Shown here: one piece after another, positions 1-64,000 of the stretch
Layout of the letters: each line of letters opens with the position of its first letter
How positions within the stretch are numbered: the stretch's first letter is position 1
Origin: Brucella rhizosphaerae
GTDB taxonomy: Bacteria > Pseudomonadota > Alphaproteobacteria > Rhizobiales > Rhizobiaceae
Length of the DNA: 64,000 nt
NCBI RefSeq assembly: GCF_002252475.1
Contig: NZ_NNRK01000025.1
Span: forward strand, 62,001 to 126,000
Direction: 5' to 3'
Translations under genes and position numbers: made by a program
The notes under the pieces: model-generated
Seen by the model: only the letters and a program-made list of their open reading frames with translations
Told to the model about the DNA's origin: nothing
Database searches by the model: none

Positions 1-626
1 TGATGATTAACCAGCAGGCAGGTGCGGGTTGCTGATGCGGTCATTGCGCGCTTGGTGCGAACGACGCTTTCATCCATGTGATAAACGAGCCGTCCATTGA
101 CCGCCGGTGCCGAAATGAACGCAATATCTGCGCTGAGCTTGGATAGAGCTTCTTCGGTCAACAGACCGAAGAAAGCGTTAAATTTGGCAGAAAAAACACC
201 GCCAAGTGCGATCAGATTAATTCCGCCTTCGCCCTTGAGTGTATCGATGATGACGGCATTGTTGGTGATAACCGTCAACGGGCGCTTCTCGATCAGCATG
301 CTGCCAAGCACCGCAGCCGTTGATCCGTCATTGATCATGACGGTCATGCCGGGCTCAATCAGTTCCAGTGCTGCGCGGCCCATCTCAATCTTGGCTTCAT
401 TGTCCTGCTGCACACGAAAACGAAAATCGCTCTCAAACTGAGAACCTGCATCCATGGTTGCACCGCCGCGCACTTTGCGCAGCACGCCAGACTCTTCAAG
501 CGAATCCAGATCACGGTGAATGGTCATTTTGGAGACCGCAAAGCGTTCTGCAAGATCATCGAGATCGACTGCATGATTTTCAATCAGCAGATTTATGATC
601 GCTTGTCTTCTGTCATCGCGCTTCAC
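1..626 (-). CDS. eryR: DeoR-family regulator EryR, C-terminus cut by window edge
   Basis: About 208 residues are visible; the 3' end lies beyond position 1. I start it at the GTG at 624-626 because no in-frame ATG lies upstream and the protein begins right at the helix-turn-helix (DLAERFAVSKMTIHRDLDSL, residues ~19-38). The effector domain follows, with the DGST motif typical of DeoR proteins that sense phosphorylated sugars. In Brucella a DeoR-type gene (eryR) lies just downstream of eryD and upstream of eryH (tpiA2) and eryI (rpiB), and the order here matches. EryH and EryI would lie outside the window. It probably controls the eryRHI unit. Tandem CACAAAA boxes sit in front of it. The family call is firm; the symbol rests on position. 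Confidence 0.85.
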   Translation of the reverse strand, partial: MKRDDRRQAIINLLIENHAVDLDDLAERFAVSKMTIHRDLDSLEESGVLRKVRGGATMDAGSQFESDFRFRVQQDNEAKIEMGRAALELIEPGMTVMINDGSTAAVLGSMLIEKRPLTVITNNAVIIDTLKGEGGINLIALGGVFSAKFNAFFGLLTEEALSKLSADIAFISAPAVNGRLVYHMDESVVRTKRAMTASATRTCLLVNH

Positions 627-670
627 GGCGTTTCCGATCTCAGAGCATGTTTGTTTATCGCACAAACTTA

Positions 671-724
671 AATCACAAAATCACAAAACAATCCATATAA
701 AATGTTATTTTGTGATATTTTGTT
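671..724 (-). promoter_or_regulatory. AT-rich repeat boxes in front of eryR (candidate operator)
   Basis: TCACAAAA occurs at 673-680 and again at 681-688, and its inverse TTTTGTGA lies at 708-715, with a further TTTTGTT at 718-724. The surrounding DNA is very AT-rich, unlike the coding flanks. The cluster sits between the eryD stop and the eryR start, where a promoter for eryR-eryH-eryI would lie. DeoR-type regulators often bind such short repeated boxes, so self-control by EryR is plausible. The repeats are seen; the function is inferred. Confidence 0.45.
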
Positions 725-748
725 GATTGGAGCGTCGCGCACTGTTTC

Positions 749-1684
749 TTATGACAAAAGAACCTTAGCAGTGCGCTCATCCGTGATCAGGCCATATAAA
801 CGGCCGCTTTTCAGGACGGCGCGAATAGCTTCTGCCTTCGAAAGACCACCGGCAAGACCGATGATGCGGCTCATATCAGCATTTTCTACGGAAGCGGCGA
901 TGGTGCGGGCAGTCAGTCCTGTTTCAAGCCTGGTTCCATTTGCATCGAAGAAGTGACCGAGCATTTCGCCTACGCCACCCAAATGGGCGATCTCTTCCAC
1001 TTCGGAGAGTTCTATTACCCCGGAGGTGACAAGCTGGGCATGGGCATCGACTGTGCCGATACCGACGATTTTCAGCTCTGCACGGCACCCCATTTCGAAA
1101 ACGCTGGTCACACCCTTTTGCGCCAGCAGCACTTCGCGGTCTTCTGCTGTGTTGGCAAAGAATGGCACCGGCATCACATAGGCCGGCCTGCCTGTCTTCT
1201 CGGCAATTCGATGCATCACGTCATGCGGGTTGGCAGCAAAGTTTCGGGTAAGACCACCAAGCAGCGATACGAACTGCAAATCTTTAGCACCAACGCGCGG
1301 CATATGGTTGACCGCTGCCGAAAGCGTGCGACCGTGTCCAAGCCCGATCACTTCGTGATCACCGTGCTCGATTTCACGACGCAGAAATTCCGCACCGGCA
1401 TTGCCGAGTGATAGCAGCGGTAAGGCTTCTTCACCGAGATCGGGTGTCACTTCGCAGTATTCGAGATTATATTTTTCAGCGAGCCGATTTTCGAGATCAA
1501 TACATTCAGTGATGTCGCCGTCGATCGTCACTTTGACCGCACCATCGGCAACCGCCTTGGCGATGAGGCGGTGTGCCTTCACGGACGGGAGTCCAAGCCG
1601 CTTGGCAACCGCCGACTGTGTCATGCCCGCGACAAAGTGGAGCCAGGCTGCACGAAGGGCCAGGGAATCGTCTGAATCTGCCAT
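749..1684 (-). CDS. eryD: Erythritol operon regulator EryD (SorC/DeoR type)
   Basis: 311 residues, close to Brucella EryD. An N-terminal helix-turn-helix (AVAKRLGLPSVKAHRLIAKA, residues ~25-44) is followed by a SorC-type sugar-binding domain with GLGHGRTLSAAV, LLGGLTRN and a C-terminal AGGLSKAEAIRAVLKSG. In Brucella EryD represses the ery operon and erythritol relieves the repression. Here it is the last gene of eryABCD, 41 bp after eryC. The gene is intact; the Brucella abortus S19 vaccine strain carries a deletion across eryC-eryD that is not present here. Confidence 0.93.
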   Translation of the reverse strand: MADSDDSLALRAAWLHFVAGMTQSAVAKRLGLPSVKAHRLIAKAVADGAVKVTIDGDITECIDLENRLAEKYNLEYCEVTPDLGEEALPLLSLGNAGAEFLRREIEHGDHEVIGLGHGRTLSAAVNHMPRVGAKDLQFVSLLGGLTRNFAANPHDVMHRIAEKTGRPAYVMPVPFFANTAEDREVLLAQKGVTSVFEMGCRAELKIVGIGTVDAHAQLVTSGVIELSEVEEIAHLGGVGEMLGHFFDANGTRLETGLTARTIAASVENADMSRIIGLAGGLSKAEAIRAVLKSGRLYGLITDERTAKVLLS

Positions 1685-1725
1685 CTCGCGTCGCCTGCTC
1701 CCGATTCTTTATATTTTTCCTATGC

Positions 1726-2658
1726 TTATATCTTCAGGTCCGCGGCGCCCGTGTCAATGTGTGGTGCCCAGAAGGCCACACTTTCCGCGATCTGTGGAAT
1801 AACTTCACGATCATTGGGCTCGCGTTCCTTAAAGGAGAGCTCAAGACAGATTTCATTGTCTTGCGCTCCGCCGTCCGCAAAAGCCTTGAGTAGCGGCTCC
1901 GGCTGAATGCGACCCTTTGCGTTGAACGCGGCGGTGAAAGGACGATGCCCACCCTTATCCATGAGGCTCTGCTTGATGTGAATGATCGGCGATATTGTAG
2001 GCACTGCACGCGCCCATGCATAGGGATCGAAATCATCCGGGTTGGACGAGGTCACATCGCCATGGTCGATATCGGCCATCATCCACATCGGGATGGTCAT
2101 ATTGGCTGCAGTCAGTCGATCCTGAAGCTTGATGCTCTCAGCAATCGTGTCACCAAATTCGCGGCCGATGCTCATCGGCTCCCAGAAAACATATTCAAGA
2201 CCAGCGCCGCTCGCATGTTCAGCAACGTCAGCCCAGCAGTCGATAGCGATCTTGATAAGCTCTTCACGGCGTTCAGGATTGTCAAAATCCTTGTAAGTAA
2301 AAATGGCGAACTGCGTGCCGACCGACTTGCCACCGAGATCACCAATGATATCGGCAAATGTCTTGAACCAGTCGATATAATAGCGACGCACTTCCGCATC
2401 CGGGTGGCCGAAATGGTTCAGACGTCCATATGGGCCGGTCATGCCAGAAGTCACGCGAACGCCAGTGCGCTGTAACGCCTTGTCCATATCGCGGGTGAGG
2501 CGGCGGATGGTCGAAGCTTGCCAGCTCGGATTGATGAACTCATGGGTGAGCTGCAGATCGCGCAGGCGCAGATCGCGCGCAACGGTTTCGATCAGGTCAT
2601 CCGGCTCTGCAAAGCGGTTCACAAGCGGATTGGTATTCAGCGATAATGTCAGAGCCAT
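1726..2658 (-). CDS. eryC: Tetrulose-4-phosphate racemase EryC
   Basis: 310 residues of the xylose-isomerase-like TIM-barrel superfamily. EryC was long annotated as a dehydrogenase. Work in Brucella showed that it racemises L-3-tetrulose 4-phosphate (L-erythrulose 1-phosphate) to the D form, which EryH and EryI then convert to D-erythrose 4-phosphate for the pentose phosphate pathway. The start at 2658 follows a GAGG ribosome site at good spacing and lies only 7 bp after the eryB stop, so translation is probably linked. No Rossmann motif is visible, which agrees with an isomerase rather than a dehydrogenase. Confidence 0.92.
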   Translation of the reverse strand: MALTLSLNTNPLVNRFAEPDDLIETVARDLRLRDLQLTHEFINPSWQASTIRRLTRDMDKALQRTGVRVTSGMTGPYGRLNHFGHPDAEVRRYYIDWFKTFADIIGDLGGKSVGTQFAIFTYKDFDNPERREELIKIAIDCWADVAEHASGAGLEYVFWEPMSIGREFGDTIAESIKLQDRLTAANMTIPMWMMADIDHGDVTSSNPDDFDPYAWARAVPTISPIIHIKQSLMDKGGHRPFTAAFNAKGRIQPEPLLKAFADGGAQDNEICLELSFKEREPNDREVIPQIAESVAFWAPHIDTGAADLKI

Positions 2659-2665
2659 GATAACC

Positions 2666-4174
2666 TCAAGCAGAAACTTTAGCGTTGTCGAACCATGCGA
2701 TGAAAGCAGCGCGTTCCGCTTCAGTCAGGTGCAGATAATGCTTGGTGCGGCGATAGAGAATGTCGTTCGCAGTTTTCGCCCATTCTTTTGAAACGAGATA
2801 ACGGACTTCGGCCTCATAGAGATTGCCGCCGAAGTGTTGTCCAAGTCCGCTGAGATCAGTAACTCCAGCCACGATATCCTTCGTACGCGCACCATAGAGG
2901 CGTCCATAATGCTGGACGAGCTTGCGCGGCATCCATGGATAGCTGTCTCGCAGGCTGTTGGCGAAGGTTTCATAATCCGCATTTGGAATTTCGCCACCTG
3001 GCAATGGTGCATCATGCGTCCAGTCGCCACCCATTTTCGGGAAAATGTGCTTGAGGCGATGCATACCGCGCTCTGCGAGCTCGCGGAATGTGGTGATCTT
3101 GCCACCAAAGACGTTCAGCAAAGGAGCATCGTTGGTCTCATCAAGATCGAAAACATAGTCGCGTGTAACGGCGGAAGGGTTGCCCTTGCCATCGTCAAAC
3201 AGCGGACGCACGCCAGAGAAGCTATGCAGAACGTCTTCGCGACGCAGCTTTTCCTTGAAATAGCGGTTCACAGCGGTGAGCAGGTAATCGATTTCTTTCT
3301 CATCCGCGCTCACGTCTTCGGCACGGCCTTCGTAAGCAATATCAGTGGTACCGATGAGTGCTTTGTCGCCTTCATATGGATTAATGAAGATCACGCGCTT
3401 GTCGTGGTTCTGAACCAGATAGGCATTCGCACCCGACCAGAATTTTGGCACGATGATATGGCTGCCTTTGACCAGACGCACATTGCGCGAGGAATTGGAG
3501 CCAGCCACATTGGTGATAACGTCTGTGACCCAAGGGCCTGCGCAATTGACGATGCAGCGGGCGCGGAAACTGCGAACTTCGCCGGTGTCGCGGTTCTTGG
3601 TTTCAACAATCCAACCGCCCTTTTCGCGACGTGCGGAGGTAACCGGCGTACGGGTCAGAATGGTCGCGCCTTTTTCAGCCGCGCCCACAGCATTGAGCAC
3701 GACGAGACGGGCATCATCCACCCAGCAGTCGGAATATTCAAAGCCCTTGGTATATTGATCAAGGATCGGCGTGCCTTCCGGGTCGCGCTTCAGATCAAGC
3801 GTGCGGGTTCCGGGCAACTTCTTGCGGCCGCCGAGATGATCGTAAAGGAACAAGCCAAGACGCACCAACCATGCCGGACGATCCTGCGGGCTGTGCGGCA
3901 GCACAAAGCGCATCGGCCAGATGATATGTGGTGCGGCGTTCAACAGAACTTCGCGCTCGATCAAAGCTTCGCGAACCAGACGGAATTCGTAATATTCGAG
4001 ATAGCGCAGGCCGCCATGTACAAGCTTGCCGGAGCGTGACGAGGTGCCTTCCGCGAGATCGTCTTTTTCCGCCAGCACAACCTTGAGGCCGCGCCCTGCC
4101 GCATCGCGAGCCACGCCCGCGCCATTGATACCGCCGCCAATCACAAACAGATCGTAGGTTTCCGGTTCAGCCAT
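2666..4174 (-). CDS. eryB: Erythritol-phosphate dehydrogenase EryB (FAD, GlpD family)
   Basis: 502 residues from the ATG at 4172-4174. I prefer this start because AAGGAG lies 7 bp upstream; the reading frame is open for 11 more codons. It oxidises the phosphorylated erythritol made by EryA to L-3-tetrulose 4-phosphate and passes electrons to the respiratory chain. The FAD-binding motif GGGINGAG is at residues 13-20, followed by the GlpD signature SGKLVHGGLRYLEYYEF and, near residue 360, GGKITTFRELAE. It lies between eryA (63 bp gap) and eryC (7 bp gap). Confidence 0.94.
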   Translation of the reverse strand: MAEPETYDLFVIGGGINGAGVARDAAGRGLKVVLAEKDDLAEGTSSRSGKLVHGGLRYLEYYEFRLVREALIEREVLLNAAPHIIWPMRFVLPHSPQDRPAWLVRLGLFLYDHLGGRKKLPGTRTLDLKRDPEGTPILDQYTKGFEYSDCWVDDARLVVLNAVGAAEKGATILTRTPVTSARREKGGWIVETKNRDTGEVRSFRARCIVNCAGPWVTDVITNVAGSNSSRNVRLVKGSHIIVPKFWSGANAYLVQNHDKRVIFINPYEGDKALIGTTDIAYEGRAEDVSADEKEIDYLLTAVNRYFKEKLRREDVLHSFSGVRPLFDDGKGNPSAVTRDYVFDLDETNDAPLLNVFGGKITTFRELAERGMHRLKHIFPKMGGDWTHDAPLPGGEIPNADYETFANSLRDSYPWMPRKLVQHYGRLYGARTKDIVAGVTDLSGLGQHFGGNLYEAEVRYLVSKEWAKTANDILYRRTKHYLHLTEAERAAFIAWFDNAKVSA

Positions 4175-4237
4175 CTCATGCTCCTTCGGATGCCGGCACT
4201 CCGGCAAAATAATATGTAATTGCAGCCGATTGTCTAA

Positions 4238-5791
4238 TTATCTGTCGGCTGCAAGCTTGTCCCAGATGGGCGCCAAGGCTAGTCGGGCGTCCTTATAGGC
4301 GGTGAAAAGCTCTTCATAGCGCTGTGCCTGCGCAGCATCGGGGGCTTCGCCCGCTCCCAGCAGAGGTGCGACCCATTCGGCGATGCAATCATCCATGGTT
4401 GGATAAGCGCCGATAGCGACAGCGGCCATCATTGCAGCACCTGCAGCGCCTGCTTCTTCACGCGATGAAACACGAACGGGCGCATTGACGGCTGCGGAAA
4501 GCGTGCTGCGAAGCGCACGTGAACGAGCGGCACCACCTGTCAGACGCAGTTCCGCTGGCATGCCGCCCATGGCCGCGTAACAATCGCGTGTTGCCATGCC
4601 GAGACCTTCAACGACCGAACGCACCAGTTCGGGGAAACGGTCGCGGCTCGAAAGGCCGATAAAGCCTGCACGTGCAAAAGCGTTGACGAAAGGTCCGCGT
4701 TCTCCGGCTTCGGAAATATAAGGATGATAAAGCAACGCGCCGGGGCGGCTCATATTGAACCACTCATCGAGGCGAGGAATCAGATCGTTTAAGCTGACTT
4801 TTTTGTCTGCTGTCGACATGAGATCGGCTGCAATTTGCAAAATCCAGTCGATATTGATCGTTGCGCCCATATTGGTCTGAACCTGGGTGACAATACCCGG
4901 GATTGGCAGCGCAATCACATAACCCGTGCCTTCGGCGTTCAATTGAATGTCGGCAACAGGCTTTGCGCGCATATGCACGCCCGTCGATCCGATAGTCGAG
5001 CAGCCGGCATCTGCGGTGCCGCAATAAACGCCTGCGCCAAGTGCCGTCATGACCATATCGACATAGCCGAGACTCACCGGCGTACCGGCCAGAAGACCAG
5101 TCGCAGCTGCCGCTTCGGGGGATAACGGATGCTGCGTCAGAGTGCCGTCCACGATTTCGGGCAGCAGACCACGGCGCTTTTTCAGGCCGAGCGCTTCAAT
5201 AACCACATCGTCATACTGACGATTGCGGTAATTGCCGAATGTGAAACTGGCCTCCGAAGGATCTGTGGCACGGACGCCGGTGAGGTTGAGGTAAAGCCAG
5301 TCCTTACAGTGAAGAGCGACTTCGGCATTATCGAGCAGTTCCGGTACGAAACTGTCCATATGTGCCATTTGAGTGCCTTGCTGGCAGGTATTAAGGCCGG
5401 TTCCGGTCGCTTCAAAGCGCGCGCGGTTCATCGGGCCTGCTGCAAGTTTTGTAACGGTATTGGCAGCACGAGCGTCGAGCCAGATCCAGGCGTCACCGAC
5501 CGGCTTATTATCGCGTCCCACAAGCCATGTGCCATCACCCTGACCAGTGACGGAAATGGCGGCGGTACGCGCGCTTAAGTTTGGAATTTTGTCTGCAAGA
5601 CCGCGCAGAGCTTTGGCGCAATCTTCCCATGTCTGGGACAAGGACTGTGTCGCGGCACCATGTTCGCCGGTTGCATAAGTATTGCGGACAGCCGCCGATT
5701 CCAGTTGACGACCGCTAAGATCGAACGCCACTGCCTTGACGACGGATGTGCCCGCGTCGATACCGATGATTATATCACCCTTACCACGCAT
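4238..5791 (-). CDS. eryA: Erythritol kinase EryA (FGGY family)
   Basis: 517 residues from the ATG at 5789-5791. The frame is open to another ATG at 5819-5821 (527 residues). It phosphorylates erythritol as the first step of the pathway. The N-terminal ATPase motif IIIGIDAGTSVVKAVAFD is at residues 7-24, and the C-terminal FGGY half carries LTGGAARSRALRSTLSAAV and an EEAGAAGAAMMAAVAIGAY helix. The start is uncertain: the only strong ribosome site (GGAGGA, 5838-5843) is spaced for an ATG at 5829-5831 in another frame, which encodes 16 residues and ends inside the eryA start region. I chose 5791 because its length is nearer my memory of the Brucella protein (519). Confidence 0.92.
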   Translation of the reverse strand: MRGKGDIIIGIDAGTSVVKAVAFDLSGRQLESAAVRNTYATGEHGAATQSLSQTWEDCAKALRGLADKIPNLSARTAAISVTGQGDGTWLVGRDNKPVGDAWIWLDARAANTVTKLAAGPMNRARFEATGTGLNTCQQGTQMAHMDSFVPELLDNAEVALHCKDWLYLNLTGVRATDPSEASFTFGNYRNRQYDDVVIEALGLKKRRGLLPEIVDGTLTQHPLSPEAAAATGLLAGTPVSLGYVDMVMTALGAGVYCGTADAGCSTIGSTGVHMRAKPVADIQLNAEGTGYVIALPIPGIVTQVQTNMGATINIDWILQIAADLMSTADKKVSLNDLIPRLDEWFNMSRPGALLYHPYISEAGERGPFVNAFARAGFIGLSSRDRFPELVRSVVEGLGMATRDCYAAMGGMPAELRLTGGAARSRALRSTLSAAVNAPVRVSSREEAGAAGAAMMAAVAIGAYPTMDDCIAEWVAPLLGAGEAPDAAQAQRYEELFTAYKDARLALAPIWDKLAADR

Positions 5792-5831
5792 GACTGAAAT
5801 ACGCTTTCCCAAAGTGCTCATTCAGGGACAT
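5781..5831 (-). CDS. Possible 16-residue leader peptide of eryA
   Basis: An ATG at 5829-5831 lies 6 nt after a perfect GGAGGA ribosome site and opens a 16-codon frame (MSLNEHFGKAYFSHAW) that stops with TAA at 5781-5783. That stop lies 5 nt inside the eryA frame counted from the ATG at 5791, an arrangement that would allow termination and restart on eryA. It overlaps the longer eryA start at 5821. It could also mean that the eryA start is misread. No family is recognised. Confidence 0.35.
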   Translation of the reverse strand: MSLNEHFGKAYFSHAW

Positions 5832-5843
5832 TTGGATTCCTCC

Positions 5844-6375
5844 CGCGACTATAATCTGTCGCTCGCGGCTCTTGTTTAATGAAAAAGAGCTATTGCGTAT
5901 GATCGAGATAACATAACGATATCGAACTGTCTGTAAAATTTTCGTGGGTAAGCATTTTTTTTCACCAAAAGGTGATTGCTGTGAAAGTTTCGGCCCCTGA
6001 CCTCACTCATTCTTATAGGGTTTAGTCGACATAACGACGATGGCTATGGGATATATGAAAGTTATATAATTGTTTTTAAACACTAAATATAGAAACACGT
6101 CGTGCGGCAAAAATTCTATGGAAACAGGACTGTTTGGAGATGCTCATCATTGAAGCCCGTCTTTTGACGATAGATTCCCGGGTGTTATTGTGAGTTTTTG
6201 GCCCGCAAATGTGTGAAACGGGGCGAGTTTCAAAAACAGCTGATTGACAGATATTGGTGTTTATAACATGATTATTGAAGTTGATAACATGCCGCTATCA
6301 TAGCATATGGTTGCGGCGCATCTGTTTCCATGCTGCGCGGAGGGTCGGAGCCAGGGAACTATGTGGAGGATCGTT
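5844..6375. promoter_or_regulatory. Divergent control region between eryABCD and the ery transporter operon
   Basis: Over 500 bp of AT-rich non-coding DNA lies between two divergent operons. It holds TCACC-AAAA-GGTGA, a 14 bp palindrome at 5962-5975, and three copies of ATAACAT at 5908, 6263 and 6284. The last two are ATAACATG direct repeats 21 bp apart, about two helical turns. A TTGACA hexamer is at 6244-6249. These are candidate EryD binding sites for both promoters, but no operator sequence known to me was matched. Confidence 0.45.
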
Positions 6376-6536
6376 ATGATTAAATTTCTCACTCCCATGG
6401 CCGCCTGTGCGAAAATCCGTTTAGCTTTTGCTGGCCGGGTTCCTGATCGCGGGTGCAGTCTACAAGCGGTGTAAGTTCAGCCGCGTAATCCGTTATTTAC
6501 AACGACAATCCGGCAGAATTTGCTGAAGGCGTTTGA
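6376..6536 (+). pseudogene. Decayed small membrane-protein gene upstream of the DUF2291 gene
   Basis: An ATG at 6376 behind GGAGG starts MIKFLTPMAACAKIRLAF and hits a stop at 6472. The next frame (from 6425) reads LLLAGFLIAGAVYKR, a likely membrane helix. The third frame (from 6489) reads YNDNPAEFAEGV and stops at 6534-6536, 2 nt before the next gene's ATG. Protein-like text in three successive frames suggests a small gene broken by frameshifts, or sequencing errors. It could be chance; I do not recognise a family. Confidence 0.3.
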
Positions 6537-6538
6537 TT

Positions 6539-7192
6539 ATGAGTACACAAGCTAATCAAGTTTCACAGAAGCCAGCCAAGCTGAACCGCACAGTCCTTTG
6601 GAGTGTGGTCGCGGCGGTTGTGGTTGTCGGTGCAATTGGATTTGATACCAAGGTCGTGACGATCGGTTCTGATGCCGATGTGCGCCAGCAGGTCTTTTCC
6701 CCTGAAGCCTATGGCGCTGCGGAATTTCCGAAAGTCAAGGCAAGCGTTGAAGAGCGTGCGGCCGATGCTGTTGAAGTTGGCACAGCACTTGCTGCTGACA
6801 AGGATGCAGCCGGCAAGAAATATGGTGTTGGCAGTGTGAACCCGGTCATTTCGATCAAGTTCACGGGCACCGTTGAAGAGCGCAAGTCCAATTATAATGT
6901 CATCAAGGTTGATGGTTTCCCTGAAGGCATGGCAATTCGCGTCCAGACTGGTCCTGCTGTAAATGGCACCGATCTGCGCGATGCGACGGGCACCATCGAG
7001 TTCGGTCAGTTCAAGAATCAGATCGAATTCCAGAACGCCGGTTCTGCACTCAACAATGAGATGAAAAAGCAGGTTCTCGAAGGTGTTGACGTCAACAATC
7101 TCGTTGGCAAAACCGTTTCGGTGACAGGTGTTTTCAAGCTGGTCAATCCGAAGAACTGGCTGGTTACGCCGGTGGGGTTTGAAGTAAAATGA
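6539..7192 (+). CDS. DUF2291 protein of the erythritol transporter operon
   Basis: 217 residues. The ATG at 6539 is preferred over an upstream TTG at 6533. One hydrophobic segment (TVLWSVVAAVVVVGAIGF, residues ~18-35) should anchor it in the inner membrane with the rest in the periplasm; there is no lipobox cysteine. The family has no assigned function but is repeatedly found beside ribose-type ABC transporters. The core includes VNPVISIKFTGTVEE and VQTGPAVNGTDLRDATGTI, matched in the second copy at 21397-22041. The stop overlaps the start of the ATPase gene by 4 nt. A role in sugar uptake is inferred from this linkage only. Confidence 0.8.
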   Translation: MSTQANQVSQKPAKLNRTVLWSVVAAVVVVGAIGFDTKVVTIGSDADVRQQVFSPEAYGAAEFPKVKASVEERAADAVEVGTALAADKDAAGKKYGVGSVNPVISIKFTGTVEERKSNYNVIKVDGFPEGMAIRVQTGPAVNGTDLRDATGTIEFGQFKNQIEFQNAGSALNNEMKKQVLEGVDVNNLVGKTVSVTGVFKLVNPKNWLVTPVGFEVK

Positions 7193-8733
7193 CCCTTCAG
7201 ACCAAAATTGAAGGCAAGCATGGCGACGTCGTTTTAAGCGCGCATGATGTTGCCAAGGCCTATGGCCGCATTCATGCCCTGAAGGGCGTGAATTTCGAAA
7301 TCCGTCGCGGTCAGGTCACCACGCTTTTTGGCGAAAATGGTGCTGGCAAGTCGACGTTGATGAAGGTTCTGTCGGGCGTTATTCAGCCGACATCGGGCAC
7401 GATTATTCTGGATGGCGAACCGGTTTCGTTCAATTCTTCGTCCGAAGCACGCGATCGCGGCATTTCGATTATCCACCAGGAACTGAGCCTCGCGCCCAAT
7501 ATGAATGTGCGCGACAACATCTTCATGGGTCGCGAAATTCGCGGTGCAACGGGCGTCAATTTTGCGGAAGAAGAACGCCTGACCCGTGAACTTCTGGCAG
7601 AACTTGAAGAAGATATCGATCCGCTTACGCCGGTCGAAGAGCTTCGTCTGGGGCAGCAGCAGGTTGTCGAAATCGCGCGTGCGCTTTCGGTCAATTCCCG
7701 CATTCTGATTATGGATGAGCCGACTTCGGCGCTCAGTGCATCGGAAGTGGAAGTGCTGTTCAAGGTCATTCGTGATCTGACGGCGCGTGGCGTGGCAATT
7801 GTTTACATCTCGCACCATCTCGAAGAAGCCCTGCAAATCACTGATCATGCAGTGGTCCTGCGTGATGGGGCAATGACGGCTTATGCTCCACGTGCTGAGA
7901 TTGATCTGGAATGGATCGTTCGCAACATGGTTGGTGAGAACTTCGATCTCGGTTCGCCTCCGACCGGTTACGAATGGGGCGATGTTGCGCTTTCGGTTGA
8001 AAACCTCACGGTTCAGGACCCAACAGGCGGCGATTTCGCACTTGTTGATAATATGTCGCTAGAAGTTCGTGCCGGTGAGATCGTTTGCATCTATGGCCTG
8101 ATGGGCGCCGGTCGTACCGAGCTGCTCGAAACTGTTGCAGGACGTCTCAAGGCGAGTTCCGGTAACATTCTTCTCAAGGGACAGGATGTGGCTGGCCTCA
8201 CGATTGCACAGCGCATCGACAGGGGCCTGGTTCTGGTCCCGGAAGATCGTCAGCGCGACGGCCTGGTGCAGACCATGACGGTTGGCCGGAACCTCTCACT
8301 CGCAAGCATTGGCGAAATGACGAAAGGCCTTTTCACCTCAACGAAGCGTGAAAAGAACATCGTCGAGCAGTCGATCAAGAACGTCCACATCAAGACGGAT
8401 GGTGGTGACGCCGCAATCGGCTCGCTCTCAGGCGGCAACCAGCAGAAGGTCGTTATCGGCAAAATGCTGGCGACTGAGCCAAAGGTCATTCTGCTGGACG
8501 AGCCAAGCCGCGGTATCGACATTGGTGCGAAGGCTGAAGTGTTTAAGCTGCTGGCTGAAAAGGCCAAGGACGGCCTTGCGGTCGTCTACACGACTTCTGA
8601 AGTCGGGGAATGCCTCAGCATCGCTCATCGTATCATCGTTATGCACCGTGGACGCATCTCGGCCGAATTCGGCTCCGATGTATCCAAGGAAAAGATCATG
8701 GCCGCCTCGGGCGAGTCCACGGTCGGTCACTAA
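7189..8733 (+). CDS. eryE: Erythritol ABC transporter, ATPase EryE
   Basis: 514 residues, a double ATPase of the ribose/xylose (CUT2) class. The first domain has Walker A GENGAGKS (residues 48-55), LRLGQQQVVEIARAL and Walker B ILIMDEPTSAL. The second has the usual weak Walker A (YGLMGAGRTE), an intact LSGGNQQKVVIGK signature and VILLDEPSRGIDIG. It energises import through EryF and EryG. It overlaps the DUF2291 gene by 4 nt. Erythritol as substrate is inferred from the divergent eryABCD operon and the same arrangement in Brucella and rhizobia. Confidence 0.88.
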   Translation: MTLQTKIEGKHGDVVLSAHDVAKAYGRIHALKGVNFEIRRGQVTTLFGENGAGKSTLMKVLSGVIQPTSGTIILDGEPVSFNSSSEARDRGISIIHQELSLAPNMNVRDNIFMGREIRGATGVNFAEEERLTRELLAELEEDIDPLTPVEELRLGQQQVVEIARALSVNSRILIMDEPTSALSASEVEVLFKVIRDLTARGVAIVYISHHLEEALQITDHAVVLRDGAMTAYAPRAEIDLEWIVRNMVGENFDLGSPPTGYEWGDVALSVENLTVQDPTGGDFALVDNMSLEVRAGEIVCIYGLMGAGRTELLETVAGRLKASSGNILLKGQDVAGLTIAQRIDRGLVLVPEDRQRDGLVQTMTVGRNLSLASIGEMTKGLFTSTKREKNIVEQSIKNVHIKTDGGDAAIGSLSGGNQQKVVIGKMLATEPKVILLDEPSRGIDIGAKAEVFKLLAEKAKDGLAVVYTTSEVGECLSIAHRIIVMHRGRISAEFGSDVSKEKIMAASGESTVGH

Positions 8734-8833
8734 AGCATGATCCCGAAAAGTTGTTCGACTTTTCGGATAAGATTATGCGTTAAAACAAAGAGTTAGAGCA
8801 TCACGTCGGTCTTGCCGACCGCAAGATGCTCTT
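8734..8833 (+). repeat. Bru-RS/RIME-like intergenic palindromic repeat (divergent copy)
   Basis: It starts directly after the eryE stop. It carries two hairpins: CCGAAAAGT/ACTTTTCGG (8743-8751 with 8758-8766) and AGAGCATC/GATGCTCT (8795-8802 with 8825-8832), the latter enclosing GTCGG/CCGAC. The middle part GGATAAGATTATGCGTTAAA matches the GGATAATGCGT core of the other copies in this window. In this place the transcript would fold between eryE and eryF, which might affect relative expression. Confidence 0.65.
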
Positions 8834-8853
8834 GATTATGGAGCACTGATAGA

Positions 8854-9894
8854 ATGTCAGTCACGAGCACCAATGACAAAAAGGCGGCGTCCAACGGGAC
8901 AAAGCGCAAAACCAGCATCGTGCATTTGCTGCTCGAAGGCCGTGCGTTCTTTGCGTTGATCGCAATTATCGCAGTCTTCTCGTTCCTTTCGCCTTATTAT
9001 TTCACCGTCAATAACTTCCTCATCATGTCATCGCATGTGGCCATTTTCGGCCTGCTGGCAATTGGCATGCTGCTGGTCATCCTCAATGGCGGTATTGATC
9101 TTTCGGTCGGCTCTACGCTTGGTCTTGCGGGGGTTGTGGCTGGCTTCCTGATGCAGGGTGTCAATCTTCCGGAACTGGGTATCATTCTTTATTTCCCCGT
9201 TTGGGCGGTTGTCCTCATCACCTGTGCTTTGGGCGCATTTGTTGGTGGCATTAACGGCGTTCTGATTGCTTATCTGCGCGTTCCGGCCTTCGTGGCAACG
9301 CTTGGCGTGCTTTATTGCGCGCGCGGTGTCGCACTTCTTATGACCAATGGCCTGACCTATAATAATCTCGGCGGTCGCCCGGAACTCGGCAATACCGGCT
9401 TTGAGTGGCTCGGCTTCAATACGCTTTTTGGTGTGCCGATTGGCGTGCTGGTACTGGCTGTTCTCGCCATCATCGTTGCAGTCGTGCTTAACCGCACCGC
9501 ATTTGGCCGCTGGCTTTATGCTTCCGGTGGCAATGAGCGCGCTGCTGAGCTTTCCGGCGTTCCGGTCAAGCGCGTCCAGATTTCGGTTTATGTGATCTCA
9601 GGCATTTGTGCCGCAATCGCTGGTCTGGTTCTGTCTTCACAGCTGACTTCGGCAGGCCCAACCGCCGGCACCACTTATGAACTGACGGCAATCGCCGCAG
9701 TCGTAATCGGCGGTGCAGCACTCACGGGTGGTCGTGGTACCATTCAGGGTACGCTTCTGGGTGCTTTCGTTATCGGCTTCCTCTCCGATGGCCTCGTGAT
9801 CATCGGCGTATCATCCTACTGGCAGACTGTCTTTACCGGCGCGGTTATCGTGCTCGCAGTTCTGCTCAACAGCATTCAATACTCCCGGCGTTGA
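8854..9894 (+). CDS. eryF: Erythritol ABC transporter, permease EryF
   Basis: 346 residues of the ribose-type (RbsC) permease family with about ten hydrophobic segments. The conserved NGGIDLSVGSTLGLAG loop (residues ~74-90) and, further on, ASGGNERAAELSGVPVKRVQISV identify the family. It forms the membrane channel with EryE. The gene follows the ATPase after a 120 bp gap holding a palindromic repeat, and is followed by a hairpin and the binding protein gene. Confidence 0.88.
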   Translation: MSVTSTNDKKAASNGTKRKTSIVHLLLEGRAFFALIAIIAVFSFLSPYYFTVNNFLIMSSHVAIFGLLAIGMLLVILNGGIDLSVGSTLGLAGVVAGFLMQGVNLPELGIILYFPVWAVVLITCALGAFVGGINGVLIAYLRVPAFVATLGVLYCARGVALLMTNGLTYNNLGGRPELGNTGFEWLGFNTLFGVPIGVLVLAVLAIIVAVVLNRTAFGRWLYASGGNERAAELSGVPVKRVQISVYVISGICAAIAGLVLSSQLTSAGPTAGTTYELTAIAAVVIGGAALTGGRGTIQGTLLGAFVIGFLSDGLVIIGVSSYWQTVFTGAVIVLAVLLNSIQYSRR

Positions 9895-9902
9895 TAAATT
9901 AC

Positions 9903-9930
9903 GGCTCCGCCCACCGTTCCGGGCGGAGCC
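9903..9930 (+). terminator. Strong hairpin between eryF and eryG
   Basis: GGCTCCGCCC at 9903-9912 pairs perfectly with GGGCGGAGCC at 9921-9930 over an 8 nt loop. No T-run follows, so it is more likely an mRNA-stabilising or partial-termination hairpin than a full terminator. Such hairpins beside the binding-protein gene often help set its higher expression relative to the membrane parts. Confidence 0.6.
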
Positions 9931-10050
9931 GGTTCTTCGGGGGTATCGAAAGGTTCCAAGACGGCGATATCAGTTTGAAATTTCGCCCACTGGAAATGGT
10001 AACGCCGGGAAACCGGTATAACTCAACGATAATTTTTACGGGAGTGAGAC

Positions 10051-10998
10051 ATGTTTAAGAAGGGTATGCGCGTTCTGTTTGCTGCTGCTGCAGCACTACC
10101 GCTTATTGCCAGCTCGGCGTGGGCTGAAGGTCTAATCTCAATCGTGGTCAACGATCCTTCCAACCCATACTGGTACACCGAAGGTGAAATCGCCAAGAAA
10201 ACCGCTGAAGGCCTTGGCTATTCGGCTGTTGTCGGCGGCCACAAGGGTGACACCAACACCGAAAGCAACCTGATCGATACCGCAATCACCAACAAGTCGG
10301 TCGCGATCATTCTCGATCCAGCAAATGCTGACGGTTCGGTTGGCGCAGTTAAGCGCGCTGTTGCAGCTGGCATTCCAGTGTTCCTCGTAAACGCTGAAAT
10401 CAACCAGGAAGGCCTTGCCAAGGCACAGCTCGTTTCCAACAACGCACAGGGCGCAGCACTTGGTGCAACGCAGTGGGTTGAGAGCGTTGGTGAAGAAGGC
10501 AAGTATGTTGAGCTTTTCGGTTCGCCGTCGGACAACAATGCTGCCACTCGTTCGAACGGCTATGAAACCGTTCTTTCGCAGTACCCAGACCTCGTAAAGG
10601 CTGGTCAGGATGTTGCCAACTGGAACCGTACGCAGGGTCACGACAAGATGCAGGCTTTGCTTCAGGCAAATCCAGACATCATCGGCGTTATCTCGGGTAA
10701 CGACGAAATGGCTCTCGGTGCAATCGCTGCTCTGAAGAAGGCTGGCAAGCTGGACAAGGTTAAGGTTGGCGGTTTCGACGGCTCGCCAGACGCTGTTGCA
10801 GCCATCAAGGCTGGCGAACTTCAGTACACCGTTCTGCAGCCAGTTGCGATCTTCTCGGAAGCTGCTGTTAAGCAGGCCGACAACTTCATCAAGACCGGCA
10901 AGACCGGCGTTGACCAGGAAAAGCAGCTCTTCGATTGCTTCCTGATCACCAAGGACAATGTTGACAAGTACACGTCGCCATTCGTTCTCGAACAGTAA
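10051..10998 (+). CDS. eryG: Erythritol ABC transporter, periplasmic binding protein EryG
   Basis: 315 residues. A Sec signal peptide (MFKKGMRVLFAAAAALPLIA...SAWA, cleavage after about residue 25) precedes a ribose-binding-type fold: IVVNDPSNPYWYTEGE, a central QANPDIIGVISGNDEMALGA and KVGGFDGSPDAVAAIKAG. It should capture the polyol and deliver it to EryF/EryE. A GGGAGTGAG ribosome site precedes the ATG and a clear terminator follows, so it ends the operon. Confidence 0.88.
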   Translation: MFKKGMRVLFAAAAALPLIASSAWAEGLISIVVNDPSNPYWYTEGEIAKKTAEGLGYSAVVGGHKGDTNTESNLIDTAITNKSVAIILDPANADGSVGAVKRAVAAGIPVFLVNAEINQEGLAKAQLVSNNAQGAALGATQWVESVGEEGKYVELFGSPSDNNAATRSNGYETVLSQYPDLVKAGQDVANWNRTQGHDKMQALLQANPDIIGVISGNDEMALGAIAALKKAGKLDKVKVGGFDGSPDAVAAIKAGELQYTVLQPVAIFSEAAVKQADNFIKTGKTGVDQEKQLFDCFLITKDNVDKYTSPFVLEQ

Positions 10999-11011
10999 GA
11001 CCTGATTGGAC

Positions 11012-11050
11012 GGAGCGCGGGCTTGATCCCGCGCTCCTCTCCGCATTTTT
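11012..11050 (+). terminator. Rho-independent terminator after eryG
   Basis: GGAGCGCGGG (11012-11021) and CCCGCGCTCC (11028-11037) form a perfect 10 bp stem with a 6 nt loop, followed by a T-run at 11046-11050. It closes the transporter operon before the next regulator gene. Confidence 0.75.
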
Positions 11051-11111
11051 CGTACCGATGCTATGAATCGGGACCGGTCAATAATTGAGCGGGCTGGGGA
11101 CGAGTGGAAGC

Positions 11112-11960
11112 ATGGTCACAAGCAACAAAGCAAGCATAGACAACCTGATGACAGAGCAGGTGCCGAACGATAGTCGGCATGCACGTCAATTGGTTCGCCG
11201 CCAGCAAATTGCTGAAATGATTATGTCCGAAGGATCGGTGAGGATCGAAGATCTGACCGAACGTTTCGGTATCAGCCTGATGACTGCGCACAGAGATGTT
11301 GACGAACTCGTCAGTCGCGGTCTGTTTCGTAAGGCGCGCGGCGTTGTTTCTGCAGCACCGACAAGCCTCATAGAAGCGAGCGACCTTTATCGCGTCGCAC
11401 GCCAGTCCGAAGAGAAGAAGCTGATCGCGGAAGCTGCGATGCAGTTCGTAGAGCCGGGACAGGCCATCTTCTTCGACGATTCCACAACTGTTCTTCAGAT
11501 GGTGCCTTACCTGCCGGGCAAGGGGCCGCTGACGGTCATTACCAATTCGCTGATCCTGATGAATGAAGTACGCGACATCAAAGATGTCACGCTGCTTGGT
11601 CTTGGCGGGCAGCTTTACAACTGGTGTAACGCCTTTGTTGGCGGCATGACCATTCATGAAATTCGCCGCCTGCGGGCGGACGTGGCATTCATTTCGATCG
11701 CCGCCATCACCGATGATCTGCTGTTTCACCAGTCGCCGGAAATGGTCGAAACCAAGCGCGCCATGCTTGATTGTGCTGCAAAGCGCGTGCTGCTTGCCGA
11801 TCATACAAAGTTCGAACGCCGCGCATTGCACAATTTCGGCGCGCTGTCCGATTTTGACGTCGTGATTGTCGATGAGGAGACGCCTTTCGCACATATCGAA
11901 CGTATGCAGGCGCAAGGCATCAACGTCGTCGTCGCCCGCTCAGGCGGCTCGAAAGAATAA
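11112..11960 (+). CDS. DeoR-family regulator of the second kinase/dehydrogenase pair
   Basis: 282 residues from the ATG at 11112; the frame also opens from a TTG at 11085 and has another ATG at 11148. The helix-turn-helix (IEDLTERFGISLMTAHRDVD, residues ~48-67) precedes a DeoR sensor domain with FFDDSTTVLQMVPYLPG and a late LADHTKFERRALHNFG, typical of regulators that sense phosphorylated sugars. It lies at the head of a plus-strand group with a kinase and a GlpD-like dehydrogenase, whose phosphorylated product would be a natural inducer. It is similar in build to EryR but is not a copy. Confidence 0.85.
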   Translation: MVTSNKASIDNLMTEQVPNDSRHARQLVRRQQIAEMIMSEGSVRIEDLTERFGISLMTAHRDVDELVSRGLFRKARGVVSAAPTSLIEASDLYRVARQSEEKKLIAEAAMQFVEPGQAIFFDDSTTVLQMVPYLPGKGPLTVITNSLILMNEVRDIKDVTLLGLGGQLYNWCNAFVGGMTIHEIRRLRADVAFISIAAITDDLLFHQSPEMVETKRAMLDCAAKRVLLADHTKFERRALHNFGALSDFDVVIVDEETPFAHIERMQAQGINVVVARSGGSKE

Positions 11961-12030
11961 GCCTGAAGGCTTGAGAGTTTAACGCGCATCTTAGTCCTGA
12001 AACCGTTTCACACTTTTCGGGCTGCGCTCA
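11961..12030 (-). repeat. Partial inverted copy of the intergenic repeat
   Basis: Read on the minus strand, 12022-11985 gives CCCGAAAAGTGTGAAACGGTTT followed by GACTAAGATGCG, matching the left part of the repeat family seen at 27548 and 50607 (GCAAAAGTGTGAAGCGGTTTT...GGATAATGCG). The right half is missing or diverged. It fills the short gap between the DeoR gene and the kinase. Confidence 0.5.
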
Positions 12031-12057
12031 TCGCATACATATCAGGAAATACGATCC

Positions 12058-13572
12058 ATGCCGTCTCTGTTGGGAATTGATAGCGGACTGACCGTCACCA
12101 AAGCCGTATTGTTCGATATTGACGGCACACCGCTTTCTGTCGCCCGTCGCCGTGTTGCGCAATCCTTCCCGCAGCCGCGCCATGTTGAACGCGACATGGA
12201 TGAATTCTGGAATGCAACTGCCGATGCAATTGCCGAAGCGATTGCAAAGAGTGGACGTCCTGCATCCGACATTCTCGCCATTGCCACCACCGCGCATGGT
12301 GATGGCATCTATATGCTCGACAAGGATGCGCGCCCACTCGGCAAGGGTATCCTGTCGCTCGACAGCCGTGCCGTTGACGTAGCCGAGCGCTGGGTGAGCG
12401 GTCCTGTTGCAGAACAGTCGATTGCCATCACCGGTCAGCTGCCACACGCTTCGGCACCATCGGCCATTCTGGCCTGGGTCAAGGAAAACGAGCCGGAACG
12501 CTATGGTCGTATCGGTCATGTCATTGCTTGCAAGGATTGGTTGCGTTTCTGTCTGACCGGAGAAGTGGGCACTGACCGCACCGAGGCATCGACTTCCTTT
12601 ACCGACGTAAACACCCAGGACTATTCCAGGGAAGCACTTGCTCTTTTCGGGCTGGAAGCACTGTGGGATGCTCTGCCGCCAATGTCGCGCTCTGACGAAA
12701 TTGTCGGTGGTGTTTCTCAGGAATGTGCAAGCCGAACCGGCCTTGCTGCCGGAACGCCCGTTGTGGGCGGTCTGCATGATGTAACCGCGTCCGCACTTGG
12801 TGTCGGTGGTCTTAAGATCGGCACGGTTGCAATTGTAGCTGGCACCTATTCGATCAATGAAACGCTTTCCTCCAAGCCAAATGTCGATAAGAGCTGGTTC
12901 TGCCGCAATGGTATTGCGCCCGGCGAATGGAACAACATGTCCATTTCTCCCGCGTCTACCGCAAATTACGACTGGTTCCTCGATAAGCTCTGCCCGGCAG
13001 AACGGCTTGAAGCGGAAGAAACGGGTCGCTCTATACACGACATGCTGCGCCCGGAAATCGATGCTGCTCTTGCCAAGCCTTCGACAGCATTATTCCATCC
13101 TTATTTGTTCGGCTCGCCGTATGGTGCGATGGCAAGCGGCGCGTTCTTCGGTCTTCGCGGCTGGCAGGAACGTGGCGATATGCTGCGTGCGGTCTGGGAG
13201 GGTATTGCTTTTAACCACCGCATTCATGTCGACCATCTGAAAGATGGATTTGCAATTTCTAGCGCTCGCCTGACCGGTGGTGTTTCGCGCAGTCCATCAT
13301 TCGCGCAGATGTTTGCCAATGTGTTGGGTATGCCGGTCACAGTCACGGAAACGGATGAAGCGGCTGCATGGGGTGCTGCCCTTTGCGCAGGCAAGGGTGC
13401 GGGTGTTTTCGCTGATGTGTACAGCGATCCGCGTGACCTTGATGCGATTGGGCGAACCTATACGCCGGATGCAACGCGCAGCGCGCAATATGAAAAGCGC
13501 TACGCGTTATTCAAGGAAATCGCATCTGCGCTTGGACCGATCTGGCCCAAGATTGACGCCTTAACAGATTGA
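12058..13572 (+). CDS. FGGY-family polyol/ketose kinase, EryA-like
   Basis: 504 residues. The N-terminal motif LLGIDSGLTVTKAVLFDIDG (residues 4-23) and the C-terminal LTGGVSRSPSFAQMFANVLG with EAAAWGAALCAGKG mark a full FGGY kinase. It resembles EryA and L-xylulose-type kinases. The partner GlpD-like dehydrogenase starts 45 bp downstream, repeating the EryA-EryB logic of phosphorylating a polyol and then oxidising it to a ketose phosphate. The substrate is unknown; a tetritol or pentitol (threitol, ribitol, arabitol) is a reasonable guess. Confidence 0.85.
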   Translation: MPSLLGIDSGLTVTKAVLFDIDGTPLSVARRRVAQSFPQPRHVERDMDEFWNATADAIAEAIAKSGRPASDILAIATTAHGDGIYMLDKDARPLGKGILSLDSRAVDVAERWVSGPVAEQSIAITGQLPHASAPSAILAWVKENEPERYGRIGHVIACKDWLRFCLTGEVGTDRTEASTSFTDVNTQDYSREALALFGLEALWDALPPMSRSDEIVGGVSQECASRTGLAAGTPVVGGLHDVTASALGVGGLKIGTVAIVAGTYSINETLSSKPNVDKSWFCRNGIAPGEWNNMSISPASTANYDWFLDKLCPAERLEAEETGRSIHDMLRPEIDAALAKPSTALFHPYLFGSPYGAMASGAFFGLRGWQERGDMLRAVWEGIAFNHRIHVDHLKDGFAISSARLTGGVSRSPSFAQMFANVLGMPVTVTETDEAAAWGAALCAGKGAGVFADVYSDPRDLDAIGRTYTPDATRSAQYEKRYALFKEIASALGPIWPKIDALTD

Positions 13573-13617
13573 AATATGCCGCGCTCGTTTGCGCGATGAC
13601 GATGTAAAGACAGTGAA

Positions 13618-15345
13618 ATGAACGATTTCGTAAGCAGTAGCCAAATGAAGAGCCGTATCAGCCAACTCGAAGCCGACGGTGTTGATGTGCTCATTCTGGG
13701 TGCAGGTATCAATGGCGCGGGTCTTTATCGCGATCTGAGCGAACAGGGCGTGAGCTGTTTCATCGTTGACAAAGGCGATTTTGGTTCGGGCACAAGTGCT
13801 GCTCCTTCGCGCCTCATTCACGGCGGCCTCAAATATCTGGAAACCGGTGAGTTTGGTCTCGTGGCGCAATCGACGGTCGAGCGCAATATCCTGCTTAAAA
13901 ATGCGCCGCATAATGTCCAGCCGCTGCCGACCTTCATTCCGGTCTTTTCGTGGACCAAGGGTATTACCGCAGCGCTCAGAACTCTGTTCGGCTCAACGAC
14001 AGCACCACGTAGCCGTGGGGCCGTGCTGATCAAAATCGGTCTCGGACTTTACGATTATTTTGGTGCGCGTGAACGCGTTATGCCAAAGCATAATTTTCTC
14101 TTCAGGAAGAGTGCCTTGAAGGAAATGCCCTATATGACCACGTCTATCGTTGGGGGTGGCATTTATTATGATGCATGGGTCAGCAAGCCGGAACGTCTCG
14201 TTTATGAGCTTGTCAGTGATGGTTTGAAGGCCAATCCGCAAAGTGCAGCAGTCAATTTTACCTCTATTGTTGCGGCCAATGACGGCGCGGTAAGCTTTGA
14301 AGGGTCGGATGGTGCTGCTTTCACGGTCAAGCCAAAGATCGTCATCAATGCAGCTGGTCCGTGGATCGATCATGTCAACGCGGCGCTTGGTAAAGAAACC
14401 AGGATGATCGGCGGCACCAAGGGCTCACACATCCTGATCGATCACCCGGAACTGGTCAAAAGTCTCAAGGGCCGCATGATCTATTTCGAGGCGGATGATG
14501 GTCGTATCTGCCTCGTCTATGACTATCACGGTTTGGCGCTGGTTGGTTCTACGGACATCCCGGCGAACAATCCGGATGAGGTTTTCGCGGAAGACAAGGA
14601 AATCGATTATTTCATCGAGAGCCTGCGCTCGCTGCTGCCGAAGCTGAAGTTTGACCGCAGCCAGATCGTTTATACCTATAGCGGCATTCGTCCGCTGCCT
14701 GCCTCCAATGCTTCGGAGCCCGGCCTTATCAGCCGCGATCATTCCGCACCGGTTATCGAGCCAGACGCGAGCCGTCCGTTCGCAATCATTTCGCTGGTTG
14801 GTGGCAAGTGGACGACATTCCGCGGCTTTGCAGAAGAAGTTGCAGATACAGTTCTCAAGCGTTTTAGCCGTGAACGCCTCAAATCCACCCGTAGTCTCAC
14901 CATCGGTGGTGGTAAGGATTATCCGGCAGACGCCAATGCACGCGCAGCGTGGGTGGCAAAGCAGGCTAAGGAAACCGGACTTCCAGCCGAACGTGTCGAG
15001 ATACTTTTGAAGCGTTATGGCACCACGGCCTTGCCTATCATTGCGGATGAAGCAAAGGTTGGTGTTACACTTCTGCCTGATACAGATACTATAAGCCGTG
15101 CGGAAATTGCGTGGATTGCGCGCAATGAACTGGTCGTGCATCTCTCCGACGTGGTTCTGCGACGCACAACACTGGCGATTGATGGCGCGCTGTCGAATGC
15201 TAACCTGGCGGCCATTGCCGATATTCTTGGCGTGGAATTTGGCTGGGATGCCGCACGCAAGACGCAGGAGCTAGAGGTTGTGACTGCCGAGCTTGGCAAG
15301 CGCCACGGCATGAAGCTCGGAGAGCAGCCAGCGAAACGCCGCTAA
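13618..15345 (+). CDS. FAD-dependent glycerol-3-phosphate dehydrogenase-like enzyme (second EryB-type)
   Basis: 575 residues, longer than EryB and near the usual length of GlpA/GlpD. The FAD motif LGAGINGAGLYRDLSEQG is near residue 27-44, followed by SAAPSRLIHGGLKYLETGEF and a C-terminal VGGKWTTFRGFAEEV. The C-terminal domain after residue 430 is all-helical, as in GlpD. It should oxidise a polyol phosphate made by the upstream kinase and feed electrons to quinone. Plain glycerol 3-phosphate remains possible, though a classical glycerol kinase would then be expected beside it. Confidence 0.85.
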   Translation: MNDFVSSSQMKSRISQLEADGVDVLILGAGINGAGLYRDLSEQGVSCFIVDKGDFGSGTSAAPSRLIHGGLKYLETGEFGLVAQSTVERNILLKNAPHNVQPLPTFIPVFSWTKGITAALRTLFGSTTAPRSRGAVLIKIGLGLYDYFGARERVMPKHNFLFRKSALKEMPYMTTSIVGGGIYYDAWVSKPERLVYELVSDGLKANPQSAAVNFTSIVAANDGAVSFEGSDGAAFTVKPKIVINAAGPWIDHVNAALGKETRMIGGTKGSHILIDHPELVKSLKGRMIYFEADDGRICLVYDYHGLALVGSTDIPANNPDEVFAEDKEIDYFIESLRSLLPKLKFDRSQIVYTYSGIRPLPASNASEPGLISRDHSAPVIEPDASRPFAIISLVGGKWTTFRGFAEEVADTVLKRFSRERLKSTRSLTIGGGKDYPADANARAAWVAKQAKETGLPAERVEILLKRYGTTALPIIADEAKVGVTLLPDTDTISRAEIAWIARNELVVHLSDVVLRRTTLAIDGALSNANLAAIADILGVEFGWDAARKTQELEVVTAELGKRHGMKLGEQPAKRR

Positions 15346-15376
15346 CGGTTATAGTGACTTTTCAAATCAAATTGAT

Positions 15377-15406
15377 AAACGCCGGTCATTAGATCGGCGT
15401 TTTTTG
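15377..15406 (+). terminator. Rho-independent terminator
   Basis: AAACGCCG (15377-15384) pairs with CGGCGTTT (15395-15402); the stem extends inward through GTC/GAT with a wobble pair to an ATTA loop, and a run of T follows. It ends the DeoR-kinase-dehydrogenase operon. Confidence 0.85.
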
Positions 15407-15458
15407 CTATTTCTTTGCAATGTCATGGCGCTATCTTATGCGCTGACAGGAGAACGCT

Positions 15459-15857
15459 ATGGAAATCAAAAGAAATGGATCGGCGCCATCTGGTGTTGGA
15501 CCGGCAGACTGGTTTACGGGCAAGGTTCGCATTGATCCGCTGTTTTCGCCCAATGAGGCGCGGCGTGCGGCTGCAGCTGTGGTCACATTTGAACCCGGAG
15601 CCCGCACCGCCTGGCACACGCATCCGCTCGGACAAACGCTGATTGTTACTTCTGGATCAGGCTTGGTGCAGCGCGAAGGCGGTCCGATTGAGGAAATCCG
15701 ACCCGGCGATGTTGTGTGGTTTGAACCAGGTGAAAAACACTGGCATGGCGCTTCGCCTAAAAATGCGATGACCCATATCGCAACGCAGGAGCAGCTCGAT
15801 GGAAAGGTTGTCGACTGGATGGAGCATGTGACGGATGCTCAATATCCGAGCGCATGA
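15459..15857 (+). CDS. Small metal-binding cupin, similar to Mn-dependent hydroxynitrile lyases
   Basis: 132 residues, a single cupin barrel. The metal-binding set H53, H55, Q59 ([11 protein letters not shown]) and H94 (PGEKHWHG) is complete. Length, N-terminus (MEIKRNGS...GPADWFTG) and these ligands agree closely with bacterial Mn-cupin hydroxynitrile lyases such as that of Granulicella tundricola. Most members of this family have no proven natural role and some may be detoxifying or isomerising enzymes. It has its own start after a terminator and shares a terminator with the convergent apnL. Confidence 0.8.
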
Positions 15858-15863
15858 ATAACG

Positions 15864-15890
15864 AAGCCGGGCAGCTCGCCCGGCTTTTTT
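15864..15890. terminator. Bidirectional terminator between the cupin gene and apnL
   Basis: AAGCCGGGC (15864-15872) and GCCCGGCTT (15878-15886) form a 9 bp stem over a 5 nt loop, followed by T residues to 15890. The convergent apnL stop codon lies in the T-run, so the hairpin should serve both directions. Confidence 0.85.
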
Positions 15891-17718
15891 AAACCGTCAT
15901 TGAGAGCACGTCATAGGGCGGAATTTTGATTGTTCTGCCACTTTCAACGACCACGTCCTGCTCATACGATGTGATATTGACCAGCCAGACGGTCTTATCT
16001 TCTACCGCAAATGCCAGAACGTCTGATGGACGCGATGACTGACACAGTCTGAAACTTTTACCGGCAAGCTGCGCGAGCACTTTGACTGCATTGAACAGAG
16101 GGCGTTTTTCACCCGCAGCAGCCGGTTCGTTTTCACCTGCGATCAGGCCAAACGGGCCGGTGAGCGCTGAAAGTGTGAGACTGTCCAGTCCTGCATCAAG
16201 CACAGATATTGCATATGCAAATGCAAAGCTTTCCGCAAATTTTCCATTATGGCGCGGATCGCGATCGGCCATGGCGATACGTTTGCCATTCGGGTTTTCC
16301 ATCGTCCGGGTGCCATATGGGTTCTGACGCATGGGGATGGTAGACGGCCCGATGCGATAGGGTTTGTCGCCATAAATAGCCCTCACCGAACGCGTGATGA
16401 AAGGCAGTGCTTCCAGTGTCTGCATGACACTCAGATCATCAGCCGCATGGACAATCGGATTGGTGCAATGGGTGACAAAATCGATGAGGTCGCGCGGTAC
16501 ACGCTTGCGATTCAGCTCAGTGAAATAGCTCAGCATTCCACCGCCGAGACGCACATTCGGGAAGGCTGCTCTCGCTGCCGCATAAACATCTTCGAGCGGC
16601 GGGCAGGGTGGCCATTCACTTCCGGGAGGAGTCGATTGCCGGTCTATGGCCGGTGAAACCATGATTGCATCTGGCATGAAACCAGCGGCTTTCATGTCTG
16701 CTGCAATGGCGCTCGTTTCATCGATGAGCGCTTTCATGCAAGGCAATGCTATTTCGAGAGAAACGCGCCCTTTGTAGTGGGCGACCAACGCTGCAAAATC
16801 GGCAAATGCCTGCCCGTTATGGCCCGCCAGAGGATCGTAATGAAATAACAAATCCTGCGGGGCAAGTTCCTTTAGTAGCTCTATCGCAGTTAAACTGGCC
16901 TTGGCTTCCTCCGGCGTGATGATGATGCCGATACTTGGCATCCTGCCACCCACGTCACCGAGCGTGATGTTCACCGGCTCTGCATTCCGAGCTGTTGTTA
17001 ACGCTGTTTTGCGCGTGTCGCGAATACTGAGCACAATGCGCTGATGCTGGAGCTTGGATGCTTCAATCTGATAAGGCCATGGCAAAGCCAGTGGACGCAC
17101 ATAGGTCTTGTAAGATGCATCAGACCAGTTGCGCTGATCTTCCATCTCAAACGTGTCGCCCTCCATGCGGCACTCGGCTGAAACGCCGGGGATCGCCTCG
17201 TGGGTGATAGCGCGCATGTCCCTGAAGGGCTGCCAAGGCTCGATCAGGTCGGGCAGATGGGTTTGATTGAGCGTGCCATCGACGTGCTCGACAGACACAG
17301 GTGAGCCTGCCACGCCGACGATTGGATGCAGAATACAGAAGCCGCAACGGTTGGTCTCAAAGCCGGTCCCGGTATTGGCCATGGCGTCGAACGTGAGCGT
17401 TCCGCTGGTATCTGCCTGAATGCGGACATCAATGTTTAGCTGTGTTGCATCGGGGCCTTCACACTGAGCCTGATAGGTAACGGTAAATCCGGTACTGTTT
17501 TCTTCGACGTTGAGATCGTGAATTTTCGGACTATAGGTGCCCCAGTCGCGATCCCGCACCAGATAGGAAATGGCACGCAGAACCTCGACGCCGTCATAGG
17601 TGATCGTGCGAAGATTGCCATCGCTGAGATCAACGACGAGCAGGCCCGCTTTCAGATACAGTGGTTTGGCTTCCGTTTCGCGCGTTCCAAAGAGCAGAAA
17701 AGGATCGACGCTGCTCAT
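15889..17718 (-). CDS. apnL: D-apionate lactonase ApnL
   Basis: 609 residues, matching in size and character the ApnL proteins found in D-apiose clusters, which open D-apionolactone to D-apionate. Recognisable text includes FETNRCGFCILHPIVGVAGS and VEHVDGTLNQTHLPDLIEPW; no classical lactonase motif is evident. It is the last gene of the apiose operon and overlaps apsD by 4 nt, placing hydrolysis right after the dehydrogenase step. The call depends on the neighbourhood as well as the protein. Confidence 0.85.
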   Translation of the reverse strand: MSSVDPFLLFGTRETEAKPLYLKAGLLVVDLSDGNLRTITYDGVEVLRAISYLVRDRDWGTYSPKIHDLNVEENSTGFTVTYQAQCEGPDATQLNIDVRIQADTSGTLTFDAMANTGTGFETNRCGFCILHPIVGVAGSPVSVEHVDGTLNQTHLPDLIEPWQPFRDMRAITHEAIPGVSAECRMEGDTFEMEDQRNWSDASYKTYVRPLALPWPYQIEASKLQHQRIVLSIRDTRKTALTTARNAEPVNITLGDVGGRMPSIGIIITPEEAKASLTAIELLKELAPQDLLFHYDPLAGHNGQAFADFAALVAHYKGRVSLEIALPCMKALIDETSAIAADMKAAGFMPDAIMVSPAIDRQSTPPGSEWPPCPPLEDVYAAARAAFPNVRLGGGMLSYFTELNRKRVPRDLIDFVTHCTNPIVHAADDLSVMQTLEALPFITRSVRAIYGDKPYRIGPSTIPMRQNPYGTRTMENPNGKRIAMADRDPRHNGKFAESFAFAYAISVLDAGLDSLTLSALTGPFGLIAGENEPAAAGEKRPLFNAVKVLAQLAGKSFRLCQSSRPSDVLAFAVEDKTVWLVNITSYEQDVVVESGRTIKIPPYDVLSMTV

Positions 17719-18749
17719 TTTAGCAAAGCCGCGATGTCGATGCGATTACCGCTCGCAGCACTGTCATAGGCCGCTTCGACAAGCGCGAAAGTCTTGAGAT
17801 TATCAGCGCCCGATGTGGAGGTTTCTTCACCCGATGCGAGCTTATCCACCCAGTGCTGCTGAATGGCAAAAACGCTTTCCTGAATATTGTGCCATGGACG
17901 CGAGGCCCACGAGAGCAGTTTTGGTGCAACGTCGGAAACAGTGGTGCCAGAAGGTGTGATCACCTCAAGACGATAGCCCTGATAAAGCCGGATCGAGCCT
18001 TCCGTGCCATCAAGTTCAATGAGCGTTTCCGGGAAAGGATCGGTCCTGAGTTTGGTGGCATAGCTCACGTCGACAATCGAGGTTGCACCATTTTCATGGT
18101 CCATGAGAATGGTTGCCACATCCTCGCCCTTGATCTTCGGGTTAACGCGCTTTGTGCGCGCGACAAGGCTCGTGACGTCGCCCAGAATGAAGCGCGCAAT
18201 ATCAAGCGTGTGAATGCCGAGATCTTCGATAATAAAGCGCTCACCTTCCGCAAGATAAGGCTGACCGGAGAAGACATCAAAGCCCGAGCGGAAAGAAAAA
18301 CGCCCCCAGAATGGTGTGCCGATGACGCCACTGTCGAGCGCCTTACGTACGGCCTGAACAGGCGTCTGCCAGCGGAAATTTTCATGCACCATGAGCGGAA
18401 TGCCTGCCTCGTGACAGACTTTCACCATTGCCTTTGCATCATCAAGCGTTTTGGCAAATGGCTTCTGGCAGATTGCTGGCACCTTGTGGGCGGCGGCAAG
18501 TTCCACCAAAGCACGGTGGCTTGAAACCGTGGTGGCAATATCGACAAAATCGATGCCGCCATCCGCAAACAGCGCCTGCGCATCCGTGTAGCGGCGTTCG
18601 ATGCCAAACTGGTCACCGACAATCTTCAGCCGCTCAGGATCGCGGTCGCAGATTGCCACGATTTTGGCATCCGAAACGTCATTCCATGCATGCATCTGGT
18701 TGATTGCGAAGAAGCCGCAGCCGATCAGAGCGCCATTCAATTCTGCCAT
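17715..18749 (-). CDS. apsD: D-apiose dehydrogenase ApsD (Gfo/Idh/MocA family)
   Basis: 344 residues from the ATG at 18747-18749; the frame runs 38 codons further upstream inside the permease gene, but the Rossmann motif GALIGCGFFAINQMHAW begins at residue 6 of this start. The lysine of the usual EKP motif is kept in ICQKPFAKT, and IEDLGIHTLDIARF carries the catalytic-region histidine. It would oxidise D-apiose to apionolactone with NAD. It lies 2 bp after the permease stop and overlaps apnL. Confidence 0.87.
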   Translation of the reverse strand: MAELNGALIGCGFFAINQMHAWNDVSDAKIVAICDRDPERLKIVGDQFGIERRYTDAQALFADGGIDFVDIATTVSSHRALVELAAAHKVPAICQKPFAKTLDDAKAMVKVCHEAGIPLMVHENFRWQTPVQAVRKALDSGVIGTPFWGRFSFRSGFDVFSGQPYLAEGERFIIEDLGIHTLDIARFILGDVTSLVARTKRVNPKIKGEDVATILMDHENGATSIVDVSYATKLRTDPFPETLIELDGTEGSIRLYQGYRLEVITPSGTTVSDVAPKLLSWASRPWHNIQESVFAIQQHWVDKLASGEETSTSGADNLKTFALVEAAYDSAASGNRIDIAALLK

Positions 18750-18751
18750 TT

Positions 18752-19819
18752 TTAACCCGCTTTTGCCATTTGCATGAGTGTAACGCGCTGCTGGAGGCGG
18801 CGCTGCGCCTGATCGACCACCACGGCAATGATGATGACAAGGCCTTTGATGACCATCTGCCAAAAGGACGAAACGCCCATCATGACCAGACCGTCGGAGA
18901 GAATACCGATAACGAATGCACCAATGATCGTACCGCCAATAGTGCCGCGTCCGCCAGACATCGAGGTGCCGCCGAGAACCGCTGCCGCAATGGCGTTAAG
19001 CTCAAAGGAATTTCCCGTTGCCGGATGTGACGACATCAGCTCGGATGAGATGATAATGCCGACAATTGCCGCACAGAAGCCCGAAAACATGTAAACGAAC
19101 ATCTTTACGCGATCGACACGGATGCCTGACATGCGGGCTGCACGTTCATTGCCGCCGACTGCGAAAATCTGACGGCCAAGCGGCGTGTAACGCGCGACAT
19201 AAGCTGCAATGAGCGCCACCGCGATCAGAATCCAAATTGAGACGGGCAGGCCCAGAATGCTGCCGGAGCCGAGGAAGGCAAAGCCGGTTGTACCCAGGTC
19301 TTCGCGGCCAACGAGGTTCGGGAAAGTCTGGCCGTCTGAGGACAACAGCGCCAGACCACGCGCCACATACAAGGTGCCGAGCGTCGCGATGAAGGGCGCG
19401 ACATTTAATTTGGTGATCAATAGCCCGTTTATGAAGCCGACCGCGACACCTACTGCCAGTGTGATGAGCGATATCTCAAAGATGTTGAAATAGATCGTAT
19501 AGCCGACGCCAAGGTCAACGCCATAGATCAGCAGGCCACCCGCCACCATCCCGCAAAGCCCGACGATGGAGCCGACCGAGAGATCGATGCCGCCCGTGAT
19601 AATGACGAAGGTCATGCCCATCGCGAGAAACGCGTTGAGGGCGACGTGCTTCGACATCAGGATGAGGTTGGCGGCAGAAAGGAAATTTGGCGCTGCGAAC
19701 GAGAAGAAGATGAACACCGCGAAAAGCGCGATGAAGGTTCTCAGTTTCATCAGCGTCAGCAGGGCCGAGCCGCTGTTAAAGGTTGAGTCAGTGGCCGCCG
19801 TCGTTGTGTTGGCTGTCAT
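18752..19819 (-). CDS. Apiose-type ABC transporter, permease
   Basis: 355 residues, ribose-type permease. The conserved loop ITGGIDLSVGSIVGLCGMV and AVGGNERAARMSGIRVDRV are present with about ten hydrophobic segments. The start overlaps the ATPase stop by 4 nt and the stop is 2 bp from apsD. The likely substrate is D-apiose or a related branched sugar, inferred from the operon. Confidence 0.87.
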   Translation of the reverse strand: MTANTTTAATDSTFNSGSALLTLMKLRTFIALFAVFIFFSFAAPNFLSAANLILMSKHVALNAFLAMGMTFVIITGGIDLSVGSIVGLCGMVAGGLLIYGVDLGVGYTIYFNIFEISLITLAVGVAVGFINGLLITKLNVAPFIATLGTLYVARGLALLSSDGQTFPNLVGREDLGTTGFAFLGSGSILGLPVSIWILIAVALIAAYVARYTPLGRQIFAVGGNERAARMSGIRVDRVKMFVYMFSGFCAAIVGIIISSELMSSHPATGNSFELNAIAAAVLGGTSMSGGRGTIGGTIIGAFVIGILSDGLVMMGVSSFWQMVIKGLVIIIAVVVDQAQRRLQQRVTLMQMAKAG

Positions 19820-21393
19820 GACGCGAGTTCCCTTGTTTGTTTGTTGTGGTCGTTGTCATGCGTATGCCCGTGGCCCTTGGCCGAAGCGGCAACAATGTCG
19901 GCTTCCGTCGCTTTATCGCGGTCGAATATGGCAATCAGCTTCCCATTGCTGAGCACCGCGATGCGATCGGAGAGCGCCATGACTTCTTCCAGATCAGAGG
20001 TTGAAAAGAGAATGGAAAGACCTTCGGCGGCAAGCCTGCGCATGGTGCGGAAAACGTCAGCCTTCGCACCCACATCGATGCCGCGCGATGGTTCGTCCAT
20101 CAGAAGAACTTTTGGATTGGTCATCAGCGCCTTGCCGATGACGACTTTCTGCTGGTTGCCGCCCGACATCGACGTGACTTCGAATTCCGGGTTTGGTGCC
20201 TTGATAGCAAGGTCCTGGATCGCCTGTTGAATGGCTTGTTTTTCGCGCTTTGGCGTGATGTGGAAGAAGCGCGCCAGACGGTCGAGACTTGCAAGCGTCA
20301 GATTACTGGCAATGGATAATATCTGGACCAGACCTTCGCGCTGGCGGTCTTCCGGTATGAGCGCAAGGCCGCGTCGGATGCGACGGGTTGTGTCGCGCTC
20401 CTTCACTTCCTGGCCATCGATATAGATATTACCGGTCGAATGCCCGTGTTGCCCCATCACGCATTCAAAGAACTCGGAGCGTCCTGCACCCATGAGGCCA
20501 TAAATACCCAGAACTTCACCGGCGCGCACTGAGAGCGACACATCATCAACTGCGAGCCCACCGGTTGGGCGGGGCAGGGTGATGTTCTCGGCACGAAACC
20601 GCTCAGCTCCGATTTTGTGGGTAACAGGCTTGGCAAAATCCTTGGCATCGGAACCGATCATCGAACGCACGATCCATTGCGTATCGATATTCCTGATCTC
20701 TTCCTGCCCGGTGATTTTCCCATCACGCAGAACCGTGATGTAATCACCAATCCGCATCAGTTCTTCGAGACGATGCGAAATGTAGACGATTGCCACGCCC
20801 TGACTCTTCAGCTCGGCAATCACCTTGAACAGAATATCGACTTCGGCGGCTGAAAGTGCGGATGTCGGCTCGTCCATAATGACGATGCGTGCATCAATCG
20901 AGATTGCCTTTGCGATTTCGACAAGCTGCTGCTGACCAATCGGCAAATCGGCGACAAGCGTATTTGCACTGATGCCTGCATCGAGCCGGTCGAGATATTC
21001 GTTGGCCTTTACAACCTGCGCCTTGTGATTGATGCCGCGCAGACCGCGTGTGATTTCGCGTGTGGCAAAGATATTTTCTGCCACCGACATATTTGAAAAC
21101 AGGTTCAATTCCTGAAAAATCATCGCAATGCCGCGCTTTTGCGCATCGGCGGGACTGTCGAATGATACTTCTTCAGCATCGAGAATAATCTTCCCCATGG
21201 TCGGGCGTTCAACGCCAGCGATGATTTTCATCAGCGTGGATTTACCCGCACCATTTTCGCCGACAAGCACATTGACCGAGCCACGGCGCAGTTCAAGATT
21301 GGCACGCTTGACAGCGACAATGCCTGAATAGACCTTGGAAACATCCTCAAGCTTGAGGACAATATCGTCCCTCTGGTTCAGTTCCGTCTCCAT
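19816..21393 (-). CDS. Apiose-type ABC transporter, double ATPase with His-rich tail
   Basis: 525 residues, ribose-type double ATPase. Walker A GENGAGKS is at residues 45-52, with LPIGQQQLVEIAKAI and IVIMDEPTSAL in the first half; SMSGGNQQKVVIGK and VLLMDEPSRGIDVG lie in the second. The last ~20 residues (from about residue 504) are unusual: KGHGHTHDNDHNKQTRELAS holds four histidines and several acidic residues, like metal-binding tails. EryE lacks this. It overlaps the permease start and follows the DUF2291 gene by 3 bp. Confidence 0.88.
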   Translation of the reverse strand: METELNQRDDIVLKLEDVSKVYSGIVAVKRANLELRRGSVNVLVGENGAGKSTLMKIIAGVERPTMGKIILDAEEVSFDSPADAQKRGIAMIFQELNLFSNMSVAENIFATREITRGLRGINHKAQVVKANEYLDRLDAGISANTLVADLPIGQQQLVEIAKAISIDARIVIMDEPTSALSAAEVDILFKVIAELKSQGVAIVYISHRLEELMRIGDYITVLRDGKITGQEEIRNIDTQWIVRSMIGSDAKDFAKPVTHKIGAERFRAENITLPRPTGGLAVDDVSLSVRAGEVLGIYGLMGAGRSEFFECVMGQHGHSTGNIYIDGQEVKERDTTRRIRRGLALIPEDRQREGLVQILSIASNLTLASLDRLARFFHITPKREKQAIQQAIQDLAIKAPNPEFEVTSMSGGNQQKVVIGKALMTNPKVLLMDEPSRGIDVGAKADVFRTMRRLAAEGLSILFSTSDLEEVMALSDRIAVLSNGKLIAIFDRDKATEADIVAASAKGHGHTHDNDHNKQTRELAS

Positions 21394-21396
21394 GGC

Positions 21397-22041
21397 TTAT
21401 TTCTCCACAGAGATGGAAACGGGAGTGAGGAGTGGAAGCTGGCCCTTCGACGGCAATGGGAAAGCGCCTTCGGCTTTCACCTTCATGCCGACAAGATCTT
21501 CGCGTGGCAGCTTGGACAGTACGTCGTCGTTGACGCGGGTGTTGAAAGCCTTGCCGAACTGTGCCCAGTCGATCTGGTTACGGAACTCGTTGAAATTCAC
21601 GAAGGATAGGCTGTCACGGATCGCGCTGCCGCGAACCGTAGGCCCGATCTGCACGCGTGCATCGGCCTTGCCATCGCCATTGCTGTCGACATCGACATAG
21701 GCGGCGCGTGACTTTGTTTCAGCTGCGACCACTGTGCCTTCAAGCTTGGCTGCGAAGGTCCAGGGGGCATTGCCCTGCTTTTCGCGATGGCCGTATTTTG
21801 CTCCGGCTGCATCTACATCAGCATTGGTGGCCTGCATCACTTCGTCGAGCGTTGCAGTCTTCTCGGCAAAAAATGGCTTCACTTTTGAATCCCAGATATC
21901 GGCGACCGAGCGATCGGGATTGAAATTATCGCCGCGTGCTTCTGCGGCTTCTTCTGCTGTCGGCGTCTTGATGATTTTGCAGCCCGAAAGCGCGACACCG
22001 CAGGCCAGCAGGATAATGGAAGCTGACTTCAGCACTGACAT
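21397..22041 (-). CDS. DUF2291 lipoprotein of the apiose transporter operon
   Basis: 214 residues from the ATG at 22039-22041, behind a GAGGAT ribosome site; the frame is open 23 codons further up. The N-terminus is a lipoprotein signal with lipobox LSGC (cysteine at residue 20), so it should be a periplasmic lipoprotein. The body matches the DUF2291 protein at 6539-7192 (LEGTVVAAE, VQIGPTVRGSAIRDSLSFV, LVGMKVKAEGAF). The two paralogs use different membrane anchors. It sits between the binding protein and ATPase genes. Confidence 0.82.
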   Translation of the reverse strand: MSVLKSASIILLACGVALSGCKIIKTPTAEEAAEARGDNFNPDRSVADIWDSKVKPFFAEKTATLDEVMQATNADVDAAGAKYGHREKQGNAPWTFAAKLEGTVVAAETKSRAAYVDVDSNGDGKADARVQIGPTVRGSAIRDSLSFVNFNEFRNQIDWAQFGKAFNTRVNDDVLSKLPREDLVGMKVKAEGAFPLPSKGQLPLLTPVSISVEK

Positions 22042-22106
22042 GAATTTATCCTCGATATAGGAAGTAGTGCCGGGAACGCGGGCGCTCCCGGCTAAGCAGT
22101 GCCTGA

Positions 22107-23138
<1,032 letters not shown>

Positions 23139-23966
23139 TCACGTAATGCGACGGATGCTTTCTGCGATTTCTTCCGGTTCGAAAACGTTCTTCCAGTCGT
23201 CGCGCATCAGCGCAGGAATGCCGAATTCGATTGCCTTGTTGCAGGCATCGGAGAATACGCCCTGGACTTCGCCAAAGATGACGGCGCCGAGAACATTCAT
23301 GTGGCCGAGCAGGAAGTCGCGAGCAGCTTCTTCAGGAACGCCGCGACGAACGCTTTCGTCCATAGCCTGCTTCATGACGACCAAAAGGGATGCGCAAACA
23401 GTTTCCGACAGGCCCGGCTCCAGGATTGCGAGCTGCTCGACGGTTACGCGGTGCGAGCGCATGACAGGTGCCCAGATGACCTTGGCAATTTCTTCGCCAA
23501 GCGCATAGGTTTCTTCCGGACCCTGCATCAGAGCCGAAACGATGTGCTGCTTTGCAAACAGACCGCCGAAGTGATCCTTCTTTGCCTGCATGTCTGTTTC
23601 GTCGTTGAAGATTGGTGGATGGCAAGGATGTGTCACGAAGTAAGTGAGATCTGCGCGTTCTGGCAGATGGCCGGCAAATGGTGCAGCTGCATCGAGCGCT
23701 ATAACCATCGTGCCTGGCTTCAGCTTGTCGACGATGCCTGCAGCAACCTTGCCGATAATAGTATCCGGCACAGCCAGAATAACGACTTCAGCGCCTTCGA
23801 GACCTGCACCCGCATCGATGGTGTCGATGCCGAGGTCGTTCTTCAGGCGTGCCTTGCCTGCGTCGCTGACTTCAATGTGACGTACGTCAAAGCGCGAACC
23901 TTTGAGGTTCTTGGCCAGACGGTAGCCCATCTTGCCGCCCGCTCCGAACAAAGCGATAGCTGTCAT
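23139..23966 (-). CDS. apnO: D-apionate oxidoisomerase ApnO
   Basis: 275 residues. An N-terminal Rossmann motif (IALFGAGGKMGYRLAKNL, residues 4-21) and VVILAVPDTIIGKVA lead into an all-helical C-terminal half, as in 6-phosphogluconate dehydrogenase relatives. ApnO oxidises D-apionate with migration of a hydroxymethyl group to give 3-oxo-isoapionate, an unusual reaction shown for this family. GGAAGGAAC precedes the start at good spacing. A palindromic operator candidate lies in the 64 bp between oiaK and this gene. Confidence 0.87.
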   Translation of the reverse strand: MTAIALFGAGGKMGYRLAKNLKGSRFDVRHIEVSDAGKARLKNDLGIDTIDAGAGLEGAEVVILAVPDTIIGKVAAGIVDKLKPGTMVIALDAAAPFAGHLPERADLTYFVTHPCHPPIFNDETDMQAKKDHFGGLFAKQHIVSALMQGPEETYALGEEIAKVIWAPVMRSHRVTVEQLAILEPGLSETVCASLLVVMKQAMDESVRRGVPEEAARDFLLGHMNVLGAVIFGEVQGVFSDACNKAIEFGIPALMRDDWKNVFEPEEIAESIRRIT

Positions 23967-23998
23967 TTATAGTTCCTTCCCAGACTTTTGGTAACTTA

Positions 23999-24027
23999 AC
24001 TGGTATAACCAGTCAATGAGTATTCCA
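23999..24027 (-). promoter_or_regulatory. Palindromic operator candidate upstream of apnO
   Basis: ACTGGT-ATA-ACCAGT is a perfect 15 bp inverted repeat at 23999-24013, in the style of GntR/FadR operators. It is followed by ATGAGTATTCCA at 24016-24027. The same two blocks (AACTGGTATAA and ATGAGTATTCCA) occur fused at 26711-26732, in front of oiaX. Sharing between two positions of one operon points to the divergent GntR regulator at 26843. Confidence 0.6.
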
Positions 24028-24030
24028 GAT

Positions 24031-25377
24031 TCAAATCGCGAGTCCGTCACGAATCTGGCTGAAGTAACCGTCAGAACCGACCTGACCGCCCTTGAGGGCA
24101 ACTTGCAGGCCGTTGGTGGCGGCGTGATCGCCGTGTGCCGTGCAAAGCGGCGACCCGGGTGTTTGTGGAAGCGGCAAATGCGTGGTCAGTGCATCCACAT
24201 GCAATTCACGCAATGCGTGGCTGGAAGTGTCGCCGCCTGCAATGACTGCGCGGGTAAGCTGTTCGCGCTCGACCAGGCTGCGGAGGATGAAACCGAGGCT
24301 GCGCGCCAGTTTGTGACGGCTACCTGCGATCTTATCGATTTCTGCACCGCGATCAGCCGATGGGCCAAGCGCTGTATTGAGGATCACGCTGTTGCCCTGC
24401 TTAAGCGCCTTCTGGCCTTCGGCAATGGCGGCTTCGATTGCCTGACTACTGTTTTCGCCTAGAAGATCGAGCGGGTTGAGGTCTATGCCGGTAAAGCCTG
24501 ATGCCGTTGCATGGCGAATCTGGCGTTCGGTCGTTGGCGAAACGCTGCCTGAAACGACCGCAATACGGTCGACCCTGCCCGGAAGCGTAAACTCTTTTTT
24601 CTCAACGATCAGTCCGGCTTTGGCCCAAGCGGTCAGCAGCGCATATTCAACGCCCGATGAGCCCGCAACGAACCAGCCTTCACGAGCACGCAAACGCCAG
24701 AGCTGTTCGCCTGCCTGCAACTGGCTTTCATGGCTATCAACGTCGAGCAGCAACATGCCGTCAGCATTTTGGGCAATGGCGCTGACGCGATCATCGGCAT
24801 CACCTGATGCAAGTGTTGCAAGATCGGCGAGGACAGTTCTAAGCGTTGTCTGTTGAGCCAGATGCATGCGCAGATCGGCCTCATGCATCGGCGTGACCGG
24901 ATGGCGGCTCATCACCGGATGGCGGTCGATGCGATAGATTTCGCCCTGATAGGCAGCAAACAGATTGCCGAAAGAGGTGTAACGCTTGAGCTGCGGCGCA
25001 CCGACAACCAGTGGCACATAGACCTGATTGAAGATTGCTTTGCCGATTTCCACGGCCTTGCCGATATTGCCGACTTGCGGCGCTGAATCGAATGTCGAGC
25101 AGACCTTATAATGGGTGATCGCCGCATTGAGGCCTTTCAGCCAGTTGAATGCGGGTGTCAGATGTTCCTGCATCCATTCCGGCGTTTCGCTGCGGCTGGT
25201 GCCTGCAAGCCCGATGGCTTTGCAATGCGAAAAACGAGCAAGCAGCTTCTCGTCTGGCACATTCATGAACAGAACTGTGTCGACGCCATTGGAAGCGAGA
25301 GCTTCCATAACATCGGTCGAGCCGGTGAGATCATCACCGTAATAAGACAGCAGCAATTCGTTAGAAGCCTGTGACAT
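24031..25377 (-). CDS. oiaK: 3-oxo-isoapionate kinase OiaK (DUF1537 family)
   Basis: 448 residues of the four-carbon-acid-sugar kinase family. The substrate domain motif YYGDDLTGSTDVMEAL is at residues 12-27. The C-terminal nucleotide domain has VIAGGDTSSHALRELHVDAL. OiaK phosphorylates 3-oxo-isoapionate at C4 with ATP. Its start overlaps the oiaX stop by 1 nt (TAATG), and the RuBisCO-like partner that uses its product is directly upstream in the operon. Confidence 0.87.
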   Translation of the reverse strand: MSQASNELLLSYYGDDLTGSTDVMEALASNGVDTVLFMNVPDEKLLARFSHCKAIGLAGTSRSETPEWMQEHLTPAFNWLKGLNAAITHYKVCSTFDSAPQVGNIGKAVEIGKAIFNQVYVPLVVGAPQLKRYTSFGNLFAAYQGEIYRIDRHPVMSRHPVTPMHEADLRMHLAQQTTLRTVLADLATLASGDADDRVSAIAQNADGMLLLDVDSHESQLQAGEQLWRLRAREGWFVAGSSGVEYALLTAWAKAGLIVEKKEFTLPGRVDRIAVVSGSVSPTTERQIRHATASGFTGIDLNPLDLLGENSSQAIEAAIAEGQKALKQGNSVILNTALGPSADRGAEIDKIAGSRHKLARSLGFILRSLVEREQLTRAVIAGGDTSSHALRELHVDALTTHLPLPQTPGSPLCTAHGDHAATNGLQVALKGGQVGSDGYFSQIRDGLAI

Positions 25378-26633
25378 TACTCGCCACCTTTCCCGAATTT
25401 TGCGAGCGAGGCTGCAAGTTCGGGGTGATCTGCTGCATATGTTTCAAGCGGGATGCCAGTGACTGCTGCTTCCCACGCTTGCTGCACGGCGCGGACACCG
25501 GCAGCCGGGCCGCCCGGATGACTGACAATGCCGCCGCCGCACAGGTAAAGCAGATCCGTGGTGCGACCCGTGCGTTCATAGGTTTCCGGTGCCTGACCGC
25601 CCCACTGGCCGGAACCGGCAACGGGAAGCGGGCAATCGGCAGGCGTGAACAGTGGCGTACTGACAGCCTTGAATGAATTGACGAAGCTTTCGTCCGGCTC
25701 CCAATATTTCACGCGAATGCCATTGATCTGGAACTGATCGACGCCAAGCAGACGCCAGAACTGCTGATAGACGCCGAAATCCATGCCCGCGCCCGGATTG
25801 CGGGTCAGAATGTCCCAGCCATTGCGGTGGGCATGTAGCACGAGGCCCGAGCGTTTGCGCAGGAAGCTCATGCCGCCAAAGCCAACCGAGTTGATATTGA
25901 CCACGGCGCAATTGCCGCCAGCTTTCAACACCATGTCATGATTGCGCATCATGACGTCGGGGTCGGCATGGGAGATGCCAAAGGCATACATGACCTTTTT
26001 GCCGGTCTTCTGTTCGTGATCGAGGATGCGCGGCATGATCGCTTCAATGCGCTCTTTGAGCGGCGAATAGGCCGGGCTCATCAGCTTTTCATCGTCCTTG
26101 ATGAAATCCACACCGGATTCGATCAGTTCGCCGACGAGTTCCGCCGTCTCATGTGGGCGCAAACCAAGGGCTGGCTTGACGATTGTGCCGATGATCGGGC
26201 GCTTTTCAACGCCTGTGAGGCGACGGCTTCCGGCGATGCCGAACTGAGGTCCGGGATGTGCGGTGCGGAAAGCATCCGGCAATTTCATGTCAACAACGCG
26301 GATGCCGGTCATGCCCTTGATCGAATAAACGCCGCCAACGGCAATCGTCATCAGTGCTGCGAGATCAGTACCAACAGCATCAAGCGGAAAGGCGATGTCG
26401 ACATCAGCGCGCTTGATGGGGCCGTGACCGGGTTCAAGCTCTGGCCAGGCAGGCACGCTTGCATCTTCAAGCGGACGAATTTCCAGTACGCGCGCTGCGA
26501 CGCGCGCCTTCAGCTCTTCCGTTTCACCGGGAACAGCGACAAAAGTGCCGGTCGACTGATCGCTCGCGATCTTGGCCGCCATCTGTTCAATGCTGTCTGT
26601 TGTCTCAATACGATAGGTCAAACAGATGTTCAT
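25377..26633 (-). CDS. oiaX: RuBisCO-like protein OiaX, acts on 3-oxo-isoapionate 4-phosphate
   Basis: 418 residues from the ATG at 26631-26633; a GTG at 26648 in frame adds five residues and cannot be excluded. RuBisCO-type active-site residues are kept: K153 (IVKPALG), the carbamylation-type lysine K179 in FIKDDE, histidines in LHAHRNG (267, 269) and the phosphate-binding CGGG at 365-368. Two known OiaX reactions exist: decarboxylation to L-erythrulose 1-phosphate, or transcarboxylation/hydrolysis to 3-phosphoglycerate and glycolate. I cannot decide between them by eye. It is the first gene of the apiose operon. Confidence 0.88.
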   Translation of the reverse strand: MNICLTYRIETTDSIEQMAAKIASDQSTGTFVAVPGETEELKARVAARVLEIRPLEDASVPAWPELEPGHGPIKRADVDIAFPLDAVGTDLAALMTIAVGGVYSIKGMTGIRVVDMKLPDAFRTAHPGPQFGIAGSRRLTGVEKRPIIGTIVKPALGLRPHETAELVGELIESGVDFIKDDEKLMSPAYSPLKERIEAIMPRILDHEQKTGKKVMYAFGISHADPDVMMRNHDMVLKAGGNCAVVNINSVGFGGMSFLRKRSGLVLHAHRNGWDILTRNPGAGMDFGVYQQFWRLLGVDQFQINGIRVKYWEPDESFVNSFKAVSTPLFTPADCPLPVAGSGQWGGQAPETYERTGRTTDLLYLCGGGIVSHPGGPAAGVRAVQQAWEAAVTGIPLETYAADHPELAASLAKFGKGGE

Positions 26634-26710
26634 CGGAATTTGCGTCACTCACTGTTTTTGCTGCGCCTGAGACAAATGCATGATGGACAAGCGCATGGTG
26701 TTTGAGTGCG

Positions 26711-26732
26711 AACTGGTATAATGAGTATTCCA
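26711..26732 (-). promoter_or_regulatory. Operator candidate between oiaX and the GntR regulator
   Basis: AACTGGTATAATGAGTATTCCA contains TGGTATA-N5-TATTCCA, an inverted repeat with one mismatch. Both halves recur at 23999-24027 upstream of apnO. It lies between the divergent oiaX operon and the regulator gene, where it could control both. Confidence 0.6.
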
Positions 26733-26825
26733 ATATCTGCAAGCGGAAAATTGTTAGCCCAGTCACAAGAGCGTGGGTAACGGCTTTCCTCTGAGCCTTT
26801 GAAGATGCATAAGGGAGAAAAGCTC

Positions 26826-26846
26826 ATGAGCAGTGAGACGCAATGA
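26826..26846 (+). CDS. Six-codon leader ORF coupled to the GntR regulator
   Basis: An ATG at 26826, 8 nt after GGGAG, opens MSSETQ and ends in TGA at 26844-26846, which overlaps the regulator's ATG (26843-26845) as ATGA. The best ribosome site therefore serves the mini-ORF, and the regulator may be translated by coupling. It may simply be a chance frame. Confidence 0.3.
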   Translation: MSSETQ

Positions 26847-27547
26847 CCCAACCAATCGAACCCATCATTCGCCGCAAACTATCCGACGAAGTTTTCGACC
26901 GGCTCGAAAACATGATCACGTCCGGTGAACTGACGCCGGGCGATGAAATGCCGTCCGAGCGTGTTCTGATGGAGCGTTTTGGCGTTGGCCGTCCTGCGAT
27001 CCGCGAAGCGATGCAGTCCCTTGCCAAGATGGGGCTGGTCAACATCTCTCATGGTGAGCGCGCCAAGGTTTTGAAGCTGACTGCCCGTTCGATCTTGCAG
27101 CAAGTCGACCCGACGGCGAAGATCATGCTGGCGCAATCACTGGATACGCTGGAGCATCTTAAAAGTGCGCGTATTTTCTTTGAGCGCGGAATTGCACGTG
27201 AGGCTGCACAGAAGGCCAGTGACCAAGATGTTGCAGATCTTCGCGCCATCGTGGAACGACAGCGGGAATCGCTGGGTGATGCCGATGCATTTATTTCCGC
27301 CGATATGGAGTTTCATATTCGCATCGCGAAAATTTCGGGAAACCCGATTTTTGTTGGCGTCAGCGAAGCGATGCTCGCATGGCTACGTGAATATCACACG
27401 CATATGCTGATCTGGACGGGTAAGGAAAAATACACGCTGGTCGAGCACGAAGAAATTATCGAAATGCTGGCCGCTAAAAATTCTGACGGCGCGGAGGCAA
27501 CCATGTTGCACCATCTTGAGCGCTCGCGCGCGCTTTATACGAAGTAA
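26843..27547 (+). CDS. GntR/FadR-family regulator of the apiose operon
   Basis: 234 residues. A winged helix-turn-helix (GDEMPSERVLMERFGVGRPA, residues ~33-52, then IREAMQSLAKMGLV) is followed by a helical FCD-type domain with metal-binding-type residues (MEFHIRIAKISGN, and HLERSRA at the end). It is divergent from oiaX, and palindromes of GntR style lie both between them and upstream of apnO. It most likely represses the apiose operon until a pathway acid binds. The build resembles NanR-like regulators. Confidence 0.87.
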   Translation: MTQPIEPIIRRKLSDEVFDRLENMITSGELTPGDEMPSERVLMERFGVGRPAIREAMQSLAKMGLVNISHGERAKVLKLTARSILQQVDPTAKIMLAQSLDTLEHLKSARIFFERGIAREAAQKASDQDVADLRAIVERQRESLGDADAFISADMEFHIRIAKISGNPIFVGVSEAMLAWLREYHTHMLIWTGKEKYTLVEHEEIIEMLAAKNSDGAEATMLHHLERSRALYTK

Positions 27548-27650
27548 AGCGTTTCCAGCAAAAGTGTGAAGCGGTTTTGCATCGGATAATGCGTAAAAAC
27601 AAATAGATAGGGCGGTTCAAACAATTCATTGTTAATTGGAGCCGCTCCAA
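27548..27650 (+). repeat. Intergenic palindromic repeat (Bru-RS/RIME-like), near-complete copy
   Basis: It begins with GCGTTTCCAGCAAAAGTGTG, continues GAAGCGGTTTTGCATCGGATAATGCG and TAAAAACAAATAGATAGGGCGG, and ends TTAATTGGAGCCGCTCC. The same order of blocks appears at 38694, 41496 and 50607. It lies between two convergent regulator genes and no other terminator is visible there. Confidence 0.8.
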
Positions 27651-27664
27651 CAGGTTCAACGGTT

Positions 27665-28684
27665 TTAGTTTTCAGGGATGTTTTCTCTGAAGATCACCTG
27701 AACGCGTGGTGGCTGCGGGTCGAATGATTGGCCTTTGATGCTGCTGGTAAGTGCGGCCAGGGCTTCACGCGCCTCGACGCGGGGATTCTGATCGATCACG
27801 GCATCCATTGTACCGTTCAGCAGAAGGCGCTTGGTGCTTTCGGTCAACTCATGGCCGATAAATATGACCGAATCCGATTTGCCGGAATCCATCAAAGCCT
27901 GACCGATGCCCTGATTACCAGCGCCGAGATTGTAGATGCCGGCAAGGTCAGGGTGGCGCCCGAGCATCGCGATAGCCTCAGTATAAGCCTTCTCGCGACT
28001 GTCTTCGATTTCTTTCAGCTCAACGATGTGAAGGTGCGAAAACTCTTCCGCGATCACGCGCCGAAAGCCCATCTCGCGCTCTTCATGGCCGCGATAGGAA
28101 AGCGATCCGGCAAAAAGTGCGATCTTGTTTCCTGCGGAACTCCCCAGAAATCTGCCGAGGATATAGCCGCCAAGTCGGCCTGCTGCACGATTGTCGATGC
28201 CAATATAGCCAACGCGCGGTACATGCAGAATGTCAGACGCAATCGTTACGATATGCGCACCGGATTCAGCGAGCGAGCGCATGGCTTCACGCACTGTCGG
28301 GTGATCCAGTGCAATCACACCAACGCCCTGCGCCTGTCCCTTGAGGCTTTCCAGCGCGTGCGCAAGCGTATCCGGGTTGAAGCCTTCGACACAATGGATG
28401 GTCAGATCAATTTCAGGCTTCAGCGCTGCCTGCCTGACAATCTGATCACGCAGATTGGCAATGAAGGTGTTCGTTCCAGCGGGCAATATGAAGTCCAGCT
28501 TCACCCGCTCAGTGGGAGCTGCGTTACGAGGCGCACTGCCGGGAAGGTAGCCAAGATTACGTGCGGCTTCGAGCACGATTTCTCGCGTGCGCTCTTTCAC
28601 GCCCTCGCGATTGTTGAGAACACGGTCAACGGTCGCACTCGATACACCGGCAGCCTTGGCAATGTCGCTCAATGTTGATCGCAA
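27665..28684 (-). CDS. LacI-family regulator
   Basis: 339 residues from a TTG at 28682-28684, preferred because GAGGA lies 7 nt upstream and the helix-turn-helix (TLSDIAKAAGVSSATVDRVL) begins at residue 4. The longer frame starts at an ATG at 28753 and would add 23 odd residues. The sensor domain is of the ribose-binding type (GYIGIDNRAAGRLGGYILGR). It is divergent from the Gfo/Idh operon, with three copies of an ATGATGTAAAATGATG-type motif between them; one copy overlaps the upstream leader, consistent with self-control. Confidence 0.85.
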   Translation of the reverse strand: MRSTLSDIAKAAGVSSATVDRVLNNREGVKERTREIVLEAARNLGYLPGSAPRNAAPTERVKLDFILPAGTNTFIANLRDQIVRQAALKPEIDLTIHCVEGFNPDTLAHALESLKGQAQGVGVIALDHPTVREAMRSLAESGAHIVTIASDILHVPRVGYIGIDNRAAGRLGGYILGRFLGSSAGNKIALFAGSLSYRGHEEREMGFRRVIAEEFSHLHIVELKEIEDSREKAYTEAIAMLGRHPDLAGIYNLGAGNQGIGQALMDSGKSDSVIFIGHELTESTKRLLLNGTMDAVIDQNPRVEAREALAALTSSIKGQSFDPQPPRVQVIFRENIPEN

Positions 28685-29062
28685 ATCCGGTTCCTCACAG
28701 AAATGATGTAAAATGATGTATTTCGATTTGAGAATGATGCAAGCCTTATGCACTGCCGGATTGATGTTTTCCTCATCAATTCCTGTCGATGTATCCAGTT
28801 TGCATCAAAAGACATCATTTTACACGGATAGCAGCTGTTGGTTCCGGTTCATCCGGCATTCATGTCGATAAAAGATGAAAAATGATGTAAAATGATTTTA
28901 TATGATGTTGACACTCAGGCGAATTGCCTTCATCAATCCTCACCATATCAATGGAGGTTGATATTTCTCATCGAAGGAAGCCGCTTTCTGGCAAGGATTA
29001 GCTGCCTGAAACAACGCGCTGGTCTAAGCGTGACGATAGGAAACTGATAGCGGGAGGTTCAA
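28685..29062. promoter_or_regulatory. Divergent control region with three ATGATGTAAAATGAT boxes
   Basis: A perfect 10 bp tandem duplication AAATGATGTA lies at 28701-28720. The related TGTAAAATGATGTC occurs on the minus strand at about 28811-28824, and AAATGATGTAAAATGAT occurs again at 28880-28896. Shared core: TGTAAAATGATG. The region separates the LacI gene from the operon starting at 29063, so these are candidate sites for that regulator. No clear palindrome is formed, which is unusual for LacI proteins. Confidence 0.5.
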
Positions 29063-30154
29063 ATGAGTACAGCGCAGGGTTTCACCCCTGATCCGCCGGT
29101 TCGTGTTCGGGATTTTAAAATCGGCTGTATTGGTGCCGGCATGATCATGGCCGAGTGCCATCTAGCCGCCTACAAAGAAGCGGACTTTACAGTCGCAGCA
29201 ATCGCTTCACGCACAAAGGCAAAGGCCGACGAGGTCGCCAGGCGCTGGGGCATTGCCACGGTTCACGAAACGCCGGAAGCGCTGATCGCTGATGAAGCAA
29301 TCCAAATCCTCGATATCGCCTATCCGCCGGACCTGCAGACAGCGCTTATTCGTCAGGCGTTGGCGCAGCCTCATATCAAGGGCATTCTGGCGCAAAAGCC
29401 GCTGGCTCTGACGCTTGAGGAAGCAATTGCTCTGCGAGATGAAGCCGCAAAAGCTGGCAAAATTCTCTCCGTCAATCAGAACATGCGCTACGACCAGTCG
29501 ATGCGTGTGTTGAAGCAAATTCTCGACAATGGCGAGCTGGGTACGCCAGTGATGGCGACAATCGAGATGCGCGCCATCCCGCATTGGCAGGCGTTTCTCG
29601 AAGATTACGACCGGCTGACGCTATCGAACATGAGCGTGCATCATCTGGATGTATTGCGGTTTCTGTTCGGCGAGCCTGAAACCATCACGACGCTGACACG
29701 TACCGATCCGCGCACAAAGTTTGCGCACAAGGACGGCATCACCGTTTCGACGCTGATGTTTCCAGGTGGCGTAATGGCTGTTTCGATGGAGGATGTCTGG
29801 TCAGGGCCGCGCGAGGAGGGCTTTGACAGCGACATCTACATCAAATGGCGCGTTGAAGGCACGGATGGTGTGGCGCAGGGCACGATCGGCTGGCCGGATG
29901 GTTCTCCATCGACCCTGACTTATGCTTCCAAAAAGACGACAGATGGCAAATGGGTTAGCCCGAAATGGGAGACCATGTGGTTCCCGCACGCCTTCATCGG
30001 TGTGATGGAGCAACTGCAATATGCAGTTCATTCTGGCGAGCCACCAGCACTTTCAGTTGCAGACAATGTGAAGACAGTTGCGCTCGTTGAGGCGGGTTAC
30101 AAGTCGATCGATGAAGGCCGGACGGTCAGATTGTCCGAGATATCAATTAAATAA
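29063..30154 (+). CDS. Gfo/Idh/MocA-family sugar dehydrogenase
   Basis: 363 residues. The Rossmann motif IGCIGAGMIMAECHLAAYKE is near residues 17-36, the cofactor-side lysine is in ILAQKPLALTLEEA, and NMSVHHLDVLRFLFG carries the usual histidine. A GGGAGG ribosome site precedes the ATG. It would oxidise or epimerise a sugar with NAD(P). It is the first gene of a plus-strand operon with an isomerase, a mutarotase-like protein, an SDR and a lactonase. The substrate is unknown. Confidence 0.85.
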   Translation: MSTAQGFTPDPPVRVRDFKIGCIGAGMIMAECHLAAYKEADFTVAAIASRTKAKADEVARRWGIATVHETPEALIADEAIQILDIAYPPDLQTALIRQALAQPHIKGILAQKPLALTLEEAIALRDEAAKAGKILSVNQNMRYDQSMRVLKQILDNGELGTPVMATIEMRAIPHWQAFLEDYDRLTLSNMSVHHLDVLRFLFGEPETITTLTRTDPRTKFAHKDGITVSTLMFPGGVMAVSMEDVWSGPREEGFDSDIYIKWRVEGTDGVAQGTIGWPDGSPSTLTYASKKTTDGKWVSPKWETMWFPHAFIGVMEQLQYAVHSGEPPALSVADNVKTVALVEAGYKSIDEGRTVRLSEISIK

Positions 30155-30179
30155 TAATACAAAACGGGAGGGCTTTATC

Positions 30180-31094
30180 ATGATGCAAGTGGGCATTTTC
30201 AGCGGTTATTTTCCTTATTCCCTTGAGGAAACAGCCAAAAAAATCCGTGCGCTCGATTTCAACACGGTCCAGCTGGATATGCATTTCAAGGATGTTGATC
30301 TTAGCGCGGGCCAGATCACCAAAGAAAAGTGCGTTAAAATTCGTGAGACATTTCGCGATCACAATCTGCCGATCTCGTGCATTTCCGGTTATACGAACAT
30401 CATTCATCCGGACAAGGCAGAGCGCGAGCGCCGCGTAGGCTATCTCAAAGAGATTATCCGCCACGCGCAATATCTCGGCACGCCTTATGTGATTTCTGAG
30501 ACCGGTACTTACAACACTGAGTCAGACTGGGTTCATCATCCCAAGAACAAGACCGAAGAGGGCTTTGAAGAATGCCGCAAGGTCATCGCGGACCTCTCGC
30601 AGTTTGCCTATGATCATGGTGCGGTTTTCCTGCTCGAAACCTATGTGAACAATGTCGTCGGCTCGGTTGAGGAAACGGTGAAGATGTTTGCGCAGGTCGA
30701 CCATCCGGGTCTTGGCCTGCTGATGGACCCGACCAACTATTTCGAGACGCACAACATTGACCGTATGGATGAAATTCTCAATCAGGTCTTCGATACATTG
30801 AGTGACAAGATCAAGATCGGCCATGCCAAGGACGTCAAGCGCTCAGGCGACGACAAGAGCGAGAAACACGCCGATATTGGCGATGCTGAAGCGCTTGAAA
30901 GCCATACTTTCCGTGGCGTGGGTGAAATTGAACTGCCTGCACCAGGTTTGGGTTCGCTGAACTACGATCTTTATCTCAAGCGCCTTGCGCAAAAGCATCC
31001 GAACATTCCGATGATTATCGAACATCTCGACGAGGCTGATGTGCCGCGTGCGAAAAAGTTCCTGGATGGGAAGCTGCGCGCGCAGGGACTGTAA
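30180..31094 (+). CDS. Sugar phosphate isomerase/epimerase (xylose-isomerase-like TIM barrel)
   Basis: 304 residues from the ATG at 30180, 7 nt after GGGAGGG. The four metal-ligand regions of the family can be seen in order: FLLETYVNNV, LGLLMDPTNYF, IKIGHAKDVK and PMIIEHLDEAD. Such enzymes act as keto-sugar epimerases, inosose isomerases or dehydratases. It starts 25 bp after the dehydrogenase gene. The pairing of a Gfo/Idh dehydrogenase with this fold is common in 3-keto-sugar pathways, but no specific reaction can be assigned. Confidence 0.83.
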   Translation: MMQVGIFSGYFPYSLEETAKKIRALDFNTVQLDMHFKDVDLSAGQITKEKCVKIRETFRDHNLPISCISGYTNIIHPDKAERERRVGYLKEIIRHAQYLGTPYVISETGTYNTESDWVHHPKNKTEEGFEECRKVIADLSQFAYDHGAVFLLETYVNNVVGSVEETVKMFAQVDHPGLGLLMDPTNYFETHNIDRMDEILNQVFDTLSDKIKIGHAKDVKRSGDDKSEKHADIGDAEALESHTFRGVGEIELPAPGLGSLNYDLYLKRLAQKHPNIPMIIEHLDEADVPRAKKFLDGKLRAQGL

Positions 31095-31108
31095 CACCGC
31101 GGGGGTGG

Positions 31109-31138
31109 GGCGGTCGGTGCCTGCGCTGGCCGCCTTTT
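31109..31138 (+). terminator. Weak hairpin with T-run between the isomerase and DUF4432 genes
   Basis: GGCGG (31109-31113) can pair with CCGCC (31130-31134), followed by TTTT. The stem is short with a large loop, so partial attenuation within the operon is more likely than full termination. Confidence 0.35.
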
Positions 31139-31178
31139 GAATAAATCGGCTGTACGCCTCAATGACTAAGGTGCGAAA

Positions 31179-32315
31179 ATGGTGAAGCTTTACGGAGAGG
31201 TGAGGTCGCGTCGCGATCTTGCCGCGAGTACTGGCTCTTTTGCTCAGTTTGCTGGCGTCCGTCTGATGGTGCTGGAAGATGGGCTGGAACGCGGCATAAG
31301 AATGCTGGAGTTCCGTTCAGGCACTGGTCTGCGCTTCACCGTATTGGTTGATCGTGCATTGGATATTGCAGATTGCGAATATCGCGGTATGGCTATCGGC
31401 TGGCATTCACCATCCGGCTTCCGTCATCCGGGCCTGCATGAATATGAGGGAGAAGGCGGTCTTGGCTGGATGCGCTCTTTCTCTGGCCTGATGATCACAT
31501 GCGGTCTTGATCATATCCTCTTCATGCATGACGAAGCGGCTGATCATTTTAATTATAAGCCGCGCGAGACGATCAAGCATTCAATTCATGGCCGCGTTGG
31601 CACCATTCCGGCAAAGCTCACTGGCTATGGCGAACGCTGGGAAGGGGATGACTGCTATCTCTGGTGCGAAGGCGTGGTTACTCAAGGAACAGTTTTCGGT
31701 GAACATCTCGAACTGACACGTCGCATCGAAATCAAAGCTGGCACGAATGATATCAGGTTGACCGATCGGGTGACCAATCGGGGCTTTTATCGCACGCCGC
31801 ATATGTATTGCTATCACATCAATGTCGGACATCCCGTTCTGGCGGAAGGCTCTCGTTATATTGCGCCAATCAAGGATGTGGTGTGGGCCGCTCATGCGGG
31901 TGATGATTATAAAAAGCAGGGTGTGGGTTATCGCTCAATGCCTGCACCGCAAATGCAATTTCATGAGCAGGTCTGGCAGCATGAAATGGGTGCGGATGAG
32001 AACGGTGAAGTGCCGGTCGCGCTGGTCAATGACCGTCTTGGCATCGGCTTTGAAGTTACAACGCGCAAAGACCAGTTTCCCTGCATGTATGAGTGGCAGA
32101 ACCTTCAGGCCGGGCAATATGCGCTCGGTATTGAGCCAGCCACCAACCATGTCCTCGGACATGGTGCTGCGCGTGAACGCAATGAGCTGATCTGGCTTGA
32201 ACATGGTGAGGAGCGCCGGTACGACAGCACATTCCGTATCCTGGGAGATGCGGCTGACATTGCAGCCAGCGACGCACGGATTTCGGCAATTGCCAAACAA
32301 CCAGAAGATGATTAA
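31179..32315 (+). CDS. DUF4432 aldose-1-epimerase-like protein
   Basis: 378 residues with a galactose-mutarotase-type beta-sandwich. Family text includes VLVDRALDIADCEYRGMAIG, SFSGLMITCGLDHI, HSIHGRVGTIPA and the late GIEPATNHVLGHG. It probably interconverts anomers or isomers of the sugar handled by the neighbouring dehydrogenase, or binds the sugar acid. It lies 84 bp after the isomerase and 41 bp before the SDR. No signal peptide, so cytoplasmic. Confidence 0.8.
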   Translation: MVKLYGEVRSRRDLAASTGSFAQFAGVRLMVLEDGLERGIRMLEFRSGTGLRFTVLVDRALDIADCEYRGMAIGWHSPSGFRHPGLHEYEGEGGLGWMRSFSGLMITCGLDHILFMHDEAADHFNYKPRETIKHSIHGRVGTIPAKLTGYGERWEGDDCYLWCEGVVTQGTVFGEHLELTRRIEIKAGTNDIRLTDRVTNRGFYRTPHMYCYHINVGHPVLAEGSRYIAPIKDVVWAAHAGDDYKKQGVGYRSMPAPQMQFHEQVWQHEMGADENGEVPVALVNDRLGIGFEVTTRKDQFPCMYEWQNLQAGQYALGIEPATNHVLGHGAARERNELIWLEHGEERRYDSTFRILGDAADIAASDARISAIAKQPEDD

Positions 32316-32356
32316 CCCGCACCATCTGGCAATCATATTGCCATCGGAGATCGCTC

Positions 32357-33127
32357 ATGAACGGTGCATCCATGTTTTCGGTAACAGGAAAAACCATTCT
32401 TTACACTGGTGCTGCTGGTGGTCTGGGACTTGAAACAACCTTGAATTTCCTGCGTGCAGGCGCGCAGGTTGTGGCCATTGATCACGATCCGAAAAAGATC
32501 GAGGAGCTGAAAAGAAAAGCAGAAGCGGAAGCGCTGAACGGACTTTCGATCCATGCGCTTGATTTGTCGGATTTGTCGACGCTTCGACTGGCATTGGAAG
32601 CAATTTCCAGCGAGGTCGGCGGCTTTGATATCGTGATAAACAATGCGGCGATTTATCCTTCAAAGCCTTTTGAAGAATACACACTTGAGGAAATGCAGAA
32701 GGTGCAGCACATAAATGTCGATGCTGGCATTGTGTGTGTGCAGGTGGCACTGCCGCATATGCGAGACAAAGGCTGGGGTCGTATTATCAATATAGCCAGT
32801 GTTACCGCCTATGGCGGTTGGGCACTGCTGTCGCCTTATGTGCAGTCAAAGGGCGCCTTGATCGGTCTTGCGCGCGCATGGGCACGCGAGTTTGGGGCCT
32901 ATGGCATCACCGTCAACGCGATTTCTCCAGGTGCATTTCCGACGGATGCGGAAAAAATCCATCCCGATCCTGAAGGTTATACGCGCTTTGTGTTGGAGCA
33001 TCAGGCAGTGAAACGTCGCGGTTCTGCTGATGATATTGCTTCTGCTTTGATGTTTCTTGCTTCTGAACAAGCAGGATTTATCACCGGCCAGACCTTGAAT
33101 GTCGATGGCGGATGGGTGATGCATTAA
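32357..33127 (+). CDS. Short-chain dehydrogenase/reductase
   Basis: 256 residues. The cofactor motif TGAAGGLG is at residues 17-24, NNAAIYPS follows, and the catalytic Ser (NIASVTAYGG) and Tyr-x3-Lys (SPYVQSKGAL) are intact. The C-terminus FITGQTLNVDGGWVMH is typical of classical SDRs. It probably oxidises a sugar or sugar acid hydroxyl with NAD(P). GGAG precedes the start. It belongs to the operon begun at 29063. Confidence 0.85.
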   Translation: MNGASMFSVTGKTILYTGAAGGLGLETTLNFLRAGAQVVAIDHDPKKIEELKRKAEAEALNGLSIHALDLSDLSTLRLALEAISSEVGGFDIVINNAAIYPSKPFEEYTLEEMQKVQHINVDAGIVCVQVALPHMRDKGWGRIINIASVTAYGGWALLSPYVQSKGALIGLARAWAREFGAYGITVNAISPGAFPTDAEKIHPDPEGYTRFVLEHQAVKRRGSADDIASALMFLASEQAGFITGQTLNVDGGWVMH

Positions 33128-33156
33128 AATCGGGGAAGCGAAATTCGGAGGAATGT

Positions 33157-34245
33157 GTGGACAAGCTTTATCTGGCGATTGGGTCGCTTAATCGCGAAGC
33201 ACCTTATTTTCAGGGCGCGCGGGGCGAAGGGCTCTCAATCTACACATTCGATACGCTAACAGGTGAAGCTCGGCGCATTTGTGGTACAGCATCGGTCGAC
33301 AATCCGACATTTCTAAGCGTGGATCCGGTTTCAGGCGCAATTTACGCTAATTCGGAAGTCTTCGGCTGGCATGAAGGTACTGTTACTGCCTATCGCTTTG
33401 ATGCTGGGCGTGGTGAGCTTGTTTATCTCAACAAACAGGCGTGTCAGGGCAGCATATCGGCCTATAACATGGTCACGCGCGACAGAAAATTTGTACTGGT
33501 TGCCAATTATGCGATGGGAGCCGGCGGACCTGATCAATCGCTGGTCGCTTTGCCGATAAAGACTGATGGAAGTTTGGGGCCGGTTGAGGGGGCCGTCCGT
33601 CACGCCGGTATGCTCGGTCCGGTTGCTGACCGGCAGGAGCGCAGCCATCCGCATTGCGTAGTCGAAACACCTGAGGGCGGTCTCTTTCTTGCGGCCGATC
33701 TTGGCCTCGACGAAATCATAGCCTACCGACTTGACGATCAAGGTGCATTTGAGCGCCTCAACACGGTTGCCGCTATTCCGGGTTCTGGTCCCCGGCATAT
33801 TGCGCAACATCCCAATGGTCGTTTTATCTATGTTTCAAACGAGCTGAATTCCAGCGTTTCGCTCATTCATCGCGAAGGCACTCAGTTGAGCCCTGGCCAG
33901 ACTGTGCCGACCGTGTCTGCGAATATCCAATCCGATGGTGCAGATATTCATCTCACGCCCGATGGGCGCTTTCTATACTGTTCAGCCCGTGGGCCTGATA
34001 GCATCACCGCTTTTCGTGTGGATCAGGAAAATGGCAGCTTGGTTGAGATAGGTCAGAGCTTTACGGGTGGCAAAACACCGCGTAATTTTGCTGTGACACC
34101 AGATGGTGGCTGGCTTCTGGTTGCGAACCAGAATGGAGATTGCATTGCAATTTTCACAATAGACAAGGAAACGGGTAACTTGACCGATACGGGTAAGCGC
34201 ATCGAAATTGGCACCCCTGTATGTGTGAGGCCCTTCCATCTGTGA
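33157..34245 (+). CDS. Lactonase, 7-bladed beta-propeller (YbhE/Pgl type)
   Basis: 362 residues from the GTG at 33157, 5 nt after GGAGG; the frame is open to 33112 but that stretch overlaps the SDR end. Propeller repeats are visible (SHPHCVVETPEGGLFLAADL, PRHIAQHPNGRFIYVSNELN, PRNFAVTPDGGWLLVANQNG). It should hydrolyse a sugar lactone released by one of the operon's dehydrogenases, like 6-phosphogluconolactonase of E. coli. Its stop overlaps the LacI gene start. Confidence 0.83.
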   Translation: MDKLYLAIGSLNREAPYFQGARGEGLSIYTFDTLTGEARRICGTASVDNPTFLSVDPVSGAIYANSEVFGWHEGTVTAYRFDAGRGELVYLNKQACQGSISAYNMVTRDRKFVLVANYAMGAGGPDQSLVALPIKTDGSLGPVEGAVRHAGMLGPVADRQERSHPHCVVETPEGGLFLAADLGLDEIIAYRLDDQGAFERLNTVAAIPGSGPRHIAQHPNGRFIYVSNELNSSVSLIHREGTQLSPGQTVPTVSANIQSDGADIHLTPDGRFLYCSARGPDSITAFRVDQENGSLVEIGQSFTGGKTPRNFAVTPDGGWLLVANQNGDCIAIFTIDKETGNLTDTGKRIEIGTPVCVRPFHL

Positions 34246-35288
34246 GCAGTGAAACCGGGCTTCCAAGAAAGCAGCGACGCAAGGGTTCTGGTGTGACCAT
34301 GGCCGATGTGGCCGCAGCCGCAGGCGTGTCGATGCAGACCGTTTCGCGAGCATTGCGCTTTCCAGATTCAGTGACGCCTGAAAAGCGCAAAGCCATTCAA
34401 GACGCGGTCGAGAAGACGCATTACGTCCATAATCTCGCGGCAAGCCACCTTGCTTCGCACAAGAGCAATACGGTTGCGGCAATTATTCCGACACTTTCAG
34501 CTTCGGTTTTTGCTGAAACCATACAGCATTTTTCCGATGTGCTGCATCATGCGGGATATCAGATTTTCCTTGGCAACACGGATTATCGTCCAGAGCGTGA
34601 GGAAGAGATTATCCGTAGCCTGTTGGGTCGTCGTCCGGATGGCATTTTCCTTATCGGAACGCATCACAGCAAACGCAGTGTGGCACTACTCAAACGTGCT
34701 GCAATTCCGGTTGTAGAAGGCTGGGATTTTACCGAGAACCCCATTGATCGTCTGGTTGGCTTTTCCAATACTGCCGCAATTACTGAGATGGTCGATCATC
34801 TGATTAGCGCGGGCAGACGTTATATTGTTTTCGTGGGTGTTGTCAGAAAGGGTGACAGCCGTGCAGCCGAGCGTCGTGCCGGGTTCAAGGCAGCGATGGA
34901 GCGGTTATTTCCAGACGAAAAGCCGCGCATTACAGTGGCGACGGAAATGCCAATCGCTATGGCCTCAGGTGTTGATCTTTTGCGCCGTGCGCTTGCACAA
35001 TTTCCCGAAGCTGATGCCGTCATGTTTTCGAGCGATATTCTGGCATCAGGCGCATTGCTGGAAGCGCAGCGCATCGGCATCAAGGTGCCGCAGCGATTGG
35101 CAATAACCGGTTTTGGTGATTTTGAATTATCACGTCATCTGCTTCCGCCATTGACGACAGTTGCTGTTCCTTCAGCGCAAATCGGACGCAAGGCAGGAGA
35201 GCTGTTGCTGGAAGCCATGCGCGGGGAGACGTCAGAGAACAATATTGTCGATGTGGGTTTTGAACTCAAGGTGAGAGCCAGTGGTTAG
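34242..35288 (+). CDS. LacI-family regulator (GntR/gluconate-type)
   Basis: 348 residues from the GTG at 34242, which overlaps the lactonase stop as GTGA; an ATG at 34221 in frame is possible. The helix-turn-helix (TMADVAAAAGVSMQTVSRAL) is near residues 19-38. The sensor domain shows VAAIIPTLSASVFAETIQ and AITGFGDFELSRHLLPPLTT, a pattern typical of gluconate-type LacI proteins. Two TTAGCGCT boxes lie downstream, in front of the CoA-transferase operon, so it may act forward on that operon as well as on its own. Confidence 0.85.
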   Translation: MSSETGLPRKQRRKGSGVTMADVAAAAGVSMQTVSRALRFPDSVTPEKRKAIQDAVEKTHYVHNLAASHLASHKSNTVAAIIPTLSASVFAETIQHFSDVLHHAGYQIFLGNTDYRPEREEEIIRSLLGRRPDGIFLIGTHHSKRSVALLKRAAIPVVEGWDFTENPIDRLVGFSNTAAITEMVDHLISAGRRYIVFVGVVRKGDSRAAERRAGFKAAMERLFPDEKPRITVATEMPIAMASGVDLLRRALAQFPEADAVMFSSDILASGALLEAQRIGIKVPQRLAITGFGDFELSRHLLPPLTTVAVPSAQIGRKAGELLLEAMRGETSENNIVDVGFELKVRASG

Positions 35289-35345
35289 AGCGGCTCCTAT
35301 TCAGCTGGGTCGTGGGAATAAATCTAACTAATTGTTTTTGGTTGG
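35286..35345 (-). repeat. Degenerate inverted copy of the intergenic repeat
   Basis: AGAGCGGCTCC at 35287-35297 and ATCTAACTAATTGTTTTT at 35323-35340 correspond, on the minus strand, to the right half of the family (AAAAACAAATAGATAG...GGAGCCGCTC at 27548-27650). The left half is not recognisable. Confidence 0.45.
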
Positions 35346-35428
35346 CTATCCAGCGCAGGCCATTTTATTTTCTGCCTCAACCGCTTCAGTGAATCTTCTC
35401 TTCACAATGTCGTCCATCGCCTCGTATC

Positions 35429-35510
35429 GTTAGCGCTAATCTTATTATCGATGAAAATTCTGATTATCTCTTTTAAAGCCATAAATATTATTCAAAAATG
35501 TTAGCGCTCA
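35429..35510 (+). promoter_or_regulatory. Two LacI-type operator boxes before the CoA-transferase operon
   Basis: GTTAGCGCTAAT at 35429-35440 (core TTAGCGCTAA is a perfect 10 bp palindrome) and TGTTAGCGCTCA at 35499-35510 share TTAGCGCT with a CG at the centre, the hallmark of LacI-family sites. They are 70 bp apart, which would suit looping. The upstream LacI gene at 34242 is the natural candidate. Confidence 0.6.
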
Positions 35511-35576
35511 CTCTAGACAAACAAAAAATAGTCGATAGGTTCTGCGCAAATGGATGGACGCAGGGAGGAGGCGACT

Positions 35577-36770
35577 ATGGGTGTTTTATCAGGATATCGG
35601 GTGCTGGATTGTTCTATTGCCATGGCGGGGCCGTTTGCAGCTCAGCGGCTGGGCGATCTGGGGGCCGATGTTGTCAAAGTGGAGCCCACAACCGGTGAAT
35701 GGCAGCGTCATGTCGCGGCGGGTGGTGCGGAAGGTAACAAGGTCAATGTCTCGTTTCTGTCGCTCAACCGTAACAAGCGTTCGCTTGCTGTTGATCTGAA
35801 ATCGCCGGATGGCAAACAGGTTCTCACAGATCTGGTGAAGACAGCCGATGTGTTCTTGCAGAACTACCGTCCCGGTGTCGCCAAGCGCCTGGGTGTGGAT
35901 TACGAGTCGCTCTCCAAGATCAACCCAAAGCTCATTTATGTTTCGATTTCCGGCTATGGCGAAGATGGACCCTATGTCCAGCGTCCCGGTCAGGATCTCG
36001 TTTTGCAGGGCATGTCGGGCGCAATGCTGTCCGCAGGCCGTGAAGGTGAGCCACCGACTGCCGCTGGTCAGTATCTTGTCGATGCAATCACGGCCTATAA
36101 TGCTTTTGAGGGCGCATTGGCGGCCCTCCTGCATCGTGAGCGCACGGGTGAAGGCCAGCTTGTGCAGGTTAACATGCTGGATGCTATCACGACCATCCAG
36201 ATGCAGGAGCTTTCCGTTTTCACGGTTGGTGGCAAGCCGCAGACCCGCTCTGCAGAACCGCATGCTCATGTTTATATTCGCGCGCCTTATGGTGCCTTTG
36301 CTACATCTGATGGCTTCATCATTGTCGCTTTTCCAAAGCTTAGAACGCTGGGCGAGGTGATTGGTGAAGACAGTTTCCTCACCATGAATGATGAGGTTGA
36401 TACCTGGGCTCGTCGCGATGAAATATTTGCCAGGACGCGTGACAAGCTGAAGACGAAAACCTCGGCCGAATGGCTCGAGCTTTTGCGCGCTGCCGATATC
36501 TGGTGTGGTCCGGTTTATGGTTATGCCGATCTGGTTGAAGACGAGCAGATCAAGCATAACGGTACATTTGTAGAGTATGAGCACCCGACTGAAGGCAAGG
36601 TAAAGACACCGGGTTTTCCGATCCGCTTCTCCAAAACGCCATCAACGGTTGATCGCGGTGCTCCAATCACTGGACAAGACACGCGCGATATTCTGGCGGA
36701 AGCCGGATACGCGGTTGAGAAAATCGAGGCGCTTGAGCAGTCAGGCGTTATCGTTTCGGGAAGACTTTAA
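35577..36770 (+). CDS. Family III CoA-transferase (CaiB/BaiF type)
   Basis: 397 residues from the ATG at 35577 behind GGGAGGAGG; the frame also opens at 35550. Family text: GYRVLDCSIAMAGPFAAQRL, LGADVVKVEPTTGEW, NKRSLAVDLKSPDGK. The catalytic aspartate should be in QVNMLDAITT. It moves CoA onto a carboxylic acid. With an enoyl-CoA hydratase and an MHS transporter behind it, it likely activates an imported acid such as a carnitine-like or hydroxy acid. It directly abuts the next gene. Confidence 0.86.
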   Translation: MGVLSGYRVLDCSIAMAGPFAAQRLGDLGADVVKVEPTTGEWQRHVAAGGAEGNKVNVSFLSLNRNKRSLAVDLKSPDGKQVLTDLVKTADVFLQNYRPGVAKRLGVDYESLSKINPKLIYVSISGYGEDGPYVQRPGQDLVLQGMSGAMLSAGREGEPPTAAGQYLVDAITAYNAFEGALAALLHRERTGEGQLVQVNMLDAITTIQMQELSVFTVGGKPQTRSAEPHAHVYIRAPYGAFATSDGFIIVAFPKLRTLGEVIGEDSFLTMNDEVDTWARRDEIFARTRDKLKTKTSAEWLELLRAADIWCGPVYGYADLVEDEQIKHNGTFVEYEHPTEGKVKTPGFPIRFSKTPSTVDRGAPITGQDTRDILAEAGYAVEKIEALEQSGVIVSGRL

Positions 36771-37916
36771 ATGCAGGTGATTAAAGCACTCACGTGGGAT
36801 CATCCGCGTGGTTACAACGCGCTTGCTGCGGCTGCAAAGCTGCCAGAGGTCATCAGTTCAGGGCTCGCTATCAGCTGGGATAAACAGCCGCTTGAGGGCT
36901 TTGAATCCCATCCGATTGCAGATCTCTGTGCTCGCTATGATCTGGTGGTTCTCGACCATCCGCATGTGGGCGAAGCTGTCGGTGGAGATTGCCTTTTTTC
37001 GCTCGAAGAAGTGTTTGGCGATGAAATTGTCGCCGCATTAGCGAATGCCAGTATCGGGCCTTCGCAGACGAGCTATCGCTTTGCGGGAAAGCATTGGGCG
37101 CTGCCGCTTGATGCCGCCACGCAGGTTATGGCATTGCGGCCGGACCTGTTGGCCGATGTGCCGACCACATGGGCTGAGGTTTTGTGCCTGTCGCGAGAAA
37201 GCGGAAAGGTTGCGCTTTCGCTCGCGGGTCCCCATGCTTGTCTGTCATTCCTGTCCATTGCTGCAGCTTTTGGCGAGCCGCCAGCCGAAAAAGACCCGGA
37301 TATTCTTGTTTCAGATGATGTTGGCCGTAAGGTCTACGATCTTATGGCGGAACTTGGCGCGCGCAGCCCAGCCTCGGTGAGACTAAAAAATCCAATCGGT
37401 ATTCTTGGCCATATGGTCGAAAATGATGATGTAAGCTTATGCCCGCTTGTCTACGGCTATGTGAATTATGCTGTGCCGCAAAGCGATCACACTCTTGCAT
37501 TTCACAATGCGCCGCGAGCTGTGGCTGGGGGGCGTCCGGGTTCGACGCTCGGGGGCACCGGCATCGGTATTTCGCAGCGTTGTAATGTTACACCAGAACT
37601 CAAAGCCCATCTTTTGTGGCTTCTGAGCCGCGAGACGCAATCCGGCTTTATTCCAGATCATGAAGGCCAACCATCGCGGCGTGATGCCTGGAATGATGAT
37701 TATGTGAACCAGTGTTGGGGCGACTTTTATCACAACACAGCAGATACGCTCGAGCAAGCCTATGTGCGTCCGCGCCACGACGGATACATAGCTTTTCAGG
37801 GGAAGGCATCGGCCCTCTTGCGCGCTGCGTTTGATGAGCAACGCGCCGCAACCGATCTCTTGAACGAACTTCAATCTCTTTATGCCGCTTCGCGCACAAA
37901 TGGTGGTGAAAGGTAG
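36771..37916 (+). CDS. Cytoplasmic solute-binding-like protein (extracellular SBP family 1 fold)
   Basis: 381 residues. The sequence reads like a family 1 ABC solute-binding protein (LVVLDHPHVGEAV, RFAGKHWALPLDAATQVMAL, GGTGIGISQRCNVTPELKAH), but the N-terminus MQVIKALTWDHPRGYNALAA has no signal peptide or membrane segment. The ATG begins immediately after the CoA-transferase stop, and no ABC permease or ATPase is nearby. It therefore probably works in the cytoplasm, perhaps as a substrate or CoA-ester binding partner. Function unknown. Confidence 0.75.
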   Translation: MQVIKALTWDHPRGYNALAAAAKLPEVISSGLAISWDKQPLEGFESHPIADLCARYDLVVLDHPHVGEAVGGDCLFSLEEVFGDEIVAALANASIGPSQTSYRFAGKHWALPLDAATQVMALRPDLLADVPTTWAEVLCLSRESGKVALSLAGPHACLSFLSIAAAFGEPPAEKDPDILVSDDVGRKVYDLMAELGARSPASVRLKNPIGILGHMVENDDVSLCPLVYGYVNYAVPQSDHTLAFHNAPRAVAGGRPGSTLGGTGIGISQRCNVTPELKAHLLWLLSRETQSGFIPDHEGQPSRRDAWNDDYVNQCWGDFYHNTADTLEQAYVRPRHDGYIAFQGKASALLRAAFDEQRAATDLLNELQSLYAASRTNGGER

Positions 37917-37923
37917 GTTTTCC

Positions 37924-38694
37924 ATGACTGAAGATGTGACATTTGAGGTGGATGGAGCAGTTGCTATCATCACGCTGAACCGCCCGCAGAAGCTGAATGC
38001 CGTTACGCCGGAAATGGCTGATGCAATCGTTGCTGCTGTAACTGAGTGCAATGACAGCAACACGATCCGTTGTGTGATCCTGACAGGCGCTGGCGAACGT
38101 GCTTTCTGTGCGGGTTCGGATATTCGCGAACTCGATAATTATGAGACGCCGTGGCAGTTTCGCAATCGTCCCGATTATTGCGATGCTTTCAGAGCTTTGC
38201 TCAAGCCATCTATTGCAGCGGTGAACGGCTATGCATTTGGCGGTGGTCTTGAGACGGCGATGTCGTGCGATATCCGCATTGCTTCTGAGAATGCTCAGTT
38301 TGCCGCGCCCGAAATCAAACTTGGCTGGATTGGCGGTGGCGGCATGGCCGCACATCTTGCGCATTCCATCGGTGCATCCAATGCAGCACTTATGATTATG
38401 ACCGGTGACCCAATCCCGGCTGATAAAGCCGAACGCTGGGGACTTGTGAGTGAGGTCGTATCGCAGCCCGATCTTCTGAAACGCGCCCGTGAAATAGCCA
38501 ATGTGATTGCATCACGCGCTCCGATTGCCGCAGAAACGGCAAAGCTCAATCTCAAGGCCGCGGCTTCGATGCCGCTTGAAAAGGCAATCGAATACGAGCG
38601 CGATCTGCAAACAATCTGTTTTGCAACTGCCGATGCGCAGGAAGGCCGTGCTGCCTTCAAGGAAAAAAGGGCGCCGTTTTTTCATCGGCGTTAG
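37924..38694 (+). CDS. Enoyl-CoA hydratase/isomerase (crotonase family)
   Basis: 256 residues from the ATG at 37924; the frame is open to 37882, overlapping the previous gene. The oxyanion-hole stretch RAFCAGSDIRELD and GYAFGGGLETAMSCDIRI are intact, and both catalytic glutamate positions look kept (GGGLE and APEIKLGW). It should hydrate or otherwise process the CoA thioester made by the CoA-transferase two genes upstream; carnitinyl-CoA-dehydratase-type activity is possible. The stop runs straight into a repeat element. Confidence 0.85.
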   Translation: MTEDVTFEVDGAVAIITLNRPQKLNAVTPEMADAIVAAVTECNDSNTIRCVILTGAGERAFCAGSDIRELDNYETPWQFRNRPDYCDAFRALLKPSIAAVNGYAFGGGLETAMSCDIRIASENAQFAAPEIKLGWIGGGGMAAHLAHSIGASNAALMIMTGDPIPADKAERWGLVSEVVSQPDLLKRAREIANVIASRAPIAAETAKLNLKAAASMPLEKAIEYERDLQTICFATADAQEGRAAFKEKRAPFFHRR

Positions 38695-38797
38695 AGCATT
38701 TCCAGCAAAGGCGGGAACCGGCTTTGTTTAGAATAATACTTTAAAACAAATAGTTACAGCAGTTCCAACGATCCAATCGTAATTGGAGACGCTGCAA
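38694..38797 (+). repeat. Intergenic palindromic repeat (Bru-RS/RIME-like)
   Basis: Blocks AGAGCATTTCCAGCAAAGGC, TTTAAAACAAATAGTTACAG and CGTAATTGGAGACGCTGC follow the family order seen at 27548 and 50607. It begins directly at the crotonase stop codon. Confidence 0.75.
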
Positions 38798-38859
38798 CCG
38801 GGCCGGGGGGCTTTAGAACGCATTCTGAAAGCTGTTTTCGGGATGCGCCCATACAAAAT

Positions 38860-38904
38860 GTTAGAGCGGCGATCTCAGTCGATCAGATCGAAACACGCTC
38901 TAAC
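38860..38904 (+). repeat. Inverted repeat before the MHS transporter gene
   Basis: GTTAGAGCG (38860-38868) pairs perfectly with CGCTCTAAC (38896-38904), with an inner GATCT/AGATC pair. It resembles the end hairpin of the repeat family and sits just upstream of the transporter start at 38929, where it may shape the transcript leader. Confidence 0.5.
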
Positions 38905-38928
38905 TCGTCAAATCGAGGGAGAGGGATT

Positions 38929-40248
38929 TTGACAACCGAAACCATGAGCAAGCAGAAGGCGCTTGGCAGTACGATATTTGCCAGCACCATCGGCACAGTC
39001 GTCGAATGGTACGACTTCATTCTGTATGCGACAGCTGCCGCACTTATCTTCAACCATCTGTTCTTTCCGCAGTTTGACCCGACCACGGGGATCATTGCGT
39101 CTTTCGCGACTTATACGGTTGGTTTTCTGGTGCGTCCGTTGGGAGGCATCGTGTTTGGCTGGATGGGAGATCGTATCGGGCGCAAGCCGGTGCTGATGAT
39201 CACGCTTCTGATGATGGGCATCAGCACCACATTGATCGGCTGTCTTCCGACCTATAACTCGATCGGCATTTGGGCACCGGTACTTCTGCTCCTTCTCCGT
39301 GTCGTTCAGGGGCTTGGCGCGGGCGCTGAATATGCGGGTGCCGTGGTTATGGCAGGCGAGATCGCCGGTGGCCGCCGTGGTTTCTTTGCAAGTCTTCCTG
39401 CGGCGGCTGTCGATGTCGCCACAATATTGGCAGCCGGCATTTTCGCGCTTTTCACACTGTTGCCAGAAGACGACTTTATGAGCTGGGGCTGGCGTATTCC
39501 GTTTTTGCTGAGCGGCTTAGTTTTGTTTCTCGGCATTTATATTCGCCAGAAAGTTCCGGAATCGCCGGAATTTGTGCAGGTCAAGGAACAGCGTCGCGAC
39601 GCAAAATTGCCAGTGCTTGAAGTGCTGCGTAATCACCCACGGACCATGCTTGTAGCGATGGGCGCAAACCTCGCACCCAACTTGTCTTACGTCTTCCAGA
39701 CATTCACGCTGGCCTATGCCACATCGAAACTGGGTTTCTCTCGCGAAATCATTCTGACAGGTGTCATGCTTTCAAGTGCGTTTGGCGCGGTGATGTGCGT
39801 GGTGTTCGGTGCGTTGTCTGACCGTGTTGGGCGTGTGCCGATCATGGCCATGGGGTCTGCTGCTGCGGCAATCTATTCGCTGGTCTATTTCCAGTTGCTT
39901 GGTGCGGGGACACCATGGACGGCGGTTGTGCTGATCATCATTGGACATGCGATTGGCGCACGATCATCCTTTGGTGTTCAGCCAGCCTTCTATTGCGATA
40001 TTTTCCCCACAGAAGTGCGTTACAGCGCGATCGCTTTTGCGCGGGAAGTCACTGGTGCGATTTTTGTTGGTCCGCTGCCACTGGTGGCGACAGCTTTGGT
40101 GAGCTGGTATGGTTCTGCCTGGCCCGTCGCAATCATCACGGCACTCTATTGCCTGATCACGACAGTGTCGGTTCTGTGCGTCGAGAAAGCGCAAAAACTC
40201 GATGCTGAAGCCCGGGAGAGGCGGATTCTCATCGAGCAGGAAGCGTAG
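38929..40248 (+). CDS. MHS-family metabolite:H+ symporter (MFS)
   Basis: 439 residues from the TTG at 38929, behind GGGAGAGGG; an ATG at 38944 is also in frame but has no ribosome site. The typical MHS opening GTVVEWYDFILYATAAALIF and the loop GDRIGRKPVL are present, with about 12 hydrophobic segments. Relatives import citrate, 2-oxoglutarate, shikimate or betaine with protons. It probably supplies the acid used by the CoA-transferase and hydratase upstream. Confidence 0.85.
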   Translation: MTTETMSKQKALGSTIFASTIGTVVEWYDFILYATAAALIFNHLFFPQFDPTTGIIASFATYTVGFLVRPLGGIVFGWMGDRIGRKPVLMITLLMMGISTTLIGCLPTYNSIGIWAPVLLLLLRVVQGLGAGAEYAGAVVMAGEIAGGRRGFFASLPAAAVDVATILAAGIFALFTLLPEDDFMSWGWRIPFLLSGLVLFLGIYIRQKVPESPEFVQVKEQRRDAKLPVLEVLRNHPRTMLVAMGANLAPNLSYVFQTFTLAYATSKLGFSREIILTGVMLSSAFGAVMCVVFGALSDRVGRVPIMAMGSAAAAIYSLVYFQLLGAGTPWTAVVLIIIGHAIGARSSFGVQPAFYCDIFPTEVRYSAIAFAREVTGAIFVGPLPLVATALVSWYGSAWPVAIITALYCLITTVSVLCVEKAQKLDAEARERRILIEQEA

Positions 40249-40286
40249 TTGCTTATCGCCACTACGCCTGAGATCAAAAATGGCTT

Positions 40287-40304
40287 TGACCGGTTTTCCG
40301 GTCA
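40287..40304. terminator. Hairpin between convergent transporter and alcohol dehydrogenase genes
   Basis: TGACCGG (40287-40293) and CCGGTCA (40298-40304) form a perfect 7 bp stem with a TTTT loop. On the minus strand ATTTTTG follows after a few bases. It overlaps the dehydrogenase stop and may end both transcripts, more convincingly the minus one. Confidence 0.5.
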
Positions 40305-41474
40305 GAGCTTTCCAGAAAAAGCTGCATTTAGCAGATCAAGCGCACCCTGTTTGGTCAGTTCAATCGGATTGCCGCCAGCCGTCGGATCGACGATGGCCAT
40401 TTCGGCGATCAGGTCCTTACGCGATGCATCCATTTCCAGTCCTTTGACGAATTCCGGCAATGTGTTTGGCACGCCGAGATCCTTGCGCAACTTCATGATA
40501 GCATCGACAAAGCCGTCGAAACCGCCTTCAATGCCAAGATAGTTGGCGAGGCGTTCGATGCGCTTTTCAATCGCGGCGCGGTTATGGTGCAAAACATAGG
40601 GCATGAAGACGGCGTTGGTCATGCCGTGATGGGTGTCGTAAAGCGCGCCAATAGGGTGGGATAGCGAGTGAATCGCGCCAAGTCCCTTCTGAAAAGCGGT
40701 GGCGCCCATAGAAGCAGCTGCCATCAGATTGGCACGTGCTTCGATATCTGAGCCATCGGCATAGGCCTTGGGCAGATTTTCAAACACGAGACGAATGCCT
40801 TCCACAGCGATACCATCAGCCATTGGATGAAATCCCGGTGCACAATATGCTTCCAGGCAATGCGCAAGTGCATCCATGCCGGTGCCAACCGTGATGAAGG
40901 GCGGCATACCTGTTGAAAGTTCCGGATCAGCAATGACGGTGACAGGCAGCATTTTCGGATGGAAAATGACCTTCTTGGTGTGGGTTGCTTCATTGGTCAG
41001 AACGCCCGCACGGCCGACCTCCGAGCCTGTTCCAGCTGTCGTCGGAACGGCAATGATCGGCGCTATAGCGTTGCTGTCTGCGCGGGTCCACCAATCACCA
41101 ACGTCCTCGAAATCCCAGACATCACGGGTCTGCCCGGCTTGAAAGGCGATGAGTTTGCCAAGATCAAGTGCCGAGCCGCCGCCAAAAGCAATCACGCCAT
41201 CATGCTTGCCTTCATTGTAGACCTTGACGCCTGCATAAAGGTTGCTCTCGACCGGATTGGGCTTCACATCAGAAAAAACCGCGTATTTGACGCCTACTGT
41301 ATCAAGGATGTCGAGTGTGGAAGCGACCACTGGCAGCTTTGCAAGTCCCGGATCGGTGACGAAGAGCGGGCGTTCTATGCCTGCCGCTTTCAACACGGCG
41401 GGCAGTTCCCTGATGCGGCCCGGTCCGAAAAGCACGGTGGTCGGGAAATTCCATTTGGCAGTCAAAGTGGTCAT
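40302..41474 (-). CDS. Iron-containing alcohol dehydrogenase
   Basis: 390 residues. The NAD-binding GGGSALDLGKLIAF and PTTAGTGSEVGRAGVL are present, and the metal ligands lie in VGTGMDALAHCLEAYCAPGF and SLSHPIGALYDTHHGMTNAV. It should oxidise a primary alcohol, or reduce the aldehyde. It is the last gene of the minus-strand operon starting at 48351, separated from the aldehyde dehydrogenase by a repeat element. See the finding on a possible amino-alcohol route. Confidence 0.88.
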   Translation of the reverse strand: MTTLTAKWNFPTTVLFGPGRIRELPAVLKAAGIERPLFVTDPGLAKLPVVASTLDILDTVGVKYAVFSDVKPNPVESNLYAGVKVYNEGKHDGVIAFGGGSALDLGKLIAFQAGQTRDVWDFEDVGDWWTRADSNAIAPIIAVPTTAGTGSEVGRAGVLTNEATHTKKVIFHPKMLPVTVIADPELSTGMPPFITVGTGMDALAHCLEAYCAPGFHPMADGIAVEGIRLVFENLPKAYADGSDIEARANLMAAASMGATAFQKGLGAIHSLSHPIGALYDTHHGMTNAVFMPYVLHHNRAAIEKRIERLANYLGIEGGFDGFVDAIMKLRKDLGVPNTLPEFVKGLEMDASRKDLIAEMAIVDPTAGGNPIELTKQGALDLLNAAFSGKL

Positions 41475-41495
41475 GTCGATTGCTTTCCAGATATT

Positions 41496-41598
41496 AAAGC
41501 ATTTCCAGCAAAAGTGAGAAATGGTTTTGCGTAGGATAATGCGTCAAACAAACAGATGGAGCGGTCCTGATGCGTTTGGTTTACGTGAACCGCTCTAG
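41496..41598 (+). repeat. Intergenic palindromic repeat (Bru-RS/RIME-like)
   Basis: AAAGCATTTCCAGCAAAAGT, GGTTTTGCGTAGGATAATGCG and ACCGCTCTAG match the family, with AGCGGTC/GAACCGCT pairing at the right end. It lies between two genes of one operon and touches the aldehyde dehydrogenase stop. Confidence 0.75.
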
Positions 41599-42980
41599 AT
41601 TTTTTCACGCAGATGGAAGGACTTCGGACGTGTGAGATTGCCGTAACCGATGGGTGAAAGGGCAGCGCCTTTGCCGGTATCCTTCACGCCGGTCCACACA
41701 AGTGCGGGGTCGAGATAATCGCATCGGTTCATGAAGACAGTGCCGGTTTCAATTCGGTCCCCCAATGCTGCTGCGTGATCGGTGTCGGTTGACCAGAGCG
41801 AAGCGGTCAGGCCGTAGATGCTGTCATTCATCAGCGCCAGTGCTTCTTCATCATTGCGCACCTTCATGATGCCGACGATGGGGCCGAAGCTTTCTTCGCG
41901 CATGACGCTCATCTGATGATCGACATTGGTGAGCACTTCCGGCGCAATATAAGGCGAACCGGCCACGTCGTTGTCGACTGTCATGTTCACATGGGCTTTA
42001 GCGCCCTTACGCACGGCTTCAGCCTTTTGCTCGCGAATGAGGTCGGCAAAACGTGCCTGAGCCATTGGTCCAAGCGTCGTTGATGCGTCGAGCGGGTTAC
42101 CGACGACATATTGCTTTGTGAGATCGATGAAGCCGTCTACGAACCGGTCATAAACGGCTTCGTGCACATATATACGCTCAATGCCGCAACAGCACTGGCC
42201 GGAATTGAAGAATGCACCATCGACCAGATTGGCGACTGCATGATCGAGATTGACGTCCGGCAATACATAGGCGGGGTCTTTTCCGCCAAGTTCCAGCCCA
42301 AGCGACATGAAAGTGCCGGCCGCAGCTTTCTCAATTGCACGCCCCCCACCGACAGAGCCGGTAAAATTGACGTGGTCGATGCTGCCGGATGCAAGCAGCG
42401 TCTCAGTCGATGCGTGATCGAGAACGATATTCTGGAAGACGCCTTTGGGAATGCCCGCTTTCTCGAAAGCCTGTGTGAAACGTTCGCCGGTCAGCAATGT
42501 CTGGGTGGCATGTTTGAGGATCACGCTGTTACCCGCCATAAGCGCCGGGATGATGGTGTTGACCGCAGTGAGATAAGGATAATTCCAAGGCGCGATAACC
42601 ATCACGACCCCAAGCGGAACGTGCTTCACATAACGACGGAAGCCATCCTTCTGTGCAGGCACATAGGGGCTGAGTGCCTCTTCGGCAATGTCGATCATGT
42701 ATTGGCCGCGTTCCTGTACGCCACCATTTTCGCCGCCATAGCGCGTTGGGCGCCCCATCTGCCAGGCAATTTCAGGAATGATTGCCTCCTGCATTGCGGC
42801 AAGTGCATCCAGTGCAGCACGACAATAGCTGGCCCGTTCAGCGATGCTTAACTGAGCCCAGCCGACCTGCGCCTGTCGTGCTGCGGTAACTGCCGCGTTG
42901 ATCGCGGCGTCGCTCGCATAAGGACGCTCCGCATAAATTGAGCCATCAATTGGTGAGATGATCTTGGCAGTGCCGCTCAT
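41595..42980 (-). CDS. NAD(P)-dependent aldehyde dehydrogenase
   Basis: 461 residues, slightly short for the family but complete. The catalytic base is E230 in LGLELGGKDP, and the nucleophile is the second cysteine of the GQCCC stretch (C264). APWNYPYLTAVNTIIPALMAGN is the usual cofactor region. It should oxidise the aldehyde formed by the downstream alcohol dehydrogenase. The gene lies 57 bp after the glutamine-synthetase-like gene. Confidence 0.88.
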   Translation of the reverse strand: MSGTAKIISPIDGSIYAERPYASDAAINAAVTAARQAQVGWAQLSIAERASYCRAALDALAAMQEAIIPEIAWQMGRPTRYGGENGGVQERGQYMIDIAEEALSPYVPAQKDGFRRYVKHVPLGVVMVIAPWNYPYLTAVNTIIPALMAGNSVILKHATQTLLTGERFTQAFEKAGIPKGVFQNIVLDHASTETLLASGSIDHVNFTGSVGGGRAIEKAAAGTFMSLGLELGGKDPAYVLPDVNLDHAVANLVDGAFFNSGQCCCGIERIYVHEAVYDRFVDGFIDLTKQYVVGNPLDASTTLGPMAQARFADLIREQKAEAVRKGAKAHVNMTVDNDVAGSPYIAPEVLTNVDHQMSVMREESFGPIVGIMKVRNDEEALALMNDSIYGLTASLWSTDTDHAAALGDRIETGTVFMNRCDYLDPALVWTGVKDTGKGAALSPIGYGNLTRPKSFHLREKI

Positions 42981-43037
42981 CGGGCAGTTCCTTTGTATGA
43001 AGTCATTCTGTATTTCAGTCTGTTTTGGAGCCGCAGG

Positions 43038-44408
43038 TCAATACCGTTCAAAGCCACGATGCAGCTCCCAATCGGTGACGCGGCGGTCATATTCGATCTG
43101 TTCCCAATGTGCGGTGTGAACATAATGATTGACCACGCCTGCACCGAGCGCTTCCTTGAGGAAGTCTGACTTTTTGAGGGCTTCAGCAGCTTCGCGTAAA
43201 GTGTAAGGGATTTCCTTAAGCTTTACAGCGGCATAGGCATCACCAACGAATGGCTCATCGAGCTCCAGTTTTTCGTCCACTCCCTGAAGTCCGGCAGCAA
43301 TAAGAGCTGCAAATGCCAGATAGGGATTAAGGTCCGCGCCGCCGATACGGCACTCGATCCGAATACCTTTGGTGCCTTCGCCGCAAAGCCGGAAGCCCGC
43401 GGTTCGGTTGTCCTGGCTCCACATGATCTTGGTCGGCGCAAAAGTGCCTGCCTGAAAGCGCTTGTAGGAGTTGATATAAGGCGCGAGGAAATAGGTGTAA
43501 TCGGCAGCATATTTCAACTGACCCGCCACCCATGATCGCATGAGCGGTGTCATCGTGTAGGGCGCTTTCGGATCGAAGAAGAGTGGCTCCTTGCCGTCTG
43601 CACTCCATATGGAATTGTGCACATGGCTCGAACTGCCGGCCTTGGCGTAATCATATTTAGCCATGAAGGTGATGCATTTGCCATGCGCCTCGGCGATTTC
43701 CTTCATGGCGTTTTTCATGACGACATGACGGTCGGCCATTTCCAGAGCCTCCGCATAGCGCACGTTCAGCTCCTGCTGACCGGGGCCCCATTCGCCCTTG
43801 GAGTTTTCAACCGGAATACCGGCAGCGCCCAGATGATTACGCATGGCGCGCAGCACCTGTTCTTCCTTGGTGGTCAGGTGGATTACATAATCCTGAACAT
43901 AAGGGGAGGCAGTATCCATGTCCTGCCAATGCTTGGAACGGGCGGTTTTATAAGTCTCGTCAAAGAGATAAAACTCAAGTTCAGACGCAAAATAGGCGCG
44001 ATATCCGCGCTCTTGCAACCGAGCGAGTTGCTTCTTGAGGATGGCGCGCGGTGAATGCGCGAGGTCCTGATGATCGTGGTGATCAAGAATGTCGCAAAGC
44101 ACGATAGCCGTTTTTTCAAGCCAGGGCGCAAGGCGCAAGGTGGATAGGTCCGGCTTCATCACGAAGTCGCCATATCCCTTGTCCCAGCTTGCCGCTTCAT
44201 AGCCCGGAACCGGCTCCATATCGATGTCATTGGCCAGAAGATAATTGCAGCCATGCGTTTCATCATGGGCGGTTTCCACGAAGAAGCTCGCATAAAAACG
44301 TTTGCCAATCAGGCGACCCTGCATGTCGACGAAACATGCAAGAACGGTATCAATTTCATCATTTGCGACGGCTTTTTTCAATCTGTCGAAAGTCAACTGG
44401 TCGGCCAT
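43038..44408 (-). CDS. Glutamine-synthetase-family ligase (gamma-glutamyl-amine type likely)
   Basis: 456 residues. Catalytic-domain motifs are intact: ASELEFYLFDETY, WGPGQQELNVRYAEALEMAD, SSSHVHNSIWSADGK and RIECRIGGADLNPYLAFAAL. The chain resembles the GlnA-like ligases that join glutamate to amines (PuuA type) more than housekeeping glutamine synthetase; the usual adenylylation-loop tyrosine was not seen. Sitting between a TRAP transporter and aldehyde/alcohol dehydrogenases, it probably gamma-glutamylates an imported amine. The exact substrate is unknown. Confidence 0.85.
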   Translation of the reverse strand: MADQLTFDRLKKAVANDEIDTVLACFVDMQGRLIGKRFYASFFVETAHDETHGCNYLLANDIDMEPVPGYEAASWDKGYGDFVMKPDLSTLRLAPWLEKTAIVLCDILDHHDHQDLAHSPRAILKKQLARLQERGYRAYFASELEFYLFDETYKTARSKHWQDMDTASPYVQDYVIHLTTKEEQVLRAMRNHLGAAGIPVENSKGEWGPGQQELNVRYAEALEMADRHVVMKNAMKEIAEAHGKCITFMAKYDYAKAGSSSHVHNSIWSADGKEPLFFDPKAPYTMTPLMRSWVAGQLKYAADYTYFLAPYINSYKRFQAGTFAPTKIMWSQDNRTAGFRLCGEGTKGIRIECRIGGADLNPYLAFAALIAAGLQGVDEKLELDEPFVGDAYAAVKLKEIPYTLREAAEALKKSDFLKEALGAGVVNHYVHTAHWEQIEYDRRVTDWELHRGFERY

Positions 44409-44471
44409 TTATGCTTCGCTCCTCACGGGAAAAATGAAAGGGCGCCGCACAGAAGCGCGGCGCCAAATTCG

Positions 44472-45539
44472 TCATGTGTAGCGGTATGGAGCACCTGCAT
44501 TGCGCATGGTTTCCTGATATTTTTTCAGGATTGCCACAACCCTGGCATTGCGTTCGCTCTTGGTCGCAATGTCGTCCCAGAACTCCTGCGCAGCGTCTTC
44601 AATCTGCTTCCATTCGGATTCAGGAATGGTGGTGAGTTCGAGCTTGCCGCCTGTGGTGCGATAATTGGCTTCGCCCCACCAATACCAATGCTGGCGATAG
44701 TAATGCGATGAATCCATTGCCAGTCGGAAAAGCGTTTTCAGATGGTCCGGTACAGCTTCCCATTTTTCGGTATTCGCGAAATAGGAGCCAGCCCATGCGC
44801 CATTGATATTGTTGGTAAGATAGTACTTGTTGATATCAGCCCAACCGACCGTATAGGCCTCTGTCGCGCCGCACCATGCAACGCCATCGAGTTCGCCGGT
44901 CTGGATGGCGACTTCGATGTCTTCCCATGGCAATGTAACCGGAACGACGCCGAATTTTTGCAGGAAGCGACCGCCGGTCGGGAATGTGAAGACGCGCAGG
45001 CCCTTAAGATCTGCAACACTGCGGATCGGCTTTGTCGTCACAAAGTTGCAGGGATCCCATGAGCCGGCACTGAGCCATGTGACGCCTGGGATTTCCTTAT
45101 AGGCTTCTTCCCAGATTTCGTTGAGCCCGTACCAATTGAAGAGTGCTGGTACGTCGAGGCTATAACGTGATGCAAACGGGAAATACGCCCCGAACACGGC
45201 GACATCGACTGGCGACGCCATGGAGTCGTCATCGCTTTGTGCGGCGTCGATCGTGCCGGCTTGCACCGCGCGGAAAAGCTCTCCCTGCGGGACGAGCTGG
45301 TCGGAGGTATAGAGCTCAATCACCATTTCGCCATTGGCTGCCTTGTTGAAGGCATCGATAGACGGCTTGATGACATGTTCTGCAAGTGCCGGACCGGCAT
45401 AGGTCTGGAGACGCCATTTGATCGGGCTTTGAGCCCGCACATAAGGCGTTGCAAGTGTGGTGGCGCCAATGGCCCCCACAGTTGTCAGTCCGGCCTTTCT
45501 GAGAAAGTCGCGTTTGTTAAGTTTGTTATTCTCACTCAT
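44472..45539 (-). CDS. TRAP transporter substrate-binding protein (DctP type)
   Basis: 355 residues from the ATG at 45537-45539, about 7 nt after GGGAGA; an ATG 6 nt earlier is too close to that site. The N-terminus NKRDFLRKAG followed by a hydrophobic stretch to VRAQ looks like a Tat signal. Body motifs KWRLQTYAGPALAEHVIKP, ELYTSDQLVPQGELFRAVQ and LKGLRVFTFPTGGRFLQKFG are typical of DctP proteins. It captures the substrate for the DctQ/DctM pair upstream in the operon. Confidence 0.87.
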   Translation of the reverse strand: MSENNKLNKRDFLRKAGLTTVGAIGATTLATPYVRAQSPIKWRLQTYAGPALAEHVIKPSIDAFNKAANGEMVIELYTSDQLVPQGELFRAVQAGTIDAAQSDDDSMASPVDVAVFGAYFPFASRYSLDVPALFNWYGLNEIWEEAYKEIPGVTWLSAGSWDPCNFVTTKPIRSVADLKGLRVFTFPTGGRFLQKFGVVPVTLPWEDIEVAIQTGELDGVAWCGATEAYTVGWADINKYYLTNNINGAWAGSYFANTEKWEAVPDHLKTLFRLAMDSSHYYRQHWYWWGEANYRTTGGKLELTTIPESEWKQIEDAAQEFWDDIATKSERNARVVAILKKYQETMRNAGAPYRYT

Positions 45540-45653
45540 GCCCATTCTCCCATTAAGTGTTTGAAGTTCCCTGCTGTTTTAACGGCTTGGCCATTAATGG
45601 CTCTCTGGACCGTTCATGCTTATGCGTTTCCTCCTGAAGTCTCGTATCGACCC

Positions 45654-46979
45654 TTATCGCCCCATGTACCAGTTAGGCAGCCACATCGCGATTTGCGGAA
45701 AGATCATCAGAATGATGATGGTCAGCACCATGAGGAGGAAGAACGGCACGATTGATCTATAGATATCTATCAGCGTGACCTCTTTTGGCGCTAACGCTCG
45801 CATCATGAAGAGATTGTACCCGAAGGGCGGTGTAATGTACGCGATCTGGCAGGTGATGGTGTAGAGAATGCCAAACCAAATGGCATTGAAGCCGAGGCTT
45901 TTCACCAGTGGAATATAGAGCGGCGCTACAATCACCAGCATGGCGGTGTCATCAAGGAACATACCCAATATGATGAAGGAAAAAAGCATCAGGATCAGGA
46001 TTGTCCAGGGTGACAAATCAAAAGTGCCAAGCAGGAGCCGCTCGATTGCTTTTACCGCCCCAAGGCCATCATAGACTGACGAAAAGCAAAGCGCCGCCAG
46101 AATGATCCAGAGGAACATGCACGTAATCGTCAACGTGTTGCGGGTGGTGGTTTCCAAAACAACTTTTGTCAGGCGTTTGGTGAACAACGCAGCCAGAGTT
46201 GCAAGCAGTGCTCCGATAGCCGAGCTTTCGATGAGGCTTGTGACGCCTGTCAGAAACAACCCCATCATGGTGCCAAAGATGATGAGCGGTAGCAGCCCAA
46301 CCTGCAGCGAGGAGATACGCTCGCCCCATGTGATGCGTTCCAGCTCTTCCTTGGGCAAGGTGGGACCCAGTTCCGGACTGATGCGGCAGCGTACATAAAT
46401 ATAGATTGAAAAGAGTGCAGCCATCAGCAGACCGGGGCCTATACCCGCCAGCCAGAGCTGCAACACCGGCTGCCGTGCGATCATGGCGTAAAGCACCAGC
46501 ACTACGCTTGGCGGAATCAGAATACCGAGCGAACTGCCCGCCTGAATGACACCTGTCACCATGACCTTGTTATAGCCGCGCTTGAGAAGTTCAGGCAGCG
46601 CGACCGTTGCCCCGATGGCCATGCCTGCGACGCTCAATCCGTTCATGCAGGAAATAATGACCATCAGGCCAATGGTTCCCAAAGCCAGTCCACCCCGAAT
46701 GCCGCCAAACCAAACGTGAAACATGCGATAGAGATTGCTGGCGATGCCGGATTCCGACAACATGTAGCCCATGAAAACAAAGAACGGCACAGTTATCAGT
46801 GGATACCAGTTCAACACCGCAAAGGTGGCGTTGTAGGGCATCTCGAACGAGCCTTTGCCCCAGAGCAGAAGTGCGGCGATGGTGCCCACAAACCCGATCA
46901 CACCGAAGACGCGCTGACCCGTCATCAGCAGCACCATCATCGTGGCGAACATAAAGAGTGTGATGAATTCGGAGCTCAT
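45654..46979 (-). CDS. TRAP transporter large permease (DctM type)
   Basis: 441 residues and about 12 membrane segments. Family text: MVLLMTGQRVFGVIGFVGTI, MNGLSVAGMAIGATVALPEL, IPPSVVLVLYAMIARQPV and ITPPFGYNLFMMRAL. It overlaps dctQ by 4 nt. A sodium- or proton-driven importer with the small permease and the binding protein encoded downstream. Confidence 0.88.
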   Translation of the reverse strand: MSSEFITLFMFATMMVLLMTGQRVFGVIGFVGTIAALLLWGKGSFEMPYNATFAVLNWYPLITVPFFVFMGYMLSESGIASNLYRMFHVWFGGIRGGLALGTIGLMVIISCMNGLSVAGMAIGATVALPELLKRGYNKVMVTGVIQAGSSLGILIPPSVVLVLYAMIARQPVLQLWLAGIGPGLLMAALFSIYIYVRCRISPELGPTLPKEELERITWGERISSLQVGLLPLIIFGTMMGLFLTGVTSLIESSAIGALLATLAALFTKRLTKVVLETTTRNTLTITCMFLWIILAALCFSSVYDGLGAVKAIERLLLGTFDLSPWTILILMLFSFIILGMFLDDTAMLVIVAPLYIPLVKSLGFNAIWFGILYTITCQIAYITPPFGYNLFMMRALAPKEVTLIDIYRSIVPFFLLMVLTIIILMIFPQIAMWLPNWYMGR

Positions 46980-47527
46980 ATGTGGTGGCCTTCCTCAATC
47001 GCAGGACCCGCAATGGTGTCGATTGGCTTCCCTCGCCAAGAGGCCCAGTCCTTGAAGAAATTCGAGACGCATTGAAGAAGCAGAAGGAAGATGCCTACGG
47101 TCATGATGAGCTTGATCGGCCACAGAACCGGTGCCCATGCCGTATAATTCTTCTGGCTATAGACGATGGCGTAGTTGGTGGATGAAATGCCGCCCATCAC
47201 CATCACGCACAGATAGAAGATGATGAACAGGATGGTGATCATATCGGTGATCGCCTTCCTGCGCGGGCTGAGGCGATCAAAGAACAAATCCATACGTACA
47301 TGCGCGCCCTGTTGCATCGCGTAAGCGCCGCCGAGCAGATAATAGGCTGAAAGAAGGAACTGGGACATTTCCAGCACCCAGTTTACCGGCACACCCAAAA
47401 CGACGCGTGAAAAGGTTGAATAAAGAAGACAGGCGCCAAGTACGAAAAACAGATACATGGCAAAGCGCCCGACATAGTAATTCAGCGCATCAACATATTT
47501 GACGAATAGTCTGATCGGCTTCGGCAT
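46976..47527 (-). CDS. TRAP transporter small permease (DctQ type)
   Basis: 183 residues with four hydrophobic segments. GVPVNWVLEMSQFLLSAYYL and GAHVRMDLFFDRLSPRRKAI are typical DctQ stretches. It pairs with the DctM protein whose gene it overlaps, and follows the amidohydrolase gene by 11 bp. Confidence 0.86.
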   Translation of the reverse strand: MPKPIRLFVKYVDALNYYVGRFAMYLFFVLGACLLYSTFSRVVLGVPVNWVLEMSQFLLSAYYLLGGAYAMQQGAHVRMDLFFDRLSPRRKAITDMITILFIIFYLCVMVMGGISSTNYAIVYSQKNYTAWAPVLWPIKLIMTVGIFLLLLQCVSNFFKDWASWRGKPIDTIAGPAIEEGHHI

Positions 47528-47538
47528 TTCCCGCTCCT

Positions 47539-48351
47539 TCAGGCCTTCGGTCTGGTTCGTTGAAGTTGAGGGTCCAGCGTTTTCGCAATATCCGTAAAGA
47601 TTGTTGCAAGGCGTGCTGCCCAGGCGTGTTGTGTGTCTTTGCTTGCGATTTCGTTGTTGCGCAGCTCAATCATCGCGCAAGGCATGTTGCGTGGCCGCGC
47701 ATGACGCTCCAGTGTGTAATAGACCTGGTCAGCAGGTGAATACGGCTCGTTCACTCCGACATCGAGGGTCGCGTCCTGCTTCAACGCAGCGATCAGCGGT
47801 ACTGCAATCCGGTCGTCCTGATCGTGAATAATGCCAATCTGCCATGGACGTGAAACACCGCGATAAACCGGGGTAAACGAGTGGATCGTAACGACCCATG
47901 ATGCCTGACCGCGTGTTGCGCGGGCATTGATGACTTCTTCGATGCGGCGGTGAAACGGCCTGTGCGAGAGATCGATCCGCGCAGTTCTTGCCATAGAGCC
48001 GAGCGCATGATTGCCGGGAACGATGGTGGTCTCGCTGATTTCAGGAATAAGATCTCGCGCATCAAGCGGGCGGTTGCAATCGATAAGCAGCCGTGAAAGT
48101 CCGGCCTCAACGAGAGGTGCATCCAGTGCCGTACTCAAATGCCGTGCGACTTCAACAGCGCCGGGATCCCATGCGATATGCGCGTTGAGTGCGTCTGTGT
48201 CGAGCCCAAGCCCGTCAAAGCTGTCCGGTATGAAATTAGATGCGTGCTCGCAAACGAAGAGATAGGGGCTTTCTCCCTCCTCATTCGTGACAAAATACGG
48301 CTCAAAAGACATAGCTCCAGTAGCCGCGCGATTATCTCGCTCGTCCGTCAT
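47539..48351 (-). CDS. N-formylglutamate amidohydrolase-family protein
   Basis: 270 residues. Metal-ligand regions of the family are kept: FVCEHASNFIPDSF, HIAWDPGAVEVARHLS, LSRLLIDCNRPLDA and VTIHSFTPVYRG. HutG-type members release formate from N-formylglutamate. No histidine-degradation genes are nearby, so here it may hydrolyse a different glutamyl or acyl amide. It is the first gene of the TRAP/ligase operon and is divergent from an RpiR regulator. Confidence 0.85.
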   Translation of the reverse strand: MTDERDNRAATGAMSFEPYFVTNEEGESPYLFVCEHASNFIPDSFDGLGLDTDALNAHIAWDPGAVEVARHLSTALDAPLVEAGLSRLLIDCNRPLDARDLIPEISETTIVPGNHALGSMARTARIDLSHRPFHRRIEEVINARATRGQASWVVTIHSFTPVYRGVSRPWQIGIIHDQDDRIAVPLIAALKQDATLDVGVNEPYSPADQVYYTLERHARPRNMPCAMIELRNNEIASKDTQHAWAARLATIFTDIAKTLDPQLQRTRPKA

Positions 48352-48370
48352 TCTGCTTGTTCCCCGCGCT

Positions 48371-48384
48371 GTAACTTATGTTAC
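48371..48384. promoter_or_regulatory. GTAAC-TTAT-GTTAC palindrome between the amidohydrolase and RpiR genes
   Basis: GTAAC (48371-48375) and GTTAC (48380-48384) form an inverted repeat with a 4 nt spacer, in the 128 bp between divergent genes. It is a candidate operator for the RpiR-type regulator or for another dimeric repressor. No second copy was found in the window. Confidence 0.45.
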
Positions 48385-48479
48385 GTTTTTTACATTTATG
48401 CGCTATTGCGGATTATTTGATACGCCGTATGATAATTTGTCAAACACAATTTTGCCCAAATTTGAAAAGAGCTGCCAGA

Positions 48480-49322
48480 ATGGAAAATGCCGCAATGACA
48501 AGCACGAGCATCGCGGAACTGATCAACGAGCGTATTGATACGATGCCTGCCGGTGAACGCAGTGCAGCGCAGACGTTGATCGCCAATTATCCTATGCTGG
48601 GGCTTAAAACCGTCGCTGAGTTTTCTGCCCATGCGGGTGTCAGCTCCCCCACGATCCTGCGGTTCGTCAATCGTATTGGTTTTCAGAATTACCCTGATTT
48701 TCAGGCCAGATTACAGGATGAACTTGCAGCGCAGCTTCAGTCACCGCACCACCGCAACGAGCATCCTGAAAAGGGCAGGGATGCTGCATATCCGGCAGTG
48801 GAACATACGCTGGAGAATATCCGCGAGACCTTCCGTCATCTGGGCGAGAAGCAATTGCGACAGGTGGTTTCGGCACTGAGCAATTCCAGGGGAAATGTGT
48901 ATCTGATCGGCGGACGTTTTACCGATCCGATTGCACAATATATGGCGGCACATATGTCGATCATTCGCCCGCACGTGTTTCATCTGGGCGGACAGGAAAG
49001 TGTGTGGCGAGATCGCTTGCTGGATATGGGCAAAAGGGATGTTCTGGTCGTCTTCGATATCCGTCGTTATCAGGATAGTCTGCTGAAGCTGGCTGAAAAA
49101 GCGAGAGGTCGAGGTGTCGAAGTTGTCCTGATCACCGATCAGTGGCTTTCACCCATCGCACGTGTCGCACGTCATGTGTTGGCGGGGCGCATAACCGTGC
49201 CTTCTGCATGGGACTCATCGGCTGCGCTTTTCGTGCTGGCTGAAACCATTATCCGTGAAATGACGCGGGCTTTGGAGCAGGATAGTGCCGCGCGTATCGC
49301 AGAACTCGAAGCGCTCCGATAG
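48480..49322 (+). CDS. RpiR/MurR-family regulator
   Basis: 280 residues from the ATG at 48480; the frame runs to 48378 but the added residues are unlike the family, and an ATG at 48495 is possible. The N-terminal helix-turn-helix (LKTVAEFSAHAGVSSPTILR, then FVNRIGFQNYPDFQ) is followed by a SIS sugar-isomerase domain (NVYLIGGRFTDPIAQYMA, DVLVVFDIRRYQDSLLKLA). It is divergent from the amidohydrolase-TRAP operon and probably controls it. Confidence 0.86.
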   Translation: MENAAMTSTSIAELINERIDTMPAGERSAAQTLIANYPMLGLKTVAEFSAHAGVSSPTILRFVNRIGFQNYPDFQARLQDELAAQLQSPHHRNEHPEKGRDAAYPAVEHTLENIRETFRHLGEKQLRQVVSALSNSRGNVYLIGGRFTDPIAQYMAAHMSIIRPHVFHLGGQESVWRDRLLDMGKRDVLVVFDIRRYQDSLLKLAEKARGRGVEVVLITDQWLSPIARVARHVLAGRITVPSAWDSSAALFVLAETIIREMTRALEQDSAARIAELEALR

Positions 49323-49683
49323 ATTTCTTTGCATTGAAAATCCATGGCGGGGGCTGGTCGCACCCTTATAATCGCTTGTTTCAGCGACGTGCGGCGCGGT
49401 GCAATAAATTATTGATAATATTATAAATTATCCCGGCGTCCGCGATTGAGGAAGCTGGTTTTTTGATATTCGTCATTCATTAATAGTACCGACAAAGACA
49501 AGCTGGAGACAGTTTGGTCCGGCGCAAAAGCGTCGAAAAGAAGCTTGACTCAACTTATGACATAAGTCATATGACAGATGCTGTGTCAGCCTGATGAGGA
49601 TCAGGGCAGAATAAAAGGCACTGCGGGAGGAAATGTCGAAGTACCATGGGACGGTGCTTGGGCAGAAAAAGCTGGAGGAAATC
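49323..49683 (+). promoter_or_regulatory. Promoter region of the polar-amino-acid-type ABC operon with a GntR palindrome
   Basis: TATGACATAAGTCATA at 49556-49571 is a near-perfect palindrome (ATGAC-ATAA-GTCAT). It overlaps a possible promoter, TTGACT at 49545-49550 with CATATG 17 bp on. A perfect version of the same palindrome lies at 54661-54676 before the GntR gene of this operon. The rest of the 360 bp shows no gene; a second GGGAGGAA-ATG at 49624-49635 is in frame with the binding protein but would add 17 unlikely residues. Confidence 0.6.
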
Positions 49684-50496
49684 ATGATCTCGAAATTGTT
49701 GAAGCGTTTTGCGCTTGCTGCAACTTTCGCTTCTGCCTTGTGCGCTGGTGCATCATCAGTCATGGCGCAATCTTTGTCTGACATTACAGGAAAAGGAACT
49801 GTCACAGTTGGCGTGCTGACAGGCATTCCCCCTTACGACACGGTTGATGCAAGCGGCAAAACCGACGGATTTCTCGTCGAAGTCGCACGTGATGCCGCAA
49901 AGGCGCTTGGTGTTAATCTGGAAGTCGTGCCGGTAAACAATGCTTCGCGCTCCGCAGCGCTTGAGTCCGGCCGTGTAGACTTTCTGATTGCGCAGATGAC
50001 AGCAACCCCAGAACGCGCCAAAACCTTTCTGATGACCAACCCTTATGGCGCGTATGAAATGCGCTTCATTGCTGCAAAAGACCTCAAGGTTGAATCTTTG
50101 CAGGACCTTGCGGGCAAGCGTATCTCGGTGCCGAAGGGCAGCACGCAGGATGTTGCGGTAAGCGGCTATGGTATTGAAGGGCTTGAAGTTGTCCGTTTCG
50201 ATGACGATGCGCTTGCAATGCAGGCTCTGATTTCGGGACAGGTGGATGCCACTGCAGCCGTTGCAACGGTTGCTGAAGACATCATCAAAAAACGGAGCCT
50301 TACCAATCTTGAAATCAAGAAGGATGTGCCGATCTTTACGCTCTATTGGTCTATGGCCACGCGCAAAGACGCATTTGAGCTGCATCAGTGGCTGAATAAC
50401 TTCATCTACTACGAAGAAGTGACCGGCCGTTTGAATGAACTCCATCAAAAATGGATTGGCGGTCCTATTCCGGGTGGAAAACTCCCGACCTTCTAA
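49684..50496 (+). CDS. ABC transporter periplasmic binding protein, polar amino acid/opine class
   Basis: 270 residues from the ATG at 49684, preceded by GGAGGAAATC. The signal peptide (MISKLLKRFALAATFASALC...SVMA, ~28 residues) is clear. The body is a HisJ/GlnH-type fold: VGVLTGIPPYDTVDASGKTD, GFLVEVARDAAKALGVNLEV, DFLIAQMTATPERAKTF and LAGKRISVPKGSTQDVAV. This class usually binds amino acids, but the operon holds sugar enzymes, so a sugar acid or amine-sugar conjugate may be the ligand. Confidence 0.86.
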   Translation: MISKLLKRFALAATFASALCAGASSVMAQSLSDITGKGTVTVGVLTGIPPYDTVDASGKTDGFLVEVARDAAKALGVNLEVVPVNNASRSAALESGRVDFLIAQMTATPERAKTFLMTNPYGAYEMRFIAAKDLKVESLQDLAGKRISVPKGSTQDVAVSGYGIEGLEVVRFDDDALAMQALISGQVDATAAVATVAEDIIKKRSLTNLEIKKDVPIFTLYWSMATRKDAFELHQWLNNFIYYEEVTGRLNELHQKWIGGPIPGGKLPTF

Positions 50497-50606
50497 GTCT
50501 TTTCTGTCTGATCGGCGTCGCATGCCGAAATGTATGCGGCCGCCCGTTCTTCATGCCTGGTTCTTTGAGCGACGTTTGGTTCGACCAAAGAATATGCATA
50601 AAAGTT

Positions 50607-50710
50607 AAAGCATTTCCGGCAAAGGTGCGAAGCGGTTTTCGCATAGGATAATGCGCAAAAACAAGCAGTTACGGCGGTTCCAGCGATTCAGTTCTGACTG
50701 AATCCGCAGT
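50607..50710 (+). repeat. Intergenic palindromic repeat (Bru-RS/RIME-like)
   Basis: AAAGCATTTCCGGCAAAGGT, GCATAGGATAATGCGCAAAA and ACAAGCAGTTACGGCGG agree with the copies at 27548, 38694 and 41496. It lies in the 276 bp between the binding protein and first permease genes and may uncouple their expression. Nothing else is visible in that gap. Confidence 0.78.
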
Positions 50711-50772
50711 AAAGTGTTACGGCGTCTCGTCATCTTTTTTAGCGCCGCTGTTAACTCTGAAAGATCAACACA

Positions 50773-51492
50773 ATGGCCTATGTGATGGACTTCGCTCCGG
50801 TCTTAGCCCGAGCTCCTGAGCTCGTAACCGGAGCAATCAACACGATAATTCTGTCTTCGCAGGCTATCGCTATCGGCCTGACAATCGGGCTTGCTGTGGC
50901 TCTGCTACGGTTCAATGGTCCGCGTTGGGGCAGGAATATCGGCGCGGTCTATGTCGAAGCATTTCGCAATACGCCGCTCTTGGTGCAACTCTTCCTGATT
51001 TATTTCGGCTTGCCCTATACCGGGATTAAGCTCGACGCCAATCAGGCTGCGATATTTGCCGTGTCGCTTAATCTTGGGGCCTATTCAGCTGAGATTTTTC
51101 GCGCTGGTCTGGTTGCCATTCCCAAGACGCAGATCCAGGCCGGACTGGCACTTGGTTTGTCGCAGCTTCAGGTCATGCGCTACGTGGTTCTGGTTCCGGC
51201 CTTGCAGATCGTCTATCCGGCGCTGACCGGGCAGCTGACGCTGACGTTGCTGGGCACTTCGATTGTGTCTGCTGTTTCGGCGAAGGAACTGACTATGGCG
51301 GCTGGGACCATCGAGTCTCAGACCTTCAGAAGTCTTGAAACCTTTCTGATCGTGGCTGCCATCTATATCTGCATCACCTTCTTTTTCCGCTTCATCTACA
51401 TGCTGTTTGGCCTTTGGCTGTTCCGCCGCCGTGTGGATGTCAGCAATGAAACGGCTGCATTGATGCTCGACGTACAGGAGCAAAAGCCATGA
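50773..51492 (+). CDS. Polar amino acid-type ABC permease 1
   Basis: 239 residues with about five membrane segments. The permease signature is in VEAFRNTPLLVQLFLIYFGL and the EAA-type loop in GLVAIPKTQIQAGLALGLSQ. It overlaps the second permease gene by 4 nt (ATGA), so the two should form a heterodimer in the HisQ/HisM manner. Confidence 0.87.
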   Translation: MAYVMDFAPVLARAPELVTGAINTIILSSQAIAIGLTIGLAVALLRFNGPRWGRNIGAVYVEAFRNTPLLVQLFLIYFGLPYTGIKLDANQAAIFAVSLNLGAYSAEIFRAGLVAIPKTQIQAGLALGLSQLQVMRYVVLVPALQIVYPALTGQLTLTLLGTSIVSAVSAKELTMAAGTIESQTFRSLETFLIVAAIYICITFFFRFIYMLFGLWLFRRRVDVSNETAALMLDVQEQKP

Positions 51493-52145
51493 TCCAGTCA
51501 TTCGGATGGACAAGCATACAATTCCTTATCCAGGGCCTTTGGTGGACGGTCGGTCTTTCGCTTATAACCTTTGTCTGTGGTGGTTTTCTCGGGTTGCTCT
51601 TTGCACTGGGTCGCTCGCTGGGACCTAAATGGCTGCGCTGGATCATCATGGGCTATATCCAGCTCGTGCAGGCAACGCCGCTTCTGATCCTGTTGTTTCT
51701 GTCGTTCTACGGTTTGAGCTTTCTTGGGTTCTACTTCCCACCATTGGCTGCGGCCGCGATATCGCTCACGATTTATACGACTGCCTTTCTGGCGGATATC
51801 TGGCGCGGTTGTATTGAATCCATTCCGCGTGCCCAGTGGGAGGCCTCGGATTCACTCGCGCTCAGCGGGCCACAAACACTGCGTTATGTGATCTTGCCGC
51901 AAGCTTTCCGGATCGCACTCGGGCCAACAGTCGGCTTCATGGTGCAGGTGATCAAGAATACCTCGGTGACCGCCCTGATCGGCTTTGTCGAACTCACCCG
52001 TGCCGGACAGCTTCTCAACAATATGACCTTCCAGCCTTTCCACGTCTTCCTGACGGTTGCGGTGATGTATTTCGCCCTTTGCTACCCGTTGTCGTGGTGG
52101 AGCGAGAAATTAAAGGAGCAGAAGAATGCCAGCGCTGCGCATTGA
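51489..52145 (+). CDS. Polar amino acid-type ABC permease 2
   Basis: 218 residues. QLVQATPLLILLFLSFYGLS and the EAA loop RGCIESIPRAQWEASDSLAL mark a HisM-type permease. It overlaps the first permease by 4 nt and the ATPase by 20 nt. Confidence 0.87.
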   Translation: MIQSFGWTSIQFLIQGLWWTVGLSLITFVCGGFLGLLFALGRSLGPKWLRWIIMGYIQLVQATPLLILLFLSFYGLSFLGFYFPPLAAAAISLTIYTTAFLADIWRGCIESIPRAQWEASDSLALSGPQTLRYVILPQAFRIALGPTVGFMVQVIKNTSVTALIGFVELTRAGQLLNNMTFQPFHVFLTVAVMYFALCYPLSWWSEKLKEQKNASAAH

Positions 52146-52857
52146 TAACCTGCAAAAATCTTTCGGCTCTCTTCCCGTTCTCAAAGGGGTGAATCTTTCG
52201 GTTGAACCCGGCGAAACAGTCGCGGTGATCGGTCGGTCCGGTTCGGGCAAGAGCACGATGCTTCGCTGCATCAATGGGCTTGAGTTATTTAACGCCGGAT
52301 CGATTGAGGTGGTTGGACACAAGCTGGATGGCACCAACAAACGCTTGCGTGATTTGCGCAAGGAAGTGGGCATGGTGTTCCAGAGCTATAATCTGTTTCC
52401 GCATCTGACGGTTGCTGAAAATATCAAGCTAGCGCCACGCATCGTCAAAAACGTGCCTAAGGCGGAGCAGGATTCACTCGTCAACGAGGTGTTATCCAAA
52501 GTCGGCTTGCTTGAAAAGAAAAATGCCTATCCGGATTCCCTATCCGGCGGGCAACAGCAGCGCGCAGCGATTGCACGTTCGCTGGCGATGAAGCCCAAAG
52601 TCATGCTGTTTGATGAAGTAACGTCAGCACTCGATCCGGAGCTGACCGGCGAGGTTTTGAAGACTATCGCCGAACTCGCCAAAACCGGCATGACCATGCT
52701 TCTGGTCACGCATGAGATGGGCTTTGCACGCCGTGTCGCGACCCATACCGTCTTCATGCATGAGGGCAAAGTCTGGGAGGCTGGCCTGTCCGAAGAGCTA
52801 TTCGCAAATCCTAAAACGCCGGAGTTGCAGGCTTTCATCGCCTCCGACGTGAAGTGA
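52126..52857 (+). CDS. Polar amino acid-type ABC transporter ATPase
   Basis: 243 residues, single ATPase domain of the GlnQ/HisP class. Walker A GRSGSGKS is at residues 37-44, the Q-loop in VFQSYNLFPHLTV, signature LSGGQQQRAAIARSL and Walker B VMLFDEVTSALDPE. It powers the two permeases encoded just upstream. The 20 nt overlap with permease 2 suggests coupled translation. Confidence 0.88.
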   Translation: MPALRIDNLQKSFGSLPVLKGVNLSVEPGETVAVIGRSGSGKSTMLRCINGLELFNAGSIEVVGHKLDGTNKRLRDLRKEVGMVFQSYNLFPHLTVAENIKLAPRIVKNVPKAEQDSLVNEVLSKVGLLEKKNAYPDSLSGGQQQRAAIARSLAMKPKVMLFDEVTSALDPELTGEVLKTIAELAKTGMTMLLVTHEMGFARRVATHTVFMHEGKVWEAGLSEELFANPKTPELQAFIASDVK

Positions 52858-52930
52858 TCCAAAACCGGTTTTCATTTTTGGGAGACATTCCCTTAGTTCC
52901 CCACATAACAAATTACTCAAGGAGAGAGCA

Positions 52931-53737
52931 GTGCCTGTAGTTGAAAATCTGAAACTGGCCGAAAAGCTGCGCAACGGCGAAGCGACATTCGGCACGACAT
53001 TCTACACCGGTTCGACGACAGCAATCGAAGTTGCTGGCAACTGGGGTCTGGATTTCGCATTCATTGATGCCGAACATACGCCGGTCAATGTCGATACGCA
53101 CATGGAAAAGCTGGTGATGGCAGCACTTCTGTCGGGCATCGCGCCGTTGGTCCGTGTTCGCGGCACCAATGAATGGGATATCCGCAAGTCGCTTGAAATC
53201 GGCGCAACCGGCGTTATCGTGCCACAGGTTAATACGGCTGAGCAGGCCCGCGCTATCGTGCGCGCCGCAAAATTCCCGCCTTATGGTCGTCGTGGTGGTG
53301 ATGCGTCCTGCCGTGCCGCAGGCTTTGCCGGACCGGGCTTTCAATGGTCGTCCTACATGGAGCGCGAGAACGCTAATAAGCTCGTAATCCCAATGGCTGA
53401 AAGCTTTGAATTCTTCGACAATATCGATGAAATTCTCGACGTCGAAGGCATCGATGTCATCAATTTCGGCCCGGCTGATTACTCAATCTCGCGCCGCATT
53501 TCCATCGACTATTCAATGTCCCATCCGGAAGTCGATGAGAAGCTGAGCGAGCTGATCGAGAAGTGCCATGCGCGCGACATCAAGGTGATGGCGCCATGCA
53601 TTCCGCCGGTTGCTGAAAGCGTGACTGCGCTCAAGAAAAAGGGCGTGGACATGATCATCATGGGCAATGACGTGATGTTCCTCAATGAAGGAAACCGTCG
53701 CGCACGCGAAGCCATCGACACATCGGCCAAGGCATAA
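52931..53737 (+). CDS. HpcH/HpaI-family aldolase
   Basis: 268 residues from a GTG at 52931, 5 nt after AAGGAGAG. The TIM-barrel class II aldolase motifs are partly altered: FAFIDAEHTPVN, GATGVIVPQV and RRGGDASCRA look normal, but the glutamate region reads MAESFEFFDNI and the late motif NFGPADYSIS. Relatives split 2-keto-3-deoxy sugar acids to pyruvate and an aldehyde. It and the SDR gene next to it suggest an acid branch in this operon. Confidence 0.83.
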   Translation: MPVVENLKLAEKLRNGEATFGTTFYTGSTTAIEVAGNWGLDFAFIDAEHTPVNVDTHMEKLVMAALLSGIAPLVRVRGTNEWDIRKSLEIGATGVIVPQVNTAEQARAIVRAAKFPPYGRRGGDASCRAAGFAGPGFQWSSYMERENANKLVIPMAESFEFFDNIDEILDVEGIDVINFGPADYSISRRISIDYSMSHPEVDEKLSELIEKCHARDIKVMAPCIPPVAESVTALKKKGVDMIIMGNDVMFLNEGNRRAREAIDTSAKA

Positions 53738-53759
53738 AATCTGCGAGGAGAACACGACA

Positions 53760-54578
53760 ATGACTGATATTTTTAGCGTGAAAGACCGTGTAGCGGTCGT
53801 AACGGGAGGTCTTGGGCAGCTGGGAACGCAGTTTTCCAAGTCGCTGGCCGAAGCTGGTGCCAAAGTGGCAATCTTCAGCCGCCGCCCGTTCACGCGTGAG
53901 CAGATTGCGGAAAAGTTCCCCGGACTTGAAGACCGCATCCGTGTCTATGAAGCAAGCGTCACCGATAAAGCTGCACTGGAAGCTGCGGCCAAACAGCTGA
54001 TCGCCGATTGGGGTGTACCGCATGTGCTCGTCAACAATGCGGGCATCGATTCAAAGCCGGATGGTTCAGCAGAGCAGAATGCACCGTTTGAGGTCTATCC
54101 GCAGAAATTCTGGGATGACATCATCGATACCAATCTTACAGGCGTTATGCTGACCAGCCAGGTTATCGGCAGTCACATGGCATCTGAAGGTCGGGGTTCG
54201 ATCATCAATGTAGGTTCGATCTATGGTCTGGTTTCACCCAATCAGGCACTATACGCCTATCGTGAAAAGCGCGACGGCGTTCCCTTTATCAAGGCGATTT
54301 CCTATGCGGCTTCCAAGTCCGGCCTCATCAATCTCACGCGCTATCTTGGCACCTATTGGGGTGAAAAGAACGTTCGTGTGAACCTGATCTCGTTCGGTGG
54401 CGTGAAGACGGCAAGCTTCGATAAGGAATTCATTGATGCATTCCTTGATCGTGTGCCAATGCGTCGTCAGGCTGAAATCAATGAGTATAACGGAATCATC
54501 CGGTTCCTGGCATCGGACGCGTCGTCTTACATGACAGGGTCGAATGTTGTGGTTGATGGCGGCTTTACCGCTTGGTAA
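53760..54578 (+). CDS. Short-chain dehydrogenase/reductase with long Ser-Tyr spacing
   Basis: 272 residues from the ATG at 53760 behind GAGGAG. The cofactor motif TGGLGQLG is near residue 20, and NNAGIDSKPDG follows. The catalytic Ser is in NVGSIYGLVSPN and the Tyr-x3-Lys in AISYAASKSGL; the segment between them (YAYREKRDGVPFIKA) is longer than in classical SDRs, as in some sugar-modifying members. The end MTGSNVVVDGGFTAW is typical. A sugar or sugar acid dehydrogenase is likely. Confidence 0.84.
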   Translation: MTDIFSVKDRVAVVTGGLGQLGTQFSKSLAEAGAKVAIFSRRPFTREQIAEKFPGLEDRIRVYEASVTDKAALEAAAKQLIADWGVPHVLVNNAGIDSKPDGSAEQNAPFEVYPQKFWDDIIDTNLTGVMLTSQVIGSHMASEGRGSIINVGSIYGLVSPNQALYAYREKRDGVPFIKAISYAASKSGLINLTRYLGTYWGEKNVRVNLISFGGVKTASFDKEFIDAFLDRVPMRRQAEINEYNGIIRFLASDASSYMTGSNVVVDGGFTAW

Positions 54579-54637
54579 TTGTTGAGGTTTTCCCTGACTG
54601 AATGGGAGCCGGATTTGCGTGCGAATATGTCGAAAAC

Positions 54638-54676
54638 TTGACATATAATGCGATTTTACATATGACATATGTCATA
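54638..54676 (+). promoter_or_regulatory. Promoter and perfect GntR-type palindrome before the GntR gene
   Basis: TATGACAT-ATGTCATA at 54661-54676 is a perfect 16 bp palindrome. TTGACA at 54638-54643 is followed after 17 bp by TATGAC, so the palindrome covers the -10 box. A near-identical palindrome lies before the ABC operon at 49556. Self-control plus control of the transport genes by the GntR protein at 54725 is the simplest reading. Confidence 0.7.
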
Positions 54677-54724
54677 ACTCTAATCTAAAAAGAAGTACCT
54701 TCTTTCGGGCTTCGGAGCTGTAAA

Positions 54725-55477
54725 ATGGTGATAGGTTCGGTCTCCCCACACGTCGATCGCGGCAAGCTGCATATGCATATTGTTGCAACGATCGAGGCAC
54801 GCATTCTGTCAGGGGAACTTCAAGTCGGAGAGCGCCTTCCATCTGAAGCGGAAATTGGCAGGACATTCGGTGTCAGCACACGATCCGTTCGCGAAGCGAT
54901 GCAGGTTCTTGAGACCAAAGGTCTTGTGCGCCGCAAGCATGGCGAGCGAGCCGAGGTGGTGCGGGATGATGTGGGTGAATTCATGGATTCTCTCGTTTCG
55001 TCTGTCGGATCACTCTTTGCGCGTGATGCATCCTATCTCGTTCAGGCGATGGATGTACGTCGTCTGATCGAAGTAGATGTGGCTGGGCGTCTTGCTTCGG
55101 GCGAGGGGCAGTTGCGCGATGGTGTAACTGCAGCGCTCGATGTCATGCGTCAGTCTGCCGGGGATAATGACTTTTCCCGCTTCGCCGAAGGCGATGCGGC
55201 CTTTCATAGGGCGCTGGTTCAGTCTTTGGGCAATGAAATTCTCTCTTCCTTACATGCAAACCTGCACTCGCTGATTTCAGAAGTGATCAAGGTTTCAAGC
55301 CGGGTCCCGCGCAAGAAGTTGAGTGCGGGGCTTGCAGAACATGAAAATATTTACGGGCTGATCGCAGCAGGTAAAGCCGGTGACGCGCGCGAAGCAATGC
55401 GCGAACACATCACCAACAGTACGGCTTATCTCGAACAGGCGATCAGACAATCCAGAAACAGGCCCGAAACGGGCTAA
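54725..55477 (+). CDS. GntR/FadR-family regulator
   Basis: 250 residues. The winged helix-turn-helix (GERLPSEAEIGRTFGVSTRS, residues ~37-56, then VREAMQVLETKGLV) precedes an FCD-type helical domain (AFHRALVQSLGNEI, HENIYGLIAAGKAGDAREAM, REHITNSTAYL) with the metal-binding histidines of that family. It sits inside the operon it probably controls, with matching palindromes in front of itself and of the binding protein gene. An organic or sugar acid is the expected inducer. Confidence 0.87.
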   Translation: MVIGSVSPHVDRGKLHMHIVATIEARILSGELQVGERLPSEAEIGRTFGVSTRSVREAMQVLETKGLVRRKHGERAEVVRDDVGEFMDSLVSSVGSLFARDASYLVQAMDVRRLIEVDVAGRLASGEGQLRDGVTAALDVMRQSAGDNDFSRFAEGDAAFHRALVQSLGNEILSSLHANLHSLISEVIKVSSRVPRKKLSAGLAEHENIYGLIAAGKAGDAREAMREHITNSTAYLEQAIRQSRNRPETG

Positions 55478-55494
55478 AACGGAAGAACAAAACA

Positions 55495-56172
55495 ATGAGC
55501 AGCTATGATTATTCGCGCGTCAACCGGGATGCCATCAAGCGTCTTTCGCGCTGGTACTCCGGCGACATTCAGGACGTCATGGACAAGCACGGCTTCTATG
55601 GCTTTCTGCAGGGCATCAGTCTGCAAAGCGTGTTGAAGCCGGGTCAGGTTATCTGCGGTCCCGTCCATACCGTTCTTTATGAAAAGAGCACACGGACTGG
55701 TCAGCCACAGGATGTTTATCACGGCACGATCGATACCGTTGTTGAAGGTGGCATTCTGCTGGTGGATGCCTCTTGTGCCGAAGGTTCGGGTACGGGCGAA
55801 CTGATGTCGACAGGCGCAAAGACTGCAGGCGCTGCAGCAACCATCGTCCATGGTACTGTGCGCGACATCGCCGAAGTGAAGAAACTCGATTACCCGCTGT
55901 TCGCGCGCGGTGTGAGCCCGGTCGGTGTATCAGGACGGATGGAGCCTACCAAGTCGCAGGTTGAGCTGAACATCAATGGCGTCCGCGTGCGTCCGGGCGA
56001 TGTGATCTTCGCTGATATCTCCGGCGTTGTGGTTATCCCGGAAGAACTGGTTGCCGTTATAGCGGATGATGCAGATGCCAATGGCGATGGTGAAATCCAA
56101 TGCCGTGAACGCATTTTGTCGGGTGAGAAGCTGCAGAGCGTCTGGCCTTTGGGATCAACCGGTCCGGTCTGA
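55495..56172 (+). CDS. RraA-like protein (HMG/CHA aldolase-type fold)
   Basis: 225 residues. Recognisable stretches are YSGDIQDVMDKHG, a GILLVDASCAEGSGTGELM motif and ATIVHGTVRDIAEVKKLDYP with the Asp-Arg-type active-site region. Members act as metal-dependent aldolases or decarboxylases on oxo acids; true RNase regulators are shorter (~160). The catabolic setting supports an enzyme role, acting on an acid intermediate. It lies 17 bp after the GntR gene. Confidence 0.8.
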   Translation: MSSYDYSRVNRDAIKRLSRWYSGDIQDVMDKHGFYGFLQGISLQSVLKPGQVICGPVHTVLYEKSTRTGQPQDVYHGTIDTVVEGGILLVDASCAEGSGTGELMSTGAKTAGAAATIVHGTVRDIAEVKKLDYPLFARGVSPVGVSGRMEPTKSQVELNINGVRVRPGDVIFADISGVVVIPEELVAVIADDADANGDGEIQCRERILSGEKLQSVWPLGSTGPV

Positions 56173-56228
56173 TCGGCAGTTGAACTGCTTGTTGAGGACA
56201 GAGCATCGGTTCCAGAGGAGGAAACCAC

Positions 56229-57848
56229 ATGCAGGATATCATTCTTGTCGCTAACGGCGACTTGCGTGAAAGCGCGAATATTCAATGCTGGCCGGAACAG
56301 GCCAATATGGAAAGCCGCCTGATTGCAGCCATCGAAAAGCTGGGCCGGAAAGCATCGCGCGGACATGACGTTGATCCAAAAACCGGCCACGGTTTCATCG
56401 CAACACAAAGGCAGGGCATTGAGGTTTTCTCCAAGATTGACCGCGATGCACCGCTGATTGTCGCGGAAGCAGTCTGGCAATATTCGCAGAGTATTCTTGC
56501 CGGATTGATTGCTCATCGCGGACCAATCCTGACTGTGGCCAACTGGTCGGGAACCTATCCCGGCTTGGTTGGGCTACTCAATCTCAACGGCTCGCTGACC
56601 AAAGCAGGCGTCGAATATGCATCACTCTGGAGCGAAGATTTCACGGATCAGTGGTTTCTCGACAAGCTTGATGAGTGGCTGAAAACCGGTGAGATTGTCT
56701 CTCACGATACGTCCCATGTGAAGCCGTTTAACAACACGAATGTGCCGCCGCATCTCGTCGAACAAGCTTCGCATATTGCCAAAGACCTCATTGAAAACCG
56801 ATCCATTATGGGCATTTTCGATGAGGGCTGTATGGGCATGTATAATGCGATCATCCCCGATGAACTGTTGTTCCCATTGGGCGTTTTCAAAGAGCGCCTT
56901 TCGCAGTCAGCGCTTTATCATGCGGCAATCAATGTTTCGCAGGAAGATGCCTGGCAGGCTTATCAATGGTTGCTCGATGCCGGGATGACCTTTCATCTTG
57001 GCACAGACGATGCGCAGGAACTGACGGAAGCGCAGGTGCTCGGTCAATGTCAGACTTATATTGCCGCTGTGCGCATGGCAGATCAGTTTGGGTGCGAGAC
57101 AATCGGTATTCAGTATCAGCAGGGTTTGAGAGATTTGCTCCCAGCATCCGATTTGGTCGAAGGGTTGCTCAACAATGAAGATCGTCCGCCCGTGTGCAAT
57201 GCGGAAGGGGAGATCATCCGTGACGGTAAGGCCGTGGTTCACTTCAATGAGGTGGATGAATGTGCAGGCCTTGATGCGCTGATGATCAATCGTCTGCACC
57301 GCGTGCTTGGGGAACCTGTCGAGACGACGCTCCATGATCTGCGTTGGGGTGATGAGGATCGCGGTGGCACAACGGACGAATATGTCTGGGTGTTCGAGAT
57401 TTCAGGTGCTGCACCACCGGCCCATCATGAGGGCGGTTATCACGGCTCGGATTCTGTGCGCCAGCCTCCGATGTTCTTTGCCAAAGGTGGTGGAACTCTG
57501 CGCGGCATTGCTAAGCCGGGTGAACTCATATGGTCGCGTATCTATGTTGAAGACGGGCGTCTCAAAATGGATATCGGTCGGGGAAAAGCGGTGTCGCTCT
57601 CTTCGGAAGAGACCGAAAGGCGCTGGGATCTCACCAATCGCGAATGGCCGATGATGCATGGTGTGCTTTATGGCGTAACCCGCGACCAGATGATGGCGCG
57701 CCACAAGGCCAACCATATCCAGGTGGTCTATGCGCGTGATGTGTCTGCCGCTGATAACGCAATGCTGGCCAAGGCCAGTCTTGCGCATCAGCTGGGCATT
57801 GAGGTTCATCTCTGCGGGACACGCGCAAACGGTTCTTCGCTACAATAG
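56229..57848 (+). CDS. L-fucose/D-arabinose isomerase-family protein
   Basis: 539 residues. The metal-binding glutamate region [11 protein letters not shown] (near residue 198-208) and HLGTDD (near 258), and a histidine in [11 protein letters not shown] near the C-terminus, match the FucI/AraA fold; the chain is somewhat shorter than E. coli FucI (591). It should convert an aldose to a ketose. The kinase gene follows, so a D-arabinose to D-ribulose to D-ribulose 5-phosphate route is plausible. GAGGAGG precedes the ATG. Confidence 0.83.
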
Positions 57849-57948
57849 GCCAGCAAAAAACCGGTTCCGATTTTCTGGCTGATGTTGTAGCCAAGACGTT
57901 GCATGGTGCGCTGATTTTGGCGCGCCATGCTTGCATGGGAGGCGTAAG

Positions 57949-59577
57949 GTGGACGTATTTCTGGGTGTTGATGTCGGCACGGGTAGCGCACGGGCAGGGC
58001 TGTTTACACGCGATGGAGAACTGCTTGCGAGTGCGAAGCAAAATATCCGCATGTGGAAGCAGGGCTCGGATATCGTCGAGCAATCCTCGGAAGATATCTG
58101 GCAGGCTGTTTGCAATTCTGTTGCGGAAGCACTGAAGCAGGCGAAAGTTGCCCCGGAATCCGTCAAAGGCATTGGCTTTGACGGCACCTGTTCGCTGGTT
58201 ATTCTCGACAAAAGCGGCAACCCATTGTCCGCGAGCCCTGCAGGAGAAGCGGAACGAAATATCATCGTCTGGATGGATCACCGTGCCCGCGAGCAAGCTG
58301 AACGCATCAACGCCACAGCCCATCCCGTTTTGAGATATGTAGGTGGTCGCATTTCGCCAGAAATGGAAACGCCGAAGCTGCTCTGGTTGAAGGAAAACAA
58401 CCCCGAGACTTTCAATGCCGCCAGCCTTTTCTTTGATTTGCCTGATTATCTCACCTATCGCGCAACTGGTAGCCATTCGCGCTCACTGTGCACGGTGGTC
58501 TGCAAATGGACCTATCTTGGCCATGAAAAGCGCTGGGATGAAGATTATTTCCGCGCCATCGGTCTTGGTATGCTGGCCGATGAAGGCTTTGCCCGCATAG
58601 GCACTGACATCGTCGATATTGCTACCCCTCTGGGGCAAGGCTTGACTGAGCAGGCTGCAAAGGAACTTGGGCTTCTTGCCGGTACGGCTGTGGGCGCGTC
58701 TCTTATCGATGCCCATGCAGGTGGCGTAGGCACGATTGCAGGCAGCGCGGATGGCGACAGCGCTGTCGATATGCGCTCGCGACTGGCACTGATTATCGGC
58801 ACTTCTGCCTGCACGATGAGTGTTACCGAGAAGCCTGCCTTTGTGGATGGTGTATGGGGCCCTTATTGGGGTGCAATGATGCCTGGCCTCTGGCTCAATG
58901 AAGGCGGGCAGTCGGCATTTGGTGCAGCGACTGATTATCTGGTTGGTATGCACCCTTACAAGGCGGAGGCCGAGAAGGAAGCGACAGCCAAAGGCCTGTC
59001 GTTACTCGATTATCTTGAACAACTTGCTATCGATGCTGCGGGCGAGCTTTCAAAAGTGGCGCTTCTGGCAAAGGGGCTTCATGTCGTGCCGGAGTTTTTG
59101 GGCAATCGTGCGCCAGATGCCGATCCCGAAGCCACTGGCACGATCACGGGTATCAAGCTTGATGCATCCCGCGAGAATCTGGTTCATCTGTTCGTCGCGG
59201 GCCTTTGCGGACTTGCTTACGGCACAGCAGACATTCTAGACGCACTGACTGCCAAGGATATTCCCATCCGCACGATAATCGTCAGTGGAGGTGCTGCACG
59301 AAGCCCGCTCATGCGCCGGATATTGGCCGATGCAACGGGACTGGAAGTGGCCCTGCCGACTTCCGCAGAACCGGTTCTTCTTGGCTCTGGCATTGCAGGT
59401 GCGAGCGCTTTTGAGAAAAGCGATTTGTCTCAGGTTGCTGCCAGCATGAGCGCCATTGCTGAAACGATCCAGCCGCAGAAAGGCCTGATCAGTGAGTTTC
59501 ACGCTGCCAAGCGCGATATCTACAAAGATCTTAAGCGCAGCGAGCTCGCTGCGCGTCGGTTAATGCAGAAGTTCTGA
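57949..59577 (+). CDS. FGGY-family pentulose kinase (ribulokinase-like)
   Basis: 542 residues from the GTG at 57949, 6 nt after GGGAGG; a TTG at 57931 is also in frame. The start motif VDVFLGVDVGTGSARAGLFT and the typical VWMDHRAREQAERIN (near residue 105) are those of ribulokinase and D-ribulokinase relatives. IIGTSACTMSVTEKP and VSGGAARSPLMRRILADATG close the ATP site. It should phosphorylate the ketose made by the isomerase upstream, 100 bp away. The gene ends 6 bp from the convergent photolyase. Confidence 0.87.
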   Translation: MDVFLGVDVGTGSARAGLFTRDGELLASAKQNIRMWKQGSDIVEQSSEDIWQAVCNSVAEALKQAKVAPESVKGIGFDGTCSLVILDKSGNPLSASPAGEAERNIIVWMDHRAREQAERINATAHPVLRYVGGRISPEMETPKLLWLKENNPETFNAASLFFDLPDYLTYRATGSHSRSLCTVVCKWTYLGHEKRWDEDYFRAIGLGMLADEGFARIGTDIVDIATPLGQGLTEQAAKELGLLAGTAVGASLIDAHAGGVGTIAGSADGDSAVDMRSRLALIIGTSACTMSVTEKPAFVDGVWGPYWGAMMPGLWLNEGGQSAFGAATDYLVGMHPYKAEAEKEATAKGLSLLDYLEQLAIDAAGELSKVALLAKGLHVVPEFLGNRAPDADPEATGTITGIKLDASRENLVHLFVAGLCGLAYGTADILDALTAKDIPIRTIIVSGGAARSPLMRRILADATGLEVALPTSAEPVLLGSGIAGASAFEKSDLSQVAASMSAIAETIQPQKGLISEFHAAKRDIYKDLKRSELAARRLMQKF

Positions 59578-59583
59578 TCGGGA

Positions 59584-60972
59584 TTATTTCCCTGCCTTCG
59601 GCGCTTTGAAGGCGGGAAGCGGGTAAGTTTTGCCAAGAACGATCCCCGCTTCTCGCAAAACGTTTTCCGGCGCCGCAAACGGCTTGTGGATCCAGCGATC
59701 TGGCAGGGATGCGATTTCCGGCACCCATTCGCGCACATAGGCACCACCGGTGTCGAACTTATCACCCTGTAGAACGGGATTGAACACGCGGAAATAGGGG
59801 GCCGCATCCATGCCGCATCCAGCAACCCATTGCCAGCTTCCCGGATTGCTGGCGATATCGGCATCAACCAGCGTATCCCAGAACCATTTTTCGCCGTCAC
59901 GCCAGTCGATTTGCATGTTTTTGCTCAACACTGATGCCACCAGCATTCGCACGCGGTTATGCATCCAGCCCGTCGCCCAAAGCTGACGCATACCGGCATC
60001 GATCATCGGAATGCCGGTATTGCCCTTCTTCCACGCCTCCAGTGCTTGCGGGTTACTTTGCCACTGAACATCGGCAAGTGTATCGCGCATATCGTTTTCG
60101 GCAATGTCAGGACGATAATAGAGCTGGTGATAATGGAAGTCGCGCCAGATCAGTTCGGAAAGAAACTTCTCGCCGCCCGTTTGCGTATCAGGATGCTCAT
60201 CCATCAAGGATAGTGTGGCGTACCACGCCTGCCTTGGACTAATCTCACCAAAGCGAAGATGGGGTGAGAGTTTCGACGTTCCTTCGACATCAGGCCGGTC
60301 ACGATCACCTGCATAGTTGCGAATAGTCTCATCGAAGAAATGATATAACTGATCAATGGCAGCCGCTTCGCCTATTTCCCACAAACCATTCATCTTTTTT
60401 GACCAGAACGGTTGCTTATAAACTTCCCGCTCTGGCTTGTGCTTGATGGTTGCCCGATCGGACTTCCAGTCAGATGCGGAAAGCGGACGGTTCACGCCTT
60501 GCTGGCGCAGCGTCCTCGCATAGGGCGTGAAGACCTGATAAGGACCACCACCGCCGGTCTTGATTTCCCATGGCTCGGAGAGAAGATTGCCAGCAAAGGA
60601 TTCAACATTCAGTCCTTTGTCTTTCAATGTGGATTTGACAATCGCATCAATATCCCGCTCCTGTGGAGCATAGCGCCGGTTCCAGAACACGGCATCAAAG
60701 CCGTTTTCCTCGATCAGCTTTTCGATGATATCGAGCGCCTCGCCTCGCGCCACAAGCAGTTCAACATTGCGTTCGTTGAGGCCTTTTTCAAGCGAGTTGA
60801 GGCTTTGCTCCAGCCACCAGAGCACGGCACCGCCGGGGACGCGTAATAGCGGATTGGTTTCATGAACATAAAGCGCTGTGATCTTGCCACCCAGCTTAAT
60901 GGCGGCATGAAGAGCAGGGTTGTCCGCAAGGCGCAGATCATTGCGCAACCAGACAAGCGCATTCGCAGTCAT
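59584..60972 (-). CDS. phr: Deoxyribodipyrimidine photolyase (class I CPD type)
   Basis: 462 residues. The N-terminal antenna domain opens ALVWLRNDLRLADNPALHAA, and the FAD-binding domain shows RFGEISPRQAWYATLS, SELIWRDFHYHQLYY, TGIPMIDAGMRQLWATGWMH and SNPGSWQWVAGCGMDAAPYF. It repairs UV-made pyrimidine dimers with blue light. It is third in a minus-strand group with a DUF1295 protein and a cyclopropane-fatty-acid synthase; such groups respond to light and singlet oxygen in other alphaproteobacteria. AAGGAT precedes the ATG. Confidence 0.92.
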   Translation of the reverse strand: MTANALVWLRNDLRLADNPALHAAIKLGGKITALYVHETNPLLRVPGGAVLWWLEQSLNSLEKGLNERNVELLVARGEALDIIEKLIEENGFDAVFWNRRYAPQERDIDAIVKSTLKDKGLNVESFAGNLLSEPWEIKTGGGGPYQVFTPYARTLRQQGVNRPLSASDWKSDRATIKHKPEREVYKQPFWSKKMNGLWEIGEAAAIDQLYHFFDETIRNYAGDRDRPDVEGTSKLSPHLRFGEISPRQAWYATLSLMDEHPDTQTGGEKFLSELIWRDFHYHQLYYRPDIAENDMRDTLADVQWQSNPQALEAWKKGNTGIPMIDAGMRQLWATGWMHNRVRMLVASVLSKNMQIDWRDGEKWFWDTLVDADIASNPGSWQWVAGCGMDAAPYFRVFNPVLQGDKFDTGGAYVREWVPEIASLPDRWIHKPFAAPENVLREAGIVLGKTYPLPAFKAPKAGK

Positions 60973-60982
60973 TGAATAATCC

Positions 60983-62011
60983 TTATTTGACGGGCTTCAA
61001 CAGATAGTGCCCAACACCCCAGACATCGCCATTTTCATGGCCGAAGAGCCCGGCTGTTGCGAGAAAGAATAGCCGCCAGCGCCGTTCCCACAGACCAGCA
61101 TCCTGCGCATAAACCTGTTGCAGAATTGGCCTGATCTGATCAATCGATTTGTCGAAATTGTTGAGCCAATCCAAAGCTGTTTGCTGATAATGCCTGCCGG
61201 ACCACCGCCAATCCTGCTCGACAGTGAAAAGGTCGTCAAAGCGATGCGGAAGGTCGAAAGCTGGCATGATGCCACCGGTGAAGAAATGATGGGCTATCCA
61301 GTCGGCCGGATTTTCATGATTGAAGCGATAAGAGCGGTCGCGGTGGGTGAAAACGTGGATAAACAATTTGCCGTCCGGTGCGAGCCATCCGCGCACCCGT
61401 TCAAAGAGTGATTGCCAGTTGGACATATGCTCAAACATCTCCACCGACACCACACGATCAAAGCGCTGGTCGATGGAAAAATCGTTCATATCTGCTGTGA
61501 TGACAGTCAGATTTTTAAGACCACGCGTCGTTGCCTGTGCTTCGATATAGGCGCGTTGTGGGGCGGAATTGGAAACTGAAACAACGTGGGAATTGGGGAA
61601 GTTCTCGGCAAGATAAAGCGAGAGTGAACCCCAGCCGCAGCCAAGTTCCAGAATATTCATGCCGTCCCGGATATCGGCATGGCGCACAGTTTCACTGAGC
61701 GCATAGGTTTCGGCCTGCTCAAGAGTGGTGGTTTTATCGGGATATAGACAACAGGAATATTTGCGCTGCGGTCCCAGCGCCAGTTCAAAGAAACGCGGGG
61801 GCAGTTCATAATGTTGGCGATTTGCATCATCGGTATGGGTGGCAACAGGAAAATTCTTCATGGTTTGAAGAAAGTCCTGTTCGATGTCTTCCGGCGTTTC
61901 CGCCAGCCGCCGCTTGGTGCGGCCACAAAGATAATCAATACCCGCTAAAGTGATCGTATCACTCAAAGGAACGCGTTCCGCTGCATTGATTGCATATGCC
62001 AGCATGTTCAT
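60983..62011 (-). CDS. Cyclopropane-fatty-acyl-phospholipid synthase family protein
   Basis: 342 residues. The SAM-binding motif LELGCGWGSLSLYLAENFP is near residue 118, preceded by YSCCLYPDKTTTLEQAE and followed by SVEMFEHMSNW and VHVFTHRDRSYRF. It would methylate unsaturated lipid chains, either to cyclopropanes or, as in some relatives, to methylated or furan-type fatty acids. It lies 10 bp before the photolyase and 2 bp after the DUF1295 gene, so one transcript is likely. It may be a paralog rather than the housekeeping Cfa. Confidence 0.88.
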   Translation of the reverse strand: MNMLAYAINAAERVPLSDTITLAGIDYLCGRTKRRLAETPEDIEQDFLQTMKNFPVATHTDDANRQHYELPPRFFELALGPQRKYSCCLYPDKTTTLEQAETYALSETVRHADIRDGMNILELGCGWGSLSLYLAENFPNSHVVSVSNSAPQRAYIEAQATTRGLKNLTVITADMNDFSIDQRFDRVVSVEMFEHMSNWQSLFERVRGWLAPDGKLFIHVFTHRDRSYRFNHENPADWIAHHFFTGGIMPAFDLPHRFDDLFTVEQDWRWSGRHYQQTALDWLNNFDKSIDQIRPILQQVYAQDAGLWERRWRLFFLATAGLFGHENGDVWGVGHYLLKPVK

Positions 62012-62013
62012 GT

Positions 62014-62811
62014 TCAGGCTCCTGATCTTGTGGGGCTTTTTCGGGGTCCGGGGAAAAACGCATTCACGCGGTGTTGGAGCGCGCGGAATTTTTCACCGCG
62101 CGATTTCAGCATGTGTTCTTCGAGTGGCGGTATGCCGGAGACATGCACCAGCAGCCAATACATCTGGATAGGTGCGAGAAGCGACAGCCAGCTCCATGGC
62201 GAGGCTGTGATTGCCATCAACGGCCACGCACACCAGAACAGCCATTCAAAGAAATAGTTTGGATGCCGTGAATAGGCCCAGAGGCCGGTTTCACAAACTT
62301 CAGTTTTGGCTTCTGGCGTTTTGCGAAACTGCGCGAGCTGCGCGTCAGACAGTGCTTCACCCGCAAGTGCTATAGCGATGATTACAACCGCGATAATGTC
62401 CCAAAAATGCGGAAAATCAGGACTGCTTACTGCCGCCAGATAGACAGCGAGAACCAGAAAAAATGCGGCCAAGGCTTGTATTTGCAGGAAACAGAACAGA
62501 CGCTTTGAAGCATCCTTGCCCCATTCATTCATGAGCTTAGCATAACGCGGGTCTTCACCATGGCCCATGCTTCGCTGGGTGATGTGCAAGCCAAGGCGCA
62601 GTGACCACATAAGAATAAGGAGCAGTATCGCTGAACGGCGTTGCCATGACGCCTCTGCCAGAAGCACGGCGATGACAGACCCTACACCCACTGAGAACGA
62701 CCAAATCGCATCGATCCAGCCGCTTTTGCCGGTCTTGCGCTCAAGCGCCCATGCAAAAACCATGATGGCAGAAAGGCTTATAGCGACAATCAAAAGCAGA
62801 CCGAGTTGCAT
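62014..62811 (-). CDS. DUF1295 membrane protein (steroid 5-alpha-reductase-like)
   Basis: 265 residues with about six to seven hydrophobic segments. The C-terminal YSRHPNYFFEWLFW and GIPPLEEHMLKSRGEKF are the family marks shared with isoprenylcysteine methyltransferases and steroid reductases. Probably a lipid-modifying reductase or methyltransferase in the inner membrane. It is the first gene of the minus-strand group and commonly travels with Cfa-like and flavin amine oxidase genes. Confidence 0.83.
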   Translation of the reverse strand: MQLGLLLIVAISLSAIMVFAWALERKTGKSGWIDAIWSFSVGVGSVIAVLLAEASWQRRSAILLLILMWSLRLGLHITQRSMGHGEDPRYAKLMNEWGKDASKRLFCFLQIQALAAFFLVLAVYLAAVSSPDFPHFWDIIAVVIIAIALAGEALSDAQLAQFRKTPEAKTEVCETGLWAYSRHPNYFFEWLFWCAWPLMAITASPWSWLSLLAPIQMYWLLVHVSGIPPLEEHMLKSRGEKFRALQHRVNAFFPGPRKSPTRSGA

Positions 62812-62916
62812 AGCGGACCTTTGGTCGTGAGTGCGTTTGCTAAATGCAATACGTTTAGTCGTGCGGTTTGGTTTCCTTAGTCCGCTGAAAAAAATGAAAA
62901 AAATTCAAGCCGCGAT

Positions 62917-62945
62917 TGAACCAATTCCCTTCTCAAAACGTAAGA
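62917..62945 (+). promoter_or_regulatory. Candidate ECF-sigma (RpoE/ChrR-type) promoter
   Basis: TGAACC at 62917-62922 is followed after exactly 18 nt by TAAGA at 62941-62945. From memory, the singlet-oxygen sigma factor RpoE of Rhodobacter sphaeroides uses TGATCC-N18-TAAGA, so this is one mismatch away. It lies 41 nt upstream of the amine oxidase start, in a locus with photolyase and Cfa genes. Confidence 0.45.
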
Positions 62946-62985
62946 CGATGAAAATGCAGCAAAGACGCTGCAGGGAGAGGGACTT

Positions 62986-64000
62986 ATGGATATCACGAAC
63001 CGTCCGGGCAGCTCTGAACGTCTCAAAGTCGCTGTTATAGGCAGTGGGATTTCCGGACTGTCTGCTGCGTGGCTCCTCTCGCAAAGCCATGACGTCACTG
63101 TGTTCGAAGCTGCCAGCCGCATCGGCGGGCATAGCAATACGGTCGAATTTTCCAGCGGCAACGGACCTGTCGCCGTCGATACGGGCTTCATTGTCTATAA
63201 TGAAGTGACTTATCCCAATCTGACTGCGCTGTTTCGGACCCTCGAAGTCCCCACTGTGGCATCGAACATGTCGTTTGCTGTTTCAGTTGGGAACGGAGCT
63301 TATGAATATTCCGGCGGTACTGGCTTTGGCCTTTTTGCGCAGCGCTCCAATCTTGTCAGCCCACGCTTCTGGTCGATGATCCGCGATCTCCTACGGTTTT
63401 ATCGCAATGCGCCCAAGGATTTAGCGATGATGGGCAGCATTTCGCTTGATGATTATCTGGAGCGTAATGGTTATGGCAGAGCGTTTCGTGAAGATCATCT
63501 TTATCCGATGGCGGCTGCGATCTGGTCAACGCCTGCCATGGAAGTCGGGCGCTATCCGGCTGCAAGTTTCGTTCGCTTCTGCTGCAATCATGGCCTGCTT
63601 GATCTGCGCGGTCGCCCGGTCTGGCGAACGGTGGCAGGCGGTAGCCGCGAATATGTGAAGCGGATCACGAAGCCTTATGCGGATAAGATCAGGCTTTCGA
63701 CGCCAGTCAGATCAGTGCGACGTGCTGAAAATTTCGTCGAGTTGATCGACGCAGAAGGCGTTGCTTATGCGTTCGACGATGTCGTTATCGCAACCCATGC
63801 CGATCAGGCTCTGCGTATGCTTGCCGATCCGAGCGTCGAGGAAAGCCGCATTCTTGGTGCTTTCCAATATTCGCGCAATGAAGCAGTGCTTCACCACGAT
63901 GCTTCATTGATGCCTAAGCGCCGCGCAGCATGGTCGAGCTGGAATTATTTGACCAATTCAGCAACGGGACCATCACAGCCCTCCATTACCTACTGGATGA
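62986..64000 (+). CDS. Flavin amine oxidase-family protein, C-terminus cut by window edge
   Basis: 338 codons are visible; the frame continues past 64000. GGGAGAGGG precedes the ATG at 62986. The FAD motif VAVIGSGISGLSAAWLLSQS is at residues ~15-34, followed by GGHSNTVEF, DTGFIVYNEVTYPNLTALF and LYPMAAAIWSTP. Close relatives are annotated as cyclopropane-fatty-acid-related flavin proteins and sit with Cfa-like, DUF1365 and DUF1295 genes. It probably oxidises or desaturates lipid chains under photooxidative stress. The role is inferred from context. Confidence 0.88.
   Translation, partial: MDITNRPGSSERLKVAVIGSGISGLSAAWLLSQSHDVTVFEAASRIGGHSNTVEFSSGNGPVAVDTGFIVYNEVTYPNLTALFRTLEVPTVASNMSFAVSVGNGAYEYSGGTGFGLFAQRSNLVSPRFWSMIRDLLRFYRNAPKDLAMMGSISLDDYLERNGYGRAFREDHLYPMAAAIWSTPAMEVGRYPAASFVRFCCNHGLLDLRGRPVWRTVAGGSREYVKRITKPYADKIRLSTPVRSVRRAENFVELIDAEGVAYAFDDVVIATHADQALRMLADPSVEESRILGAFQYSRNEAVLHHDASLMPKRRAAWSSWNYLTNSATGPSQPSITYWM

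What the first reader, a model, noticed from the sequence alone, without database searches (positions are those of the whole stretch)
1..26633. Erythritol and apiose pathways may merge at L-erythrulose 1-phosphate
Within 27 kb lie a full ery operon and a full apiose/apionate operon. EryB makes L-3-tetrulose 4-phosphate, the same molecule as L-erythrulose 1-phosphate. One class of OiaX enzymes makes exactly this compound. No separate tetrulose-phosphate isomerases are present in the apiose operon, so EryC, plus EryH and EryI presumed outside the window, could serve both routes. This would explain the linkage and predicts that eryC mutants fail on apiose.
Basis: partly seen in the sequence, partly recalled or inferred. 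Interest (0 to 1): 0.75.

Follow-up and report, generated by a model that had tools for sequence, protein, structure and literature searches.

The report
Apiose pathway borrows erythritol isomerases
This bacterium most likely finishes breaking down the plant sugar apiose with two enzymes that belong to its neighbouring erythritol genes, so the two routes meet, but one step later than first proposed.

Summary
In detail: a Rhizobium-type ery locus and a D-apiose operon lie end to end, and the apiose operon has no tetrulose-phosphate isomerases. EryH and EryI lie just left of the window, single copies in the genome.

The merger is supported; its junction is wrong. EryB's product, L-3-tetrulose 4-phosphate, is D-erythrulose 1-phosphate, the mirror image of OiaX's expected product. 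L-Erythrulose 1-phosphate is what EryC makes and EryH uses. So EryH and EryI are shared; EryC is not.

Comparison agrees. Of 297 family genomes, 59 have OiaX: 59 of 59 also have EryH and EryI, 49 of 59 EryC. Of 80 OiaX loci, 17 carry EryH+EryI inside the apiose operon without EryC, among them all 8 whose genomes lack EryC. Two OiaX genomes without EryC keep a separate eryR-eryH-eryI unit.

The prediction reverses: eryC mutants should grow on apiose; eryH or eryI mutants should not. The chemistry is known; the sharing seems new in the searchable library, but the key apiose paper was not readable. Enzyme activities are inferred.

The parts
1..665 (-). EryR (DeoR family), cut by the window edge; EryH and EryI follow it just outside the window (G000:C17:61027-61806 and 60458-60910, minus strand)
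   Evidence: EryI over NCBIfam DerI cut-off (255.4 > 240); best solved relative of EryH is PDB 11ef 'L-erythrulose-1-phosphate isomerase'
672..722 (.). Inverted repeat in the eryD-eryR gap, candidate EryR operator (conservation not shown)
   Evidence: arms 674-691/705-722, 83% complementary; ATCACAAAAT copies; short pieces of it found in the same gap of only 3 of 5 other loci
749..1684 (-). EryD regulator (sugar-binding domain PF04198)
   Evidence: synteny
1726..2658 (-). EryC, D-/L-erythrulose 1-phosphate 3-epimerase (not needed for apiose)
   Evidence: PF01261 43.1 bits; 85% to the R. brockwellii homologue; function from PMC10733421
2666..4207 (-). EryB dehydrogenase (GlpD-like)
4238..5821 (-). 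EryA kinase (FGGY)
6533..7192 (+). DUF2291 lipoprotein of the ery transporter operon
   Evidence: PF10054
7189..10998 (+). EryE-EryF-EryG ABC transporter (ATPase, permease, binding protein)
   Evidence: synteny
11085..15345 (+). DeoR regulator, second FGGY kinase and second GlpD-like dehydrogenase; substrate unknown; also beside ery in R. brockwellii
15889..17718 (-). ApnL D-apionate lactonase
   Evidence: NF049900 1042.8 bits, cut-off 750
17715..18863 (-). ApsD, apiose dehydrogenase by superfamily and position (GFO/IDH/MocA)
   Evidence: no curated model reached
18752..23132 (-). Apiose ABC transporter: permease, ATPase, DUF2291, binding protein
   Evidence: binding protein 519 bits to PDB 5ibq
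23139..23966 (-). ApnO, D-apionate oxidoisomerase by superfamily and position
   Evidence: PF16896 240.8 bits; no NCBIfam model at 1e-20
24031..25377 (-). OiaK, 3-oxo-isoapionate kinase
   Evidence: NF042436 475.2 bits, below cut-off 700; PF07005/PF17042
25377..26648 (-). OiaX, RuBisCO-like 3-oxo-isoapionate 4-phosphate decarboxylase
   Evidence: NF042437 783.6 bits, cut-off 700
26714..26732 (.). Palindromic site TGGTATAATGAGTATTCCA, probably bound by the apiose GntR regulator
   Evidence: exact in 70 of 80 OiaX loci; only perfect match to the half-site pattern in the genome
26843..27547 (+). GntR/FCD regulator of the apiose operon
   Evidence: divergent from oiaX in the 80 loci

Best explanation
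The apiose operon takes D-apiose to L-erythrulose 1-phosphate (ApsD, ApnL, ApnO, OiaK, OiaX) and stops there. EryH (L-erythrulose 1-phosphate isomerase) and EryI (D-erythrulose 4-phosphate isomerase), encoded in the neighbouring ery locus, carry it on to D-erythrose 4-phosphate and the pentose phosphate pathway. Erythritol enters the same node through EryA, EryB and then EryC, which turns D-erythrulose 1-phosphate into the L form. The junction is EryC's product, not EryB's; EryC is needed for erythritol only. Shown here: gene content, copy number in the genome, stereochemical identity of the names, co-occurrence pattern. Inferred: enzyme activities, flux, and induction of eryR-eryH-eryI during growth on apiose.
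For: (1) Only one EryH and one EryI in the genome, beside the ery genes; none in the apiose operon. (2) Stereochemistry; PMC10733421 passages; PMC5992420 passages. (3) In 297 family genomes OiaX occurs with EryH in 59 of 59 (31 of 238 without OiaX), with EryI in 59 of 59 (30 of 238 after dropping two hits under 50% identity), with EryC in 49 of 59 (19 of 238). (4) In the 80 nearest OiaX genomes, EryH is present in full in 79 and as a fragment in one; EryC is missing in 8, and all 8 have EryH+EryI between oiaK and apnO; 17 of 80 have this embedded pair, and no EryC was seen inside an apiose operon within the stretches held. The samples of (3) and (4) share at least six genomes. (5) In L092, eryA-B-C-H-I ends about 1.8 kb from oiaK-oiaX. 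(6) Two OiaX genomes without EryC keep a separate eryR-eryH-eryI unit (L099, L100). (7) EryI passes NCBIfam's DerI cut-off; EryH's best solved match is a named L-erythrulose-1-phosphate isomerase.
Against: No enzyme of this operon was assayed. OiaK scores under its curated cut-off. NCBIfam models name EryH only a triosephosphate isomerase. The apiose operator is absent from the eryR-H-I region, so joint induction is not shown. OiaX and EryC also co-occur strongly (49 of 59 against 19 of 238), as they would if the whole ery locus mattered. Among the 59 EryH matches, five are only 48-56% identical (G122, G159, G168, G328, G360) and one is partial (G255), so 'EryH in 59 of 59' includes looser relatives. 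In G328 and G298 (OiaX, no EryC) EryH lies far from the apiose genes. Genomes are related, so the small p-values overstate independence.
Confidence: 0.85

Rival explanations
1. One reading: EryB and OiaX make the same molecule, so EryC, EryH and EryI are all shared and eryC mutants fail on apiose.
For: OiaX and EryC co-occur in 49 of 59 OiaX genomes; EryC is reversible (PMC10733421).
Against: The two products are mirror images; EryC is missing in 8 of 80 and 10 of 59 OiaX genomes, while EryH is present in those; the 17 embedded isomerase pairs do not include EryC.
Confidence: 0.05
2. OiaX here is of the transcarboxylase/hydrolase type and gives 3-phosphoglycerate and glycolate, so no tetrulose phosphate is made and the linkage is incidental.
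For: Both activities are known among apiose RuBisCO-like proteins (PMC6302742 passages; products recalled); no separate NCBIfam model for the second type showed among the hits.
Against: 783.6 bits to the decarboxylase model; 86-87% identical to Rhizobium rhizogenes proteins; decarboxylation is assigned to A. radiobacter K84; EryH and EryI in 59 of 59 OiaX genomes.
Confidence: 0.05
3. Linkage without sharing: both loci sit on a stretch that gathers plant-sugar genes, and L-erythrulose 1-phosphate is removed another way, such as aldolase cleavage to dihydroxyacetone phosphate and formaldehyde.
For: A class II aldolase gene lies beside eryI; some aldolases act on erythrulose 1-phosphate (PMC10733421); another sugar cluster lies next door.
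Against: It does not explain why EryH and EryI accompany OiaX in 59 of 59 genomes and sit inside the apiose operon in 17 of 80 loci.
Confidence: 0.05

Closest known systems
D-apiose pathway with RuBisCO-like decarboxylase OiaX (Carter et al. 2018; recalled, not held)
   Same: ApsD, ApnL, ApnO, OiaK, OiaX and a ribose-type ABC transporter
   Different: The last two steps (LerI/DerI) are not in the operon here; they come from the ery locus. In 17 of 80 related loci they are in the operon
Erythritol pathway EryA-B-C-H-I of Rhizobiaceae and Brucella (Geddes 2013 PMC3599248, abstract and first part of the results seen; Barbier 2014 recalled, not held)
   Same: Gene order of the Rhizobium leguminosarum type
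   Different: Followed by an apiose operon that lacks its own isomerases, with an extra kinase/dehydrogenase pair between
LerI/DerI module for tetritols and the synthetic EuMP cycle (PMC10733421, passages)
   Same: Same two isomerisations from L-erythrulose 1-phosphate to erythrose 4-phosphate
   Different: There the feeder is an aldolase or a tetritol dehydrogenase and kinase; here a RuBisCO-like decarboxylase

Membership tests
Apiose/apionate pathway, OiaX decarboxylase type | OiaX decarboxylase over curated model cut-off | tested here: met
   783.6 > 700 bits
Apiose/apionate pathway, OiaX decarboxylase type | ApnL lactonase over cut-off | tested here: met
   1042.8 > 750 bits
Apiose/apionate pathway, OiaX decarboxylase type | OiaK kinase in the operon | tested here: inconclusive
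   OiaK model is the best of three hits but at 475.2 bits, under its cut-off of 700; a homologue follows oiaX in the 80 loci
Apiose/apionate pathway, OiaX decarboxylase type | ApsD and ApnO | tested here: inconclusive
   fitting superfamilies and position, no specific model
Apiose/apionate pathway, OiaX decarboxylase type | Product L-erythrulose 1-phosphate | not testable with these tools
   inferred from EryH/EryI co-occurrence
Apiose/apionate pathway, OiaX decarboxylase type | LerI and DerI available in the genome | tested here: met
   single copies in the ery locus, none in the apiose operon
Rhizobium/Brucella-type ery locus | eryABCD, eryEFG, eryR-H-I in this order | tested here: met
Transcarboxylase/hydrolase type apiose pathway | No need for tetrulose-phosphate isomerases (my expectation) | tested here: not met
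   EryH and EryI in 59 of 59 OiaX genomes

The most novel reading that the evidence does not exclude
eryR-eryH-eryI is not an erythritol unit but a portable, self-regulated hub for tetrulose phosphates, with EryR sensing a shared phosphorylated intermediate. It is fed by erythritol through EryC, by apiose through OiaX, and by a third substrate through the FGGY2-GPDH2 pair (11085-15345), perhaps L-threitol, whose oxidation would give L-erythrulose 1-phosphate directly. Hints: eryR-H-I stands apart from eryABC in two OiaX genomes without EryC, in one beside a GPDH2-like gene (L099), and has its own inverted repeat upstream here, though that repeat is not shown to be conserved.
Probability: 0.3. 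Interest if true: 0.6.

Novelty: new variant of a known kind. Interest (0 to 1): 0.45.

Why it matters
It suggests two plant-sugar routes sharing one isomerase pair, arranged differently by relatives: own copies inside the apiose operon, an ery locus next door, or a separate pair. It predicts which ery mutants lose apiose growth.

Tried and rejected
Rejected: EryC as a shared step. Rejected: joint control of eryR-H-I by the apiose GntR operator; the half-site pattern has one perfect match in the genome, at oiaX, nine further sites at one mismatch against eight for the reversed control, and none at up to 3 mismatches in the 3.4 kb of L004 around eryH/eryI. Rejected: a frame break in the ery-side DUF2291 gene; the 219-aa ORF has the length of its R. 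brockwellii homologue. Considered: the next cluster (29063-34245) as a second apionate route; its xylose-isomerase-like protein hits no NCBIfam model at 1e-20, so nothing supports it. The tree of EryH (24 rows) puts the 17 embedded copies on one side of a branch with modest support (80/79). Led nowhere: Carter 2018 and Barbier 2014 are not held; searches for papers holding both 'apiose' and 'erythritol catabol', or both 'apionate' and 'erythrulose', returned 0 and 0; the listings showed none on the link, and one search listed only 15 of 6,868. Absence from print is shown only for this library and these terms.
Full report
What was claimed. The finding says that an erythritol operon and an apiose operon lie together, that the apiose operon has no tetrulose-phosphate isomerases, that EryB and OiaX make the same molecule, and that EryC, EryH and EryI therefore serve both routes.

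Check of the observation. The window is G000:C17:62001-126000 of a 4.9 Mb genome. The nearest named OiaX proteins come from the Brucella/Ochrobactrum group (up to 96%). The ery genes run from eryD to eryA on the minus strand and from DUF2291 to eryG on the plus strand, in the order of an annotated R. brockwellii locus and of the R. leguminosarum type described by Geddes et al. (PMC3599248, abstract and first part of the results seen). EryH and EryI lie just left of the window. The genome has two TIM proteins, one of them EryH, and one RpiB protein, EryI. The apiose operon has the expected genes: ApnL and OiaX pass their curated cut-offs, OiaK does not (475.2 against 700 bits), and ApsD and ApnO rest on superfamily and position. 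The binding protein gives 519 bits to PDB 5ibq and 518 to 4ry0; that 5ibq holds apiose is recalled, not read. No isomerase family shows in the apiose operon.

Stereochemistry. Naming from opposite ends swaps D and L. By CIP assignment from the Fischer projections, L-3-tetrulose 4-phosphate is (R), as is D-erythrulose 1-phosphate; L-erythrulose 1-phosphate is (S), as is D-3-tetrulose 4-phosphate. PMC10733421 (passages) calls EryC D-erythrulose 1-phosphate 3-epimerase, giving the L form for LerI; omitting EryC abolished growth of their strains, which they read as a sign that their aldolases make the D form. PMC5992420 (passages) states that L-erythrulose is phosphorylated to D-3-tetrulose 4-phosphate. 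So OiaX's product, L-erythrulose 1-phosphate (Carter 2018, recalled), is EryC's product and EryH's substrate.

Comparative test 1: the 80 nearest OiaX loci (of 414 relatives found). With up to 10 kb on each side (four loci, L012, L013, L035 and L077, are shorter), 17 carry EryH+EryI between oiaK and apnO, 3 carry EryI alone there (L041, L045, L046), 5 have eryB-C-D-R-H-I directly upstream of the gntR-oiaX pair (L011, L020, L029, L047, L054; EryR), and no EryC shows inside an apiose operon. In the genomes behind them, EryH is present in full in 79 of 80; the last, a metagenome-assembled genome, shows only a 27-residue piece. EryC is found in 72 of 80 at E 1e-60. All 8 genomes without EryC carry the embedded pair, against 9 of the 72 with EryC (p about 8e-7, relatedness not corrected).

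Comparative test 2: 297 genomes sampled from the family, the window's own included (tallied). OiaX in 59. EryH in 59 of 59 OiaX genomes and 31 of 238 others; five of the 59 are only 48-56% identical and one is partial (G255). EryI in 59 of 59 and 30 of 238 (two hits under 50% identity dropped). EryC in 49 of 59 (one, G300, cut by a contig end) and 19 of 238. The 10 OiaX genomes without EryC fall in 8 genera; in 6 of the 10 EryH lies within 10 kb of OiaX. Of the other four, two (G336, G356) have an eryR-eryH-eryI unit with no EryA, EryB or EryC in the stretch read (EryR 51-52% identical), G298 has eryH-eryI alone, and G328 a more distant EryH (55%) without EryI beside it. EryA and EryB were not sought genome-wide. 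OiaX lies within 30 kb of EryC in 12 of the 49 genomes that have both. In G351 eryE-F-G-A-B-C-H-I ends about 1.8 kb from oiaK-oiaX, facing it (L092). At least six genomes are in both samples (same match coordinates). The layouts differ, which speaks for more than one joining.

Identity of the isomerases. EryI passes NCBIfam's D-erythrulose-4-phosphate isomerase cut-off (255.4 > 240), whereas EryH matches only triosephosphate isomerase models there (445 bits, cut-off 293). EryH's best solved relative is named L-erythrulose-1-phosphate isomerase (PDB 11ef, 519.7 bits).

Control of expression. A 19-bp palindrome, TGGAATACTCATTATACCA, lies in the oiaX-gntR gap, exact in 70 of 80 loci; its half-site pattern has a single perfect match in the genome and none at up to 3 mismatches near eryH/eryI. 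The eryD-eryR gap has a different inverted repeat (672-722); short pieces of it turned up in the same gap of 3 of 5 other loci and not in 2. So the shared genes must be induced by some other means during growth on apiose; a shared phosphorylated intermediate as the EryR signal is my inference. This is the weakest link.

OiaX type. PMC6302742 (passages) assigns decarboxylation to the A. radiobacter K84 protein and transcarboxylation/hydrolysis to the Xanthobacter one. The window's protein passes the decarboxylase model and is 86-87% identical to Rhizobium rhizogenes proteins, and its constant partnership with EryH/EryI fits the decarboxylase. A Rhodobacteraceae strain with the same five genes grows on D-apiose (PMC11747546, passages).

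Verdict. The merger is very likely, the junction is L-erythrulose 1-phosphate, but the shared enzymes are EryH and EryI only. The chemistry is known; the outsourcing of the last two apiose steps to the ery locus is the new element, as far as the searchable library shows.

Noticed in passing
window 11085-15345: DeoR regulator, second FGGY kinase and second GlpD-like dehydrogenase, also beside ery in R. brockwellii (L091); the kinase and dehydrogenase lie beside eryH-eryI in G163 (L094), and a GPDH2-like gene (49%) beside a separate eryR-H-I in L099. Possibly a third feeder of tetrulose phosphates.
   Followed up: partly
window 27665-34245: Uncharacterised sugar cluster next to the apiose operon: LacI regulator, GFO/IDH/MocA dehydrogenase, xylose-isomerase-like protein, DUF4432, SDR, 7-bladed lactonase. 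A distant ApsD-like (26-27%) gene lies on the same side in L005, L008, L010, L019.
   Followed up: partly
G000:C17 just left of eryI (L004); L091 17527-18591: A class II fructose-bisphosphate aldolase gene lies beside eryI here (named by its match to the annotated R. brockwellii fba, 88%) and beside GPDH2 in R. brockwellii; it may take part in tetrulose or erythrose phosphate handling.
   Followed up: no
L041, L045, L046: Three apiose operons carry the EryI homologue but not the EryH homologue between oiaK and apnO; EryH and EryC are found in their genomes.
   Followed up: no
window 35550-38694: CoA-transferase family III and enoyl-CoA hydratase genes, an acyl-CoA type operon apparently unrelated to the finding.
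   Followed up: no
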